DNA of 64,000 nt from Candidatus Pantoea bituminis (GTDB lineage Bacteria; Pseudomonadota; Gammaproteobacteria; Enterobacterales; Enterobacteriaceae): assembly GCF_018842675.1 (NCBI RefSeq), contig NZ_JAGTWO010000004.1, positions 3,286,001-3,350,000 of the forward strand, read 5' to 3'. Of this stretch, positions 1 to 64,000 are shown piece by piece (position 1 is the first letter of the stretch; each line of letters begins with the position of its first letter). The notes under the pieces are model-generated. The model did not search any database. It was not told the origin of the DNA and saw only the letters and a program-made list of their open reading frames with translations. The translations under genes were made by a program, and so were the position numbers.

Positions 1-877
1 TGCTTTTGATCTTTTCCAAAATGGTGAGAGCTTGTCGCGACAGGGGAACAAGATGTGGAGTTTTCATCTTGGAGCCACGCTGAGAGTGTTTAACTCCTTC
101 CAATAGTTTACGTTCTCCCGGAATCGTCCACATAGCTGTTTCAAAATCCACTTCTGTCCAACGGACAAAACGCAGTTCACTTGAACGGATGAAAACGAAC
201 AAAGTGAGTTTCACGGCCAACCTTGTTAACGGCCTGCCGGAGTAGTGATCAATGCAATGAAGTAGTTCAGGTATACGATTTAGTTCTAACGCAGCGCGAT
301 GTTGCCGCTTAGCTGTAGCAACCGCTCCAGCGATCTCTTGTGCGGGGTTGTAATCGATTAAACCGCTCTGCACGGCAAATCGCATAATTGCTGTTGTTTG
401 TTGTTGTAGACGTGCTGCCACCTAAAGACGTCCAGACATCTCTACGGCTTTGATAGGAATAAGTAAATCTCTGGTTTTTAGCTCAGCGATATTTCGCTTA
501 CCAATCGCATCAAAGAGATTATCTTCCAGACTCTTAAGAACACGACTACTATGCGACTCAGACCACCTTTGATTGCTGGCGTGCCAGTCTCTGGCAACAG
601 ATTCAAAAGTGATGACCTCTTTAGCCTGTTCTTCTTTTACAGCACGCTTATGTTCACAAGGATCAACACCGACATCAACAAGCCTCCTGGTCTCTTCTTT
701 CTTTTGACGAGCATCAGCCAGTGACGTTTCGGGGTAAACACCAAATGCCATTAAACGAAAGCGCCACTATTTGGAACCGTTAGGGTGTATCAACAAAAAC
801 ATACCATCGCCGTCTACTAGCGAGTATTCCTTTGCTTTAGGTTTTGCCGAACGCACCTTGGTATCAGTCAGGGCCAT
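1..877 (-). pseudogene. P4-type tyrosine integrase remnant (two in-frame stops, runs off left edge)
   Basis: One continuous frame starting at ATG 877 reads as a P4/CP4-type integrase: N-terminal MALTDTKVRSAKPK arm-binding domain, GVYPETSLADAR, then SGRL-VAARLQQQTTAIMRFAVQSGLIDYNP and FIRSSELRFVRW, which contains the first catalytic Arg. The frame is interrupted by TAG at 767-769, where the family usually has Tyr (SKYWRF), and by TAG at 422-424, where it usually has Glu (GRLEVAAR). About eight residues are also missing just before LMAFGVYP. The C-terminal catalytic part lies outside the window. These are substitutions plus a deletion, so this is a genuinely dead gene, unlike the homopolymer breaks elsewhere. 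The start lies 160 bp from the leuX-derived repeat at 1037-1075, as expected for an integrase beside its att site. It therefore belongs to an island extending to the left. Confidence 0.9.
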
Positions 878-997
878 GATGGTATCCCTTCCATAGACTC
901 GGTTCTATACTCACAAGCATGTTGATGTGGGGTAACTCAGATTGACGTCGGTTGACTGAAAAACGGGTAAAGCCTTGCTGGGACTGAATTCCAGGCA

Positions 998-1020
998 CAA
1001 AAAAGCCGCTCGTAAGCGAC
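998..1020 (-). terminator. Rho-independent terminator, probably the original leuX terminator
   Basis: On the minus strand a 6-bp stem (GTCGCT/AGCGGC, one GU pair) with a UACG loop is followed by six U. It sits 17 bp beyond the leuX 3'-end copy at 1037-1075, as expected for a tRNA terminator. I infer that insertion of the 1037-12964 island separated it from the functional leuX. Confidence 0.6.
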
Positions 1021-1036
1021 TTAATTTGCATTCTCG

Positions 1037-1075
1037 ATGGTGCCGAAGGCCGGACTCGAACCGGCACACCTTGCG
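1037..1075 (-). repeat. att direct repeat, distal copy (leuX 3' end)
   Basis: This 39-bp stretch is identical to 12926-12964, the last 38 bases of tRNA-Leu plus one base, and covers the T arm, acceptor 3' strand and CCA. Flanking bases differ at both ends. It marks the left boundary of the 1037-12964 island and also adjoins the P4-type island to its left. Confidence 0.92.
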
Positions 1076-1199
1076 ACAAACTATTTAAAATCTTCTGCGT
1101 AGGTAACTCGCAGATTTTTAACGATTAACTTAGTTTGAAGAATTACGGCATATCCCAAATGCGCATGAAAATGCCTGTGCAAATTAACACGGGGTTTTT

Positions 1200-2419
1200 A
1201 TGCAAATCAAGAAAGATTCCTACCTTGTTACCGATCCGTCTGGCGTTTGGATAGTCAGGATAGCCATTCCTCCATACATGAAGCATTTCTTCGATGGAAA
1301 GAGCTACTTCATACGCTCAACAGGGACGGGAGATATCAGGAAAGCAAGACTGTTTAGAGATAGTGTGGCTACGGAGTTTAATAGCCTTCGCGAGCAACTT
1401 AGACCTAAAGAACCTGGGTCACGAGTTGAGCAGATTCTTGGTGAACTTCGCCAGATCAGCGTGATTGCTAAAGATGCGCCCTCTCCTTTACTGAGCGTTC
1501 AAACACATGTCCAGACTTGCCCCTCTCTATTGAATATGCGTGACGTTTATCTCGTGCAATTCAGCGAGAAAAGAAAGCTGACCACACTGTCAAAAACTAA
1601 TAAGGCTGTTGAAGTACTGTTATCACATCTTAAAAAGCGGGACATTCAGCTTAGGGATATAAACCGTACTGTCGTGACGGGCTGGCTTGATATCCTGAAG
1701 ACTGAAAAAGCCCCACAGACGATACAAAACTACATCAGCGCTTTGGCTCAAATATGGGATCTCGCACGGAACCGTTATCACGATGCACCCCAAGATAATC
1801 CCTGGCGAGGTCATGGGCTGGAAGCGAAAAGCAGCAAAGTCAATTATGAGGTATTCACTCATATAGAACTGGCACAGGTGTTCGCTGAGTTTGACGGTGA
1901 TGCAGAGATGCAAGCTGTAACTTTGATCGGAATGTATAGCGGGATGCGGCTTAATGAGATCTGCTCCCTGAAAACAGACAATATAAAGACAATTGAAGAT
2001 GTGATGTGTTTTGATATTTTTGAAGGTAAGACTAAGGCAGCGTCACGCTTAGTTCCCGTTCACAGCCAAATAATTACACTTGTTGAATCATTGCATCAGA
2101 CGCCTCATAACGGCTTCTTATTCTATCGGGCATCCTTGATTAATCGTGCAGATGGTAAGCGCTCTACATGGCATACACAGCGTTTCACAAGGGCAAAGCG
2201 TAAAGCCTTGGGGAGTCAAGGACGGATCGGAAAGTGTTCCACAGCTTACGTCATGAGTTTGCTCAACAGCTTGATCGAGCACAAGTACCAGAGGATAGGA
2301 TCGCTTTACTTATGGGGCATGAGCGAGGGCGAACTGAGAGCTTCAAAACATATAGTAAACGAGGGAGAATCACAGAGCTGTCGAAGTATGTAGAAATGAT
2401 TAGTTTTCGCTTAGTGTAA
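1200..2419 (+). CDS. Tyrosine site-specific integrase (frame broken at 2231)
   Basis: Phage-type tyrosine recombinase, about 406 residues, expected to integrate and excise the island at leuX. Catalytic parts are visible: Arg in SGMRLNEICSL near residue 250, then H-x-x-R as HSLRHEF, His in LLMGHERG and the nucleophile Tyr in FKTYSK. The last three lie in a different frame from the first. The shift falls at the AAA run 2231-2233; one more A gives GRIGKVFHSLRHEF without a gap. This matches the single-base homopolymer losses across the window, so it may be a sequencing error. If real, the integrase would lose its His/Tyr half. The start lies 124 bp inside the distal att repeat. Confidence 0.85.
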
Positions 2420-2526
2420 ACAGCACTGTTATAACCACTTATCTTTTGGTTATGATTATATCCATTATGCGTTGTGCATACTCGTCTAAGGGATTCCACT
2501 AACTCCCTTTCAACATCACGTGCTTT

Positions 2527-2530
2527 GGAG
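2527..2530 (+). promoter_or_regulatory. Ribosome binding site deciding the TTG start at 2537
   Basis: GGAG lies 6 bases before TTG 2537. No comparable site precedes the upstream GTG at 2474. Confidence 0.55.
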
Positions 2531-2536
2531 CGGAAC

Positions 2537-3454
2537 TTGGCTATATTTGATTTATTTTCAAAAAGACAGAAAAGACTACGCGGCGAAGTCCCTGATGTAT
2601 ATCAGTATACAGAACTTCCTCAAAATTTCCGTGTTCAAGTTATTCATATAATTAGAGAGACAATAGGATATGATAACGGGCCCGGTTACCATGCAGGTGA
2701 TATCTATGATGCTATTCACAAAGCTTTATGCCGCGAATACGGGGTATTTTCGCTTAAAGAGCGTGCCCAAAATAATTCTCAAGCTATTTTCGACTTCTTT
2801 CTTAATGAAAAAAATCATGAAAGGTGTTTGGACGTCATAGAATTAAGTTTTAAATACATTCATCATGTTATACGAAAAGATTATTGGAAATATCAAGGTA
2901 ACCAACAGACCGCTGACAATGCTATTGATGAACTCAACATTAGATTCAAAGAAGCAGGGATAGGATATCAGTTTGAATCTGGAGAAATAGTTAAAGTGGA
3001 TTCGCAATTTATCCACTCTGATGTAGTTAAACCAATACTTCAAATAATTGGTAATAATATTGTATATCAAGGGGCTAATGATGAGTTCCTCTCAGCCCAT
3101 GAACATTATAGACATCAAAAGTACAAAGAGTGTCTTAATGACTGCCTGAAATCCTTTGAAAGCCTTATGAAAGCTATTCATACTAAGCGCGGATGGGAAT
3201 TCAATCAGACCGATACTGCCAAGAAACTAATTAATGGTTGTCTGGTGAATGGATTGATACCTGAATATATGCAGAATGAGTTCTCATCTTTGAGAATCTT
3301 ACTTGAAAGTGGTATTCCAACCATCAGGAATAAAGAAGGTGGCCATGGGCAAGGTCATGAAGTCACAACCGTACCTGAGCATCTGGCGAGTTATTCCCTT
3401 CATCTGACAGCGTCAACTTTGCTCTTTCTCGCGAAATGTGACGAAAATCTTTGA
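2537..3454 (+). CDS. AbiJ/STM4504-type protein with HEPN-like C-terminus (putative abortive infection)
   Basis: About 305 residues, resembling the STM4504/CBY_0614 family (AbiJ N-terminal domain type 4 plus a C-terminal helical domain). I recognise the opening LAIFDLFSKRQKRLRGEVPDVYQY and the C-terminal IRNKEGGHGQG. The latter fits the HEPN RNase pattern Rx4-6H, with Arg near residue 264 and His near 270. The frame is open from GTG 2474, but I prefer the TTG at 2537: it has a GGAG 6 bp upstream and matches where I recall family members starting. It sits alone after the integrase in a cargo position. The family is linked to abortive phage infection; activity here is inference. Confidence 0.75.
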   Translation: MAIFDLFSKRQKRLRGEVPDVYQYTELPQNFRVQVIHIIRETIGYDNGPGYHAGDIYDAIHKALCREYGVFSLKERAQNNSQAIFDFFLNEKNHERCLDVIELSFKYIHHVIRKDYWKYQGNQQTADNAIDELNIRFKEAGIGYQFESGEIVKVDSQFIHSDVVKPILQIIGNNIVYQGANDEFLSAHEHYRHQKYKECLNDCLKSFESLMKAIHTKRGWEFNQTDTAKKLINGCLVNGLIPEYMQNEFSSLRILLESGIPTIRNKEGGHGQGHEVTTVPEHLASYSLHLTASTLLFLAKCDENL

Positions 3455-3456
3455 TA

Positions 3457-3491
3457 TAAAAACCCCGAACAGCTTTTAGGCCGAACGGGGT
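3457..3491 (-). terminator. Terminator after the tape-measure gene
   Basis: Minus strand: ACCCCG pairs with CGGGGT across a 17-18 nt partly paired loop, followed by TTTTTA. It lies just past the stop codon at 3497 and ends the leftward transcript. Confidence 0.7.
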
Positions 3492-3496
3492 CACGG

Positions 3497-5691
3497 CTAA
3501 TTACCTCTGAGCAACGATGATGGACTGAATCCAGCATTATCACCTGCCCCTTGCCAACTACCTTGCAGACCCTGAGCAGACATCATCTGGAACTCGTGTT
3601 GCTGCTGAACAGCGTCAAGGGCCACTTTTTGGATAGAGCCGTCTGGCATGGTCACATTAAGCGCACCAGAGTTGACAATCTCCAGCTTAAGAGGTGCAAA
3701 GGTGATAGGTTTCTGTGCTGGAGGTAGGTAAGCAGCGCGATTTGCGATTTCTCCAGAGTATGCTGGATAGCCCGTAGCAGATGGCAAAGGTGATTGCTTA
3801 ACTGTACTAATAACACCATCAAGCCAGTTAAGACCTGTATCCACCCAGCTACCTTCAACCACGTTTCCACCGCGATTAGTTTTGGTGCCATCCCAGCCCA
3901 TAGCTTTGTGAAAAGCTGGAACCCATTGATCAAACACAAGATTACCGAGTTCTTTACCTAAGACAACGGCTGCTGCAATAGCAAAAGTTCGTCCTGCTGC
4001 TCCCATCACGCCACCGATTCCACCTAAGCCAGCCATCTGACCAACTTTAGAGATTCCCGCTAATGCGAGCTTACCTGCAACAACAGCGATCAACACGTCG
4101 AACCACTCGTTAAAGACGCCTGAGAGCCTCTGAAGGTTGCTCTGAGTAGATTTGTCGAGACCATTATAGAAGTCTGTCCAGTGCTCTGTTGCAAGCCCTG
4201 CATATCCAGAGAGGTTCATTGCTGCTTTATTAGAACCTTCTGCAAGGTCACTGATCCTGTCTGCAAGGTAGCCTACTCCATTGGCTGCTGGTGTTAATGC
4301 CACTCCGAGATTGTCAGCGGAGTCGGTCAGGGTAGCAAACAGTCTGACCATAGGCTTTTCCATCTGATCGAAGAAGTCACGTTTAGCAAATTGCATAGAA
4401 CCAGCCAGACGGCCCTGAGCTGCAATGATATTCTGCTGCGCCATAGTCTTCTGCTGGTCAGTTGGTTTCATAACCTTGAGGGCATCTGCTACGAATGCGC
4501 TACCGGGTACGGTCTTGTAGTATTCTTTTAGCTGGCTACTGTTCGTAAATCCGTGGAGCTTTTGCAGACCTTTGACCAGCGCTGGCGAGGCATTTACCAC
4601 CTGTAAAAATCCTGACCGAGGAGGTGCGCGGAGACGCTAATTTGTTGAAGCGCATAGTTGAGTCTGCCTACTGCTTGCGGATCCATACCTGTTGTATGCG
4701 AAAAAACGCTTTCGTTTTCAAATAGTTCGGCGATTTGATCATTTTTGAAGCTATCCGGCATGGTCATACGCATCTGAGCCATTTGCTCACGTGTCTGTAA
4801 CGGGTCTAAACCGTAGCTACGAGAAGTCTGATCCGCTTTCAAGGTCATGCGAGTATTTTCAGCTTCATCACCATATGCCGCCACGCCCATAGTGTGTGCC
4901 TGCTGGAATTTACCACCGATGGTGATTGATTCCTGAAGAAAATCCAGTGCTCTGTTTAGTGCAAAGAAGCCTGCTACAAGCCCACCTGCGGAGTCTGCAA
5001 GACGTGACAATCCATTAGCAGCATTAGACGCTTCGAGAGCCTGAATGCGCTGTGCTGCACGCTGCTGTGATGCTAAACGTTGAGTCTGAGAGAACTCATA
5101 GTTAAGAGTACGGAGATTTTGACGGAACCCACGCATATCACCAGCGGCAGTGGACTCCATTCTCAGACGTTCAAGGCGTGAACGGTACTGTGCAGCACGC
5201 TCAGCATCACGATTAACCATCTGACCGTAGAAGCCTGATGTCAATTGGCGTTGGTGGATATCCTCAATACGTTGACGAACGCTAACGCGAGATTGGCCCG
5301 ATCCCTGTCGAGGTAGCGGAGGTAATGGTGGTGCAGACCCACGGATTCGATATGCATCACGCATTGCTTTACCCACTTTACGGGCAGCGGCAAGACCTTC
5401 TGCCTCATAGCGGTTAAAGAGACCGCTGTTAGCCTGTCCGATAGCAAATCCACGTGACAGAGACTTGTTGATATTTTTTCCCGCAAGGGCAGCACGCTTC
5501 TCAATGTTTTTGAAAGTAGTGTTTAGAGCTGAGGAACGGTCTTTGGCAAAGGGGCGATTAAGTGATTTTTCAATGCGGTTAGCTATAGGCAGGATTTGCT
5601 TTTCCAGTTTTACCAGACCACGTAAGACATTTTCAGAAAAGCCCATTTGGATAACAAATTCATCTACGACTTGTTTATTTGATGCAGTCAT
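3497..5691 (-). CDS. Phage tail tape-measure-like protein (frame broken near 4605)
   Basis: Two overlapping frames (5691-4594 and 4600-3497) form one protein of about 730 residues. The junction is a run of five T (plus-strand A 4605-4609); a sixth T gives GQDFLQVVNASPALVKGL, a motif typical of the conserved core of tape-measure proteins. The N-terminal 240 residues are charged and helical, then come hydrophobic helices (LVAGFFALNRALDFL) and, near residues 540-600, a Gly/Ala-rich membrane-like stretch. In tailed phages such proteins set tail length and enter the host membrane. At this size a tail would be short. No other recognisable tail, baseplate or head gene is present. The break is probably an under-called homopolymer; programmed -1 slippage on TTTTT is possible but would be atypical inside a tape measure. 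Confidence 0.65.
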
Positions 5692-5724
5692 TCATGTTTC
5701 TCGCCTTTAATTAGGAGATATATA

Positions 5725-5759
5725 AAGAAAAGGCCCACGACAATTAAGCGCGAGCCTTT
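5725..5759 (-). terminator. Terminator between the 264-aa gene and the tape-measure gene
   Basis: Minus strand: an imperfect stem (AAAGGCTCGCGC with GTCGTGGGCCTTT, loop TTAATT) is followed by a TTTT tract. It lies 16 bp after the 264-aa gene, so part of its transcript should stop before the tape-measure gene. Confidence 0.6.
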
Positions 5760-5774
5760 AAAGGGTCTTGATTG

Positions 5775-6566
5775 TTACTTTTTAACAGAAGATCTCTTAA
5801 CCGCATCTGAGACCAGCTGCTCGAAAGTTGGAATAGCTGCAAGTTGCTCACGAGCGGATTTCTTCGCATTGGTGAGTGCGAGTGCGGCTGCATTACGTTT
5901 GGTAAGAAGTCGCTTCAATTGATATTCATACTCATTTTTTGAATACTCCAAGGCAAGGTCGCTGTTGGCATATTCAAGGAGATTCTTAACGCTATTAGGA
6001 ATAAATACCAGAGTAGAACTTCCCTGAGCGGGAGCAAGGCCCCCGTTAACGATCTGTAGAGATCCACCGTTGCTACGACGCTCGACCAGCTTGTAGCCTT
6101 CAATATCGAAATGACCACTCTTTAACATCTCGTTGAAATGGAAATCGCCACTGGAGAAACGCGTTTTAACGTCAGGGTGCTTTAAGTGGTATGCATATTC
6201 TGCTTGAAGCTTCGCTCGGAACGATAATTCGTGATCTTCGAAATCCGTCACTGCATCACACGCTGCTTCATGAGATTCAGTGAGCCTTAGAATTATAGGC
6301 GTCCAGTATTGTTCAAGAAATTGACGCTTCTGAGAAGGATAAAGATTCTCAAAAGTAGACTCATTATCTGCTTCGTCAATAATCGCTTGTCTATCGAGCT
6401 GGTCACGAAGCTGTTGGGCTTCCTGTTCAAATCGGTCTACCAGTTCTGCATCGGAATCACTAAGCTGGTGGGCTTTGAGAGTAATTTTAGTAGCGCGGTT
6501 GAGATCTTGTGATTCAACATTGTAATTCTGTACGTCTGGATGTGGTGCACAGTTAGTAGTAGTCAT
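5775..6566 (-). CDS. Hypothetical island protein, 263 aa
   Basis: Not recognised. A soluble, mostly helical, charged protein of about 263 residues that ends in a basic tail (KRSSVKK). A central low-charge patch (NGGSLQIVNGGLAPAQGSS) is flanked by long helices rich in Glu, Lys and Leu. The frame is open back to 6614, but I chose ATG 6566 because it starts 8 bp after the stop of the upstream 97-aa gene. It lies directly upstream of the tape-measure gene, where tailed phages encode tail tube or assembly proteins. No sequence signature supports either role. Confidence 0.6.
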   Translation of the reverse strand: MTTTNCAPHPDVQNYNVESQDLNRATKITLKAHQLSDSDAELVDRFEQEAQQLRDQLDRQAIIDEADNESTFENLYPSQKRQFLEQYWTPIILRLTESHEAACDAVTDFEDHELSFRAKLQAEYAYHLKHPDVKTRFSSGDFHFNEMLKSGHFDIEGYKLVERRSNGGSLQIVNGGLAPAQGSSTLVFIPNSVKNLLEYANSDLALEYSKNEYEYQLKRLLTKRNAAALALTNAKKSAREQLAAIPTFEQLVSDAVKRSSVKK

Positions 6567-6576
6567 TATTTTTGCC

Positions 6577-6870
6577 TTAGTGCTGCACAGCAGCGTTTGC
6601 GGGGATTTGGACACGAGGTGTGGAAATTAAATCACGGAGCATCACATCCATCTTTTTTCGTGTCTCTGAGTAGAGAGTCTCTGCCATTTCCTGTGCTTCA
6701 ACTGGTGAATAACGCATCATCAAAAAGCAATCTGAAAAGGCGTTAATTAGTTCTTCTGGGCGTTTATATACACAACTGAGAACTTGCGATGCTGAGCCAT
6801 TTCCAAGGTCAATCACGAAACCTTTTTTCAGGTCTCGCGGATCTCGCCACTGAATGATATTTGCGTTCAT
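6577..6870 (-). CDS. Hypothetical island protein, 97 aa (tail-chaperone position)
   Basis: Not recognised. 97 residues beginning MNANIIQWRDPRDLKKGFVIDLGN, with two amphipathic helices (PEELINAFSDCFLMMRY and VEAQEMAETLYSETRKKMDVML). Size and position, two genes upstream of a tape-measure protein, would suit a tail assembly chaperone, but that is context only. Its ATG overlaps the stop of a possible small membrane ORF upstream (ATGA), and it is followed 8 bp later by the next gene, so these genes form one leftward operon. Confidence 0.55.
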   Translation of the reverse strand: MNANIIQWRDPRDLKKGFVIDLGNGSASQVLSCVYKRPEELINAFSDCFLMMRYSPVEAQEMAETLYSETRKKMDVMLRDLISTPRVQIPANAAVQH

Positions 6871-6965
6871 TGGGCCACCTCATGATGCTTTACATAGAGC
6901 GTGTCAATGTGACAGAGGGTCACTGTGATAAAGGTCGTAGTCAAAACGTAAATTGCTGGAATCAT
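6867..6965 (-). CDS. Possible small single-pass membrane protein, 32 aa
   Basis: ATG 6965 has an AAGG about 9 bp upstream and opens a 32-residue frame with one hydrophobic segment (IPAIYVLTTTFITVTLC). The stop overlaps the ATG of the 97-aa gene as ATGA, a classic coupling arrangement. The frame is open further upstream to 7031, with more hydrophobic residues and no ATG, so the true start may be a TTG near 7004. It is short and unmatched, hence low confidence. Confidence 0.35.
   Translation of the reverse strand: MIPAIYVLTTTFITVTLCHIDTLYVKHHEVAQ
6904..6928. promoter_or_regulatory. Imperfect inverted repeat, operator-like
   Basis: Two 10-bp arms (TCAATGTGAC and GTCACTGTGA) match at 8 of 10 positions around a 5-bp spacer. 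It lies inside the putative small membrane ORF, so a binding site is only a suggestion. Confidence 0.25.
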
Positions 6966-7295
6966 TGCGGGATGCCTTATTGTCAGATAAAAAAATGTCG
7001 CCAACCCGATGATCAGGACGACGACGAATATTCAGGAACGAATACAATCTCTGCAAAGACTACTTAACCGCACCCCGCAAAGGACGGAGTAGTTTTGCAC
7101 CTGCGCTGAGAGCCACTGGAGAGAGATGGAAGCCGACAGGATTTTGACTAAGAGACCGATAAAGAACTCTTTGCAGAGAGAATAAAAAACACAGGAGGAG
7201 ATTTGAAAGGGTTGTTTGGAACATTCAGTAAACATCGAGGTATATAATTAATTTAACACTTTTGTAACAATTAGTCAACCCTTTATTAACGTGGC
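6966..7295. other. Non-coding stretch upstream of the leftward block
   Basis: 330 bp between the leftward operon and the rightward secreted-protein gene. Both strands contain short frames but none with a convincing start or composition. It should hold the divergent promoters. I see no clear sigma-70 pair. Confidence 0.4.
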
Positions 7296-7370
7296 ATGAG
7301 TAAAAAAGCTAATGTGTTGCAGCTTAATGCCGATACCAGTAACTGTGAAAAACCTATCGTTAAGGAATAA
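7296..7370 (+). CDS. Possible 24-aa upstream peptide
   Basis: An ATG-to-TAA frame of 24 codons ends 3 bp before the GTG start of the secreted-protein gene and contains that gene's AAGGA ribosome binding site. It has no good ribosome binding site of its own. It could be a translationally coupled leader or chance. Confidence 0.25.
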   Translation: MSKKANVLQLNADTSNCEKPIVKE

Positions 7371-7373
7371 GCA

Positions 7374-7694
7374 GTGAGAAAAATCACAGTTATTTTGGCA
7401 TCAGCAATTTTATTTACTGGTGCTGCACACGCTTTTGGTGAAGGGCCAGAAGAGTTGCAAGAAAAGGCTGCGCGTGTACTCGCTCAGGAAATTGGAATGA
7501 GTCGTGACCAGATAAACGAACTGAAGGGTATTATTGCTAAAAATGCTCCGGTTGGTGACCTGAATAAATGCTCTGATTACGGCTATCTGATGGGAAAGAA
7601 CATGGGTGAGCAGATGCCCTCCCTGTCTGAAAAGTCGACCGATGCAATGCAAGATTTCGCTACATGGGGCTGTGTTGTTAAAAACAAGAGCTGA
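7374..7694 (+). CDS. Small secreted hypothetical protein, 106 aa
   Basis: Not recognised. It starts at GTG 7374, chosen because AAGGA sits 7 bp upstream and because the frame opens with a clean Sec signal peptide (MRKITVILASAILFTGAAHA, cleavage after AHA). The mature part of about 86 residues is soluble and acidic to neutral, with two Cys (KCSDYG and WGCVV) able to form one disulphide in the periplasm. It is the only rightward gene within the leftward block and so may be cargo expressed from its own promoter. Confidence 0.65.
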   Translation: MRKITVILASAILFTGAAHAFGEGPEELQEKAARVLAQEIGMSRDQINELKGIIAKNAPVGDLNKCSDYGYLMGKNMGEQMPSLSEKSTDAMQDFATWGCVVKNKS

Positions 7695-7702
7695 TTTACT
7701 CT

Positions 7703-7909
7703 TCAGCAAAGTGATATTGGCAAACTGCTGATTCCTATCTTGTCACCTGTTGAGTTTTGATAGAAATGCTCAGGCTCAGTCGGTAACGCACGAAATCGAT
7801 CAGCAGTTGCTTTCACATCACGGAATGCTTGTTGGCGTTTAATCTCTCTCTGACGATCCTGTTCGGATAGTCGTCTGTTATAGAGAACTTCAGATCTATG
7901 GATCTTCAT
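7703..7909 (-). CDS. Small basic hypothetical protein, 68 aa
   Basis: Not recognised. ATG 7909 is preceded by GAGAGG at proper spacing, so I prefer it to the upstream Met at 8059. The protein opens MKIHRSEVLYNRRLSEQDRQREIKRQQAF, a strongly charged helix rich in Arg, Gln and Glu, and ends in a short non-helical tail. It converges on the secreted-protein gene with an 8-bp gap. Helical basic proteins of this size are often DNA- or partner-binding accessory proteins of mobile elements, but nothing specific shows that here. Confidence 0.5.
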   Translation of the reverse strand: MKIHRSEVLYNRRLSEQDRQREIKRQQAFRDVKATADRFRALPTEPEHFYQNSTGDKIGISSLPISLC

Positions 7910-8156
7910 GGTGACCTCTCTGTCAGGATCTTTTTTCAAAAATTTGGAGGGGGAATAAAACTGGTGAGGATTGCTGGTGGGGGAATATCTGTAGGATTTT
8001 GTTGAAGTCAGGCTCTCGGTGCTTAGACGGGTCAGACTTACGATCAGATTTTTATGCAAAAGTTAAAATATCAATAACCACATGATATTTATAGATATTT
8101 TTAGTTATCTGGTCGGAACTGTCACAATGAAATGAAGAACAAACCAGAGATAGCTA

Positions 8157-8774
8157 TCAGGCCAATGTTTTCAGAACTTTGTTTACCAGCCCCACAGAGC
8201 ATCCTGAAAGCTGTGCGAGTTCCTTCTGTGACATGTTTGGGAACTTCTTACGGTTAACCAGTATCTTTGAACGTAGTGCTGTATCTGCTGCCCTGCCCTT
8301 GTACAGACCTGCCTCTTTAGCTTTCGCTATTCCCTGTAGCTGACGCTGTTTACGCTTCTCGTAGTCTTCGCGGGCCATCGTAGCAAGTATCTCAACCAAC
8401 ATCTGATTGATAGCCTTAAGGATACCGTCTGTAACAACGTTTCCAGTTTGCATGTTCATATAGCTGGTGGGTACATCAGCAATCACAAGTCTGAGTCCAC
8501 GTTCAGTGAGCAACATCTTCAGTTGTTCCCACTCTTCAGCCGAAAGGCGTGTTAAGCGGTCTGTAGACTCGACCAGCAAGACGTCATTCTTACGGGCATC
8601 CTTGAGCAGTCTGTTCAGTTCAGGACGCTGTAACGATGCTCCTGAAGCGTTATCGACGTATTCAGCGATGATATTCAGCCCATGATCAGCAGCAAACTGA
8701 AGCATCGACTCACGAGCACGATTAGCATCTTGTTCGTCTGTACTGGCTCTTAGGTAAAGCAGCGTATCCATCAT
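8157..8774 (-). CDS. Serine recombinase (resolvase/invertase family)
   Basis: 205 residues. The N-terminal catalytic domain has YLRASTDEQDA, with the nucleophilic Ser near residue 11, followed by GASLQRPELNRLLKDAR and VESTDRLTRLSAEEWEQL. A long E helix follows, then a C-terminal helix-turn-helix (MSQKELAQLSGCSVGLVNKVL). The domain order and length suit a resolvase/invertase (Tn3 resolvase, Gin/Hin type). It starts at tandem ATG codons with AAGG 7 bp upstream. Clustered repeats in its upstream region are candidate binding sites. In a plasmid-like element a resolvase would separate multimers; as an invertase it would flip DNA, but I found no obvious flanking inverted pair. Confidence 0.9.
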   Translation of the reverse strand: MMDTLLYLRASTDEQDANRARESMLQFAADHGLNIIAEYVDNASGASLQRPELNRLLKDARKNDVLLVESTDRLTRLSAEEWEQLKMLLTERGLRLVIADVPTSYMNMQTGNVVTDGILKAINQMLVEILATMAREDYEKRKQRQLQGIAKAKEAGLYKGRAADTALRSKILVNRKKFPNMSQKELAQLSGCSVGLVNKVLKTLA

Positions 8775-8787
8775 GTTCAGCCTTGGT

Positions 8788-8841
8788 ATTCACGATAAGT
8801 TAATTTATTAGACTATACGTGAATAGTTCATGATAAGTCAA
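8788..8841. promoter_or_regulatory. Clustered repeats upstream of the serine recombinase (res-like)
   Basis: Three related motifs: 8788-8803 and 8826-8841 as direct copies (13 of 16 matches) and an inverted copy at about 8811-8823. The second and third form an inverted pair around TAG. This arrangement suits recombinase binding or autoregulation. Confidence 0.4.
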
Positions 8842-8912
8842 CACTACCACTCAATGTGAATGCGATTTGTGATTTAATCACATGAACTAATAAGGCATAC
8901 CCTATGTGAACG

Positions 8913-9272
8913 TCAGACTGCTTTGAGGGTTTTGGGAACTGTTAGGTGAAATGAAGCTTTGGCAGGAGATGTCTGAACAGACTGCTCAGCAGGTGCACCT
9001 GTCACAGTAGATGCTTGCGCTTGTTCCTTAAGATGCTTGTTTACCTTTGACTGTTCATGACGACGCTGTGCGTTCCGGTCAGCAGTGATCTTGCCCATCA
9101 CAGCCAGTTGGTCTTTTAGCTGAACATCGTCAGGTTTCAGGCTGAACAGTGCTAATAGTGTTGGGTCACGGTAAAAGACAGCCGCCTGGAACAGATCAAT
9201 GTCTGCTGGGTTGATACAGGTACGGAGTAAGGCTGGGGCAGTAGCTGAGTTATCAGCAGGTTGGATGTTCAT
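8913..9272 (-). CDS. Hypothetical island protein, 119 aa
   Basis: Not recognised. I chose ATG 9272 (MNIQPADNSATAPALL); the frame is open to 9320. The middle is helical (DIDLFQAAVFYRDPTLLALFSLKPDDVQLKDQLAVMGKI), then a basic QRRHEQSKVNKHLKEQ segment and a Thr/Ala/Gln-rich, probably disordered C-terminus. It lies between the HTH protein and the serine recombinase in the same leftward series, 138 bp before the latter. Its function is unknown. Confidence 0.5.
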   Translation of the reverse strand: MNIQPADNSATAPALLRTCINPADIDLFQAAVFYRDPTLLALFSLKPDDVQLKDQLAVMGKITADRNAQRRHEQSKVNKHLKEQAQASTVTGAPAEQSVQTSPAKASFHLTVPKTLKAV

Positions 9273-9483
9273 TAGCGATTTTTCCAAATGAGGTGGAGAT
9301 CTGGGAAGCTGTAGCGACAATCTGGATAGACATCTGTCAAGAAGAATGCTCAGAATAATAATTACAGATCAATAAGTTAACTATTTATAGAGGTCGTTAA
9401 ACAGTTTCGAAATGAAGAAGGTGAAAAGCCCTGTTGGGACGACGTCATATAGGAAATGAATAGTGAATTGTTGCATTGATGCT

Positions 9484-9771
9484 TTACCGGGATTGTTTAC
9501 GATGACGTTGAAGGATGATGTTCACATAGCTCAGTGAAATATTGAGATGCTGAGCGATCTGCTTGTAAGTGAGTCCCTGAGATCGAAGATAAGCGACCTT
9601 TTCAGGGATATGAGGCTGATGGCTGTTAACCGGAAGACCTGCCAGTTTCCTGATCAGAATGGCCTCATGGGGATTTAGAGCAGATTGCTTAGCAGCCTGA
9701 GAAGGTGACTGTCCAGATTGGATAAGGTCTAAGAAGCGTTGCACTTCTGGAGTTGATGTGAGGGCATGCAT
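9484..9771 (-). CDS. Small helix-turn-helix protein, 95 aa
   Basis: 95 residues with a C-terminal helix-turn-helix, LTYKQIAQHLNISLSYVNIILQRHRKQ, of the LuxR/sigma-70 region 4 type, preceded by a second helical unit (GQSPSQAAKQSALNPHEAIL) that also resembles an HTH. It is likely a DNA-binding regulator or a replication accessory protein of the island. It is encoded leftward, about 90 bp after the Rep-like gene. The target is unknown. Confidence 0.65.
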   Translation of the reverse strand: MHALTSTPEVQRFLDLIQSGQSPSQAAKQSALNPHEAILIRKLAGLPVNSHQPHIPEKVAYLRSQGLTYKQIAQHLNISLSYVNIILQRHRKQSR

Positions 9772-9859
9772 TGGAGGGATACCTTTTATGATAGATGGGT
9801 CTGTGCTGACATATGAATAAGCGCTCAGTCATAATAGGGTTCAGGACTGAGCAGCAGAA

Positions 9860-10642
9860 TTAACAGGCGGGGTTATTGCGATTGAATTGTTTCTGACGTT
9901 TGACCTGATGCGGAGCCATACCGATACGATTACCACCAGAGAAGATGTTCTGAATGGGTTCTGCTTCATCATCGTTATAAGGTAAATCATCGTCTGGAGT
10001 TGCAGTAAATGAATCATCTGAATAGTCATCGTCATGATCGAGTGGTTCATCATCAAAGTCATCTTGAGCAGGAGGCATACTGGCGTATGTCTTTGTCGCC
10101 AGTTTTTCTCTATTTAAAGAGTTCTCTTTAGAGATTTCTTCATCAAGATTAAGATCGCTAACGCTCTCATCACAATGGATTCTGGTCTCATACAATCCCT
10201 TGTTTACCCGTGATAGCGAAGCTCTAATGTTTTGACTTTGACCTTCATTTTCTAAACTGATCTTATCTTTATTATTATCAGTATTCTTATAGGAGGTCAT
10301 TTTGACACCTCTGGAGGTAGCAGATTGACACCTCTGGACGTTGCACTTTGACACCTCTACAGAATTGACAGTTACCAGGTTGGAGTTGTTGAATCGACGA
10401 ACCTTGGTAATTAGCCCTGCTTTTTCTAATGCACCTGTAGAACGGATGACCGTAGACTTAGAAAGCCCAAGCGACTTAGCAACATGATCATTAGACGGGA
10501 AAACCTGAAGGCCAGCTTCTTGATAAGAAAGCAATGTCAGATATACAAGTTTATCAGTCGGGTTCAGGTCGGGAGACATCAGGACATCGTGATATGCTTT
10601 TACGAAAGTGCGTGACTGTGGATTGGTTGCTGTTACATACAT
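9860..10642 (-). CDS. Rep-like HTH protein (plasmid/phage replication initiator type)
   Basis: 260 residues. The N-terminal 90 residues (KAYHDVLMSPDLNPTDKLVYLTLLSY, then PSNDHVAKSLGLSKSTVIRSTGALEKAGLITKVRR) form the winged-helix HTH_36 domain found in initiator-like proteins of plasmids and phages. The middle is Ser/Thr-rich. Residues 180-235 are very acidic (runs of Asp) and the end is basic. A GAGG precedes ATG 10642. Upstream lies a 139-bp nested inverted repeat that could be its origin or operator. I infer a replication or copy-control role; it could equally be only a transcription regulator. Confidence 0.6.
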   Translation of the reverse strand: MYVTATNPQSRTFVKAYHDVLMSPDLNPTDKLVYLTLLSYQEAGLQVFPSNDHVAKSLGLSKSTVIRSTGALEKAGLITKVRRFNNSNLVTVNSVEVSKCNVQRCQSATSRGVKMTSYKNTDNNKDKISLENEGQSQNIRASLSRVNKGLYETRIHCDESVSDLNLDEEISKENSLNREKLATKTYASMPPAQDDFDDEPLDHDDDYSDDSFTATPDDDLPYNDDEAEPIQNIFSGGNRIGMAPHQVKRQKQFNRNNPAC

Positions 10643-10704
10643 TGATACCTCAAGGGTGATTATTGGTTGCGGGATTATAGAGCCACTGCCAAACAGACAA
10701 TAAA

Positions 10705-10843
10705 AAACTCTTCATTGTCACCTTAAAAAGAATTGTCCCCACGAGAAACCGTCAGCCATGTATGAGAGCTAACATCGGTTTTACGACCCGCATCAACTTG
10801 CAGGGACAATCAAAATAATCTTTCAGGTGACAATGAAGAGTTT
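10705..10843. repeat. Nested inverted repeat, 139 bp
   Basis: A perfect 19-bp inverted repeat (10705-10723 with 10825-10843) encloses a second perfect 8-bp pair (ATTGTCCC 10732-10739 with GGGACAAT 10803-10810). It lies 62 bp upstream of the Rep-like gene. It could be a replication origin, operator, structured RNA or a small MITE. Confidence 0.8.
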
Positions 10844-11281
10844 GTTAGGGATTGATTCATAAATGGTAGGTCTGCGATGAGTGCGGGATGTTCATCGGGG
10901 ATAATTAATAGTAACCAATGTTATTGTTTATGTCAACAACATTATGCAACATGTCGTTAACAATCCAGCATGGCTTCAATGGAATTGGTAACTGCTTCAG
11001 AGTCGTTTTTCATATCTACCAACCTAAAAAATTCATAAGCAATTTTCGCAAGTTCGCTCATAGCGGCCTTTTCAGAGCGTTTTTGTCCTTAGAAAAATCC
11101 CGAATAGACACATTTGAGCAATAAACACACGCTCGATCAAAAGGTGAAAAAAGTCGCTGGCAGTTGACACCAGTGGCAGGCCTTACGGAATAACGATCCA
11201 GGAATTTCGCCACCCCCAGGACGGAATTTTTCGCGAAAATCAATGCTTGTGCTGATTAAAATGCTGGCTAATATACTCATT
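10844..11281. other. Intergenic region between the Rep-like gene and the rightward cargo gene
   Basis: AT-rich, with no convincing gene. Weak local symmetry is present near 11150-11230. Together with the neighbouring inverted repeats it is the best candidate control region of the island. Confidence 0.4.
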
Positions 11282-11321
11282 ATGTAGTGCTTGAAAGCAA
11301 AAAAGGCACTACATGTAGTGC
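11282..11321. repeat. Three alternating copies of a 9-bp motif with a 16-bp palindrome
   Basis: ATGTAGTGC occurs at 11282-11290, inverted at 11306-11314 and forward again at 11313-11321. The last two form the perfect palindrome GCACTACATGTAGTGC (11306-11321). It resembles an operator cluster, 180 bp upstream of the 304-aa gene. Confidence 0.7.
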
Positions 11322-11341
11322 TCATGCTGTTAAAAGGGCAT

Positions 11342-11371
11342 AAAAAAACCGGGAACAATATTGTGACCCGG
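11342..11371 (-). terminator. Minus-strand terminator-like hairpin
   Basis: CCGGG pairs with CCCGG, with an inner ACAATATTGT palindrome, followed on the minus strand by seven T. There is no minus-strand gene immediately to its right, so it may insulate the Rep-side region from antisense transcription. Confidence 0.5.
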
Positions 11372-11501
11372 CTCTCTGGGCATAACCAACATGAGTTTGC
11401 AGACTCAAACGTCAGTCACCCTTTCCTACATTTCAACGATGTAATTGTGCTTGGCTTGCTTGGTTATGTAAACCGATATAAGTAGTCAAAAGGAACGTTC
11501 A

Positions 11502-12416
11502 ATGCTTATTCAGAAAAAGCGTATTCGTAATATTGATAACTACATAGCCAACTTTGATGGACGAGAAATCTACATTGCTCATCCATTACCTGATACCAAG
11601 AAAACTGACTCAATAGGTTTCACAAGTAACAGGGTATTAGGTGAAGAAGTTCTGCCCAAAATTATGGGGCCAATCACAAGATTCAATTCAATGGGTAAAT
11701 CGGTTCCCGATAAAAAAGCACCCAAAGAAACAGCCTATCGGCAAATATCTTGGACGCGTCAACAATACATTGGTGGCGGTGATACTCAAGAAGTCACTGA
11801 CACCCGCGAAATTGAATATAAGCGATACAAAAGGATTTTAACGCCGCCACCAAGTATAGAACTGAAGATCGTTGAAAACTTAAATGGGGAAAAATTAGTA
11901 ATCTCACCTAAATTAAAGTTATCAGACGAAAACAAAGAATTGGTGACACACTGCGTAAATCTTTTTCTGGAAATTTTTGGTTTATGTGAGCCTGTTGACG
12001 ATCAACTCAACACAATAATCAAAAGTAAGTCGATAAAACTCAACTGGAGCTTGCTACCCCAAGGTCAGCACCCTTGGGACAAGATTGGAACTCAAATTAT
12101 TTCAGCCATAAACATTCGAAGCAAGTCTAATGCAGCCGTAGTTGAAGGTAGACTCGAACTAATTAATGGCAGGGAGCCTGATTTTGTAGCAGTTGGTAAT
12201 GCAGGATTCCAAGGCTACGTTGTATTTGGATTTACAAAAAGCAATGTTTTCATTTTGGAAAGCTCTCAATGCAACAATGCTACCTACATCTTTGATAGAA
12301 ATTGGGCACTGTTGTCACAACTCAGTAAAGCTGAAATATTGGATGCTAACCTGCATAAAGGAAGAGTCATTCATAAAAAAACATGGCAAGCCGAAATTGT
12401 GAAATTCTTGCCTTAG
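11502..12416 (+). CDS. Unknown 304-aa island cargo protein
   Basis: Not recognised. ATG 11502 follows an AAGGAAC ribosome binding site. The protein appears soluble, with no signal peptide or membrane helix. The first 120 residues are basic and polar (MLIQKKRIRNIDNYIANFDGRE, GGGDTQEVTDTREIEYKRYKR). The rest alternates strands and helices, with LNWSLLPQGQHPWDKIG, EPDFVAVGNAGFQGYVVFGF and FDRNWALLSQLSKAEIL. Base composition is more AT-rich than core genes, consistent with transfer. It is a single rightward gene with its own terminator at the leuX end of the island, a typical cargo position. Confidence 0.75.
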   Translation: MLIQKKRIRNIDNYIANFDGREIYIAHPLPDTKKTDSIGFTSNRVLGEEVLPKIMGPITRFNSMGKSVPDKKAPKETAYRQISWTRQQYIGGGDTQEVTDTREIEYKRYKRILTPPPSIELKIVENLNGEKLVISPKLKLSDENKELVTHCVNLFLEIFGLCEPVDDQLNTIIKSKSIKLNWSLLPQGQHPWDKIGTQIISAINIRSKSNAAVVEGRLELINGREPDFVAVGNAGFQGYVVFGFTKSNVFILESSQCNNATYIFDRNWALLSQLSKAEILDANLHKGRVIHKKTWQAEIVKFLP

Positions 12417-12426
12417 TGAGTTTAGG

Positions 12427-12453
12427 GCGCGGGATAAATACTCGCGCTTTTTC
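12427..12453 (+). terminator. Terminator of the 304-aa cargo gene
   Basis: GCGCG pairs with CGCGC around a 12-nt loop, followed by five T, 10 bp after the stop codon. Confidence 0.75.
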
Positions 12454-12925
12454 TCTTCTTAATCATTCCTGAAGACAATAGTAGCCATAAAGCCCCGCTG
12501 GTGGTACTACCAACAATCGGAGCGTAGCGACTTCATCAAATGTTCAGAGTGATCACAACCTTATCAGGATAACCGTGTACCCATAAGGGAGCGTGGCTGA
12601 GACGCTGGTAGAGCCTGCATTTCGTGTGCAGGTACGATTGACCACCATAGACCTGTTTTGGGGCTGTAAAACGCCACACATCGGGCTGAAATGCGTATGA
12701 TCAGACTGTTTTGGGAGAGTTTTGAGACGCTGGCTGCGTCATTCGCTTCAAGTTGGATGCTGATACGTGTTTGAGCTTGGAACTACACGCCACTGTGAGT
12801 TAAAATCCCAAATCGCCACTACTAACCACAGAGGCATTTTCGTGTGACAGGGTTTTATACAGTTCTTGATGACAGAAAGAAGGAATATTCCTCTTAACTT
12901 CCTGTTTTCATTGAAAACATCGTGT
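12454..12925. other. Gene-free stretch at the leuX end of the island
   Basis: 470 bp without a supported gene. At 12595-12631 there is a tRNA-like D-stem plus anticodon hairpin (GGTAGAGC, then CTGCA-7 nt-TGCAG) with no recognisable T arm, so I do not call a tRNA. Confidence 0.4.
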
Positions 12926-12964
12926 ATGGTGCCGAAGGCCGGACTCGAACCGGCACACCTTGCG
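12926..12964 (-). repeat. att direct repeat, tRNA-proximal copy
   Basis: The 3' part of leuX, identical over 39 bp to 1037-1075. The island is placed so that the tRNA gene stays intact. Confidence 0.92.
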
Positions 12965-13011
12965 GCGGTTGATTTTGAATCAACTGCGTCTACCGATTTC
13001 GCCACTTCGGC
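12927..13011 (-). tRNA. leuX: tRNA-Leu (CAA)
   Basis: 85-nt gene with encoded CCA. The acceptor pairs GCCGAAG with CTTCGGC. The anticodon stem GTTGA/TCAAC holds loop TTCAAAA, giving anticodon CAA (codon UUG). A long variable arm typical of leucine tRNAs and a GGTTCGAGTCC T arm are present. It is close to E. coli leuX, a known integration hot spot for pathogenicity and P4-type islands. Its 3' half is the att core of the island to the left. Confidence 0.97.
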
Positions 13012-13139
13012 ACTGAAGAGGATGCGGAAAACGTTGGGGATTATACCGTTACACGCTCAACGCGCAAGCCCCTTTAACAGAGATATGCGCTAAGCGGCGA
13101 AAAAATCAGCGGAAAGTGCTGTAAATCCACTAAATGCAA

Positions 13140-13165
13140 CAAGGCCAGCCTTCCGGCTGACCTTG
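13140..13165 (-). terminator. Stem-loop downstream of the DUF2382 gene
   Basis: An 11-bp near-perfect stem (one mismatch) with a TTCC loop, about 85 bp past the stop at 13249. There is no strong U tract, so termination is likely but not certain. Confidence 0.45.
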
Positions 13166-13248
13166 CCTGGTGTTGCAAAGCTTAAAACGTAAACCGCTCT
13201 AAACCTGCTACTGACGCGAAATCATCTCCGCGACATTTAACTGACTAC

Positions 13249-14319
13249 TTAGTGCGAATGGTCGTAATTACGTTGTTTCAGTTTATCTTCGACCTTGTCT
13301 TTCGCTTCGCCAATTTTCTCACCTGCCCTTTCGGTTACGCTGGGCTTGGTATCACGCGTTTGCGCATTCAGTGGTGTATTGCCGGTCGTGTTTACACCAT
13401 TGGGATTAGTAGCAGCCGCAGCGGGTGACACACCTGCACTGCTTGCCGTATTTCCGCTATTCGGTGTTAGCGCACCTTCAACCGCTGCGGGTGTCTTCCT
13501 GTCGATGTCCACTTCCTGACGGCGTACGGTATCGTTCACTGTTTCAGTGCGATCGCTGCCATCTGTCCGCACCACCACTTCCTCTTTCACATTGGTGGTT
13601 TTGTTGATCACCGGCTGTTCGTGCGACTCGGCGACTTCTACCGTTTTTTCCGACCAGTCCACTTCACCGGTCAGCGCTGGCTCATTCACAGAGCGACGGA
13701 AAATATCAGCATGCTGCTCATGCAGCGAAATATCTTTTGCGACTTCATCGGTCACAGTATAACGGCGTACACGCGTTGAACCTTCGCTAACCAGACGTTT
13801 ACCCACTTCCAGCTGCTCTTCAGCCAGACGTAGAATATCTTCTTCACTTTCATCGCCAGTGAGAGAAGTTCGCAGTGGTTCAACTTTGCTACGGCTGCGA
13901 TCATTGGTTTCGCCCGCAAACTCACGGCCTGCAGTAGGATTTACTGCACGTTCGCCCGCATTTTGCTGTGTCGAGTCGGTAAGCGAACTCTTCATGCGTG
14001 AAGGAACATCAACCGAGTCATGGGAATGAAGGATGGTCATTGCTTTGGCCAGCTTCTCTTCCTCGGTGCGCAATGAAAGGACTACGCCGCCTTTATCCAT
14101 CGCTTTACTGTAAATGTCCGCCTGATCTTCATCTACTGTATGACCAAACAGACGCTGCCAGATGCTTGGATGTCGAATAGCTTTCCCTTCTGACTGCAAA
14201 CGTTCACCACTGATTAAACTGATATCTTGATCAGGAAAACCGGCTTTCAGGAGATTTCTTTTCGCGGCATCTGCCTGAATTGCAGAATCGAACAATGTTA
14301 CGATTTTTTCGTGTGCCAT
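13249..14319 (-). CDS. YsnF/AvaK-type stress protein (DUF2382), 356 aa
   Basis: The N-terminal 100 residues (MAHEKIVTLFDSAIQADAAKRNLLKAGFPDQDISLISGE) resemble the general stress protein 17M-type domain. After a polar linker comes a DUF2382 (YsnF/AvaK) domain, LAEEQLEVGKRLVSEGSTRVRRYTVTDEVAKDISLHEQHADI, continuing to about residue 280. The C-terminal 75 residues are Asn/Thr/Ala-rich and disordered, ending KIGEAKDKVEDKLKQRNYDHSH, which is CsbD-like in composition. Such proteins occur in stress-induced loci; the molecular role is unknown. GAGAGGAAT precedes the ATG. The neighbouring gene carries only the DUF2382 domain, pointing to a paired unit. Confidence 0.85.
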   Translation of the reverse strand: MAHEKIVTLFDSAIQADAAKRNLLKAGFPDQDISLISGERLQSEGKAIRHPSIWQRLFGHTVDEDQADIYSKAMDKGGVVLSLRTEEEKLAKAMTILHSHDSVDVPSRMKSSLTDSTQQNAGERAVNPTAGREFAGETNDRSRSKVEPLRTSLTGDESEEDILRLAEEQLEVGKRLVSEGSTRVRRYTVTDEVAKDISLHEQHADIFRRSVNEPALTGEVDWSEKTVEVAESHEQPVINKTTNVKEEVVVRTDGSDRTETVNDTVRRQEVDIDRKTPAAVEGALTPNSGNTASSAGVSPAAAATNPNGVNTTGNTPLNAQTRDTKPSVTERAGEKIGEAKDKVEDKLKQRNYDHSH

Positions 14320-14346
14320 GATTATTCCTCTCTTGTTAGCTATTTA

Positions 14347-14742
14347 TTACCGATCGTCTTCTTTCTCTATGTTTACCTGCTGCTTACGTCGAGTTACCAC
14401 TTCCTGAAAAGGCACGGTCTCCTGAACCTTTCGAATGTGGATCTCTTCCTTAAGCACCAGTTTTCTTACTACAACAATTTCTTCCTCAACGACCGGAACG
14501 ATAAGTACGCCGTTTTCTTCCCTGATTTCTGGCATGGACTCTACGTGTTGCGCTTTAGCCACATGCTCAACCTCAACTTTTTCCTTATTAAGCAACGTAT
14601 TGATCACTTCGTCATGCTCAGTTGTGGAACGGGTTACACGGACACGACCATCCACAACCTTCTGCTTTGTCAGCTCTATCTGCTCTTCAGCGAGCTTCAG
14701 CGTGACGTCAGCTTCTTTATTGTGTTCCGGCTGTCCAGCCAT
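14347..14742 (-). CDS. DUF2382 single-domain protein, 131 aa
   Basis: A compact YsnF/AvaK (DUF2382) domain: LKLAEEQIELTKQKVVDGRVRVTRSTTEHDEVI, then NKEKVEVEHVAK and a Val-rich centre (LIVPVVEEEIVVVRKLVLKEEIHIRK). It is cytoplasmic, with no signal peptide or membrane segment. It lies 27 bp upstream of the larger DUF2382 gene, on the same strand and with a strong GGGAGAG ribosome binding site, so the two are probably one operon. It is likely a general stress gene; no enzyme activity is known for the domain. Confidence 0.85.
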   Translation of the reverse strand: MAGQPEHNKEADVTLKLAEEQIELTKQKVVDGRVRVTRSTTEHDEVINTLLNKEKVEVEHVAKAQHVESMPEIREENGVLIVPVVEEEIVVVRKLVLKEEIHIRKVQETVPFQEVVTRRKQQVNIEKEDDR

Positions 14743-15345
14743 ATTCTCTCCCGCATATCTTCTCGATAATTAAATATTCACACAATCTCTATGAGTGAGA
14801 TGAATATTCGCCGCAACTGCCTGACACAGTGATTAAGCCTAGATGATAAATTTGAGTTTGGAAGAAGAAATAATAATTTTTATTGATCACCATTAAATTA
14901 AACCCAAATGTTAAAGCCGTTAAAATCACTATAAAAGTGAAACATCATAAAATATAAAATCAACCTAACTCACTGATGATTAATGAAAATAATCAACGCC
15001 GACTTTTCATGCTTAAAGCCACTCAAACCCGCACCCTGCCTGGATTCTATCAACTAAACGCAGCGCGAAATTTACATTTCCCAGGACTAAGCGCGCTTGT
15101 TTATATCTAAGTTTTAATAAATATTAATTAATATTTCAGACCAAGCACTTTAATAATAAAAGGCACGTCCAAGCCACTTTTATAAATACAAACCAATGCT
15201 TATATCGACACTGATTAAAACAACAGCAGATCCATGCAGAATATTCTCAAAAGGACAAGCATCCTGTATTTAATTGAACTTTTATCGTTCAGACTTCTCT
15301 GAATTGGCCAAGGCCAGTGAAGATAATTAAATGACTGAGGTTGAG
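14743..15345. other. AT-rich intergenic region
   Basis: 600 bp between divergent genes, rich in A/T runs and TTAATAAATATTAATT-type tracts. It should contain promoters for the DUF2382 operon and yjjA. I see no gene or clear operator. Confidence 0.5.
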
Positions 15346-15855
15346 ATGAAAAAGTTACAAAATTTGGGATGGGGTTTAGCCGCGCTTTTCGTAGCAGGTA
15401 GCGCATCGGCAGCAAGCTGGCAGGATCAACTCAGCAGCGCAGCGTCGCAGTTGAATCAGCAGAACAACAGCACTTCCACCAGCAATACTCAAAGCGCGCA
15501 GAACAGTGGCTTATCGCTGTCATCACTCACCGGTTTACTCAACGGCGGTGACAAAGCGGTTAGCGCCAACAGCATGACCAACGCAGCAGGTGTGATGCAA
15601 TATTGTGTTGAGCACAATGTGGTGAAAAACAATGTGCAGTCGGTGAAAGATCAGGTACTGAGCAAGCTGGGCCTGAATACCACAACCGCACAAGAGCAGA
15701 AAACCGATTACCAGCAAGGCGTGGCCGGTTTGCTGAATACCGGTAACGGTCAGCAGTTGAATCTGCAAACCTTGAGCAACTCAACCATGGGCGAGAAGCT
15801 GAAAACCAAAGCGTGTGATGTGGTATTGAAGCAAGGCAAAAACTTCATTTCTTAA
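15346..15855 (+). CDS. yjjA: DUF2501 periplasmic protein YjjA
   Basis: 169 residues: a Sec signal peptide (MKKLQNLGWGLAALFVAGSASA) followed by ASWQDQLSSAASQLNQQN and the family core LSLSSLTGLLNGGDKAVSANSMTNAAGVMQYCVEHN, characteristic of DUF2501/YjjA. A second Cys near the end (KACDVVLKQG) could pair with the first in the periplasm. I start at the ATG that opens the signal peptide; the frame also has an ATG five codons earlier. Its function is unknown in E. coli. It is monocistronic by spacing. Confidence 0.88.
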   Translation: MKKLQNLGWGLAALFVAGSASAASWQDQLSSAASQLNQQNNSTSTSNTQSAQNSGLSLSSLTGLLNGGDKAVSANSMTNAAGVMQYCVEHNVVKNNVQSVKDQVLSKLGLNTTTAQEQKTDYQQGVAGLLNTGNGQQLNLQTLSNSTMGEKLKTKACDVVLKQGKNFIS

Positions 15856-16124
15856 TCGCATGTTGATCGAATAAATTTAAGCGTATGAACAAGATGTCAT
15901 GCGCTTATTCCCCCTTTCCCGCCGTTTCTCCGCAAATTTAGCGCTACGTCTTTTACCCCCTTGAATCGTTTCTCATTTCTTTACGACAACACGTAAAAAA
16001 TCACCACGGCGAGAACGCTAATTGTTCGCGTAACCTGTGCCGCAGCAAACTGCTGATCCCTGTCGTTTCCTAACGCATCATCCAGCGTTATAGTGAGTTT
16101 TTAGAATCACACAGGACTGCACGT

Positions 16125-16760
16125 ATGAAAGGCTTCAACATTGCGATTTACTTCGATCCCGATCTCATAAAAGCCTGCGTACACGACCCGGATGGCAGCT
16201 ATATCAACAAAAAATTCGAGTACGAAGACGGTGTAATTGAAGAGATATACCAATGGCTTGAACAATACGAACCGAACAAAACGCATATCTGCCTGATTGA
16301 GAATGAAACTGCCGAGTTGCTCGCAGATGAACTGGTCGATAGCGGCTACCATGTGCATCAGGTCACCATGCATCAGCTGCTGAACTGGTTTGCAGCTGAG
16401 CCGCCTTCTACGCCAGATGGCACACCGATGCGCGCCATGCTGCGCTACCTTGAGGAAGAACAGCCGCGCGAATATGAGTCGCGTACGCCGCAAACCGAAG
16501 AGCTCATGGAGATGTTTGACGAGCTGGATGCGCTGGAGATGGCGGACGATACCGATGATGAAGACAGCTTGCCCGACGCCATTTTGCGCATTATGAAGAA
16601 GCAAAAAGTGAATGCCACTCACGCTGCTCAGCAGTTAATTCCCGACGTGAATGAGCGCATCCGTGAACATTTGATGCAATATCCTGAATTGATGACGCCT
16701 GAAATTTTACAAGACTTTTTCCCGGAACTGTTAGAAGCGCTTGAACGCCCGAAACACTAA
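16125..16760 (+). CDS. Unknown acidic protein, 211 aa, upstream of marC
   Basis: Not recognised. A cytoplasmic, very acidic protein. The N-terminal half is an alpha/beta unit ([62 protein letters not shown]) that looks like a small Rossmann-like or NYN-like fold. A Glu/Asp-rich linker and a helical C-terminus ([36 protein letters not shown]) follow. It lies 49 bp upstream of marC on the same strand, so co-transcription is likely. Nothing visible defines a function. Confidence 0.75.
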
Positions 16761-16809
16761 AAATGTGCGTCAGCATCCCGCTGACGCTTCATTCATAGAG
16801 GGAAACGGC

Positions 16810-17474
16810 ATGCTGGAACTCTTAAAAGCTATCGGATTAGGATTAGTGGTGATCCTACCGCTCGCCAACCCGCTCACTACCGTGGCGCTGTTCTTAGGAT
16901 TAGCTGGCGACATGAGTTTCAGCGAGCGTAATCATCAGGCCTTTCAGGCTTCAGTTTACGTTTTTGCCATCATGATGGTGGCGTGGTACGCCGGTAACGC
17001 GGTGCTGCACACCTTTGGCATCTCGATTCCAGGCTTGCGTATTGCGGGTGGATTGATTGTCGCGTTTATCGGTTTTCGCATGCTGTTTCCGACTAAAGCG
17101 GCGGGACAATCGGTTGAAGCTGAACAAAAGCTGGATGAGCTAGAAAAGAAAGAAACGGTGAATATCGCTTTTGTGCCGTTAGCCATGCCGAGTACCGCCG
17201 GGCCTGGCACCATTGCGATGATCATCAGTTCAGCCTCTACAGTAAGAAGTGGCGAAGATTTCCCTGACTGGGTCATCACTGTGGCGCCGGTTATTATCTT
17301 TTTTTGGTGAGTCTGATTCTCTGGATTTCGCTGCGCTGTTCAGGCGGGATTATGAAGCTGGTCGGCAAAAGTGGCATTGAAGCCATTTCGCGCTTGATGG
17401 GCTTTTTGCTGGTCTGTATGGGCGTGCAGTTTGTCATCAACGGCGTGCTGGAAGTGGTTCACGCGTTTCATTGA
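16810..17474 (+). CDS. marC: MarC-family inner membrane protein (frame broken at 17299-17305)
   Basis: 221 residues if the frame is repaired, close to E. coli MarC throughout: [83 protein letters not shown] and [23 protein letters not shown]. It is a UPF0056 protein with about six membrane helices; its transport role is unproven. The frame ends early at 17310 because a T run has seven bases; an eighth restores the last helices and a stop at 17472-17474. GAGGG lies before ATG 16810. The marRAB operon that is its neighbour in E. coli is absent. Its last 55 bases are duplicated twice downstream. Confidence 0.9.
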
Positions 17475-18380
17475 GAAATTCGATCGGTCTTCAACTCACT
17501 CGAGCAGTCTTTTCACTCCCATCAACAACTCACTCGATCAGTCTCCTTCCCCATTTATGGGGGAGGATAAAGGTGGGGGCATTGCGCAGAGGAATATCCT
17601 GCCCGCTGTCCCCCATCCTAACCTTCCCCCATAAATGGGGGAAGGGACCGATCGGAGAGTAATTAAGCTTCTCCCATATCTGTATGGGCGTGCAGTTTGT
17701 CATCAACGGCGTGCTGGAATTGGTACACGCGTTTCATTGAGAGATTCATCGGTCTTCAACTCACTCGATCAGTCTCCTCCCCCATTTATGGGGGAGGATT
17801 AAGGTGGGGGCATTGCGCAGAGGAATATCCTGCCCGCTGTCCCCCATCCTAACCTTCCCCCATAAATGGGGGAAGGGACCGATCGGAGAGTAATTAACCT
17901 TCTGCCATAAATGGAGGAAGGGACCGATCGGAGAGTGATTAACCTTCCCCCATAACGGTATGGGCGTGCAGTTTGTCATCAACGGCGTGCTGGAAGTGGT
18001 TCACGCGTTTCATGGAGAGATTCATCGGTCTTCAACTCACTCGAGCAGCCTTTTCACTCCCATCAACAACTCACTCGATCAGTCTCCTTCCCCACGTGTG
18101 GGGAGGACTAAGGTGGGGGCATTGCGCAGAGGAATATCCTGCCCGCTGTCCCCCATCCTAACCTTCCCCCATAAATGGGGGAAGGGACCGATCGGAGAGT
18201 GATTAACTTTCCCCATAAATGGAGGAAGGGACAGATCGGAGAGTGATTAACCTTCCCCCATAAATGGGGGAAGGGACCGATCGGAGAGTAATTAACCTTC
18301 TGCCATAAATGGAGGAAGGGACCGATCGGAGAGTGATTAACCTTCCCCCGTAAATGGAGGAAGGGACCGCTCGGAGCAGC
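17475..18380. repeat. Array of palindromic repeats with duplicated marC 3' ends
   Basis: 906 bp holding about a dozen copies of a 24-bp palindrome of type CCTTCCCCCATAAATGGGGG plus AAGG, usually followed by GACCGATCGGAGAGTRATTAA. Copies with centres at about 17555 and 17785 are in reverse orientation relative to the rest. Two larger units (about 266 and 276 bp) start with partial copies of the last 50-55 bp of marC, at about 17681 and 17959. The downstream end is a simple tandem run of the short unit (18162, 18207, 18251, 18297, 18341). It is REP-like and non-coding. Confidence 0.92.
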
Positions 18381-19644
18381 TTAGTGTTGAAGTGACTTAC
18401 GTACTTCCGCTACCTGATCTTTGCTCACCGCTGGCGCCTGGTTGCTCCAACCCTGGCGAACGAAGGTGGCGAGCTGCGCCACTTCTTCATCACTCAGGCG
18501 ACTCCCAAAGCCCGGCATCGCCAGCGTCGACGGTGCTTTCTCTGTTGACGGTTGCTGAGCACCCACCAGAATGGTGTGGATCAAACCGGTTGGATCTTTT
18601 GCATTCACGATGGTTGCCTGATCCAATTCCGGGAAGATCCCCGGCGCACCTTTACCGGTGACAAAGTGACATGCGCCACAGTTGTCGAGATAAAGACGTT
18701 CGCCTTCGCTCAGGTTTTTCGCTGCCGTCAGTTTGGCTTCAGTCGCCTGCTGCGCCTGCACATTACTCGCCTGCAACGCTGGATTACCCCCAATGAACTT
18801 CAGGTAAGCCGCAATCGCTTTCAGATCGGCATCGGTCATGTGTGAGCTGCTGTGTTCAATAACAGACTTCATCTCACCGCCCACCGCAGCTTTGTCATTA
18901 CGTCCAGTTTGCAGGTATTCAACAATCTCCTGCTCACTCCAACGCGGCATACCACGCAGCGAAGGCACATCCCAGTTATTCAGGCTGCCACCCGCCAGGA
19001 ATTGATCATCCCCGCTGTCGAGCGATTTCTCGTTCATGCCTAAACCACGTGGCGTATGACAGCTGCCGCAATGGCCGAGACTTTCTACGATATAAGCACC
19101 GCGGTTGATCTCTTCAGATGCGCCGCCAATTGGCTGGAACGGTTTGTCCGTGGTGAACGCCCAGTTCCAGAAGCGCATGCCCCAACGCTGGCTGAACGGG
19201 AAGCTCAGCTTTGTTTCAGAAGGCTGTTCAGCACTCGGCTTCACACCCTTCATGAAGTAAACGTACAGCGCGTGCATATCGGTGTCGCTGATCTTGGCGT
19301 AGTCCGGGTAAGGCATCGCCGGATAAAGGCGTGAGCCGTCCGGCAGAACGCCTTTACGTACCGCGTCAGAGAACTGCTGCTCGGTGTAATTACCGATACC
19401 GTGCTCTTTGTCTGGCGTGATGTTAGTGGAGAAGATGGTGCCAAGATTCGACTCAATCGCCAACCCCCGCGTAATCGGGCTTACCCGAAACCGAGTGGCA
19501 CGCCATGCAATCGCCAAGACGAGATAAATACTCGCCCTGCTTGATCAGTTGAGCGTCATCTTCTGCGTGCGCCTGCACCGCAAATCCGCTGGCAAGCAGC
19601 AAGGCGTTGGCGAATAAGAATGATTTTAAATTCAGCTTGTTCAT
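18381..19644 (-). CDS. Triheme cytochrome c subunit of a periplasmic (gluconate-type) dehydrogenase; frame broken at 19464-19468
   Basis: About 420 residues. It has a Sec signal peptide (MNKLNLKSFLFANALLLASGFAVQAHA) and three CxxCH haem sites: CMACH, CGSCH and CGACH. This is the cytochrome c subunit of FAD-dependent gluconate 2-dehydrogenase or the closely related ketogluconate, sorbitol and alcohol dehydrogenases, passing electrons to ubiquinone at the outer face of the inner membrane. Two overlapping frames join at a run of five G; a sixth gives PDYAGGLAIESNLG without a gap. It is the last gene of a three-gene leftward operon, 4 bp after the flavoprotein. The exact sugar-acid substrate cannot be read from sequence. 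Confidence 0.88.
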
Positions 19645-19648
19645 ACGC

Positions 19649-21418
19649 TTACGCCTGTACCAGTGGGCCGGGATTTTTCAAATAGTGATCTTTGATTGCT
19701 TGTGCCGCCATCAAGGTAATCGCGCCGATGGTATCGGTCGGGTTAGCCTGGAAGTTCTGCGGGAAAGCGTTACCGCCCGGTACAAAGACGTTATGCACGT
19801 CCCAGCTCTGCAAGTACTTGTTCAGTGCTGAAGTTTTCGGGTTGTCGCCCATTACCGCGCCGCCCACGTTGTGGGTGGAAACGTATTTGGTCAGGTCAAA
19901 GTCAGCGCCCATTGGCAGGAAGCTCATGCTGGAACTGTCTGGATTCAGCTCTTTCGTGATGTTACCCACGATACCTTTCAGGTGTTGCTGCAACTTCAAC
20001 TCGTTCTCTTTCCAGTTGAAGGTCATGCGCAGCAGCGGCAAGCCGTGATGATCGTTGTAGTTCGGATCCAAATCCAGATAGATGTCACGGTACGACTGGC
20101 ACGTCGTGGTGATACTGATCTTCATGGAATGGCCGTACCACTCTTCCAGGCCTTGCTTGTAGCCCATGCCCCAGGTTGGCGTGCCTTTAGGCAGCGCGGT
20201 GCTGATTGGCGTACCGGTTGCTTGCGAACTGTGGATCTTCGCGCCGCCAAGGAAGCCAAGTGCAGGACCATCAAAGTTGCCTGGCGAGATATCATTAAAC
20301 ATCTGGCCGGTTGCGCCTGCGGTCGCATACGGGTTGAAGTTTTTGTCTTTGAAGAACAACGTCGCACCGCCGTTCGACAGGAACGCGTAGTTACGTCCTA
20401 CCACACCCTCTTCAGTGATTGGGTTGTACGGTTTGCCGATACCGGACAGCAGCATCAAACGGACGTTATAAAGCTGGAAGCTGCTCAGTACCACGATTTT
20501 GGCAGGCTGGAAGCATTCGTTGCCCTGCGCATCAATGTAGATCACGCCTTTCGCGGTTTTCTTGTCATCGTTCAGCACCACTTTGATCACTTCGGCGTGC
20601 ACTTCATAAGAGAAGTTTGGCATGCGCTTCAGTGAATCCATCACGGCAGTTTGCGGTGAGGCTTTGGAGTAGTTCAGGCACGGATATTTACTGCAATAAC
20701 CGCAGTAGTTACACGGCGCAATCTGGTTGCCGTACGGGTTTTTCCACGCCCGCGATACGCAAGCAGACGGATTCGGGAACGGGTGATAACCCAGTTTGGT
20801 CGCCGCTTCTTTGAACATCACGTTGTTAAGCGTGTCATCCAGCGCAGGCAGCGGATAAGGTTCTGAACGCGGCCCTTCAAACGGATCTCCGCCTTCAAGG
20901 ATTTGGCCGCGCAGGTTGCCGGTGTTACCAGACTGACCGCAAATCAGCTCAAACTTGTAGTAATAAGGCTCGATCTCATCCCAGGTGAACGGGAAATCCA
21001 TCACGCGCATATCTTCCTGCAGGATGCCTGGCTTGTACGCCTCATCCACGTAGGTTTTCAGTTTGATATCAGTTGGGGTTGGACGGATCAAAACGGCCGT
21101 CCAGTGCATACCTGCGCCACCCACACCGGTGCCCGGTGCAAACGCGCCCCATTTACGGGTCGGCAATGCGGTCTGGCTGGTGTTGTAGCGAACCGTTACC
21201 GCGACTTCTGCCGGGGTCGCAAACACTTTATTACGTACCGCGTATGCATATTCATCTGCCGGTTTTGGGTAAGCGAATTCGTCGTAATCGCGATCGCCAC
21301 CGCGCTCCAGCGCGCGCACTTCAAGCCCAGCCAGCGCCAGCTCAATACTCATCAACGAGCCAGCCCAGCCGAGGCCGCAGACAATGACGTCGACTTCTTT
21401 TTTAGTAACCTGTGCCAT
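19649..21418 (-). CDS. GMC-family FAD flavoprotein subunit (gluconate 2-dehydrogenase type)
   Basis: 589 residues. The N-terminal FAD-binding Rossmann motif GLGWAGS (near residues 15-21) is followed by ALERGGDRDYDEFAYPKP, a Cys-rich segment (CNYCGYCSKYPC, near residues 236-247) typical of the gluconate-dehydrogenase branch, and the C-terminal GMC motif VPGGNAFPQNFQANPTDTIGAITL with the catalytic His/Asn region. It oxidises the sugar acid and passes electrons to the cytochrome subunit. It has no signal peptide of its own; export as a complex with the Tat-signal small subunit is known in this family and fits here. It lies between the two partner genes with short spacers. Confidence 0.92.
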   Translation of the reverse strand: MAQVTKKEVDVIVCGLGWAGSLMSIELALAGLEVRALERGGDRDYDEFAYPKPADEYAYAVRNKVFATPAEVAVTVRYNTSQTALPTRKWGAFAPGTGVGGAGMHWTAVLIRPTPTDIKLKTYVDEAYKPGILQEDMRVMDFPFTWDEIEPYYYKFELICGQSGNTGNLRGQILEGGDPFEGPRSEPYPLPALDDTLNNVMFKEAATKLGYHPFPNPSACVSRAWKNPYGNQIAPCNYCGYCSKYPCLNYSKASPQTAVMDSLKRMPNFSYEVHAEVIKVVLNDDKKTAKGVIYIDAQGNECFQPAKIVVLSSFQLYNVRLMLLSGIGKPYNPITEEGVVGRNYAFLSNGGATLFFKDKNFNPYATAGATGQMFNDISPGNFDGPALGFLGGAKIHSSQATGTPISTALPKGTPTWGMGYKQGLEEWYGHSMKISITTTCQSYRDIYLDLDPNYNDHHGLPLLRMTFNWKENELKLQQHLKGIVGNITKELNPDSSSMSFLPMGADFDLTKYVSTHNVGGAVMGDNPKTSALNKYLQSWDVHNVFVPGGNAFPQNFQANPTDTIGAITLMAAQAIKDHYLKNPGPLVQA

Positions 21419-21456
21419 GATAATCCTGTTTCAAATACCTGATGCGGGATGCACGC

Positions 21457-22185
21457 TTAGGCGCGCTCACCTTTAATACTCACTGGGCCTAGCGGATACG
21501 GAACGTTGTGCTGTTTCACCCATTCGGTGAAGCTGGCACGCGCGCCCGGGAAGCCGATAGCAATCCAGGCTTTCATGCCTTTGTTGCCGCCGTACATAGG
21601 GTCCGCGAGGTAACCGTGCTTGGTATCGGAAAGCAGCTGGCTAAAGAACTGCGACGCTTTCAGGTTCTCTTCACCCAATGCGGCGAAGTCGATACCGTTT
21701 TTGCTGATTTTTGTCAGCACGTCATCTTTCTCTTGCTCAGTAAGCGCATGGAAGGATTTTTGATAAGTGCTCTGCGTCCACTGTTCAACCAACTTAATGC
21801 TGGTCTTGTACAGCTGCTGTGGACGGAATGGGATCTGATACCCCATGGTGGCCGGCGCGTTGATATTGAACGGGCCTTGCATGTAGATTTCGCTACCAAA
21901 CTCTTCGCTGTGCAGTTGCTGATCGATAAAGATCGGCACGTTGGTTTCCAGTGCGCCTGGTGCTTTACCGTTGCCGCCAGCCGGAATCAAACGATCGGTC
22001 GCCGCAAGAATAAATTGCCACTCATTTGCACTAAAAAATATCGGTTTATAGTCAGCTAATTCCGGTGCTGCCAATTCCGCAGCTTGCGCTGCAGTTATTC
22101 CTTTAAATACCAGCTCACTTAATGGCAATGCCAATAATGAGCCCAGTAAAAATTTACGCCTGGTGGTGGGTTTTTGAAGAAGCAT
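21457..22185 (-). CDS. Gluconate 2-dehydrogenase subunit 3 family protein (Tat signal)
   Basis: 242 residues, first gene of the dehydrogenase operon. A twin-arginine signal (PTTRRKFLLGSLLALPLSE, with TRRKFL) should take the folded complex to the periplasm. The mature part is the DUF1347/Gluconate_2-dh3 type: FFSANEWQFILAATDRLIPAGGNGKAPGALETNVPIFIDQQL. It chaperones and anchors the flavoprotein. The downstream flavoprotein gene follows after 38 bp. The order small subunit, flavoprotein, cytochrome is the usual one in Pantoea, Gluconobacter and Pseudomonas. Confidence 0.92.
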   Translation of the reverse strand: MLLQKPTTRRKFLLGSLLALPLSELVFKGITAAQAAELAAPELADYKPIFFSANEWQFILAATDRLIPAGGNGKAPGALETNVPIFIDQQLHSEEFGSEIYMQGPFNINAPATMGYQIPFRPQQLYKTSIKLVEQWTQSTYQKSFHALTEQEKDDVLTKISKNGIDFAALGEENLKASQFFSQLLSDTKHGYLADPMYGGNKGMKAWIAIGFPGARASFTEWVKQHNVPYPLGPVSIKGERA

Positions 22186-22893
22186 AGCCGCACGACTCTC
22201 ATTTGCTCTCTACTAAACATTATTCAAGCTATCGCATGGCGGCACGCTCATTAATTCGCCAAAGACTTACTCAAGTAAGTGATGGGAGAACACGAGCGCA
22301 GCCTACACGCGTATAACTTAAACAAGGTGAAGTAGAAGTAATTATTATGTGAATAACGAAACATATCGGTTAATAACCTGGCAATCTTAGGGATATAGAT
22401 ATGTCTAAATGTAAAAATTGAATTTGAAATGTGTTTTAGTGAAAATTTATCATCGTGTTGCTGAGAGGTTGCAGGCAGGTAACAAAATTTGAGGGAGGAA
22501 ATTTAGGCTAAAACCGCACAATCATCGGGTAATTGAAACAATATGCTGAATCATTAACCACTATTATTTCCGTAATGTCATCATCACGTAAAATAATCGA
22601 TAAAAATAAATCATACTTCCATACAAGAGAATTATTCTCATTGGCAACATTATATTTACTTTTACCCGGTTGCAAACAGATATAGCCGTAATAAGCAGCA
22701 AATCAGAATAGGTCGGTTATTTTCCGGGCGGATAAAAAATACGCAACGCTATTTACCGGCGTCGTTCTGTTTCAAATTGTTCATCTGCCTGAAAGCCTGA
22801 CGCAATATTTATGCAAAGCTCAGAACAAAGCGGCATTTTGACATTTCTCATTGCCGGATAGAGTAGGTTTATCAATTACTCAGGATAAACCTC
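22186..22893. other. Intergenic control region of the dehydrogenase operon and the solute-binding protein gene
   Basis: 700 bp between divergent genes. It contains a copy of a dispersed imperfect palindrome (22225-22315) and then AT-rich DNA. A TTGACA hexamer near 22838 may belong to the promoter of the 22894 gene, although the spacing to a -10 is unclear. Confidence 0.5.
22225..22315. repeat. Dispersed intergenic palindrome, copy 1
   Basis: It has the layout GCATGGCGGCACGCT, then ACTTACTCAAGTAAGTGA, then GAGCGCAGCC, matching the dispersed intergenic element that also occurs at 52524-52647 and 60950-61050. This is the most diverged copy here. Confidence 0.5.
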
Positions 22894-24465
22894 ATGCGTA
22901 AATCGCTACTCGCGTTGCTGGCCACCATGACGCTAGCTACCACCGCTCAGGCGGCAACACCCACAGACACCCTGGTCGTCGCCGTGCCGCTGGATGGCAT
23001 TATCAGTTTTGATCCCGCCGAAAGTTTTGAAACCGTCAGCAACAGCAGCCTGCGTAACATTTATCAAACACTGCTGGAACCGAATCATCAGGATGCGCAG
23101 CAGTTATCGCCGCTCGCCGCCCTAAAATGGCAAGCCGGGAAAACGCCGCACAGCCTGATATTTGATCTTAATCCGCAGGCACGTTTTGCCAGCGGTAATC
23201 CGTTAACGGCACAGGATGTCGTGTTCTCGTTAACGCGTGCGGTGAAGCTAAACAAAGCACCCTCTTTTATCCTCGGCGAGTTTGGTTGGACGCCGGAGAA
23301 CATCGACCAGCAATTTACCGTGATCAACGATCATCAGCTTGAACTGCGCTGGCCGGCGCAAATCGGCAACGATCTGGCGCTGCGGTTGTTAACAGCGCCC
23401 GTGGCGTCGATTGTTGACAGTAAGCTGGCATTGCAACACGCCAGCAATAATGATTTCGGCAATGGCTGGCTCAAAGTGCATTCTGCGGGCAGCGGCGCTT
23501 ATGCTATCAAGCAGTTTATTCCGCTGCAGGCGCTGGTGCTGGACGCCAATGCCAATGCGAGTCCAAAACCGCATCTGAAACGCGTGCTGCTAAAAGGCGT
23601 AGCCGATCCCGGTTCGCGGCGTCTTCTGATTCAACAGGGCGATGTTGATGTGGCTTACCAGCTCGGGCCAGATCAAATCGCCGCGTTAAAAACCGACGCG
23701 GGTGTACGTATTGATGCCTTCCCGTCTAGCCTGGTTTATTACCTCGGCTTTAACACCAAAAGCGCCCAGCAACCCGCCCTGGCGAACCCCGCGCTGTGGC
23801 AAGCCGCCCGCTGGTTAGTCGATTACGACAGCGTCGCCAATCAGCTGCTCAAGGGCCAATACCGTATTCATCAGAGCTTTTTGCCGGATGGCTTTGACGG
23901 TGCACTGAACAGCACGCCTTTCCATTACGATGTAGATAAAGCCAAAGCGATTCTGCAAAAAGGTGGCATCAAGCCCGGCAGCCATATTGCGTTAACCGTG
24001 GTGAATCAGCCGCCTTATATTGACGTCGCACAGGCGCTGCAAGCCAGCTTTGCCAAGGCGGACGTCAATCTGGATATTCAGCCGGTGGCAGAGTCAGAGT
24101 TATGGAGCAAAATGCGCGGTCGCGACTTTGAATCGATCTTTGTTTACTGGGGGGCGGACTATATCGACCCAAACACCAACGCAAGCGCCTTCGCCTATAA
24201 CGTTCCCAACGGCGGCAAAACGCTGGCATGGCGCGTAGGTTGGGAGATTCCCGATCTCAGCGCAGAAACCCGCACGGCGGCAGGCGAAAGTGATGTCGCG
24301 AAGCGCCGCGCGCAATACGCTGATTTACAGACCCGCGTTCAGCAAGATTCACCTTATGTGGTGATGTTACAAGGTGCGACGCAGGTCGCGGTGCGTAACA
24401 ACATCAGCCACGTGCGTCAGGGCATTGGCGTCTCGCTGCTCAACTTTGAGGAGGTCCAAAAGTAA
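22894..24465 (+). CDS. ABC transporter family 5 solute-binding protein (peptide/opine type), orphan
   Basis: 523 residues. A Sec signal peptide (MRKSLLALLATMTLATTAQA) is followed by DTLVVAVPLDGIISFDPAESFETVSNSSLRNIYQTLLE and the SBP_bac_5 pattern ARFASGNPLTAQDVVFSLTRAV. It is the periplasmic receptor of a DppA/OppA-like importer for peptides or similar ligands. No permease or ATPase gene is adjacent; the gene is flanked by the divergent dehydrogenase operon and by yjgR. It must use transporter parts encoded elsewhere or act as a sensor or scavenger. The ligand cannot be deduced. Confidence 0.9.
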   Translation: MRKSLLALLATMTLATTAQAATPTDTLVVAVPLDGIISFDPAESFETVSNSSLRNIYQTLLEPNHQDAQQLSPLAALKWQAGKTPHSLIFDLNPQARFASGNPLTAQDVVFSLTRAVKLNKAPSFILGEFGWTPENIDQQFTVINDHQLELRWPAQIGNDLALRLLTAPVASIVDSKLALQHASNNDFGNGWLKVHSAGSGAYAIKQFIPLQALVLDANANASPKPHLKRVLLKGVADPGSRRLLIQQGDVDVAYQLGPDQIAALKTDAGVRIDAFPSSLVYYLGFNTKSAQQPALANPALWQAARWLVDYDSVANQLLKGQYRIHQSFLPDGFDGALNSTPFHYDVDKAKAILQKGGIKPGSHIALTVVNQPPYIDVAQALQASFAKADVNLDIQPVAESELWSKMRGRDFESIFVYWGADYIDPNTNASAFAYNVPNGGKTLAWRVGWEIPDLSAETRTAAGESDVAKRRAQYADLQTRVQQDSPYVVMLQGATQVAVRNNISHVRQGIGVSLLNFEEVQK

Positions 24466-24473
24466 GGTTTTAC

Positions 24474-24513
24474 GTCCCGCCGAGTTCGCGCCTGGCGGGA
24501 CGCGTCCGTTTTT
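24474..24513 (+). terminator. Terminator of the solute-binding protein gene
   Basis: An 8-bp perfect stem (GTCCCGCC/GGCGGGAC) with a 12-nt loop, followed by GCGTCCG and five T, about 9 bp after the stop codon. Confidence 0.85.
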
Positions 24514-24590
24514 CGGGTAAATCTTCTCCGCTCTGCCGCGCCCCGCTTGCTATTCTTCAGGCATATCCTATCGCCTGAGAGTGGAAAATA

Positions 24591-26092
24591 ATGACTTCCC
24601 CGCTGCTGATTGCCCAAACGTCCGACATCCAACTCCATCTTTTACCGCAGATGGCCAACCGCCACGGTTTAATTACCGGCGCAACCGGCACCGGTAAAAC
24701 GGTCACGCTGCAAAAGCTGGCAGAATCTTTTTCCACTATCGGCGTGCCGGTCTTTATGGCTGATGTGAAAGGCGATTTAACCGGCGTCGCGGCGGAAGGC
24801 CAAAGCAGTGAAAAATTGCAGCAGCGACTGGCGAAAATCGGCGTCAGCGACTGGCAGCCGCAGCGTAATCCAGTGATGGTGTGGGATATTTTTGGCGAGA
24901 AAGGCCATCCAGTGCGCGCCACGGTTTCTGACCTTGGCCCATTAATGCTGGCACGCTTGCTGAATCTTAATGAGGTGCAAAGTGGTGTGTTGCAAATCAT
25001 CTTCCGGATCGCCGACGATCAAGGCCTGCTGCTGCTGGATTTCAAAGATCTTCGCGCCATGACGCAATACATCGGCGATAACGCCAAATCTTTCCAGACG
25101 CAATATGGCAACATTAACAGCGCATCGGTGGGTGCCATTCAGCGCGGCCTGCTGGCGCTGGAAGAGCAAGGCGCGGAACACTTCTTCGGTGAGCCGATGC
25201 TGGAGATCGCCGACTGGATGCGTGTCGACAGCGACGGCAAAGGCTATATCAATATCCTTTCCGCCGAGAAGCTCTATCAAATGCCGAAACTCTACGCCAC
25301 CAGCCTGCTGTGGATGTTGTCAGAGTTATATGAACATCTGCCGGAGGCGGGCGATCTCGATAAACCCAAACTGGTCTTTTTCTTCGATGAAGCGCACCTG
25401 CTTTTCAGTGATGCGCCGCCGGTTCTGCTGGAAAAAATTCAGCAAGTGATTCGCCTGATTCGCTCTAAAGGCGTTGGCGTGTGGTTTGTCACACAAAATC
25501 CTGCTGACATTCCCGACAGCGTGCTGGGCCAGTTAGGTAATCGCGTCCAGCACGCCCTGCGCGCTTTCACACCCAAAGATCAGAAAGCGGTAAAAACCGC
25601 AGCGGAAACGCTGCGCGCCAATCCAAACTTTAATACTGTCGAGGCGATACAAGCGCTCGGCACCGGCGAAGCGCTGATCTCATTTTTAGATGAGAAAGGC
25701 AGCCCATCGGTGGTTGAACGTGCAATGGTGATTGCCCCCGGCTCGCGCATGGGCCCGGTCAATGCTGATGAACGTAACGGCCTGATCAACCATTCGCCGC
25801 TGGCGGGCAAATATGACACCGACGTCGATCGCGAATCGGCTTTTGAACGACTGCAACAAGGTGTGCAAGCAGCCAGTGAAAGCGCCAATGCGCCAGAAGT
25901 CAAAGGCAACAGCGTGGCGGTGGATGGCGGCATTCTGGGCGGCCTGAAGGATATTTTGTTTGGTAGCACCGGCCCGCGCGGCGGAAAAAAGATGGCGTAG
26001 TACAAACCATGGCGAAAAGCGCCACGCGTCAAATCACTCATCAAATCATTCGCGGCGTATTAGGGAGCCTGCTGGGCGGACGCCGACGTTAA
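24591..26092 (+). CDS. yjgR: HerA-like ATPase YjgR (DUF853); frame broken at 25985-25990
   Basis: 500 residues when repaired. Walker A is GATGTGKT (residues 30-37) and Walker B lies in [54 protein letters not shown] follows. It belongs to the DUF853/HerA-type DNA-translocase-like ATPases of unknown physiological role. The annotated frame would stop at 26000. One extra A in the A6 run at 25985-25990 restores the expected tail [18 protein letters not shown]... to a TAA at 26090-26092 (ending GGRRR). In E. coli yjgR also lies next to lptG/lptF, so context agrees. Confidence 0.93.
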
Positions 26093-26118
26093 CGTTGCAC
26101 CTCTGCTAAGATCATAAT

Positions 26119-27399
26119 ATGGATAAAGAATACGAACTGAAACGGACCAAGCGTCTGGCGTTACTGCTGCTGCTGCTGGCAGCTGCCACGCTTATTGTCA
26201 CCCTTTTTCTGCCGCCCAACTTTTGGGTTAGCGGTGTAAAAGCGATAGCCGAAGCGGCGATGGTCGGGGCGCTGGCGGACTGGTTCGCTGTCGTTGCGCT
26301 GTTTCGTCGCGTGCCGGTGCCATTTATCTCACGCCACACGGCCATCATTCCGCGTAACAAAGATCGTATCGGCGATAATCTTGGTCGCTTCGTGCAGGAG
26401 AAGTTCCTCGACACGGATTCGCTGCTCAATCTGATCCGTCGCCACGATCCGTCACGCATGTTGGCGGACTGGCTCAATGCGCCCGGTAATGCCGATCGCG
26501 TTGGGCGTCACTTGCTGCAAGTGATGCGCGGCTTCCTTGATCTCACTGACGATACGCGAATTCAAAACTTTCTACGCCGAGCGGTGCATCGCGCCATTGA
26601 TAAAGTCGATCTCAGCCAAACCAGCGCGCTGATGCTTGAGAGCCTGACCAAGAATAATCGCCATCAGGAACTGCTGGATGCCGCAGTAGAACAGCTGTTG
26701 CGATTGCTGCACAAGCCCAGCACCCGCGAGTTCATCGCGCTACAAATTGTGCGCTGGCTGAAGCGGGAACATCCGATAAAAGCCAAAATGTTGCCCACAG
26801 AATGGCTTGGCGAGCACAGCGCGGAGTTGGTCGCCAACGCGGTTGATACGCTGCTTGATGAGGTTGCGCTGGATCAGGGACATGAGCTGCGCCTGGGTTT
26901 TAATCGTGCCGTGGATCGCCTGATTGAGAAGCTGAAAAACGATCCTGAGATGGCCGAACGTGCCGAAGTGATTAAAAGCTGGCTGAAAGAAGATGCGTCG
27001 CTGAATCGCTATATCGGCGAATTGTGGAACGATCTGCGTTCGTGGCTGAAAGCCGATCTCAGCAGCGACGATTCTCGCGTTCAGGAAAGGGTACGCCTGG
27101 CGGCTTTATGGCTGGGTGAAACGCTGGCCGCTGATGAAGCGTTACGCCGCTCCATGAATCAACATCTTGAAGATGCCGCACGCAGCGTGGCGCCTGAGTT
27201 TTCCACCTTCCTGACTCACCACATCAGCGATACGGTGAAAAGTTGGGATGCGCGTGAGATGTCGCAACAGATTGAGCTGAACATTGGTAAAGACCTGCAG
27301 TTTATTCGTATTAACGGCACGCTGGTTGGCGGTACGATCGGTTTGATCTTGTATCTGCTTTCACAATTGCCCACCTTGTTTATGCTTTTTCCTCGCTAA
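26119..27399 (+). CDS. yjiN: DUF445 membrane protein YjiN
   Basis: 426 residues. There is an N-terminal membrane helix ([21 protein letters not shown]) and a family core [48 protein letters not shown] long helical soluble region carries repeated LxxWLxx segments, and a C-terminal helix follows ([23 protein letters not shown]). This is the DUF445/YjiN family, of unknown function. The gene starts 26 bp after yjgR and is probably co-transcribed with it. It converges on lptG and shares a bidirectional terminator. Confidence 0.92.
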
Positions 27400-27440
27400 A
27401 TCCGCTTATGGGGCCGTTGTGCCCCGCTTTAAGGCAAAAA

Positions 27441-27462
27441 AATGGCCGATAAATCGGCCATT
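27441..27462. terminator. Bidirectional terminator between yjiN and lptG
   Basis: A 9-bp perfect stem (AATGGCCGA/TCGGCCATT) with a TAAA loop, an A run on one side and a T-rich stretch on the other, placed between two convergent genes. Confidence 0.85.
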
Positions 27463-27483
27463 TCTCTTCTGTTATCGCCCGGC

Positions 27484-28560
27484 TTAGCGCCGTTTAATCA
27501 ACATGAACATACTGATCGCAAAGAAGGCGAAGCTTGGCAGAATCGCCCCCATGACGGGCGGTAATCCATAAACCAGGCTGAGTGGGCCAAAAATCTGATC
27601 CAATACATAGAACAGAAAGCCGAAGCTGATGCCGGTAACGACGCGTACGCCCATTGATACGCTACGTAGCGGACCAAAGATAAATGACAGCGCCATCAAC
27701 ATCATTACGGCTACCGAAAGCGGCTGGAAAATCTTGCTCCACATATTGAGCTGATATCGTCCAGATTCCTGGCCGCTCTGCTTCAAATACTTGCTGTAAT
27801 TGTAGAGGCCGCTAATGGATAGCGCATCGGGATCCAGCGCCACCACACCGAGTTTGTCCGGCGTCAGGTTGGTTTTCCATTCGCCACCCAAGCTCTGCGA
27901 ACCGGTAATTTGCTTGGGATCGTTTAAGTCAGATTCATCAACCTGCGACAGTATCCAACGTTTTTTATTCATATCCCAGGTCGCGCTGGCGGCGTAACGC
28001 ACGCTAAGCAAACGACGCTGATCGTTGAAGTTGTAAATGCTCACACCATCGATTTCATTGTTGCCTTTGATGCGCTCAATATAGATGAAGCTATTGCCAT
28101 CCTTCGCCCACAAGCCATTTTGCGTGGAAAGCAGCGCGCCGCCGTACAGCTGCTGCGCACGGTAATTACGTGCCATTTGCTCGCCTTGCGGCGCAACAAA
28201 CTCACCAATTGCCATTGTCAGCAGCACCAGCGGAATAGCGGTTTTCATTACCGACAGCGCGACTTGCGTACGGGTAAAACCCGCCGCCTGCATGACCACC
28301 AGCTCGCTACGCTGGGCTAAAGCACCCAAGCCCAGCAGCGCGCCCAACAATGCCGCCATCGGGAAGAAGATCTCGATATCTTTTGGCACGCTGAGAATCG
28401 TGTAGTAACCCGCGTCCAGGGCGGTATAGGCGCCCTGCCCGGTTTTACGCAGCTGATCAACAAACTTGATGATGCCGGAGAGCGACACCAACATGAACAG
28501 CGTCAACATGATGGTGTTAAAGATGGTTTTACCGATATAACGGTCAAGAACGCGAAACAT
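27484..28560 (-). CDS. lptG: LPS export ABC transporter permease LptG
   Basis: 358 residues, starting at the ATG that overlaps the lptF stop (ATGA). It has the family pattern of three N-terminal helices (LDRYIGKTIFNTIMLTLFMLVSLSGIIKFVDQL, then [38 protein letters not shown]), a periplasmic beta-jellyroll domain (residues 130-260) and three C-terminal helices. With LptF and LptB it extracts LPS from the inner membrane and hands it to LptC. It is essential in most enterobacteria, and its frame is intact. Confidence 0.97.
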   Translation of the reverse strand: MFRVLDRYIGKTIFNTIMLTLFMLVSLSGIIKFVDQLRKTGQGAYTALDAGYYTILSVPKDIEIFFPMAALLGALLGLGALAQRSELVVMQAAGFTRTQVALSVMKTAIPLVLLTMAIGEFVAPQGEQMARNYRAQQLYGGALLSTQNGLWAKDGNSFIYIERIKGNNEIDGVSIYNFNDQRRLLSVRYAASATWDMNKKRWILSQVDESDLNDPKQITGSQSLGGEWKTNLTPDKLGVVALDPDALSISGLYNYSKYLKQSGQESGRYQLNMWSKIFQPLSVAVMMLMALSFIFGPLRSVSMGVRVVTGISFGFLFYVLDQIFGPLSLVYGLPPVMGAILPSFAFFAISMFMLIKRR

Positions 28561-29660
28561 CAGACCGACCCTCCGCGAGTAAAGCGGGCGCGTACGCGAC
28601 GCATCGGCACCGTATCCCACAAGTTAAGCAGCACCGCCAGCAGCAGATAACTCAGATTCACCACCCACATCCAGAGGGCTGGATCGAGGCGGCCTTTAGC
28701 ACCACTCGATTTCAACGAACTCTGTAACAGGAAGAAAATCAGGTAAAGCAGCATGGCCGGTAACATTGACAGTACGCGCCCCTGACGTGGGTTCACCACG
28801 CTGAGCGGCACCACCATCAACGCCATGATCAGGACCGAGAACACCAGCGTGATGCGCCAATGCAGCTCAGAGCGAAACTCTGGCGTGTCATTGTGGAACA
28901 AGCCGACAAAATCGGACTGCTCAGCATCGTTGGGATCGAGCGTGGCTTCTTTATAGCCGACAAACGCCTGATAATTATTGAAGTCGGTGATGCGGAAATC
29001 ACGCAGCATTGCCGTGCCTTCAAAGCGCGTGCCTTTATCCAGCGTGACCACCTGCGAGCCGTCATTACGCTGTTCCATGTGGCCGCTGTCTGCCAGCACC
29101 ACAGAGGGGCGTGCGTTACCTTTCGGCCGCAGCTGCGCCAGGAACACGTTCCCGAACTGGTTGCCTTTCACGTTTTCAATGAACAACACCGCGTTGCCAT
29201 CGCTGGAGGTCTGGAATTGACCTGCCGCCAGCGCCGCTGCGCCAGGGTTAGCTTTGGCGTTTTGCGTCACTTCATCCTGATAACGTGATGACCACGGTCC
29301 CAGCCAGGCGACATTTACCGCCGCCACAATCGACGTGAATAACATCAGCACCATTGCAGCCTTGACCAAAACAGCTTTGCTCAGGCCGCAGGCGTGCATG
29401 ACGGTAATTTCACTTTCCGTATAGAGCCGCCCAAGGGTCATCAAAATCGCCAGAAACAGACTCAAGGGCAGAATAAGTTGTGCCATTTCAGGCACACCGA
29501 GGCCTAACAGTGTCAGAACAAGGTTTGTCGGGATTTCGCCATCCACCGCGGCTCCTAAAATCCTGACTAACTTCTGACAAAAGAAGATTAATAGCAGGAT
29601 GAAGAGGATAGCCAGCTGGCTTTTGAGCGTTTCACGAACCAGATATCTAATGATGATCAC
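28560..29660 (-). CDS. lptF: LPS export ABC transporter permease LptF
   Basis: 366 residues. The N-terminal helices start MIIIRYLVRETLKSQLAILFILLLIFFCQKLVRIL, then MAQLILPLSLFLAILMTLGRLYTESEITVMHACGLS (coupling-helix region for LptB), a periplasmic jellyroll (about residues 130-265) and C-terminal helices (LVFSVLIMALMVVPLSVVNPRQGR). It pairs with LptG in the LptB2FG extractor. The operon order lptF-lptG with a 1-bp stop/start overlap implies coupled synthesis. It diverges from pepA across 268 bp, as in E. coli. Confidence 0.97.
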   Translation of the reverse strand: MIIIRYLVRETLKSQLAILFILLLIFFCQKLVRILGAAVDGEIPTNLVLTLLGLGVPEMAQLILPLSLFLAILMTLGRLYTESEITVMHACGLSKAVLVKAAMVLMLFTSIVAAVNVAWLGPWSSRYQDEVTQNAKANPGAAALAAGQFQTSSDGNAVLFIENVKGNQFGNVFLAQLRPKGNARPSVVLADSGHMEQRNDGSQVVTLDKGTRFEGTAMLRDFRITDFNNYQAFVGYKEATLDPNDAEQSDFVGLFHNDTPEFRSELHWRITLVFSVLIMALMVVPLSVVNPRQGRVLSMLPAMLLYLIFFLLQSSLKSSGAKGRLDPALWMWVVNLSYLLLAVLLNLWDTVPMRRVRARFTRGGSV

Positions 29661-29913
29661 GCTTAGTACGCCTGTGAAAACTTGTCTTTTTGCAGGAAAA
29701 TCGCTAGTTTCAACGCTTATCAGCCATTTTTCTTCATCAATGGCCGTTATCGCAGCTAAAATTGTATGACAATCGCGTTTGGGTGGTGAAAAAACAACAT
29801 CTTGTCACCCTGATTCATTATGACCTCCAGTGGCTAAATGTCATGCCGCCACGATGAATAAATGGGTCACGAGCGCGCTACATTCTAGCGACAGCGACGG
29901 CCGTTGTCTTTAA

Positions 29914-31439
<1,526 letters not shown>

Positions 31440-31461
31440 CAGCTTCTTCTACATTGAAAGC

Positions 31462-31486
31462 AAGGGCGGAGATTCCGCCCTTTTTA
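31462..31486 (+). terminator. Terminator between pepA and holC
   Basis: A 9-bp perfect stem (AAGGGCGGA/TCCGCCCTT) with a GAT loop and a T tract, 22 bp after the pepA stop. Confidence 0.9.
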
Positions 31487-31505
31487 TCTTCTGACGAGCA
31501 TGCCG

Positions 31506-31964
31506 ATGAAAAACGCAACCTTCTACGTGATGGAAACCGATGCACCGAGCGACGGCCTGAGCGCCATTGAAGCGCTGGTGTGCGATCTGGCTGAAACGCG
31601 CTGGCGGGCGGGCAAACGGGTGCTGATCGCCTGTGAAGATGAGCAGCAAGCCATTCGTCTCGACGAAGCGCTGTGGCAACGACCGGCAAACGCCTTCGTG
31701 CCGCATAATCTTGCCGGCGAAGGCCCGCGCTACGGCGCGCCGGTTGAGCTGGCCTGGCCGCAGCGTCGCGGCAGTTCGCCTCGCGATCTGCTCATTAGCC
31801 TGCTGCCACAGTTCGCAGATTTTGCCACTGCTTTCCATGAAGTGGTAGACTTCGTCCCTTACGAAGAATCTCTCAAACAGCTGGCGCGTGATCGCTACAA
31901 AGCGTATCGCAGCGTTGGTTTCCAATTGAATACGGCAACGCCGCCACAGCCGCAAACGACATAG
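31506..31964 (+). CDS. holC: DNA polymerase III chi subunit HolC
   Basis: 152 residues. MKNATFYVMETDAPSDGLSAIEALVCDLAETRWRAGKRVLIACEDEQQAIRLDEALWQ and FVPHNLAGEGPRYGAPVELAW are characteristic of chi, which binds psi (HolD) and the C-terminal tail of SSB within the clamp loader. I start at the second Met (MKNATFY), the usual family start; the frame also has ATG 31500. It lies 6 bp before valS and is probably co-transcribed with it, as in E. coli. The frame is intact. Confidence 0.95.
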   Translation: MKNATFYVMETDAPSDGLSAIEALVCDLAETRWRAGKRVLIACEDEQQAIRLDEALWQRPANAFVPHNLAGEGPRYGAPVELAWPQRRGSSPRDLLISLLPQFADFATAFHEVVDFVPYEESLKQLARDRYKAYRSVGFQLNTATPPQPQTT

Positions 31965-31970
31965 CAGAAC

Positions 31971-34826
31971 ATGGAAAAGACATATAACCCGCAAGATATC
32001 GAGCAGCCGCTTTACGAGCATTGGGAAAAGCAGGGCTACTTTAAACCGAATGGCGATACCAGCCAGGAAAGCTTTTGCATCATGATCCCGCCGCCGAACG
32101 TCACCGGTAGCTTGCACATGGGTCACGCTTTCCAACAAACCATCATGGATACCATGATTCGCTACCAGCGCATGCAGGGTAAAAATACCTTGTGGCAAGC
32201 CGGTACTGACCACGCGGGCATCGCCACGCAGATGGTGGTTGAGCGCAAAATTGCCGCTGAAGAGGGCAAAACACGTCAGGATTACGGACGTGATGCGTTC
32301 ATCGAAAAAATCTGGCAGTGGAAGGCAGAATCGGGCGGCACCATTACCCGTCAGATGCGCCGTCTGGGCAACTCAGTGGATTGGGAGCGTGAACGTTTCA
32401 CCATGGATGATGGTTTGTCCAATGCGGTGAAAGAAGTGTTCGTACGTCTCTATAAAGAGAACCTGATTTACCGTGGCAAGCGCCTGGTTAACTGGGATCC
32501 GAAATTACGCACCGCTATTTCCGATCTGGAAGTGGAAAACCGCGAGAGCAAAGGCTCGATGTGGCACATCCGCTATCCGCTGGCTGATGGCGCGAAAACC
32601 GCAGATGGCAAAGATTATCTGGTGGTAGCCACCACACGTCCAGAAACCCTGTTGGGCGATACGGGCGTGGCGGTCAATCCAGAAGATCCGCGTTATAAAG
32701 ATTTGATCGGCAAGTTTATTCTGCTGCCGCTGGTGAACCGCCTGATCCCAATCGTTGGCGACGAACACGCCGACATGGAAAAAGGCACCGGCTGCGTGAA
32801 AATCACGCCAGCGCATGACTTTAATGACTATGAAGTTGGCCGTCGCCACAAGCTGCCGATGATCAACATTCTGACTTTCGATGGCGATATCCGCGAGCGC
32901 GCGGAAGTGTTCGATACCAACGGCGAAGTCAGCGATGCCTGTGCCGATGATATCCCAGCAGAGTTCCAGAAAATGGAGCGTTTTGCTGCACGTAAAGCGA
33001 TTGTCGCGGCTGTTGATGAACGTGGCCTGCTGGAAGAGATCAAACCCCACGATCTGACCGTTCCTTACGGCGACCGTGGCGGCGTGGTCATCGAACCGAT
33101 GTTGACCGACCAATGGTATGTGCGTACTGCCCCGCTGGCGAAAGTCGCCGTAGAAGCGGTTGAAAACGGTGACATTCAGTTTGTGCCGAAGCAGTACGAA
33201 AACATGTACTTCTCCTGGATGCGCGATATTCAGGATTGGTGTATTTCACGTCAGTTGTGGTGGGGTCATCGCATTCCGGCATGGTACGACAATGACGGCA
33301 ACGTCTATGTTGGCCGCACCGAAGACGAAGTGCGCAGCGAAAACAACCTGGCCGCCGATGTGGCGCTGCGTCAGGATGATGACGTGCTTGATACCTGGTT
33401 CTCCTCCGGCCTGTGGACATTCTCTACGCTGGGCTGGCCGGAAAACACCGAAGCGCTGCGTACCTTCCATCCGACCAGCGTGCTGGTCAGCGGCTTCGAC
33501 ATCATTTTCTTCTGGATTGCCCGCATGATCATGCTGACCATGCACTTCATCAAAGATGAAGACGGCAAGCCGCAGGTTCCGTTCAAAACCGTCTACATGA
33601 CCGGTTTGATTCGTGACGAAGAAGGCCAGAAGATGTCGAAATCCAAGGGCAACGTGATTGACCCGCTGGATATGGTTGACGGCATTTCACTGGAGTCGCT
33701 GCTGGAAAAACGCACCGGCAACATGATGCAGCCGCAGCTGGCTGAGAAGATCCGTAAACGCACCGAGAAACAGTTCCCGAACGGCATTGAGCCGTCAGGT
33801 ACCGATGCGCTGCGTTTCACCCTGGCAGCTCTGGCTTCAACCGGTCGAGACATTAACTGGGACATGAAGCGCCTGGAAGGCTACCGCAACTTCTGTAACA
33901 AGCTGTGGAACGCCAGCCGCTTTGTCTTGATGAACACTGAAGATCAAGATTGCGGCCAAAACGGCGGCGAAATGACGCTGTCGCTGGCGGATCGCTGGAT
34001 CCTGACCGAGTTCAACAGCACGGTGAAAGCCTACCGTGAAGCGCTGGACAGCTACCGTTTCGACATCGCGGCTAACCTGCTTTACGATTTCACCTGGAAC
34101 CAGTTCTGCGACTGGTATCTGGAGCTGACTAAGCCGGTGATGACCAGCGGTAGCGAATCTGAGCTGCGCGGCACGCGTCACACGCTGCTGCACGTTCTGG
34201 AAGCGTTACTGCGCCTGGCGCATCCGATTATTCCGTTCATCACCGAAACCATCTGGCAGCGTGTGAAAGTGCTGAAAAACATCAGCGACGACACCATCAT
34301 GTTGCAGCCTTTCCCGCACTACGACGCGGCGAAAGAAGATGCTGAAGCGAAAGCGGATATCGACTGGATGAAACAGGCGATTGTCGCGGTACGTAATATT
34401 CGTGCAGAAATGAACATTGCGCCAAGCAAACCGCTGGACGTGTTGCTGCGTAACGCCTCGCCTGCTGCGCTGCGTCGCGTTGAAGATAACCGCAACTTCC
34501 TGTCACGCCTGGCGCGTCTGGCAAGTTTGACCGTGCTGCCTGCGGGCGAGAAAGGTCCCGTTTCCGTCACCAAGATCGTTGAAGGTGCTGAACTGTTGAT
34601 CCCAATGGCCGATCTGGTTGATAAAACAGCCGAGCTTGAGCGTCTGGCGAAAGAGCTGGTTAAGCTGGATGTCGAAATCGATAAGATCCAGGCCAAACTG
34701 GCTAACGAAGGCTTTGTTTCACGCGCCCCGGAAGCGGTGGTAGTGAAAGAACGCGAGCGTGTGGCTGATCTGGAACAATCAAAAACAAAACTGATTGAAC
34801 AGCAGGCCGTGATTGCGGCATTGTAA
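31971..34826 (+). CDS. valS: Valyl-tRNA synthetase
   Basis: 951 residues, full family length. The class I signatures are present: HMGH (the HIGH motif, residues 49-52, in [15 protein letters not shown]) and KMSKS at residues 554-558 ([14 protein letters not shown]). The CP1 editing domain lies between them, with [22 protein letters not shown]. The anticodon-binding helical region and a C-terminal coiled coil ([43 protein letters not shown]) follow. It charges tRNA-Val. The long open frame shows no homopolymer break. It ends at a strong terminator. Confidence 0.98.
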
Positions 34827-34853
34827 GCGTCTTAGTCTGACTGCTTAATTATC

Positions 34854-34879
34854 AAGCCGGGCTAAGCCCGGCTTTTTTT
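34854..34879 (+). terminator. Terminator of holC-valS
   Basis: A 9-bp perfect stem (AAGCCGGGC/GCCCGGCTT) with a TAA loop and T7, 27 bp after the valS stop. Confidence 0.95.
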
Positions 34880-34906
34880 ATTTATTTCGCAATAGATTCG
34901 GAAGAG

Positions 34907-35416
34907 ATGATGACTACCACCGCAACGCGACGTGACCTTCAGGTGCGTCCAATCACTGCCGCCGACAATCCGCATATCGCGCAGGTTATTCGAGTTGTTT
35001 CTGCGGAGTTCGGCCTGACTGCCGACAAAGGCTATACCGTTTCCGATCCTGACCTTGATCGACTCTCTGAGGTTTACAGCGCCGAACACAGCGCTTATTG
35101 GATCGTCGAGTATCAAGGCAAAGTGATGGGCGGCGGCGGCATCGCCGCGCTGGCCTGTAGCGCGCCAGATATCTGTGAGTTGCAAAAGATGTATTTCATG
35201 CCCGATGTGCGCGGCTTAGGTTTAGCGCGTGAACTGGCAATCTGTGCCATGGAACATGCGCGCCAGCGCGGTTTTCGTCGCTGCTATCTTGAAACCACCG
35301 CCAGCCTGACGCGGGCGATCAAACTCTATGAGTCGCTGGGTTTTGAATTAATTGATCGCGCCATGGGCTGCACCGGCCATGTCGATTGTGAAGTGCGGAT
35401 GTTGAAAGTGCTGTAA
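34907..35416 (+). CDS. yjgM: GNAT acetyltransferase YjgM
   Basis: 169 residues of the Gcn5-related N-acetyltransferase fold: [26 protein letters not shown], then the acetyl-CoA loop [55 protein letters not shown] (R-G-x-G-x-A pattern). It corresponds to YjgM, which lies downstream of valS in E. coli too; the substrate is not known. It is possibly separately transcribed, since the valS terminator lies just upstream. It converges on miaE. Confidence 0.88.
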
Positions 35417-35422
35417 TCCTGT

Positions 35423-35446
35423 CCCTCATCCGCTTGCGGATGAGGG
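35423..35446. other. Stem-loop between convergent yjgM and miaE
   Basis: An 11-bp perfect stem (CCCTCATCCGC/GCGGATGAGGG) with a 2-nt spacer. The T tract precedes rather than follows it on the minus strand, so it is not a textbook terminator. Confidence 0.6.
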
Positions 35447-35455
35447 AAAAAACCG

Positions 35456-36217
35456 TCAAAACGCGGGCAGACCGCTATGAAAACGCAGTTCTTTATCCGG
35501 CTCGCTAATTAACCGCCCTTCAGTTTCACCAATCATCTGCACCCTTGGCGCAATATCCTTGGGTGAAATCTGCGCGGCCAGCGTCAAATAATCTTGATAA
35601 TGACGCGCTTCTGAACGCAACAGCGAAATATAAAAGGTCTCCAGTTCGCTATCCAGATAGGGCGCTAAACTGGCGAACCGTTCGCAGGAGCGCGCTTCAA
35701 TATAGGCACCACAAATCAGCTTGTCGATCAGCGTATCCGGCTCGTGCGTGGTGACTTCGCGCAGCAGTGATTTGGCATAACGGCTTGAGGTGATTTTCTG
35801 ATAAACCAACCCGCGCGACTGCATAATTTCCCAAACCTGATAAAAGTGATGCAGCTCTTCTTTAATCAGCAGCACCATCTTCTCAACCAAATCATCCGCC
35901 CACGGTAATTCATTGCGAACAATAATGCTTTTGGTCAGGTTTTTATGCGCGTTAATGAAATCGCTGTCGCCATCTTCGCGAAAGATAAAATCTTCATACG
36001 GCTTCAACCAGGCACGAATAGCCTCGCCGCTGGGTTTGTCGGCGACGTATTTACGGATCAACCACACCGCGGTTTGTGCCGCCTTGAGCTCGCAAACCAG
36101 ATGATCGGTCAGTAACAGTGTAAGGTTTTCCGGCTTGCGCGCTTCGTCTATCCAGGCTTGCGGCGTGCGGCAATGAAGGAATTGGTAGATGGGTTCGAGT
36201 AACGGTGCGTAGTTCAT
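35456..36217 (-). CDS. miaE: tRNA-(ms2io6A37) hydroxylase MiaE
   Basis: 253 residues of the ferritin-like di-iron family. Iron-ligand helices are visible: DHLVCELKAAQTAVWL, LIKEELHHFYQVWEIM (ExxH), CGAYIEARSCERFASL and LLRSEARHYQDYL (ExxH). It hydroxylates the isopentenyl group of ms2i6A at position 37 of tRNAs reading UNN codons, using oxygen. It occurs in Salmonella and Pantoea but not in E. coli K-12. It lies downstream of rraB on the same strand, separated by a terminator. Confidence 0.95.
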   Translation of the reverse strand: MNYAPLLEPIYQFLHCRTPQAWIDEARKPENLTLLLTDHLVCELKAAQTAVWLIRKYVADKPSGEAIRAWLKPYEDFIFREDGDSDFINAHKNLTKSIIVRNELPWADDLVEKMVLLIKEELHHFYQVWEIMQSRGLVYQKITSSRYAKSLLREVTTHEPDTLIDKLICGAYIEARSCERFASLAPYLDSELETFYISLLRSEARHYQDYLTLAAQISPKDIAPRVQMIGETEGRLISEPDKELRFHSGLPAF

Positions 36218-36233
36218 TAGATTAAAACGTGGG

Positions 36234-36262
36234 TTAAAAAAGGAGGCGGAGCATGCTCCGCC
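36234..36262 (-). terminator. Terminator of rraB
   Basis: A perfect 18-bp palindrome (36245-36262) is followed on the minus strand by CCTCC... and six T, 10 bp after the rraB stop. Confidence 0.8.
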
Positions 36263-36271
36263 CGCTAGAAA

Positions 36272-36688
36272 TTAGTGACGAATACCGTCATCTTCTTCGT
36301 CATCGAGGATTTCGTCGTCTTCATCTTCCGCGTCTGGATCTTCGAAATAGGTGCCCCAACCGTCATAATCGACGTTGTATTTACCAATCAGATTCACCAG
36401 TTGCTCGACCTGTGCATCAATCAGCTCTGGCTTTAACGCCGCTTCGCTGATGATATCCACGCACATCACCGTGGTGCCATCTTCCAGCTCCAGCTCTTCC
36501 GGCTCGGTCACTTCATAGCCCAGCTTGAACGCATCTACAGCGGCTTTTTCAAGTGAGTCAAAGTTGTTGCATGAGAGATGATGCTCAATGGTATAGAGCG
36601 CGTCGGGATCGCTGCCATCCTCCAGCAGCTCTTCAATGATCAGGCGCGTCTCTTCACGCTGCTCTTCCAACAATGCTTCATATGCCAT
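36272..36688 (-). CDS. rraB: Ribonuclease E inhibitor RraB
   Basis: 138-139 residues starting at [40 protein letters not shown], the usual RraB opening. The upstream extension to 36775 is not used, since ATG 36688 follows a good ribosome binding site. The very acidic tail ([20 protein letters not shown]) is typical. RraB binds the RNase E scaffold region and alters degradosome composition. It diverges from argF across 162 bp, the same arrangement as E. coli. Confidence 0.95.
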
Positions 36689-36786
36689 GGCGATGTCCTC
36701 TCTGAGTTTGGCAATAATCAAGTATTTTCCCACACTGCCCGGCGCGCCACTACACAAAACGAAAAGTTTATTCACGCCGGGGTTGA

Positions 36787-36828
36787 AAATGCATATTCAT
36801 ACGGTTAGATTGAATTTTAATTCACTTA
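36787..36828. promoter_or_regulatory. Tandem ARG boxes upstream of argF
   Basis: Box 2 has the near-perfect core TGAATTTTAATTCA (36811-36824). Box 1, centred about 21 bp upstream, is weaker (TGCATATTCAT). This spacing suits an ArgR hexamer. It overlaps the expected argF promoter, giving arginine repression. Confidence 0.8.
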
Positions 36829-36850
36829 TATTGGTTACATGGAGCGCTGC

Positions 36851-37857
36851 ATGAGTCAGCTTTATCAACGCCATTTCCTGAGATTACTGGATTTCTCCCT
36901 GCCGAAATCGATTATCTGCTTACCCTTTCAGCTGAATTAAAAAGCACTAAAAAAAGTGCGACTGAAAAGCAGTATCTGAAAGGCAAAAACATTGCGCTCA
37001 TCTTCGAAAAAGACTCGACCCGTACCCGATGCTCTTTCGAAGTTGCCGCTTACGATCAAGGCGCTAACGTCACCTATCTCGGCCCAAGCGGTAGCCAGAT
37101 TGGCCATAAAGAATCGATGAAAGATACCGCACGCGTTTTAGGCCGCATGTATGACGGCATACAATATCGCGGCTATGGCCAGGCGTTGGTTGAAACCCTG
37201 GCTGAATATGCCGGTGTGCCGGTGTGGAATGGCTTAACCACAGAGTTTCATCCTACGCAGTTACTCGCCGATCTGCTGACCATGCAGGAACAGCTGCCGA
37301 CTAAAAAACTCAGCGAAATGACGTTGGTCTACGTTGGTGATGCGCGTAACAACATGGGGAATACCATGCTGGAAGCCGCCGCGTTGGTAGGGTTAGATCT
37401 GCGTTTAGTGGCGCCAAAAGGCTGCTGGCCGGAAGAAGAGCTGGTGGCACATTGTCGCCAGGCGGCACAGCAAACCGGTGGCAAAATCACGCTGACCGAA
37501 AACATTGCTGAAGGCGTACAAGGTGCGGACTTTATCTATACCGACGTTTGGGTATCAATGGGCGAACCTAAAGCGGTGTGGGAAGAGCGTATCGCCTTGC
37601 TGCGGGGTTATCAGGTCAATAGCGAGATGCTGGCGCTGACCGGCAACCCAGCGGTGAAATTTTTGCATTGTCTGCCCGCCTTCCATGATGATCAAACCAC
37701 CCTGGGACGCCAGATGGCGGAACAATATGGTTTGCACAAGGGTATGGAAGTCAGTGATGAGGTGTTCGAATCCGCGCACAGCGTGGTCTTTGATCAGGCG
37801 GAAAACCGTATGCATACCATTAAGGCGGTGATGGTGGCGACGCTCGGCCAGCGATAA
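36851..37857 (+). CDS. argF: Ornithine carbamoyltransferase (frame broken at 36897-36899)
   Basis: About 335 residues when repaired. It opens [16 protein letters not shown], then the frame is lost at a run of three C; a fourth restores [59 protein letters not shown]. The STRTRCSFE carbamoyl-phosphate loop, [37 protein letters not shown] (ornithine domain) and [10 protein letters not shown] are all present. It converts carbamoyl phosphate and ornithine to citrulline. In E. coli the gene here is called argI; argF is the general name. ARG boxes lie upstream. Confidence 0.96.
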
Positions 37858-37897
37858 ATAAGCCGGAGCAAACGTTTTCGTTGTGTGCGATTTACCC

Positions 37898-37925
37898 TTG
37901 AAGCAAATTACTGAATGCGTATAAT
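37898..37925 (+). promoter_or_regulatory. Promoter of pyrLBI
   Basis: TTGAAG (37898-37903) and TATAAT (37920-37925) with a 16-bp spacer, 25 bp before the leader ATG. Confidence 0.8.
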
Positions 37926-37949
37926 GCGCCACAATTTGCCGGAGGAAAC

Positions 37950-38051
37950 ATGCAACAGCGCAACGAAAAATTTGACGCCCAATCTCGCCTGAATGCAGGC
38001 GGCGCATCTGTTTCTTTCCGTCATCGACCCGATCTTAAAAAAGCCCCTTAA
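37950..38051 (+). CDS. pyrL: pyrBI operon leader peptide PyrL
   Basis: 33 codons from ATG (strong GGAGG upstream) to a TAA inside the attenuator. The peptide is [20 protein letters not shown]... and bears little similarity to E. coli PyrL; only position and architecture are conserved. A pyrimidine-rich stretch late in the frame (TCTGTTTCTTTCC) supplies UTP-sensitive pausing. When UTP is low the polymerase pauses, the ribosome catches up and disrupts the attenuator, so pyrB is transcribed. Confidence 0.8.
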
Positions 38052-38068
38052 TCAGGGGCTTTTTTTGT
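38039..38068 (+). terminator. pyrBI attenuator
   Basis: A perfect stem, AAGCCCCT/AGGGGCTT, with a TAATC loop and T7, overlapping the pyrL stop codon. It is the UTP-responsive terminator 31 bp before pyrB. Confidence 0.93.
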
Positions 38069-38098
38069 CTGAAATCCGGCAGCGCAGAGGAGAGAGCT

Positions 38099-39034
38099 AT
38101 GGCTAACCCGCTATATCGCAAGCACATTATTTCAATTAACGATCTCAGCCGCGACGAGCTGGAGTTGGTGCTGCATACCGCCGCGCAGCTCAAAGCCAAC
38201 CCGCAGCCGGAGTTATTAAAACACAACGTGATCGCCAGCTGCTTTTTTGAGGCATCGACGCGAACCCGTTTGTCGTTCGAATCCGCCATGCATCGTTTAG
38301 GCGCCTCGGTTGTGGGCTTTTCTGACGGCAGCAATACGTCGCTAGGTAAAAAAGGTGAAACGCTGGCGGACACTATTTCAGTGATCAGCACCTACGTTGA
38401 TGCGATTGTGATGCGTCATCCACAAGAAGGCGCAGCGCGTCTGGCAACGGAGTTTTCCGGCGGTATTCCTGTGCTTAACGCCGGTGATGGCGCGAATCAG
38501 CACCCGACACAAACCCTGCTGGATCTGTTTACCATTCGCGAAACGCAAAGTCGCCTCGACAACCTCAATGTCGCCATGGTCGGCGACCTGAAATATGGCC
38601 GCACCGTGCATTCACTGACGCAGGCGCTGGCCAAATTTGATGGCAACCGCTTCTTCTTCATCGCACCCGATGCGCTGGCAATGCCGGCTTACATCACTGA
38701 CATGCTGGATGAGCAGAACATTAAATGGTCGCGTCACGACAGTTTTGAAGAGGTGATGCCAGAGCTGGATATTCTCTATATGACGCGCGTGCAGAAAGAG
38801 CGTCTTGATCCGTCCGAATATGCCAACGTGAAAGCCCAGTTCATTCTTCGCGCCGCCGATTTAGCCGATGCGCGTGACAATATGAAGGTGCTGCATCCGC
38901 TGCCGCGCATCGATGAAATTACTACCGATGTGGATAAAACGCCTTACGCCTGGTATTTCCAGCAGGCCGGCAATGGCATTTACGCGCGTCAGGCTTTGCT
39001 GGCGTTGGTACTTAACAGCGAACTCGCCCTGTAA
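38099..39034 (+). CDS. pyrB: Aspartate carbamoyltransferase catalytic subunit
   Basis: 311 residues. STRTRLSFE carbamoyl-phosphate site (near residues 52-60), [25 protein letters not shown] loop, [19 protein letters not shown] and the C-terminal [11 protein letters not shown] are all present. It makes N-carbamoyl aspartate, the first committed step of pyrimidine synthesis, as a trimer within the c6r6 holoenzyme with PyrI. GAGGAGAG precedes the ATG. The pyrI gene follows after 12 bp. The frame is intact. Confidence 0.98.
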
Positions 39035-39046
39035 GGAGCAAACAGC

Positions 39047-39511
39047 ATGACTCACGACAATAAATTGCAGGTCGAAGCGATCAAACGCGGCACAGTAATC
39101 GACCACATTCCCGCTCAGGTTGGCTTTAAGCTGCTGTCGCTGTTTCGCCTGACCGAGACCGATCAGCGCATCACTATCGGCTTGAATTTGCCGTCAGGTG
39201 AAATGGGCCGCAAAGATTTGATCAAGATTGAAAACACTTTTCTCACTGATGACCAGATCAACCAGCTGGCAGTTTACGCGCCACATGCGACGGTCAACCG
39301 TATCGACGAATATGAAGTGGTCGCAAAGATTGCGCCCACCTTGCCGGACCGCATCGACCGTGTGCTGACTTGCCCGAACAGCAACTGCATTAGCCGCAGC
39401 GAGCCGGTGTTCTCCAGCTTTGCGGTGAAAAGTCGTGCCGATGATGTGCATTTGAAGTGCAAATATTGCGAGAAAGAGTTCGCTCGTCATGTGGTGTTGG
39501 GTCACTGGTAA
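39047..39511 (+). CDS. pyrI: Aspartate carbamoyltransferase regulatory subunit
   Basis: 154 residues. The N-terminal nucleotide-binding domain ([45 protein letters not shown]) binds CTP/ATP/UTP. The C-terminal zinc domain has the four Cys ligands CPNSNC and CKYC, contacting PyrB. It gives CTP feedback inhibition. It is second in the operon, 12 bp after pyrB. Confidence 0.98.
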
Positions 39512-39586
39512 TCCGTTTTCTCCTCCCTATAATGGAACCGTCGGCGGCGCTGTGATGCCGCTATTGCACACAACCCAGGAGCAATA

Positions 39587-39973
39587 ATGTCTCGCGAAAT
39601 CAGTACGGAAAAAGCCCCGGCAGCAATCGGTCCTTATGTTCAGGGCGTTGATCTTGGCAGCATGATTATCACTTCGGGCCAGATTCCCGTTGATCCGGCA
39701 ACCGGCACTGTTGCAGACGATGTCTCAGCCCAGGCGCGCCAGTCACTGGAAAATGTGAAGGCGATTGTTGAAGCTGCAGGTTTGAAAGTGGGCGATATCG
39801 TGAAAACCACCGTTTTCGTCAAAGACCTGAACGACTTTGCTACCGTGAACGCCACGTATGAAGCGTTTTTCACCGAGCATGACGCCAGTTTCCCAGCTCG
39901 TTCATGTGTTGAAGTGGCGCGTTTGCCGAAAGACGTGAAGATTGAGATTGAGGCGATCGCGGTTCGCCGTTGA
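39587..39973 (+). CDS. ridA: 2-iminobutanoate/2-iminopropanoate deaminase RidA
   Basis: 128 residues of the YjgF/YER057c/UK114 family: EKAPAAIGPYVQGVDLGSMIITSGQIPVDPATG, QSLENVKAIVEAAGLKVGDIVKTTVFVKDLNDF and the active-site RSCVEVARLPKDVKIEIEAIA with the catalytic Arg. It hydrolyses reactive enamines and imines released by PLP enzymes. It lies 75 bp after pyrI as in E. coli, with GGAGCAATA before the ATG. Confidence 0.97.
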   Translation: MSREISTEKAPAAIGPYVQGVDLGSMIITSGQIPVDPATGTVADDVSAQARQSLENVKAIVEAAGLKVGDIVKTTVFVKDLNDFATVNATYEAFFTEHDASFPARSCVEVARLPKDVKIEIEAIAVRR

Positions 39974-39984
39974 TTTTGTCCTCT

Positions 39985-40007
39985 GCGCACGTTGGTTAAG
40001 CGTGCGC
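39985..40007 (+). terminator. Stem-loop after ridA
   Basis: A 7-bp stem (GCGCACG/CGTGCGC) 12 bp after the stop. The T tract is weak. Confidence 0.45.
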
Positions 40008-40027
40008 TGTCTCCTACCTCCTCTGCG

Positions 40028-40075
40028 CGCTGTCCCCCATCCCGGCCTTCCCCGCGAAGCGGAGGAAGGAGATGC
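40028..40075. repeat. Single copy of the marC-type palindromic repeat
   Basis: It has CTGTCCCCCATCCCGGCCTT plus CCCCGCGAAGCGGAGGAAGG, matching the layout of the short repeats in the 17.5-18.4 kb array. It lies between convergent ridA and lplT. Confidence 0.7.
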
Positions 40076-40121
40076 TGCCACATGCAGCCTCATCACTAAC
40101 ATATAGCAGCGCCAGCACAAT

Positions 40122-41317
40122 CTAACCTTTACTCGGACGCCATACCCAAAGCACGGCAATTGACAGCGCAAACAGCGTACCGAAGCCAATCCCGGTTGCT
40201 ACTGCCGGTGCGCCTGCTTTGATCGCCAGCGTGTAAAGTCCTAGCATCAACAGCATCGCGGTGTTTTCGCCAAGGTTCTGCACCGCAATGGCATTGCCCG
40301 ATCCCACGCTTTGCTTGCCACGCGCCTGCAACAACGCATTCAAAGGAACGACAAAAAAGCCACCCAGCGCGCCAATGACCATCAGCAATAAATAGGCATT
40401 CAGCAACGAATGCTGCATTGAGAAGATCACCACCATCACGCCAATCAGCACGCCTGCAGGCATACAGCGGCGGACCGTTTCCAGCGTCACCAGCTTCGCC
40501 GCAGCCGCCGCACCCAATACAATGCCAATCGCCACCATGGCATTCAGCGTAGTTGGCGTTTTGTTATCAGTGATGCCGAGCGCTACCGGTACCCACAACA
40601 CCAGCAGAAAGCGCAACGTCACACCCGCGCCCCAAAACAGACTCGTTCCCAGTAAGGAGAAGCGGGTTTCTGCGTCACGCCACAGCACGCGGCAAGCCGC
40701 GATAAAGCTGCGTAACATTGCCGCGAAATGCCAGCTTTGGCCGGGTCGTGCTGCCTGCAGCTTGGGAATAAACAGGTTCGCCACTACCGCAATGCCATAC
40801 GTCAGCGCACAAACCACCAGCGCCACCAGCAAATTCCAGTCAGCCAGAATGCCGCCTGCCACCGAACCCAACAGAATCGCTGCGATGGTCGATCCTTCCA
40901 TCAGGCCGTTGGCCTTCACCAGTTTTTCGCCTTGGGTAATTTCCCCAAAATGCCGTATTTCGCTGGAGAATAAGCCGCTGCGCCAATACCCACCAGCGTA
41001 TAGCCAATGAAAGGACTCAAGCCGAAGCAGATCACCAGCGCGCCCAGCAGCTTCAGGCTGTTGGCAAACATCATGACCCGACCTTTGGCAAAACTGTCTG
41101 CCATTTGCCCCACAAACGGTGCCAGCAGGATGTAAGTCGCGACAAACAGCATCTGCAAAATCGGCTGACTCCAGTCGGGATAAAACTGGTTTTTAAGCAC
41201 CGCCAGCGTGACAAACAGCAGCGCGTTATCGCCAAATGCGGAGAAAAACTGTGCGACAATCACCGCCAACATGCTGCGCGACATCAGCGGCGCATCGCGT
41301 TCAGGTCGCGCACTCAT
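40122..41317 (-). CDS. lplT: Lysophospholipid transporter LplT (frame broken at 40943-40946)
   Basis: About 398 residues when repaired. It is a major facilitator type transporter with twelve helices, beginning [47 protein letters not shown] and including [22 protein letters not shown]. It flips lysophosphatidylethanolamine inward for Aas. A run of four G breaks the frame; a fifth gives [32 protein letters not shown]. Its ATG overlaps the aas stop, so both are made from one message. Confidence 0.95.
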
Positions 41318-43463
41318 GCCTGCTCCTCTTCCGCCATTTTCTTCAGGGTGACGTAATCGGGCTTGCCGCTACCCAGCAGCGGCAGCTGTTTCACCACGCG
41401 AATATCACGCGGCAGCGCCAACTCCGGCGCACCCATCTCACGCGCGGCTTTTTGCAGGCGATCGCGTGCCAGTTCGTTATCGGTGGTAAACAGCACCAAG
41501 GCTTCACCACGATTTCCATCCGGGCGCAGCGAAGCCGCATGCTGCTTATCCGGTGAAGCTTTCAGCGCGATCTGCTCAACGACCTCCAGCGAAACCATTT
41601 CTCCTGCGATTTTAGCAAAGCGCTTGGCGCGGCCCTGGATCTGGCAAAAACCGCCTTCATCAAAGCTGACGATATCACCGGTATCGTACCAACCCGCTTC
41701 CATTTGCCCTTCGCCATTATCCGCCACCGGCAGTTCCAGCACGCCAGGGTTCTCAACGCGCAAATAGCCTTTCATGATATTCGGCCCACGCAGTTGCAAT
41801 CGTCCGCCCTTCTCAATGCCCGGCACCGACATCAAACGCGAATCCATGCCCGGCAGAATGCGGCCTACGGTATGCGCCTTCGCCGCCATCGGCACGTTAA
41901 TCGCCACCACTGGCGCGCATTCAGTCACGCCGTAACCTTCAAGGATGCGTATGCCATATTTTTCCATGTAGACCTGACGGGTGTTTTCCTGCAATTTTTC
42001 CGCCCCAGCCACCACATAGCGCAAGCGAGCAAAATCGTACGGGGCCGCGAAGCGCGCATAGTTGCCAAGGAAGGTTGACGTGCCAAACAGCACGGTGCAG
42101 TTTCGGTCGTACACCAGTTCCGGCACGATGCGGTAATGCAGCGGGCTGGGATAAAGAAATACCTGCGCGCCGGTCATCAGCGGCGTAAACAGGCCAACCG
42201 TTAAGCCAAAGGCGTGAAACAGCGGCAGCGCCGACATGAAGCGGTCACGCGGGGTAAAATCCGCCACGGTGCGAATCTGCTCAACGTTGGCCAGCAGGCT
42301 TTTATGCGAATGCACCACACCTTTGGGATTGCCTTCCGATCCCGAGGTAAACAGCACCATCGCGGCGTCTTCGGGCTGCTGCTTAACCTGCGCCCGGCGC
42401 GGCATCAGCAGATGCGCAAGGATCCAGAGCTTGTCCTTGAGCGTTACCGTCTCTTTCAAGTCTTCCAGATAGATCCACTGCACGTCGCTCAAGCCTTGCG
42501 GCAGATGCCACAAGTCCCCTTTGTCGAGGAACTGGCGAGACGTAAACACCGTTTTCACCTGCGAAGCCGTTAGTGCAGCGCGCATGCCGTTGACGCCCGC
42601 AGTGTAGTTCAGCATCGCCGGAACGCGGCCACGCATGGAGGCACCGAGAATCGCCGCAGCCGTTACGGTGGCATTGGGCAGAAGCAGGCCAACAACCTCT
42701 TTTGGCTGGCTATAACGCTCAAGGATGCGTCCCACGCCCAGCGTTTTTTCAGCAAACCGGTGTAGCTGTCGGGTGTGAAATTGACATCTTCAATGCAGCG
42801 TTTGAACGCGCCGTAGCGGATACGCGCATTGAGAAACGCGTCGAACAGCGTTTCACGCGGGCGTACCGCCATGCGGGCTTCCATCATGACATGATGCAGA
42901 TGTTCGCCGGCTAAAATGCGGCGCTCGCGTGCCCGTTTTGCGTCGGGCATAGGAATACGTGTCCCAGGCAAAATGCTCAAGGTAATACGCGGGAAAAGGC
43001 GGCGTTTGAATACGCCCGCCAGGCGACCAAACGGCGAAAATTCTGCACCGTCGATACGCATCGGCACCACGCTCGCGCCCGATTTTGCCGCCACAAAACC
43101 GGCACCGCTGTAGATCTTCATCAGCGATCCGGTAACGGTAATGCGGCCTTCCGGGAAGATCACTACCGGACGACCGCTGTTGACTACCTGAACCAGATGT
43201 TTGATCGACATCGGCTTGGTGGGATCCAGCGGTACGAAGTCGATAAACGGTTTGATCACCCGCATGAACCATTTTTCGCTGATCGTCGAATAGACAGCGA
43301 AAACCGGTTTGATGGGTAAGAACAGCGCCAACAGCATGCCGTCCAGAAACGACATGTGGTTGGGCGTGATGAGCACCTTGTCTCTATGCAATTCAGCGAC
43401 ATCACCACGCAGCTCGACACGCCATAACAGGCGGAAAACCAGACGTAAGATTTTGAATAACAT
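41314..43463 (-). CDS. aas: Bifunctional acyl-ACP synthetase / 2-acyl-GPE acyltransferase Aas (frame broken at 42744-42749)
   Basis: About 717 residues when repaired. The N-terminal acyltransferase domain has NHMSFLD (H-x4-D, residues 36-42), [15 protein letters not shown] and [10 protein letters not shown]. The C-terminal adenylate-forming domain has [26 protein letters not shown] and [16 protein letters not shown]. It activates fatty acids to acyl-ACP and re-acylates imported lysophospholipid. A run of six A breaks the frame; a seventh joins [22 protein letters not shown]. In E. coli aas-lplT lies beside omrA/omrB and galR; here about 15 kb of efflux genes separates them. Confidence 0.95.
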
Positions 43464-43526
43464 GCCAGCTCCATAGCATCGTTAAAATTAGCCCCTCACG
43501 ATGCAGGATCTGGAAGTATTCGACAA

Positions 43527-44924
43527 CTACTTATTTGGCGCCTGCCAGCCACCGCCCAGCGCGGCAATCAACGCTACGCTGCTGACCCACTGAGTGCTTT
43601 GCAGCGACAGGAGATTTTGCTGTTCGCTCAAGCTACTGTTTTCAGTGGTGGCGACGTCGAGGTAGTCGATCATCCCGGCATCATATTGATTGCGCGTTAC
43701 GCGGGCCGACTCTTGCGCGGCGGCGGTAGCACGCTGCTGGGAAGCCATTTCGCCCTGCAAGGTATTCAGCTCCACCAGCTCATCTTCCACTTCCTGCAAC
43801 GCTTCCAGCACGCTTTGACGGTAGCTGGCGACGCTGGCGTCATACGACGCTCGGGCCTGTTCGACCTGCGAAGAAGTGGCGCCAAAATCCAACAGCGTAC
43901 CGCTGAGTTCAGGCCCCAGCGACCAGATGCGATTTGGTAGCGAGAAGAGATTATGCAGCGTAGAAGCGCTCACGCCGCCGCTGGCGCTTAAGGTTAAATC
44001 CGGGAAGTAACCGGCAATGGCCACGCCCACCGCCGCATTCGCTGCTGCCACGTTACGTTCGGCGTAGGCGATGTCAGGACGACGCTGTAACAGCTGTGTC
44101 GGCAAGGCGGCAGGAACGGTTGGCAGCGTGGCATCCAGCTTCGCCACCGGTAAGGAGAAATCAGCGGGCGCTTTGCCCACCAGCAACGCGATAGCGTGTT
44201 CCATCTGCGCGCGTTGCCATTGATAATCCTGCGCCGAGGCGCGGGCGCTCTCCAGCTGCATCTGCGCCTGCGCTAACGTGGCACGCGATTCGCTACCGGT
44301 TTGGTATTTGTTTTCAATCACCGTGAGATAGCGCTGGTAGGCGTCGATGCTCTGCTGATACAGCGCAATTTTCTGATCCATGATGCGCAGCTGGAAGTAA
44401 TCCTGCGCCAGTTCAGACTGTGCGCTCAGCGTGATGTTCGCCAGCTCTGCCGCGCTCGCCTGCGCACTGGCTTTGTTCTCCTCCAGCGTACGACGCAGCT
44501 TGCCCCATAGATCCAGCTCCCAGCTGGCGCTTAGCTCAGCCTGATGGCTACTGCTGGTGGTGCGTTGACTGCTGCCGGTGGTGGCATGACTGCCGCTGCG
44601 CGTCACGCTGCTGTCATAACCCAACGAAGGAAACAGCTCAGCGCGAGATTGCGACGCCAGCGCCTGCGCCTGACGATACTGCGCAGCGTAGTTGGCAACG
44701 TTCTGGTTATTGATGCTTACCTGACTCAGCAGGCTGCTCAGCGTGGCGTCGTGATAAACAGCCCACCATTCGCCTTTGTGCAGATCATCCTGCGGCGTCG
44801 CCTGCTGCCAGCCTTTGGCTTCTTTGTAATGTACCGGCACTGACATCTCAGGGCGATGATAATCGGGGCCAAGGGTACAGCCGCTCAGCAGCAGCGCCAG
44901 CATAATTGGGGTCAATACTTTCAT
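43527..44924 (-). CDS. RND efflux outer-membrane factor (NodT/OprM family lipoprotein)
   Basis: 465 residues. The signal peptide ends in a lipobox (LLLSGC, Cys16), so it is an outer-membrane lipoprotein. Two OEP repeats follow (NQNVANYAAQYRQAQALASQSRAELFPSLGYDSSVTRSGS; and PTQLLQRRPDIAYAERNVAAANAAVGVAIAGYFPDLTLSASGG), typical of the trimeric TolC-like channel. It is the fourth gene of the mdtABC-type operon, 3 bp after mdtC. Standard enterobacterial MdtABC uses TolC; having a dedicated channel is more like MuxABC-OpmB of Pseudomonas. Confidence 0.9.
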   Translation of the reverse strand: MKVLTPIMLALLLSGCTLGPDYHRPEMSVPVHYKEAKGWQQATPQDDLHKGEWWAVYHDATLSSLLSQVSINNQNVANYAAQYRQAQALASQSRAELFPSLGYDSSVTRSGSHATTGSSQRTTSSSHQAELSASWELDLWGKLRRTLEENKASAQASAAELANITLSAQSELAQDYFQLRIMDQKIALYQQSIDAYQRYLTVIENKYQTGSESRATLAQAQMQLESARASAQDYQWQRAQMEHAIALLVGKAPADFSLPVAKLDATLPTVPAALPTQLLQRRPDIAYAERNVAAANAAVGVAIAGYFPDLTLSASGGVSASTLHNLFSLPNRIWSLGPELSGTLLDFGATSSQVEQARASYDASVASYRQSVLEALQEVEDELVELNTLQGEMASQQRATAAAQESARVTRNQYDAGMIDYLDVATTENSSLSEQQNLLSLQSTQWVSSVALIAALGGGWQAPNK

Positions 44925-44927
44925 GAA

Positions 44928-47900
44928 TCAGGATTCCGCATGGCGCAAACGGCGCCATTGACGTTGAGTTGCGCGGCTCAAACGATCGAGCCAGAGGTAA
45001 ATAACGGGCGTGGTGAACAGCGTCAGCAGCTGGCTCAGCGCCAGACCGCCCGCAATCGCAATGCCCAGCGGGCTGCGCAGATCAGCATCGCCGCCACTGC
45101 CCAGCGCCAAAGGCAAGGCACCGAAAAAGGCCGCCAGCGTGGTCATCATGATCGGACGAAAGCGCATCAGGCAGGCTTGAGTAATCGCCTGCTGCGGCGA
45201 CATGCCCAACCTGCGTTCTGCATCGATGGCAAAGTCGATCATCATGATGGCGTTCTTCTTCACGATACCAATCAGCAAAATAATGCCGATCAGGGCGATA
45301 ACCGTGAGTTGCGTACCGGTGAGCAGCAGCAGCAGCAGCGCGCCTACGCCCGCCGAAGGCAACGTAGAAAGAATGGTCAGTGGATGGATATAACTTTCAT
45401 ACAGCACGCCCAACACGATATAGACCGCCGCCAGCGCCGCCAGGATCAACCACGGCATGGTGGCGGTGAGCTGCGCAAACGCCGCGGCGGTACCCGCAAA
45501 ACCAGCCTGGATCGTCGAAGGCAAACCGAGTTTCGCCATCGCCTGTTTGATCAGCACCTGCGCCTGTTCCAGCGAAACGCCATCATTGAGGTTAAACGCC
45601 ACGGTGCTGGTCGCTGATTGGCCCTGATGCGTCACTGACAGCGGCGCATTGCCACCCACAAACGTGGCGAAGGCCGACAGCGGAATGCGGTCGCCATTAT
45701 CGTTAATGACATAAAGCTGCTTGAGAATTTCTGGGTCGCGCGTGTAGCTATCCTGCAAACTCATCACCACGTGATACTGGTTCAGCGTGTGATACAGCGT
45801 TGCGATTTGCCGCTGGCTAAAAGCATTATTCAGCAGCGTGTCGAGCATCTGAACGTCAACGCCAAGCCGGGTGGCGCGGTCGCGATCAATGTTCATCACC
45901 ACTTCCTGACCGCCCGTTTGCGAGTCGGAATCGACGCTGTTGAACTGCGGAATTGCCGCCAGCGCCGCCTGTACTTTGGGCGTCCATTCGCGCAGCAGAT
46001 CGAGATTGTCAGCCTGCAAACTGTACTGATACGTCGCGTTGGCGCTGCGTCCGCCGATATGCAGATCCTGCGCTGCCATCAGGAACATCTGTGCGCCAGC
46101 GATATGGCTGGTTTTCATGCTCAGGCGGTTCGCCACTTCGGTGGCCGTGGCATCGCGCTGATCAAAATCTTTAAGGCGCACAAAGAAGTTCGCGCTGTTA
46201 CGCGAGCCGAACATCCCACTGCCCATCGATGACATCACGCTTTCCACCGCCGGATCGGACTGAATGATCTTGGTAAACGCCAACATCTTCGGCTTCATCG
46301 CCTGAAACGAGATGTTTTGATCGGCACGCAGCGCGCCCATTAGCAGGCCGGTGTCCTGATTCGGGAAAAAGCCTTTTTCCACCACCGAGAACAGAAACAG
46401 GTTGAGCAGCACCGTTAGCACCAAACTGAACATGGTGAGCTTTTGGTGGCGCATCACCCAATTCAAGCCGCGCGAATAGGCGTCCAACAAGCGATTGAGC
46501 CGGTTTTCAATAAACTGATAGAGCGGATGCGGCCGTTTAGTGACCTTGGGCTTGGGTTTGAGCAGTCGCGAGCAGAGCATCGGCGTCAGGCTCAACGACA
46601 CAAACATTGAGATCAGCAGCGACACGGTGAGCGTCACGGCAAATTCGCGGAACAGACGCCCGACGATGCTGCCCATCAGCAAGATGGGAATGAATACCGC
46701 AATCAGCGACATGGTCATGGACAGCACGGTGAAACTCACTTCCTGCGCACCGCGCAGCGAGGCCCGCAGCGGACTTAGCCCCTCTTCAATGTGGCGCGTG
46801 ATGTTTTCCAGCACCACGATCGCATCATCCACCACGAAGCCGGTGGCGATAATCAGCGCCATCAGCGACAGGTTATCTAGGCTGTAGCCGAGCAGATACA
46901 TCACAGCGCAGGTGCCAATCAGCGAAACCGGCAAGGCCAACGCGGGAATGATCACCGCCTGCAGATTACGCAAAAAGACAAACACCACCGCAATCACCAG
47001 CAGCACTGCTACCAGCAAGGTTTCTTCCGTGTCGTAAAGCGAGGCGCGCACCCCAGGCGAACGGTCCACCACCACTTTCAGCGCGGTATCCGCAGGGAGA
47101 TTTTTTCCAGCTCCGGCAGTTGCGCTTTGATCGCATCAATGGTGTCGAGCATATTAGCGCCCGCCTGGCGTTTGATACCCACCATCACCGAAGGCGACGC
47201 GTTAAGGAACCCCGCCTGATATTGATCTTCAACCGAGTCATAAACGGTTGCGACATCGTGCAGCCGCACCGCTTTTCCCTCTTTATAGCTAACGATCAAA
47301 TCGCGATAGCTTTTGGCTTTATCCAGCTGCCCGTTGCTGTCCACCACCCAAGATTGCGTGCTGCCTTGTAACATCCCTTTTGGCAGATTAGTGGTGCTGT
47401 TGGCGACCGCGCTGCGCACGGTATCGAGTGAAATGCCATATTGCGTCAGCTTCAGCGGTTGCAGATCGATGCGCACCGCAGGCAAGGCGCTGCCCATCAG
47501 CGACACTTCGCCGACCCCTTTCACCTGCCCCATCGCCTGCTCGATTTTGCTTTCAGCAAGATCGTAGAGTTCGCCTGGCGTGCGAGTTGCAGACGTCAAC
47601 GCCAGCATCACTATCGGCGCATCGGACGGATTGGCTTTACGGTAGGTTGGCAGCGATTCCATGGCGCTCGGCAGCAGACTACGCGAGGCGTTGATTGCCG
47701 CCTGAACGTCACGCGCTGCACCGTTGATGTCGCGATCAAGCTCAAACTGCAAAATGATATTGCTGGAACCCTGCGAGCTGCTTGAGGTCATTTCCGTTAC
47801 GCCCGCGATTTGCCCCAGCGAGCGCTCCAGCGGGGTGGCCACCGTTGCCGCCATGGTTTCCGGGCTGGCACCCGCCAGGCTGGCGCTGACCATAATGGTC

Positions 47901-48028
47901 GGGAAATCAACCTGCGGCAGCGGCGCGACCGGCAACAAGCGATAGCCCAAGGCGCCCAGCAGCAGGATCGCCATGGTGAGCAGCAAGGTCGTAACCGGAC
48001 GGAAGATAAACAGCCGGGTCAAATTCAT
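44928..48028 (-). CDS. mdtC: RND permease, MdtC/MuxC type (frame broken at 47101-47106)
   Basis: About 1033 residues when repaired, normal for RND pumps. It begins [47 protein letters not shown], with the first periplasmic domain [25 protein letters not shown] and TM4 proton-relay helix [16 protein letters not shown] (Asp-Asp). A run of six A breaks the frame after PELEK; a seventh restores [25 protein letters not shown]. In the MdtBC pump this subunit works as a heterotrimer with MdtB. Its ATG overlaps the mdtB stop. Confidence 0.92.
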
Positions 48029-51000
48029 TGCCCACTCCGCGTCTGCTGCTGACGGCGTTTCACCCACGCGTTGCCGCGCTGTGCAATCGCGTCAAACCAC
48101 AAGTAAATCACCGGCGTAGAGAACAATGTCAGCGCCTGGCTGACGATCAAACCGCCAACAATCACCAGACCCAGCGGCTGACGCAGCTCTGCGCCCGAAC
48201 CGGACGCCAGCATCAGCGGCAACGCACCCAGCAGCGCCGCCATGGTGGTCATCAGAATCGGGCGGAAACGCAATAAACAGGCTTGATGGATGGCGTCACG
48301 CGGGCTGAGGTGCTGCTTATTCTCCGCTTCTAGCGCAAAGTCGATCATCATAATGGCGTTCTTTTTCACGATGCCGATCAGCAGGATCACGCCAATCAAC
48401 GCGATCAAGCTGAATTCGGTGCCCGCCAGCATCAGCGTCAACAAGGCGCCCACCGCAGCCGACGGCAGCGTGGAAAGGATGGTCACTGGATGAATAAAGC
48501 TTTCATACAGAATGCCGAGCACCACGTACATGGTGATCAGCGCCGCCAAAATCAGCCACAGCGTGTTACCCGTCGCGCTCTGGAACGCTGACGTTTCGCC
48601 CTGATAACGCAGCGTCACGCTCGATGGCAGTTGCAGCTGTTCACGCACCTCGGCAATCGCTTTCTGCCCATCTTCCAGTGAATAACCGGCATTCAGGTTG
48701 AAGGAGATCATCACTGCCGGGAATTGGTTCAAACGCATATGCATCAGCGAACCGGTGCGCTGGTGAAGGGTGGCAATCGACGTCAGTTTCACCATGCCGC
48801 TGCTGCTGGTGGTGGAACTGTCGCTACTGCTGGTGGTGGTTGACGTGGTGCTGCTACTGCTCGACGAGGTGCTGCTGTCGCTCTCTTCGTCTGAACTGCT
48901 GGAAGGTTGCAGGTAAACATCATCAAATGACGCCGGGCCTTGTTGATACCTCGGCGCGACTTCCAGCACCACGCGATACTGATTCGACTGAGTAAAAATA
49001 GTCGACACCAAACGCTGACCAAAAGCGTTGTAGAGCGCGGTATCCACATCCGAAGCAGTAATGCCGTAACGCGCCGCTTTATCGCGGTTCAGCTCGACAT
49101 ACGCCACGCGTCCCTGATCCTGAAGATTGCTTACCACGCCATTAAACTCTGGACGCTGCTGCAGTGCCGCCACCATTTTCGGCGACCACTGCACCAGATT
49201 TTCGCTGTCTGCATCGTCAAGCGTGAACTGATACTGGCTTGGCGTAACCTGGTCGTTGACTGTCAAATCCTGGGCCGATTGCATATAGAGCTGGATACCA
49301 GCCACCTGCGTCGCCGCCTGTTGTAGCTGTTTGATGACTGCATCGGCTTTGTCATTGCGCTCATCAAACGCCTTGAGGTTGATCTGTATACGCCCGCTGT
49401 TCAGACTGGTGTTATTGCCATCTATGCCAATCGTAGAGGACAGACTCTCTACCGCAGGATTCTGCAAAATCACTTTCGCCAGCGCCTGTTGACGCTTTGC
49501 CATCTCATTAAAAGAGACATCCTGCGACGCCACGGTCACGCCCTGAATCAAACCGGTATCCTGCGTCGGGAAGAAGCCTTTCGGCACCATGACATAGAGC
49601 AGCGCGGTCAGCGCGAAGGTGGCCAGCGCCACCAGCAGCGTCAGCTTTTGGTGATTTAACACGATGGTCAGCAAGCGATCATAGCCGCGAATCAGCTTAT
49701 CGAATAATTCACCGCCCTTGCGTGAAAAGCGCGACTGCTTTTCGACTGGAATGTGGCGCAGCAGATAAGCGCACAGCATCGGCGTTAAGGTTAGCGACAC
49801 CACCATTGAGACCAGAATCGACACCGCCAGCGTGATAGCAAACTCGCGGAACAAGCGTCCGACCACGTCGCCCATAAACAGCAGCGGAATCAGTACCGCA
49901 ATCAGCGAAAAGGTTAGTGAAATGATGGTGAAACCAATCTGCTGCGAGCCTTTTAGCGCCGCTTCCATTGGCGGTTCGCCCTCTTCCAGCCGCCGCGAGA
50001 TGTTTTCAACCACCACAATGGCATCATCAATAACGAAACCGGTAGCGATGGTCAGCGCCATCAACGAGAGGTTATTCAGGCTGAAGTCAGCGAGGTACAT
50101 CACACCAAAGGTGCCAATCAACGACAGCGGCACCGCCACGCTGGGGATCAGTGTCGCTGCCACATTGCGCAGGAACAGGAAAGTGACCATCACCACCAGC
50201 GCAATCGAGAGCATGAGCTCAAACTGCACGTCACTGATCGAGGCGCGAATGGTTTGCGTGCGATCCGAAAGAATCGTCATTTTCACGCCATCTGGCAGCG
50301 CGGCCTGCAAGGTCGGCAGCTGCGCCTTAATCCCATCCACGACCTGAATCACGTTTGCACCCGGCTGGCGCTGCACGCTGATGACAATCGCCGGGCTGTT
50401 ATTCGCCCACGCCGACTGGAAGCTGTTTTCCGGCCCTTGCTCAATATGCGCAATATCTTTCAGACGCAGCGCAGCACCGTTTTGATAAGTAATGATTAAA
50501 TTGCCGTACTCGTCTGCGGTACGCAGCTGATCGTTGGCGTCGATAGTGACCGAATGGTATTTACCATCAAAGCCGCCTTTCGAACCGTTAACGTTGCTGT
50601 TGCTAATCAGGGTGTTGACGTCTTCCAGCGTCAAATTGTGCGCCGCCAGCGCTTTTGGATCCATCTGCACCCGAATCGCTGGTTGATGTCCGCCCGCCAG
50701 CGTCACCATGCCGACACCAGAAATTTGCGATAGCTTGAGCGCCACGCGCGTATTCACCAAGTCCTGCACCTGCGTCAGCGGCAGGTTCTCTGAGCTGGCA
50801 GCTAAGGTGATCACCGCGCTGTCCGCCGGATTGACCTTTTGTAGGTTGGCGGGTTTGGCAGATCGCTGGGCAGCAGATTGTTCGCGGCATTTATCGCCGC
50901 CTGCACTTCCTGCTCCGCCACATCCAGCGACAGGTCGAGACTGAACTTCAGGGTGATGATCGATGATCCACCGGAACTGGTGGAGGTCATCTGACTCAAA

Positions 51001-51227
51001 CCCGCCATTTGACCGAGTTGACGCTCCAGCGGCGAGGTCACTGATGAAGCCATCACGTCCGGGCTGGCGCCGGGATAGAGTGTGGTGACCTGAATGGTCG
51101 GATAATCGACCTGTGGCAGCGCCGAGGTGGAAAGAAACTTGTAGGCAAAAATACCGGCGATCAGCACGCCCACCATCAGCAAGATGGTGGCGACCGGACG
51201 CAGGATAAACAGGCGTGACGGATTCAT
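48025..51227 (-). CDS. mdtB: RND permease, MdtB/MuxB type, with a Ser/Thr-rich insert (frame broken at 50837-50840)
   Basis: About 1067 residues when repaired. It starts [32 protein letters not shown] with [25 protein letters not shown]4 has [25 protein letters not shown] run of four A breaks the frame; a fifth gives [19 protein letters not shown]. Between YLQPSSSS and [10 protein letters not shown] (near residues 770-810) lies an insert of about 35 residues, almost all Ser, Thr, Asp and Glu, in a periplasmic loop, which makes the protein longer than typical MdtB. The ATG overlaps the mdtA stop. Confidence 0.9.
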
Positions 51228-52450
51228 TTGGCCTCGGCGGTTGCGGTGGTTTGCGTTTCATCCGCCACCGACACTTTGCTGCCGTTGGTCAGGCGATCAA
51301 TGCCTTCCGTTACCAGACGATCGCCCGGCTCTACGCCTTTTAAAATCGCTTGCCGATCGTCATCCAATGCCGGCCCGGCGGTCACCGCTTTGCGCGTCAC
51401 GGTATTGTCTTTGTTGATCACAAAAACAAAGCTGCCGTCGCTGCTCATCTGCAACGCTTGTGTTGGGATCACCGTCGCGCCTTTCAATAGATTGGTCTGC
51501 AAACGCAGATTAACAAACTGATTAGCGAACAGCGCTTCGTCCTGGTTGGGGAAGGTGGCCTTTAGCTCAACCGTGCCGGTGGCGGTATCGATCTGGTTAC
51601 TGATGAACTTCACCTCACCGTTGGCCAACGTGCTGGTATTGTCCTCATCAAATGCCGTAGCGGGCAGATTTTGATTGTTATGCAGCGCTTTGACCAGCGT
51701 GGGGATATTGCTCTGCGGCACGCTAAACGTGACGGCGGCGGGCTGCATCTGGGTCAGAGTGACTAAACCGGTGCTGCTGGAGCTTTGCACCATGTTGCCC
51801 GGATCAACCTGACGCAATCCAACACGGCCGCTAACCGGCGCAGTGATGCGAGCGTATTCGATACTGAGTTTAGCGCTGTCGATTTGCGCCTGATCGGTGG
51901 CAACCGCACCGCGATACTGCCCTACCGTGGCTATCTGCGTATCCAGATCCTGGCGGGAGAGAGAATCTTGCGCCGCCAGCTTGCGATAGCGCGCCAGCGT
52001 CAGTTCTGCGCTTTTCAGCAGTGCCTGGTTCTCATTTAACGCACCTTGATATTGATTCAACGTCGCCTGATAGCTACGCGGATCAATCTGCGCCAGCAGC
52101 TGTCCTGCTTCAACTTTCTGCCCTTCAGTGAAGTAAACCTTCTCCAGCTGTCCATCGACACGGCTGGTAACGGTAACGCTGGCGCTGGGGATGACGGTGC
52201 CAAGTGCATTGAGATAAACCGGCACATCTGCGGTGCTGGCCACGCCGCTGTGTACCAGCGTTGCGCCGCCGCCCATCATCATGCCAGGGCCACCGCGACC
52301 TGCATGACCGCCTGGCGGCATACCGCCACTCGATCCTTTGCCAAACGGCAACAAACGCCAGGCAACAGCGGCAATAATCAATACCACGATTAAAAGAAGC
52401 AGCCATTTAAGCCAGCGGGAACGAGGGGAACGGGATGCGTTAGTAATCAT
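51224..52450 (-). CDS. mdtA: RND periplasmic adaptor, MdtA/MuxA type
   Basis: 408 residues from ATG 52450; the long upstream open frame has no family similarity. It has one N-terminal membrane anchor ([23 protein letters not shown]), then a Gly/Met-rich linker, half-motif lipoyl domains ([64 protein letters not shown]) and an alpha-hairpin between them, then beta-barrel ([29 protein letters not shown]). It bridges MdtBC and the outer-membrane channel. It is the first gene of the operon mdtA-mdtB-mdtC-OMF. Confidence 0.93.
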
Positions 52451-52885
52451 CGAACTCTTCAGGTAAACAAGGAATAAGGAATTCCCCCTTAAAAGCAGGG
52501 GATTATTTCGTGGTGCGTACTCTAAATACGTTGCGTTGCATGACGGTAGCACGCTGACGAATCCCGATAGGCGTAGTGAACGACAGGATTCGGGTAAGTG
52601 AGCATAGCCAACAAAGAGGCAACGTAAAGTATGACGGGCACAATTATCACGGCACGCATTATCGGCTAAATTTGATGCGATTTTCCATCGCCAAACCGTA
52701 AGGTTTTCGTTAAGAAGAATCAGGGTTTCGCTCGGTTCAGCGCGATGACTCTGCTTTAGACCTGGTCTGGTTAAGCGGAGATAACCTTGATTAACCGGCA
52801 AGGTGTGTCGAAAAGCGTTGCCGAATAGGGACGCTTAAAATCGTGAATAGCCGCCTCGCTAAATGCGTGACGAGACGGCTCGTCA
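52451..52885. other. Intergenic region between the two RND operons
   Basis: 435 bp, of which 52524-52647 is a copy of the dispersed palindrome. The mdtA promoter should lie here. No BaeR- or TetR-type operator is recognisable to me. Confidence 0.45.
52524..52647. repeat. Dispersed intergenic palindrome, copy 2
   Basis: Outer arms ACGTTGC/GCAACGT and inner arms CGAATCC/GGATTCG, with GTAGCACGCTGACG and GTAAGTGAGCATAGCC. This matches the repeat common upstream of genes in Erwinia/Pantoea genomes. Confidence 0.65.
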
Positions 52886-54292
52886 TTATGATTTCCAGCC
52901 GCCGCCCAATGCTTCGTACAGCGTAATTTTTTGATTAAGCTGTCCCAAATGTGCCGCAATCAGCGCCTGCTGTGCCGTATACAGCGAACGCTGTGCGACT
53001 AACACATTGAGATAGTTATCAACGCCTTGCTTATAACGCAAATCTGAATAGTCGTAATCGCGCTGGTTGGCCGCGACCTCTTTTTGCAGCGCCATGAGCT
53101 GGCTCTGCCAGGTATCCTGCCCAGCCAGCGCATCGTTAACATCTTTAAACGCAGTCTGAATCGCTTTCTCATAGTTGGCGATCTCAATACGTTTTTCGAT
53201 TTTAGCGATATCCAGATTGGCCTGATTCACTCCGCCGTCGAAGATCGGCAGAGAGATCGAGGGTGCAAACGACCAGGCGCCTGTACCGCCTTCCAGCAGA
53301 TGCCCCAGTGAGCTGCTGGTTGAGCCGCCCGATGCGGTTAGCGTGATATTCGGGAAAAAGGCCGCGCGCGCAGCGCCGATATTGGCATTAGCGGCTTTAA
53401 GGGTGTGTTCAGCAGCGATGATATCCGGGCGGCGCGTCAGCAGATCCGACGGCAATCCCGCTGGCGTCTGCGGAAATTGCCAGTTGCTGTCGAGTGTGGC
53501 GTTTTTCAGCAGCGTGGCGGGTAAATCAGTGCCAGCCAACAGCCGCAGCGCATCCACATCCTGTCGTACCTGACGCGTATAGCTCGCCACATCCGCTTCG
53601 GCGCTGCGCACGGTGCTTTCTGCTTGTGCCAAATCCTGATCGCTGCTGACGCCGCCGTTGTAGCTTATTTTGGTCAGATCATAGGATTTCTGCTGACTCT
53701 GCACAGTTTGTTCGGCGAGATGCAGAAGATCGTTATCGGAACAGAGCGTTAGCCACGCCGATGCCACCTGTGAAATCAGCGAAATGCGCGTTGCGCGTTC
53801 GGTGGCTTCAGTGGAGAGATAGGTCTCCTGGGCCTGATCGCGCAGGCTACGCAAGCGTCCCCAGAAATCCAGCTCCCATGAAGTCACGCCTAATCCGGCG
53901 TTTAACTCGTGATAAGTCACCGCGCCGGTTGATTGCGTATTGTAGAGGTTCGCAGGTTCATGGGCCGACGTCTGGCTGGCGGTGGCGTTAATCGACGGCA
54001 GCAGCGCAGCGCGATCGATCTGCACCGAGGCACGCGCCTGTTCAACATTCAATGCTGCGACGCGCAGGTCGCGGTTGTTTTGCAGCGACAGGTCGATCAG
54101 CTGGCGCATCGTGGCATCGTTGAAGAAGTTCTGCCACGGCAGATCGGCGACATTGCCGACCGGCGTATTTTGATCGTAATGCGTATCCACCGGCAGCGTT
54201 GGGCGCTGATAGTTGGGCTGTAACGTACAACCAGTTAAGCCAAGGGCGGCCACCAATGGCAGCAGCGTCCAGCGCGTTGCTTTAGTTATCAT
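52886..54292 (-). CDS. RND efflux outer-membrane factor (OprM/AdeK/CusC family lipoprotein)
   Basis: 468 residues from ATG 54292. The lipobox LGLTGC (Cys21) marks an outer-membrane lipoprotein. OEP repeats: NRDLRVAALNVEQARASVQIDRAALLPSINATAS and PSDLLTRRPDIIAAEHTLKAANANIGAARAAFFPNITLTASGG. The C-terminus LYEALGGGWKS is the typical family ending. It overlaps the end of the AcrB-like pump gene by 11 bp, so it is co-translated. The frame upstream to 54397 lies inside the pump gene and is not used. Confidence 0.92.
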   Translation of the reverse strand: MITKATRWTLLPLVAALGLTGCTLQPNYQRPTLPVDTHYDQNTPVGNVADLPWQNFFNDATMRQLIDLSLQNNRDLRVAALNVEQARASVQIDRAALLPSINATASQTSAHEPANLYNTQSTGAVTYHELNAGLGVTSWELDFWGRLRSLRDQAQETYLSTEATERATRISLISQVASAWLTLCSDNDLLHLAEQTVQSQQKSYDLTKISYNGGVSSDQDLAQAESTVRSAEADVASYTRQVRQDVDALRLLAGTDLPATLLKNATLDSNWQFPQTPAGLPSDLLTRRPDIIAAEHTLKAANANIGAARAAFFPNITLTASGGSTSSSLGHLLEGGTGAWSFAPSISLPIFDGGVNQANLDIAKIEKRIEIANYEKAIQTAFKDVNDALAGQDTWQSQLMALQKEVAANQRDYDYSDLRYKQGVDNYLNVLVAQRSLYTAQQALIAAHLGQLNQKITLYEALGGGWKS

Positions 54293-57200
54293 TGTGAACA
54301 ACCTCAGGCTTTTTCTTACGGGAAAAGAGCTGCGAAACCACCACGTAAAACATCGGTACAAAGAAAATGGCGAGGAATGTCGCGGTAAGCATTCCACCCG
54401 CTACCGCCGTACCAATGGAGTGCTGGCTGCCCGCACCCGCCCCGTTTGAGATAGTGAGCGGCAGTACGCCAAGAATAAATGCCATCGACGTCATGATAAT
54501 GGGTCGAATACGCAAGCGTGCTGCTTCTACCGCAGCGTCCACCAGCGTTCTGCCTTCACGTTCGTGCAGCTCTTTGGCGAACTCCACGATCAAAATGGCA
54601 TTTTTCGCGGCCAGCCCAACGGTGGTGAGCAATCCGACCTGGAAGAACACATCGTTTTGCAAACCGCGCAGCAGCACCGCACTGATGGTGCCCAGTACGC
54701 CAAGCGGCACCACCAATAGCACTGAGAACGGAATCGACCAGCTCTCGTAAAGCGCGGCCAGGCACAGGAACACCACCAGCACGGAAATAGCATAGAGCTG
54801 CGCTGTTTGTGAGCCAGACGCCTGCTCTTCATAGGAGATGCCGTACCACTGCACGCGGAAGCCTTTTGGCATTTTCGCGCCAATCTCTTCCACCGCTTTC
54901 ATCGCTTCACCGCTGCTGTAACCTGAGGCTGGCGAGCCGAGAATCTCTTCTGCCGTCATGCCGTTAAAGCGTTCATAGTGCGGTGAACCGCTGACCCATT
55001 CGCCGCTGGCAAAGGCCGAGAACGGCACCATGGTTCCGCTACTGTTACGAAAGTACCATTTGTTGAGATCTTCCGGCGTCACGCGCGAATCGGCTTTACC
55101 CATCAGGTAAACCTCTTTGACGCGGCCGTTATACATGAACTGATCGATGTAGCTGGATCCCCAAGCGACCGACAGGGTGTTGTTGATATCAGCCATGCTC
55201 AAACCCAACGCGCTGGCGCGTTCATCGTTGATCTCCAGCTGATATTGCGGTTCATCTTCCATGCCGTTGAGGCGAACGGCGCTCAGGCGTGGATCGTTGT
55301 TAGCCAGCGCAAGAAACGTGTGCGTGGCATTCATCATTTCCTGATGCGTATGGCCCGCAGTATCTTGTAGATAGAAGTCAAAACCGGTGGCGTTCCCCAA
55401 CTCCATGACCGCCGGTGGCACCATGGCAAAGATTTTCGCGTCTTTATAATTGGCGAAGTGCCCCATGATATTCGCCGCCAGCGTTTTCACGCTCTGGCTC
55501 GATTGGGTACGTTCACTCCAGTCTTTGAGACGGACAAACGCCATAGCACTGTTTTGCCCACGTCCGGCAAAGTTAAAACCGTTGGCCGCAAATACTGTAG
55601 TGACCACCGACGCTTGCTTGTCATGCAGATAGTCGTTGAGATCGTTAATGACTTTTTGGGTGCGCTGCGATGAGGCATTCACCGGCAGTGTGATCTGCAC
55701 CATCATCAATCCCTGATCTTCATCCGGCAAAAAGGTGGTCGGTACGCGAGTGAACAGATAGCCGGTGACGCCAACAATCATCAGATACACCACCAGAAAC
55801 AGGCCGCGACGCGAGATGACTTTGCTGACGCCGCGGGTGTAATGCAGCGTGCCGCTGTCGAACTTGCGGTTAAACCAACCGGCCAGCCCGGTGGTTTTGT
55901 GCTCGGCGGAGGAGGATTTAAGCAACGTCGCGCACAGCGCCGGTGTAAAGATCAGCGCCATCAGCACCGACAGCGCCATGGCTGACACAATGGTGATGGA
56001 GAACTGACGATAGATAACGCCGGTCGATCCCGAGAAGAACGCCATCGGCAGCAGCACCGCCGACAGCACCAAGGCAATACCAAATAGCGCGCCCTGAATC
56101 TGCTGCATCGACTTAATGGTGGCGGTTTTGGGATCGAGCTGCTCTTCGTGCATCACGCGCTCGACGTTTTCCACCACCACGATGGCGTCATCCACCAGCA
56201 ACCCTATCGCCAATACCATGCCGAACATCGTCAGGGTGTTAATGCTGTAGCCAAAAGCAGAAAGAATGCCGAAGGTTCCCAGCAAGACCACTGGCACCAC
56301 CAGCGTGGTGATAAAGGTTGCGCGCAGGTTTTGCAGGAAAATCAGCATGACGAAGAACACCAGCACCACCGCTTCGAGCAACGTTTTCACGACTTCTTCG
56401 ATTGACGCGCTGACCACTGGCGAGGTGTCGTAGGGATATTGCACCTCGACGTTATCCGGCAGCGAATCTTTCAGCGCTTCTACCGTGGCGCGCACCGCTT
56501 TGGCGGTATCCAGCTCGTTGGCGCCTGTTGCCAGACGCAACGCAATACCGGCAGAAGGTTTGCCATCCATGGTTGAGTCGATGGTGTAGCTTTGTGGGCC
56601 TAATGCCACGTTACCCACATCTTTAAGGCGGATCTGCGAACCGTTACTGTTTACCTTCAGCAGCACGTTTTCAAACTGCTTCACGCTGGTGAAGCGTGAT
56701 TTACCCAGAATGGTGGCATTCGTTTTAGCGTCAGGAATGGTCGGCAAGCCGCCGAGCGAACCGGAAGAGACCTGCACGTTCTGGTTATCAATAGCGGTGC
56801 TGACGTCGCTCGGCATCAGGCTGTACTTATAGAGTTTGGCCGGATCGAGCCAGATGCGCATCGCATACTCAGAACCCAATACCATGAAGTCGCCAACGCC
56901 TTTGGTACGCGAGATGGGATCTTCCAGCTTCGATACCAACATATCGGCGAGATCACCGTTACTCAGCTTGCCATCTTTCGACACCAGGCTTATCACCATC
57001 ATGAAGTTTTTTGGTATTTACGAATACGGATGCCTTGCTGTGTGACATCAGTGGGCAGCTGAGATTCCGCCAGAGAAACGCGATCCTGTACCTGAACCTG
57101 AGCGATATCAGGATCAATGCCCTGATTAAAAGTGGCGATGATTTGCGCACTGCCATCGCTGGCGCTGTTCGATTCCAGATAGCGCAATCCATCCAGGCCA

Positions 57201-57409
57201 TTCAGCTGTTGCTCAATGACCTGTACCACGGTGTTTTGCGTGGTTTCGGCGCTGGCACCCGGATACGTCACCGAAATAGAGACGGCGGGAGGTGAGATGT
57301 TGGGATATTGATTAACCGGTAAATTCAGCGTGGCGATAGCGCCTACCAGCATCACAATAATCGCCACAACCCAGGCGAATATTGGACGCTGGATAAAGAA
57401 CGTAGACAT
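54282..57409 (-). CDS. RND permease, AcrB/MexB (HAE1) type (frame broken at 57007-57012)
   Basis: About 1042 residues when repaired. It starts [71 protein letters not shown], the HAE1 signature. TM4 has [22 protein letters not shown] (Asp-Asp proton relay) and [15 protein letters not shown] lies in the second periplasmic loop. A run of six A (minus strand) breaks the frame; a seventh gives [20 protein letters not shown]. It exports hydrophobic drugs, dyes and detergents as a homotrimer. It is the middle gene of adaptor-pump-channel. Confidence 0.93.
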
Positions 57410-57418
57410 GACGTCTCC

Positions 57419-58553
57419 TTATTGGGCCGAGGGATCGGTCATTGTCAGGCTGACACTGTCAGCGCTGGGCATGTCGTTGACGTTAGCCGCCACGGTTTTC
57501 ACTTTGCTGCCGCTATGCACGCTTTGCAGGCCATTCACCACCACTTTTTCGCCGCTGTTCAGACCGCGGGTGATGAGCCACCTTGCCTGGATCATTTCAC
57601 CGGTGGTTACGCTGCGCTGCTCAACGCTGTCGTCAGCTTTCACTACGTAGACATAGGGCTGACCTTTGCTGTCATGCATGATCGCTTCTTGCGGCACCAT
57701 AATTCCCTGCTGCTGTACGCCCTGCGGGAAACTGGCGTGCACGTACATTCCCGGCAGCAGTTCATTGTGCGGATTAGGGAACACCGCTCGCAGCACCACG
57801 CTGCCGGTCGCCTCATCAACATTCACTTCCGAGAAGGCTAATTTGCCTTGCTGCTCGTAAGTGCTGCCATCTTCCAGCGTCAGTTTTACCGCGGCCGCGT
57901 TATCGCCCACTTTCTCTAGCTTGCCGTCGGCCAAGGCTTTGCGCAGGCGCAGGAGATCGGTGGAGGATTCGCTGACGTCAACATAGACAGGATTGAGCTG
58001 TTGAATAGTGGCGAGATAATCGGTTTGTCCGCTAGTGACCAAAGCACCTTCGGTGACCAGTGACCGGCTAATGTGGCCCGTAATCGGCGCTTTAACCAAG
58101 GTGTAATCCAGGTTGACCTTCGCGCTTTCGACATCGGCTTTCGCTTCACGCTCGGCCGCGACGGCATCATCATACGTTTGCTGGCTAATGGCATGTGCAG
58201 CCGCTAAAGGCTGATAGCGTTTTGCCACCCCGCATCGTTTTGCCAGGTTGCATGGGCTTTGTCATAGGCTGCTTGATAAGTGGCCGGATCGATTTGATAA
58301 AGAGGCTGGCCCGCTTTCACTTCGCCCCCTCCGTAAACAGCAGTTTTTGAATCACACCGCTCACCTGCGGACGGACTTCCGCAGTTTTCACTGCAGTCGT
58401 GCGGCCCGGCAATTGAGTCAGCAAGGTTACCGGCTCGCTTTTGAGTGTGACGATGCCAACTTCCGGCGTGGTTGCAGCAGCAGGCTGCTTCGCTCCCTGG
58501 TCACAAGCAGCCAGTAAAAACACCACGCTGGCTGAAATAACTTTCATGCGCAT
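57419..58553 (-). CDS. RND periplasmic adaptor, AcrA/MexA type lipoprotein (frame broken at 58325-58329 and 58228-58231)
   Basis: About 378 residues when repaired. It starts MRMKVISASVVFLLAACDQG with a lipobox (LLAAC). Two G runs are each one base short: the first restores FTEGGEVKAGQPLYQIDPATYQAAYDKA, the second DAGVAKRYQPLAAAHAISQQTYDDAVAAEREAKADVESAKVNLDYTLVKAPITGHI. The hairpin between YDKA and AKRYQ is several residues shorter than in E. coli AcrA. It links the AcrB-like pump to its channel. It is the first gene of the operon, 9 bp before the pump. No TetR-type repressor lies beside it. Confidence 0.88.
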
Positions 58554-58910
58554 AGTTTTTCTCAACAAGAAGGTAAAAGTAACGAGAGTGACCACTCTCA
58601 AAGGCGTTCATTGTAGGGAGGTCAAAAGAAGTACGCTGTTAAGGAAGCGTAAAATATATTTTCGAATCGAAAATCCTAAACTTTCTGTGCGGACCTTTCG
58701 CACGTTATGTTCAGAAAGCGCTGTCTCCAGGCGTGTTGTCGCCAGGCTGTCAGCTTACTGCAGCAGATGTTTTTACGTTTGTTGGTAAGCGTAAAGGGCG
58801 GGTTAAGAGGTGTGAGTAGCTAATCACAGCATCAGGTCAGCCTCGTTGTCGCCGACCTCGTGAAATGTCTACAACTCGATGTAGCGGGTTAACCGCCACG
58901 CGATTAAGGC
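58554..58910. other. Intergenic region upstream of the AcrA-like gene
   Basis: 357 bp with no supported gene. It should carry the promoter of the efflux operon. I see no acrR-type gene or clear operator. Confidence 0.4.
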
Positions 58911-59001
58911 AAAAAAACCCACGCATCTGCGTGGGTCGGTGTAATAACAGGGTTATGACTGCCGGAGCAGCTTTGTTTTCACACCCATCAATACCTCTGG
59001 G
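58911..59001 (-). ncRNA. omrA: OmrA-type small RNA
   Basis: 91 nt. The 5' end CCCAGAGGTATTGATGGGTG is the conserved seed of OmrA/OmrB. The 3' end is a 9-10 bp hairpin (ACCCACGCA/TGCGTGGGT type) plus T7. OmrA/B are OmpR-activated, Hfq-dependent RNAs that repress outer-membrane proteins such as TonB-dependent receptors and ompT. E. coli has them in tandem between aas and galR on the same strand. Length and order suggest the omrA position. Confidence 0.9.
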
Positions 59002-59114
59002 ACTTTTATCCTCGCACCGTTGCGCGCTGAGCGACAGGCGGAAAAAGCAAATGAATACGCGGAAATGAAACGAGGTGTGAAAAACTCACACACCTCACTT
59101 ACACTTTGATTTTA

Positions 59115-60842
59115 CTAAGATTTATCCGAAGGTTTACTGTAGATAGCATCCGGTGCGACGTTCATATGCTTCAGTACAGGCCCCATGATGTTGCCGAATA
59201 CCGGCGCAGCCACCGAACCACCGAAGTGGTCGCCTGCGGTTGGATGGTTGATCATTACCACCAGCGCGACTTCAGGATGGCTGGCAGGCGCCAAGCCCGC
59301 GGTATAGTTCACATAGCCGCCATCGTATTTGCCGCTGGTGCCCATCTTCTCCGCCGTACCGGTTTTGGTCGCCAGACGATAACCCGGTACCGCCGCTTTT
59401 AGCCCGGTTCCGCCCGGTAAAACATCGCTTTCCAACATGTGCACCACTTGCTTAACGGTTTCCGGGTTCGCGACCTGCTCGCCGAGCACCGGCGGCGTCA
59501 CTTTGGTGATCGAGAGCGGACGATAGGTACCGTAAGAACCCAGCGTGGCGTATTCACGGGCGATTTGCAGTGGCGTGACGCGTAAGCCATAACCAAAGGA
59601 AAACGTGGCGCGTTCGATATCCGCCCAGCGCGTGCGGTGCAGCGGGAAGTAACCCACGCTTTCACCCGTCAGCCCTAATCCCGTGGGTTTGCCAAGACCA
59701 AAAGCGTGATACGTGTTCACCAGCGCTTCAGCTGGCATCGCCAGCGCGATATGCGAAACGCCAATGTCGCTGGATTTCTGCAAGATGCCGGTCATGGTCA
59801 AGCGCGGCCAATGGCCAACATCACGGATCAGGTGCCCATTCACACGATACGGCGTGGTGTCGATAACCGAATCAGGCCGCACTAAATGGCGCTCCAGCCC
59901 TTCCATCACCACCAGCGGTTTCACGGTAGAACCGGGTTCGTAACTGTCGTTGATCGCGGCGTTACGCATTTGCGCAGGCGTTGCGCCATCGTAATTGTTG
60001 GGGTTGAACGATGGATAAGAGGCCATTGCCAGGATCTCGCCGGTGTCGATCTTCACCAATACGGCGGCACCTGAATCGGCTTTATTCAGCAACACACCAT
60101 CACGCAGCTTGCTGTACAGCGTGTATTGATCGAACTTATCAATGCTGAGCTGCACTGTTGGCGGCTGGGTTGGCGGCTGATAGTTGATCATTGAGATGAT
60201 GTTACCCATCGCATCTTGCCGATAAACCTCTTTGCCAGGCACGCCCTGCAGAACTTTATCAAAGCCCTTTTCCAGCCCGTTCAGGCCGACATTATCGGCC
60301 CCGACAATACCAATCAACGGTGCAGAGGCTTCGCTCATCGGATAAAAGCGGCTGTCGTCATATACTTCGCTGACGCCTTTTAGTCGTAACTGTTTAATGT
60401 CTTTGGCGATACCCAGCTCGACTTTACGGCCCAAATAGAGGAAGCGACGTTTAGGGTTGGCAGTGATCTGCGCGGCAATCTGTTCAGGACGCATATTCAA
60501 TGCGGCAGCAAGATAGGCCCACTTCTCGCTGGTAAAATCGGGGTTGCCCTCCAACACGCGCAGCGGATCGGCAATGATATCGCGCGATGGTACGCTGAGC
60601 GCCAGCGCTTCGCCGTTGCGATCCAGCAAGGTGCCGCGGCTGGTTGGCAGCGTAACGGTACGCAGCGAGCGTTGATCGGCTTCGTGTTCCAGCATCGGCT
60701 GATTCAGGAACTGCAAATCGGCTACGCGCGCCAATAGCACCACCATGCAGGCCAGCACGCCCAGGCAGATCAAACGAAATCGAAAAGGGTTGAAAGAGGC
60801 TTTAATCTGGTCTTTTCCCAGTAGTTTTTTAATCCGGGGCAT
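59115..60842 (-). CDS. Penicillin-binding protein 3 paralogue (FtsI/PBP3SAL type)
   Basis: 575 residues, class B PBP: cytoplasmic tail, one membrane helix (FRLICLGVLACMVVLLARVADLQFL), the RGTLLDRNGEALALS pedestal motif, then the transpeptidase domain with SxxK (GSTVKP, Ser near residue 304), SSD (near 355) and KTGTA (near 490). The second motif is SSD where E. coli FtsI has SSN. The same change is remembered from the Salmonella acid-active PBP3SAL group, so this is more likely a second, condition-specific septal transpeptidase than FtsI itself; division-cluster genes are absent here. It is placed between the two Omr RNAs. Confidence 0.88.
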   Translation of the reverse strand: MPRIKKLLGKDQIKASFNPFRFRLICLGVLACMVVLLARVADLQFLNQPMLEHEADQRSLRTVTLPTSRGTLLDRNGEALALSVPSRDIIADPLRVLEGNPDFTSEKWAYLAAALNMRPEQIAAQITANPKRRFLYLGRKVELGIAKDIKQLRLKGVSEVYDDSRFYPMSEASAPLIGIVGADNVGLNGLEKGFDKVLQGVPGKEVYRQDAMGNIISMINYQPPTQPPTVQLSIDKFDQYTLYSKLRDGVLLNKADSGAAVLVKIDTGEILAMASYPSFNPNNYDGATPAQMRNAAINDSYEPGSTVKPLVVMEGLERHLVRPDSVIDTTPYRVNGHLIRDVGHWPRLTMTGILQKSSDIGVSHIALAMPAEALVNTYHAFGLGKPTGLGLTGESVGYFPLHRTRWADIERATFSFGYGLRVTPLQIAREYATLGSYGTYRPLSITKVTPPVLGEQVANPETVKQVVHMLESDVLPGGTGLKAAVPGYRLATKTGTAEKMGTSGKYDGGYVNYTAGLAPASHPEVALVVMINHPTAGDHFGGSVAAPVFGNIMGPVLKHMNVAPDAIYSKPSDKS

Positions 60843-61084
60843 GGCATTCCGCTGCGCTAAATAATGAAAAGAGGCTTAAGTCAGCAGTTATAAAGAAAGC
60901 GCTGCCGGGATAACAGGAAAACTGTGTTTCAGTTCGTAATCCTCGTTAAATTTCAGCTTGCAGATGCGTTGACGGCTCTGGTTCATTCGAATCACTGACT
61001 CCGGTAAGCGCATCGAGATTGATTCCTTTGCCGCCTTCCTGCAAGCCGAACGCTCTGGAGAATGTTAATCACTGAATTTTGGGC
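60843..61084. other. Intergenic region between the PBP3 paralogue and omrB
   Basis: Mostly occupied by the dispersed palindrome at 60950-61050. The PBP promoter must lie close to the start codon. Confidence 0.45.
60950..61050. repeat. Dispersed intergenic palindrome, copy 3
   Basis: It has CATTCGAATCACTGACTCCG, GTAAGCGCATCGAGATTGATTC and TTTGCCGCCTTCCTGCAA, the same layout as the 52524-52647 copy. Confidence 0.6.
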
Positions 61085-61159
61085 AAAAAAACCTGCGCAT
61101 CTGCGCAGGTTGGTGTAATCAAAAAAATCTATTGATGTTCACCCATCAATACCTCTGGG
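61085..61159 (-). ncRNA. omrB: OmrB-type small RNA
   Basis: 75 nt. The 5' CCCAGAGGTATTGATGGGTG is identical over 20 nt to the copy at 58911-59001. The middle is unrelated and shorter. The 3' terminator AACCTGCGCA/TGCGCAGGTT plus T7 closely matches that of E. coli OmrA/B. It lies on the galR side, so I call it omrB. Confidence 0.9.
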
Positions 61160-61244
61160 ACCCTGACTGTAGCAAGGTGGATTGATCGGCTGCTATCACT
61201 CAAACGCAACAGTTACCCGCAAAATGTAACCAGCCATGAGATCT

Positions 61245-63518
61245 CTACGCTATTTTGCAAACGGGATGTTTTTTGATTTCTACCAGGCAACTCATGGCAT
61301 TAGGACCCTGGGTCAGCGACGAGGTCCCGATGTCCAGCGTCAGCACATTTGGGTTGCCCGCGCGATCCCACGGCTGCCATTTGCCGCCGAAGCCAGGATC
61401 AAACCAGGCACCAGTAGACACGATCACCACGCCCGGCGTTAATCCGTCGGTCACACGCACGCCTGCCAGCATCGTGCCGCGCGTATTGCTGACTTCGATC
61501 TCATCACCCTCCACGATGCCACGCACAGCGGCATCTTGCGGATGCATGTAGAGCGTTTCATGCCCGGCCGTTTTGTTGCCCTGCACGGTTTCCGTGGCAT
61601 CCAGCTGACTGTGCAGACGATCAGAGGGTTGAATCGAGATCATGTGCAGCGGATAGTCACGGCTCAACGGCGAACCCAACCACTCTTGAGGCTCACGCCA
61701 TTCAGGATGTCCGGCAACATCGTCCAGCTGATAATCGGCGATGGTCTGACTAAACAGCTCAATCTTGCCGCTGGCGGTTTGAATCGGATGGGCGACTGGA
61801 TCGGCGCGGAAATTATCCATAAACACATAAGGCTTGCCGCCTTCTGGAATCTCAACAAAGCCGCGTTGCCAAAATGCGTCAAACTCGGGGAACTCGATGC
61901 CTTTATGCGCATGTGCCACCGCACATTGCTGATAAAGGTGCGCGATCCACTCCATCTCATTGCGTCCTTCAGTGAAGGTTTCGCGGTAGCCAAGACGCTC
62001 AGCAAGATCAGCAAAAATATCGAAATCATTGCGCGCCTGATGCTGCGGTTTAACCGCCTGATGCATCGCAAACACGAAGCGATCGCGAGATGACCCGCCA
62101 ATGTCGTTGCGCTCCAGCGTGGTGGTGGCGGGTAATACGATATCCGCCATCTGTGCCGCCGGCGTCCAGACAATATCCTGCACCACTACCGTATCGGGCT
62201 TCTGCCACCCTTCCACCAGACGGTTGAGCTGCTGGTGATGATGGAATGGATTGCCGCCCGCCCAGTGCACCAGATGGATATCGGGATAGGTCAGCGTTTC
62301 GCCCTGGAATGGATAAGGCTGGCCAGGATTCAGCAGCATGTCGCTGATGCGAGCCACAGGAATCGACAGGCCGCCGGGGTTGGGCCCAGTACTCATTAAT
62401 GGCGAAGGCCCTTCCTGACGCGGATTGCCGACGCTGTTCATCGAACCGTGCCCGAAGGAGAAGCCCGCACCCGGCAAGCCTGGCTGGCCCAGCATTGAAG
62501 AGAGCGCAATCATCATCCAATAGGGCTGCTCGCCACGGTGCGCGCGCTGTACCGAATAGGAACAGGTAATAAAGCTGCGTTTACCGATGAGCTGCTGTGC
62601 CAACTGCACAATGCGCTCTGCCGGAATCCCGGTGATACGGCTGGCCCAACCGGCGGTTTTGGCCACGCCGTCACTTTCGCCCAGCAGATAAGCACGCAGC
62701 TGCGGCCAGCCGGTGCAATGGCTGGCAAGAAAAGCCTCATCTACCGCGCCGCGCTGCTGAATTTCATAGCCCAGCGCCATCATTAATGCGGCATCGGTAT
62801 TGGGGCGAATCGGGATCCAGTCGGCGTTAACAAAGGCGGGGCAATCGTCACGCATCGGACTGATGTTGATGATCGGCGTACCTTTGGCGACGAGCTGTTC
62901 CAGCGCCGGTTTCAAGGTGTGCTGACCGGCACCGCCGGAAGCGACCTGCGCATTTTTCAGCGCCAGACCGCCAAAGGCGACAAAAATTTCCGCGTGTTCA
63001 ACCACTTCTGGCCAATCGGTCACACGACCGGTAAGCGGCATATACGTGCCAATCACATACGGCAGGAAAAACTGTGCTGCGCCCCAACTGTAATTCCCCT
63101 GCTGATCAACACCGCCGCCGCCCTTAAAGTAAAAGCGGCGAACCAGCGTGCGCGCATGGTTAACACGGCCCGCAGAAGACCAGCCATACGAACCGGTGAA
63201 AATACCCGATGCGCCGTAGCGCTCGCGGATACGGCGGTTTTCGTCTGCCACTAAATCCAGCGCGGTATCCCAATCCACCGCGACAAAATCTTCCCGGCCA
63301 CGCAATGTGCGATCGCTGTTTTCGCGCGATTTTAGCCACGAGCGACGCACCATCGGTTGGCGGATACGTTTATCGGAGTAGACCAGTTCAGGAATAGTAT
63401 TCAGCATCGGTGACGGATCGGCATCGGCGAAAAACGGTTCGCAGCCAATCAGACGATCATTTTCTGTCACGGCGTTAAAGGCGCCCCAGTGCGCCAGATG
63501 TGGCACTCTTGTTTTCAT
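61245..63518 (-). CDS. bisC: Biotin sulfoxide reductase type molybdoenzyme (BisC family)
   Basis: 757 residues of the DMSO reductase superfamily. It lacks the N-terminal Fe-S Cys motif. GSYGWSSAGRVNHARTLVRRF supplies the Mo-ligand Ser, as in BisC and TorA. YPDIHLVHWAGGNPFHHHQQLNRLVEGWQKPDTVVVQDIVWTPAAQMADIVLPATTTLERNDIGGSSRDRF is the cofactor region, followed by a C-terminal MopB_CT domain. It has no Tat signal, so it is cytoplasmic, which favours BisC (biotin or methionine sulfoxide reduction, bis-MGD cofactor) over periplasmic TorA/TorZ. It diverges from galR. Confidence 0.9.
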   Translation of the reverse strand: MKTRVPHLAHWGAFNAVTENDRLIGCEPFFADADPSPMLNTIPELVYSDKRIRQPMVRRSWLKSRENSDRTLRGREDFVAVDWDTALDLVADENRRIRERYGASGIFTGSYGWSSAGRVNHARTLVRRFYFKGGGGVDQQGNYSWGAAQFFLPYVIGTYMPLTGRVTDWPEVVEHAEIFVAFGGLALKNAQVASGGAGQHTLKPALEQLVAKGTPIINISPMRDDCPAFVNADWIPIRPNTDAALMMALGYEIQQRGAVDEAFLASHCTGWPQLRAYLLGESDGVAKTAGWASRITGIPAERIVQLAQQLIGKRSFITCSYSVQRAHRGEQPYWMMIALSSMLGQPGLPGAGFSFGHGSMNSVGNPRQEGPSPLMSTGPNPGGLSIPVARISDMLLNPGQPYPFQGETLTYPDIHLVHWAGGNPFHHHQQLNRLVEGWQKPDTVVVQDIVWTPAAQMADIVLPATTTLERNDIGGSSRDRFVFAMHQAVKPQHQARNDFDIFADLAERLGYRETFTEGRNEMEWIAHLYQQCAVAHAHKGIEFPEFDAFWQRGFVEIPEGGKPYVFMDNFRADPVAHPIQTASGKIELFSQTIADYQLDDVAGHPEWREPQEWLGSPLSRDYPLHMISIQPSDRLHSQLDATETVQGNKTAGHETLYMHPQDAAVRGIVEGDEIEVSNTRGTMLAGVRVTDGLTPGVVIVSTGAWFDPGFGGKWQPWDRAGNPNVLTLDIGTSSLTQGPNAMSCLVEIKKHPVCKIA

Positions 63519-63676
63519 CTTTGTTTTTCACAGCAGGTGTTGGGGAAAAACAGCATAACATGCAACGCGTCGCCCTTGTAAGCCGCTGCACAAGGGCTGA
63601 TTTTGCGCTCTTTTGCGACGACGCTGGCATTCTGTTGGGTTGATGTGAGCCTGCTTTTCCGTAACACTGATGCCAT

Positions 63677-63692
63677 GTGTAAACGTTTTCCC
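63677..63692. promoter_or_regulatory. GalR/GalS-type operator upstream of galR
   Basis: GTGTAAACGTTTTCCC fits the LacI-family operator GTGNAANCGNTTNCAC except near the right end. It lies 18 bp before the galR ATG, implying autoregulation. Confidence 0.7.
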
Positions 63693-63709
63693 CGGAAGCA
63701 GGTAAACGC

Positions 63710-64000
63710 ATGTCGACCATTAAGGATGTTGCCAGACTGGCGGGCGTTTCTGTCGCCACGGTTTCTCGCGTTATCAATAATTCCCCTAAAGCCAGTGAAA
63801 GCTCGCGTCAGGCTGTAGGCCAGGCAATGGAGCAACTGCAATATCATCCAAACGCCAATGCACGCGCCCTGGCGCAGCAATCCACTGAAACCCTGGGTTT
63901 AGTCGTGGGTGACGTTTCCGATCCCTTTTTCGGCGCAATGGTTAAAGCTGTTGATGAGGTGGCAGGACAAACCGGTAACTTTTTGCTGATTGGTAACGGT
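63710..64000 (+). CDS. galR: Galactose repressor GalR (5' end only)
   Basis: The first 97 residues are present; the gene continues beyond the window. The LacI-family helix-turn-helix [35 protein letters not shown] and hinge [11 protein letters not shown] are followed by the effector domain start [38 protein letters not shown], almost the same as E. coli GalR. It represses galactose transport and use. It diverges from bisC; in E. coli galR is near aas/omrAB as well. Confidence 0.93.

Follow-up and report, generated by a model that had tools for sequence, protein, structure and literature searches.

The frequent interruption of open frames in this stretch of the Pantoea bituminis EnvD chromosome raises the question of whether the bacterium has lost the functions concerned or whether the deposited sequence is at fault. 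The window (the whole stretch of 64,000 nucleotides that was analysed) spans positions 3286001–3350000 of contig 4 in the EnvD genome, which comprises 5.22 Mb in 5 contigs. A sequence-only reading had attributed fourteen frame breaks in thirteen genes to under-calling of homopolymers in the assembly, and had proposed comparison with close relatives as a check. In that comparison unbroken frames were found at all 14 places. With the true sequence judged from relatives, the breaks are almost certainly basecalling and consensus errors of a nanopore-only R9 assembly.

Materials and Methods

The Pantoea strains EnvD and EnvH were isolated from asphalt in Israel (PMC9022320) and are the nomenclatural types of P. 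bituminis and P. haifensis, respectively, under the SeqCode (PMC10665919). The EnvD assembly is described as 5 contigs, the largest being 4,008,183 bp and the chromosome being contig 4, and the EnvH assembly as 10 contigs, the largest being 3,740,753 bp (PMC9022320). Both genomes were obtained with a nanopore R9 flow cell, Guppy 4.4.2 basecalls and Flye assembly, with a reported coverage of 155-fold for EnvD (PMC9022320); the nanopore reads are deposited as SRP316834. A word search of the text of that article retrieved none of the terms polish, Medaka, Racon, Illumina, short read, or homopolymer, and as described there EnvD is a nanopore assembly made without accurate short reads. A strain with hybrid Illumina-plus-nanopore data, Pantoea phytostimulans C3, has been published and is reported to have 98.46% ANI to EnvD (PMC12038178).

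For the window, 80 kb around the matching place was taken from five Pantoea genomes (G003, G004, G010, G014, and G015), and 220 kb of G051 was added to the relatives later. G004 is Candidatus Pantoea haifensis EnvH, whose ValS is 97% identical to the ValS of the window. The DNA of each open frame of a relative was aligned to the window and lasting frame changes were recorded. Further relatives were used for single loci, i.e., G031 for the integrase, G037 for the gene broken at 4605, and G041, G033, and G038 for the adaptor. The wider scan covered 400 kb to the left of the window, out of the 5.22 Mb genome, and G015 versus G003 served as the control pair for frame changes. A site was considered agreed when the changes seen against two relatives coincided in both place and size; 3 of 52 coinciding changes differed in size and were dropped.

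Frame Breaks in the Window

A lasting frame change was present at all 14 places, in each case against one or more relatives whose frame is unbroken (Table 1), and the number of breaks claimed from the sequence alone is therefore confirmed. Ten of the sites were seen against the five relatives represented by 80 kb, and eight of these ten, together with both adaptor sites, were also seen against G051. It had been claimed that each break is healed by adding one base. This holds at 13 sites, where the net change is a one-base loss, and fails at 19464, where DNA and protein alignments to all four relatives agree on a net two-base loss and where the relatives' runs within 6 nt are at most 3 long. 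That each repair restores a recognisable family fails at 4605, where neither half matches Pfam, yet the G037 homologue continues uninterrupted for 723 residues. The break reported at 2231 is present relative to G031 but lies slightly before the place first given, at about 2212 by DNA and within 2183–2222 by protein. The absence of insertions was borne out at the 14 sites. Elsewhere in the window four signals were seen against one relative only and were left out of the counts: gains of one base at 36705 (G003) and at 63685 (G010), a gain of five at 39543 (G051), and a loss of one at 24590 (G051). For the window as a whole, coding or not, this is 2.19 sites per 10 kb.

Table 1. Genes of the window with frame breaks, and the relatives that carry an unbroken frame at each place.
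Gene	Position	Strand	Site	Break and support
Tyrosine integrase of genomic island	1200..2407	+	2231	near 2183-2231; G031 only, 67-69% aa identity in two frames
Island gene without known family, two frames	3506..5691	-	4605	near 4606-4609; one 723-aa G037 homologue, no Pfam match
MarC-family transporter gene	16741..17475	+	17299	near 17300; NCBIfam NF008228; 4 relatives
Cytochrome c family gene	18381..19644	-	19464	at 19465, net two-base loss; 4 relatives
HerA/VirB4-like ATPase gene	24591..26092	+	25985	near 3' end; 6 relatives
pepA (leucyl aminopeptidase)	29929..31439	+	30209	6 relatives
argF-type ornithine carbamoyltransferase	36851..37857	+	36897	near 36900; 4 relatives; start placed from the G015 gene
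MFS transporter adjoining aas	40122..41317	-	40943	near 40943; PF07690 just below cut-off in both pieces; 5 relatives
aas (acyl-ACP--phospholipid O-acyltransferase / acyl-ACP ligase)	41314..43463	-	42744	42743-42744; 5 relatives
MdtC-like RND permease, two frames	44928..48067	-	47101	near 47101; pieces searched apart; 4 relatives
MdtB-like RND permease	48025..51261	-	50837	50836-50837; 3 relatives
AcrB/MexB-type RND permease	54282..57409	-	57007	near 57007; 2 relatives
MexA-type RND adaptor	57419..58568	-	58228, 58325	two breaks, near 58229 and 58326; 4 relatives with unbroken gene (G051, G041, G033, G038)

The Loss Signature in the Adjacent 400 kb

In the 400 kb beside the window a frame change relative to G015 was found in 62 of 253 matched genes of EnvD, compared with 11 of 265 in the control pair (Fisher p ~8e-12). 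There were 69 frame changes against G015 and 68 against G003, and 52 of these coincide in place, 49 of them also in size. The 49 agreed sites consist of 45 one-base losses, 2 two-base losses, and 2 one-base gains, so that one-base losses far outnumber one-base gains (sign test ~2e-11). One-base losses occur at a density of 1.76 per 10 kb of coding sequence, which is near the figure for the window, and the window is not special within its 400-kb surroundings.

The losses are concentrated in single-base runs and their rate rises with the length of the run that is left over in EnvD. Leftover runs of 4–6 bases were found at 38 of the 45 losses, where about 4 would be expected for random positions, and the number of losses per 1000 runs was 0.22, 3.35, 14.7, and 41 at leftover lengths of 3, 4, 5, and 6, respectively. 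Of the remaining losses three left a run of 2, three a run of 3, and one a run of 7, the last at a lower rate; A/T runs were involved at 31 of the 45. When the run in the relative's copy was scored instead, a length of at least 3 was found for only 15 of the 65 within-gene one-base losses against G015 and 13 of the 58 against G003, with relatives that differ at ~18% of bases and often have interrupted runs, and with gap placement not normalised; run length in the relative's copy, taken alone, would not show run context. Outside genes losses and gains numbered 47 and 42 against G015, 41 and 21 against G003, and 56 and 36 in the control pair, which is only a weak surplus of losses, and here the expected excess is too small against natural indels.

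Run lengths were also counted as a check that does not involve alignment to relatives. A/T runs of at least 8 bases were found 4 times in 464 kb of EnvD and 0 times in 295 kb of EnvH, as against 26 times in 480 kb of G015, 20 in 480 kb of G003, and 7 in 220 kb of G051. A/T runs of 5–6 were, per base, more frequent in EnvD and EnvH than in G015 and G003 and about equal to G051, and G/C runs of at least 6 were scarce (6 in EnvD and 2 in EnvH; 17 in G015, 10 in G003, and 22 in G051).

Some of the breaks may have another origin. There is a small chance that nearly all of them are sequencing errors while a few are real mutations, as the control pair has frame differences of its own in the 11 genes mentioned, and the two agreed gains and the two-base losses, the kind found at 19464, are less typical of under-calling. 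On the other hand 13 of the 14 sites in the window fit the wider signature in both direction and size.

Breaks in Indispensable Genes

Within the 400 kb beside the window the breaks are distributed as expected of a genome-wide process that is indifferent to gene importance. Two breaks were found in dnaE, which encodes DNA polymerase III alpha, two in ileS, which encodes isoleucyl-tRNA synthetase, and one each in dnaK, ftsI, and uppS. A search with a query related to dnaE or ileS matched two further regions of the genome, which might hold second copies. Essentiality is taken as in E. coli. Eight proteins were searched for family naming, by which these five were named, and fabZ, lspA, and folK gave no match under the strict 1e-80 limit of the search. 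The frames of rpsB, fabZ, lspA, folK, and carA, of which rpsB and carA were outside the searched set, were identified by eye and have one break each. The weakest case among the indispensable genes is ftsI, because the window holds an intact FtsI-like penicillin-binding protein (59115–60842, minus strand), the score of which is below the FtsI family cut-off. As the broken FtsI gene lies at about 3.12 Mb of contig 4, the genome has two FtsI-type genes.

It could be argued that the interrupted genes are genuine pseudogenes, i.e., that genes are being lost after a recent change in lifestyle by a deletional bias in short runs. The breaks do stand in the deposited sequence, several relatives agree on them, and Pantoea includes insect symbionts (one such record is among the relatives). 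Changes at codon positions 1 and 2 relative to position 3 are also slightly more frequent in broken genes with one of two references: the medians for broken and intact genes were 0.162 and 0.137 against G015 (p 0.003), and 0.185 and 0.176 against G003 (p 0.22). The corresponding medians were 0.154 and 0.131 for EnvH (p 0.001) and 0.310 and 0.190 for the control pair (p 0.002). Such an origin is nevertheless highly improbable. Genuine pseudogenisation should spare indispensable genes, and dnaE, ileS, and uppS are broken. Losses should also be accompanied by gains and nonsense changes, whereas gains make up only 2 of the 49 agreed sites and genes with nonsense changes only are not in excess (24 against G015 and 18 against G003 in the EnvD stretch, the control pair giving 26 and 29; many of them are probably open frames on the wrong strand). 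A genome of 5.2 Mb from an asphalt isolate that was grown on agar does not suggest gene loss either, and the signature recurs in EnvH, another species with the same sequencing method, and not in five others (see below). In Sodalis glossinidius, a facultative symbiont, pseudogenes have been described as gene-silencing mutations (PMC7067036). EnvD resembles it in having many interrupted genes and differs in that indispensable genes are among them and in that the losses follow the sequencing method.

Intact proteins from other contigs also argue against pseudogenes. Fragments of Aas, PepA, and IleS were searched, and near-identical intact proteins were obtained for Aas only. The larger Aas fragment is 98.7–99.6% identical to 14 full-length proteins of 716 aa encoded on other contigs. 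The protein goes on in the other frame as the smaller fragment, which is 91.6–99.6% identical to the same 14; its lower values probably reflect the inclusion of a tail read in the wrong frame. The longest contigs behind these proteins match none of the five EnvD contigs in length, and the window itself contains no open frame for such a protein. All 14 Aas proteins with a listed identity of 99–100% are 716 aa long, and the next group is at 94%. Among the matches listed, the best was 97% identical for the pepA fragment and 96% for the ileS fragment. A control with two 20-kb stretches of plasmid of the same species was of no use, as the listed matches were 71–86% identical and mostly short, with two further records counted at 90–95%.

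The Sister Genome EnvH

EnvH has 68 agreed sites, all of them losses, of one base at 63 and of two bases at 5. A frame change relative to G015 was found in 70 of 212 matched genes, and the density is higher than in EnvD. Between EnvD and EnvH one-base losses and gains are nearly balanced (33 and 29), which is the pattern to be expected if both genomes have lost bases. In the region of the window the loss signature was absent from four relatives (G003, G010, G014, and G015); the long stretch, compared for two of these (G003 and G015), also lacked it, as did G051 where it aligns. The 23S rRNA genes were tried as an invariant test, with 7 copies from each of four genomes aligned, and do not discriminate (columns missing in some copy: 4 in EnvD, 5 in EnvH, 6 in G015, and 1 in G003).

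Comparison was possible for 202 genes. EnvD has breaks in 49 of them and EnvH in 67, with 26 broken in both genomes, where 16 would be expected if breaks were independent. In 9 of the 26 doubly broken genes, including dnaK, ileS, carA, uppS, and mdtB, the break is at the same place. A shared ancestral mutation was considered for these common breaks and set aside; G051, which by DNA is nearer EnvD than EnvH in four of the six genes scored against both, is unbroken at the mdtB place. That the same sequence context gave the same error in EnvD and EnvH is the simpler reading, although it is not proved.

Runs of 2–5 bases are short for efficient slippage. The breaking of indispensable genes and the nine shared break places might seem to favour short runs that are real, with full-length protein still being made through transcriptional slippage or ribosomal frameshifting, but this is extremely unlikely given that the leftover runs are only 2–5 bases long at 32 of the 45 losses, that relatives have uninterrupted genes at each site, that near-identical Aas is intact, and that G051 is unbroken at the mdtB place despite its proximity to EnvD. 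It is hardly credible that the losses are real and that the cell tolerates about one break per 5–6 kb of coding sequence, in genes for replication and translation as well, because slippage or frameshifting is widespread at its short runs and in part shared with a sister species.

Origin of the Breaks

Homopolymer under-calling, the cause proposed by the sequence-only reading, is supported by the R9 nanopore-only method, the ratio of 45 losses to 2 gains, the concentration in runs, the breaks in dnaE, ileS, and uppS, and the presence of the signature in EnvH. The probable cause at signal level is that the pore signal hardly varies within a run of one base, and the caller would under-count the run in many reads. 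If such an under-count is systematic, the consensus would keep the error even at the coverage reported for EnvD. Each base lost from coding sequence would then shift the frame and split one gene into two open frames, while the DNA of the organism itself would carry the longer runs. The bacterium thus probably has working copies of the broken genes.

This class of error is already known. In the description of Homopolish residual R9.4 errors are mainly homopolymer indels that shift frames, and a Racon-Medaka pipeline on R9.4 data gave 151–5298 pseudogenes (PMC8011154). The breaks of EnvD are alike in being frame-shifting homopolymer indels, and differ in that truth genomes were used in that work and relatives are used here. 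Similarly the description of Kastor states that MinION deletions follow runs of 2–8 bases, mostly of four to five, and A/T more than G/C (PMC12007338). This agrees with the predominance of A/T runs and of leftover runs of 4–6 among the EnvD losses, although Kastor concerns another organism and also weighs read support. The new element is the occurrence of such errors in the type genomes of P. bituminis and P. haifensis. In the main texts found by a literature search on the two species names the word frameshift is absent.

If the 45 breaks in 256 kb of coding sequence are representative, EnvD has about one break per 5–6 kb of coding sequence and some 800–900 in total. It would therefore be unsafe to conclude from the EnvD or EnvH assembly that genes or efflux have been lost or that the strain is auxotrophic, and the deposited genome needs correction before lost functions are inferred.

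Features at the Left End of the Window

A direct repeat of 64 nt is present at 1037–1100 and 12926–12989, with 84% identity and the first 39 nt identical, and covers an end of the gene for tRNA-Leu(CAA), which lies at 12927–13011. The repeats bound an 11.9-kb stretch of low GC that contains a DUF6538/tyrosine integrase and looks like an island inserted at the tRNA gene. Inside it, in the gene of an HTH_36 protein, a unit of 23 nt occurs twice in tandem (10302–10347). A fragment of a second integrase, with Arm-DNA-bind_3 and Phage_int_M domains, is located just outside the left repeat (422–751, minus strand).
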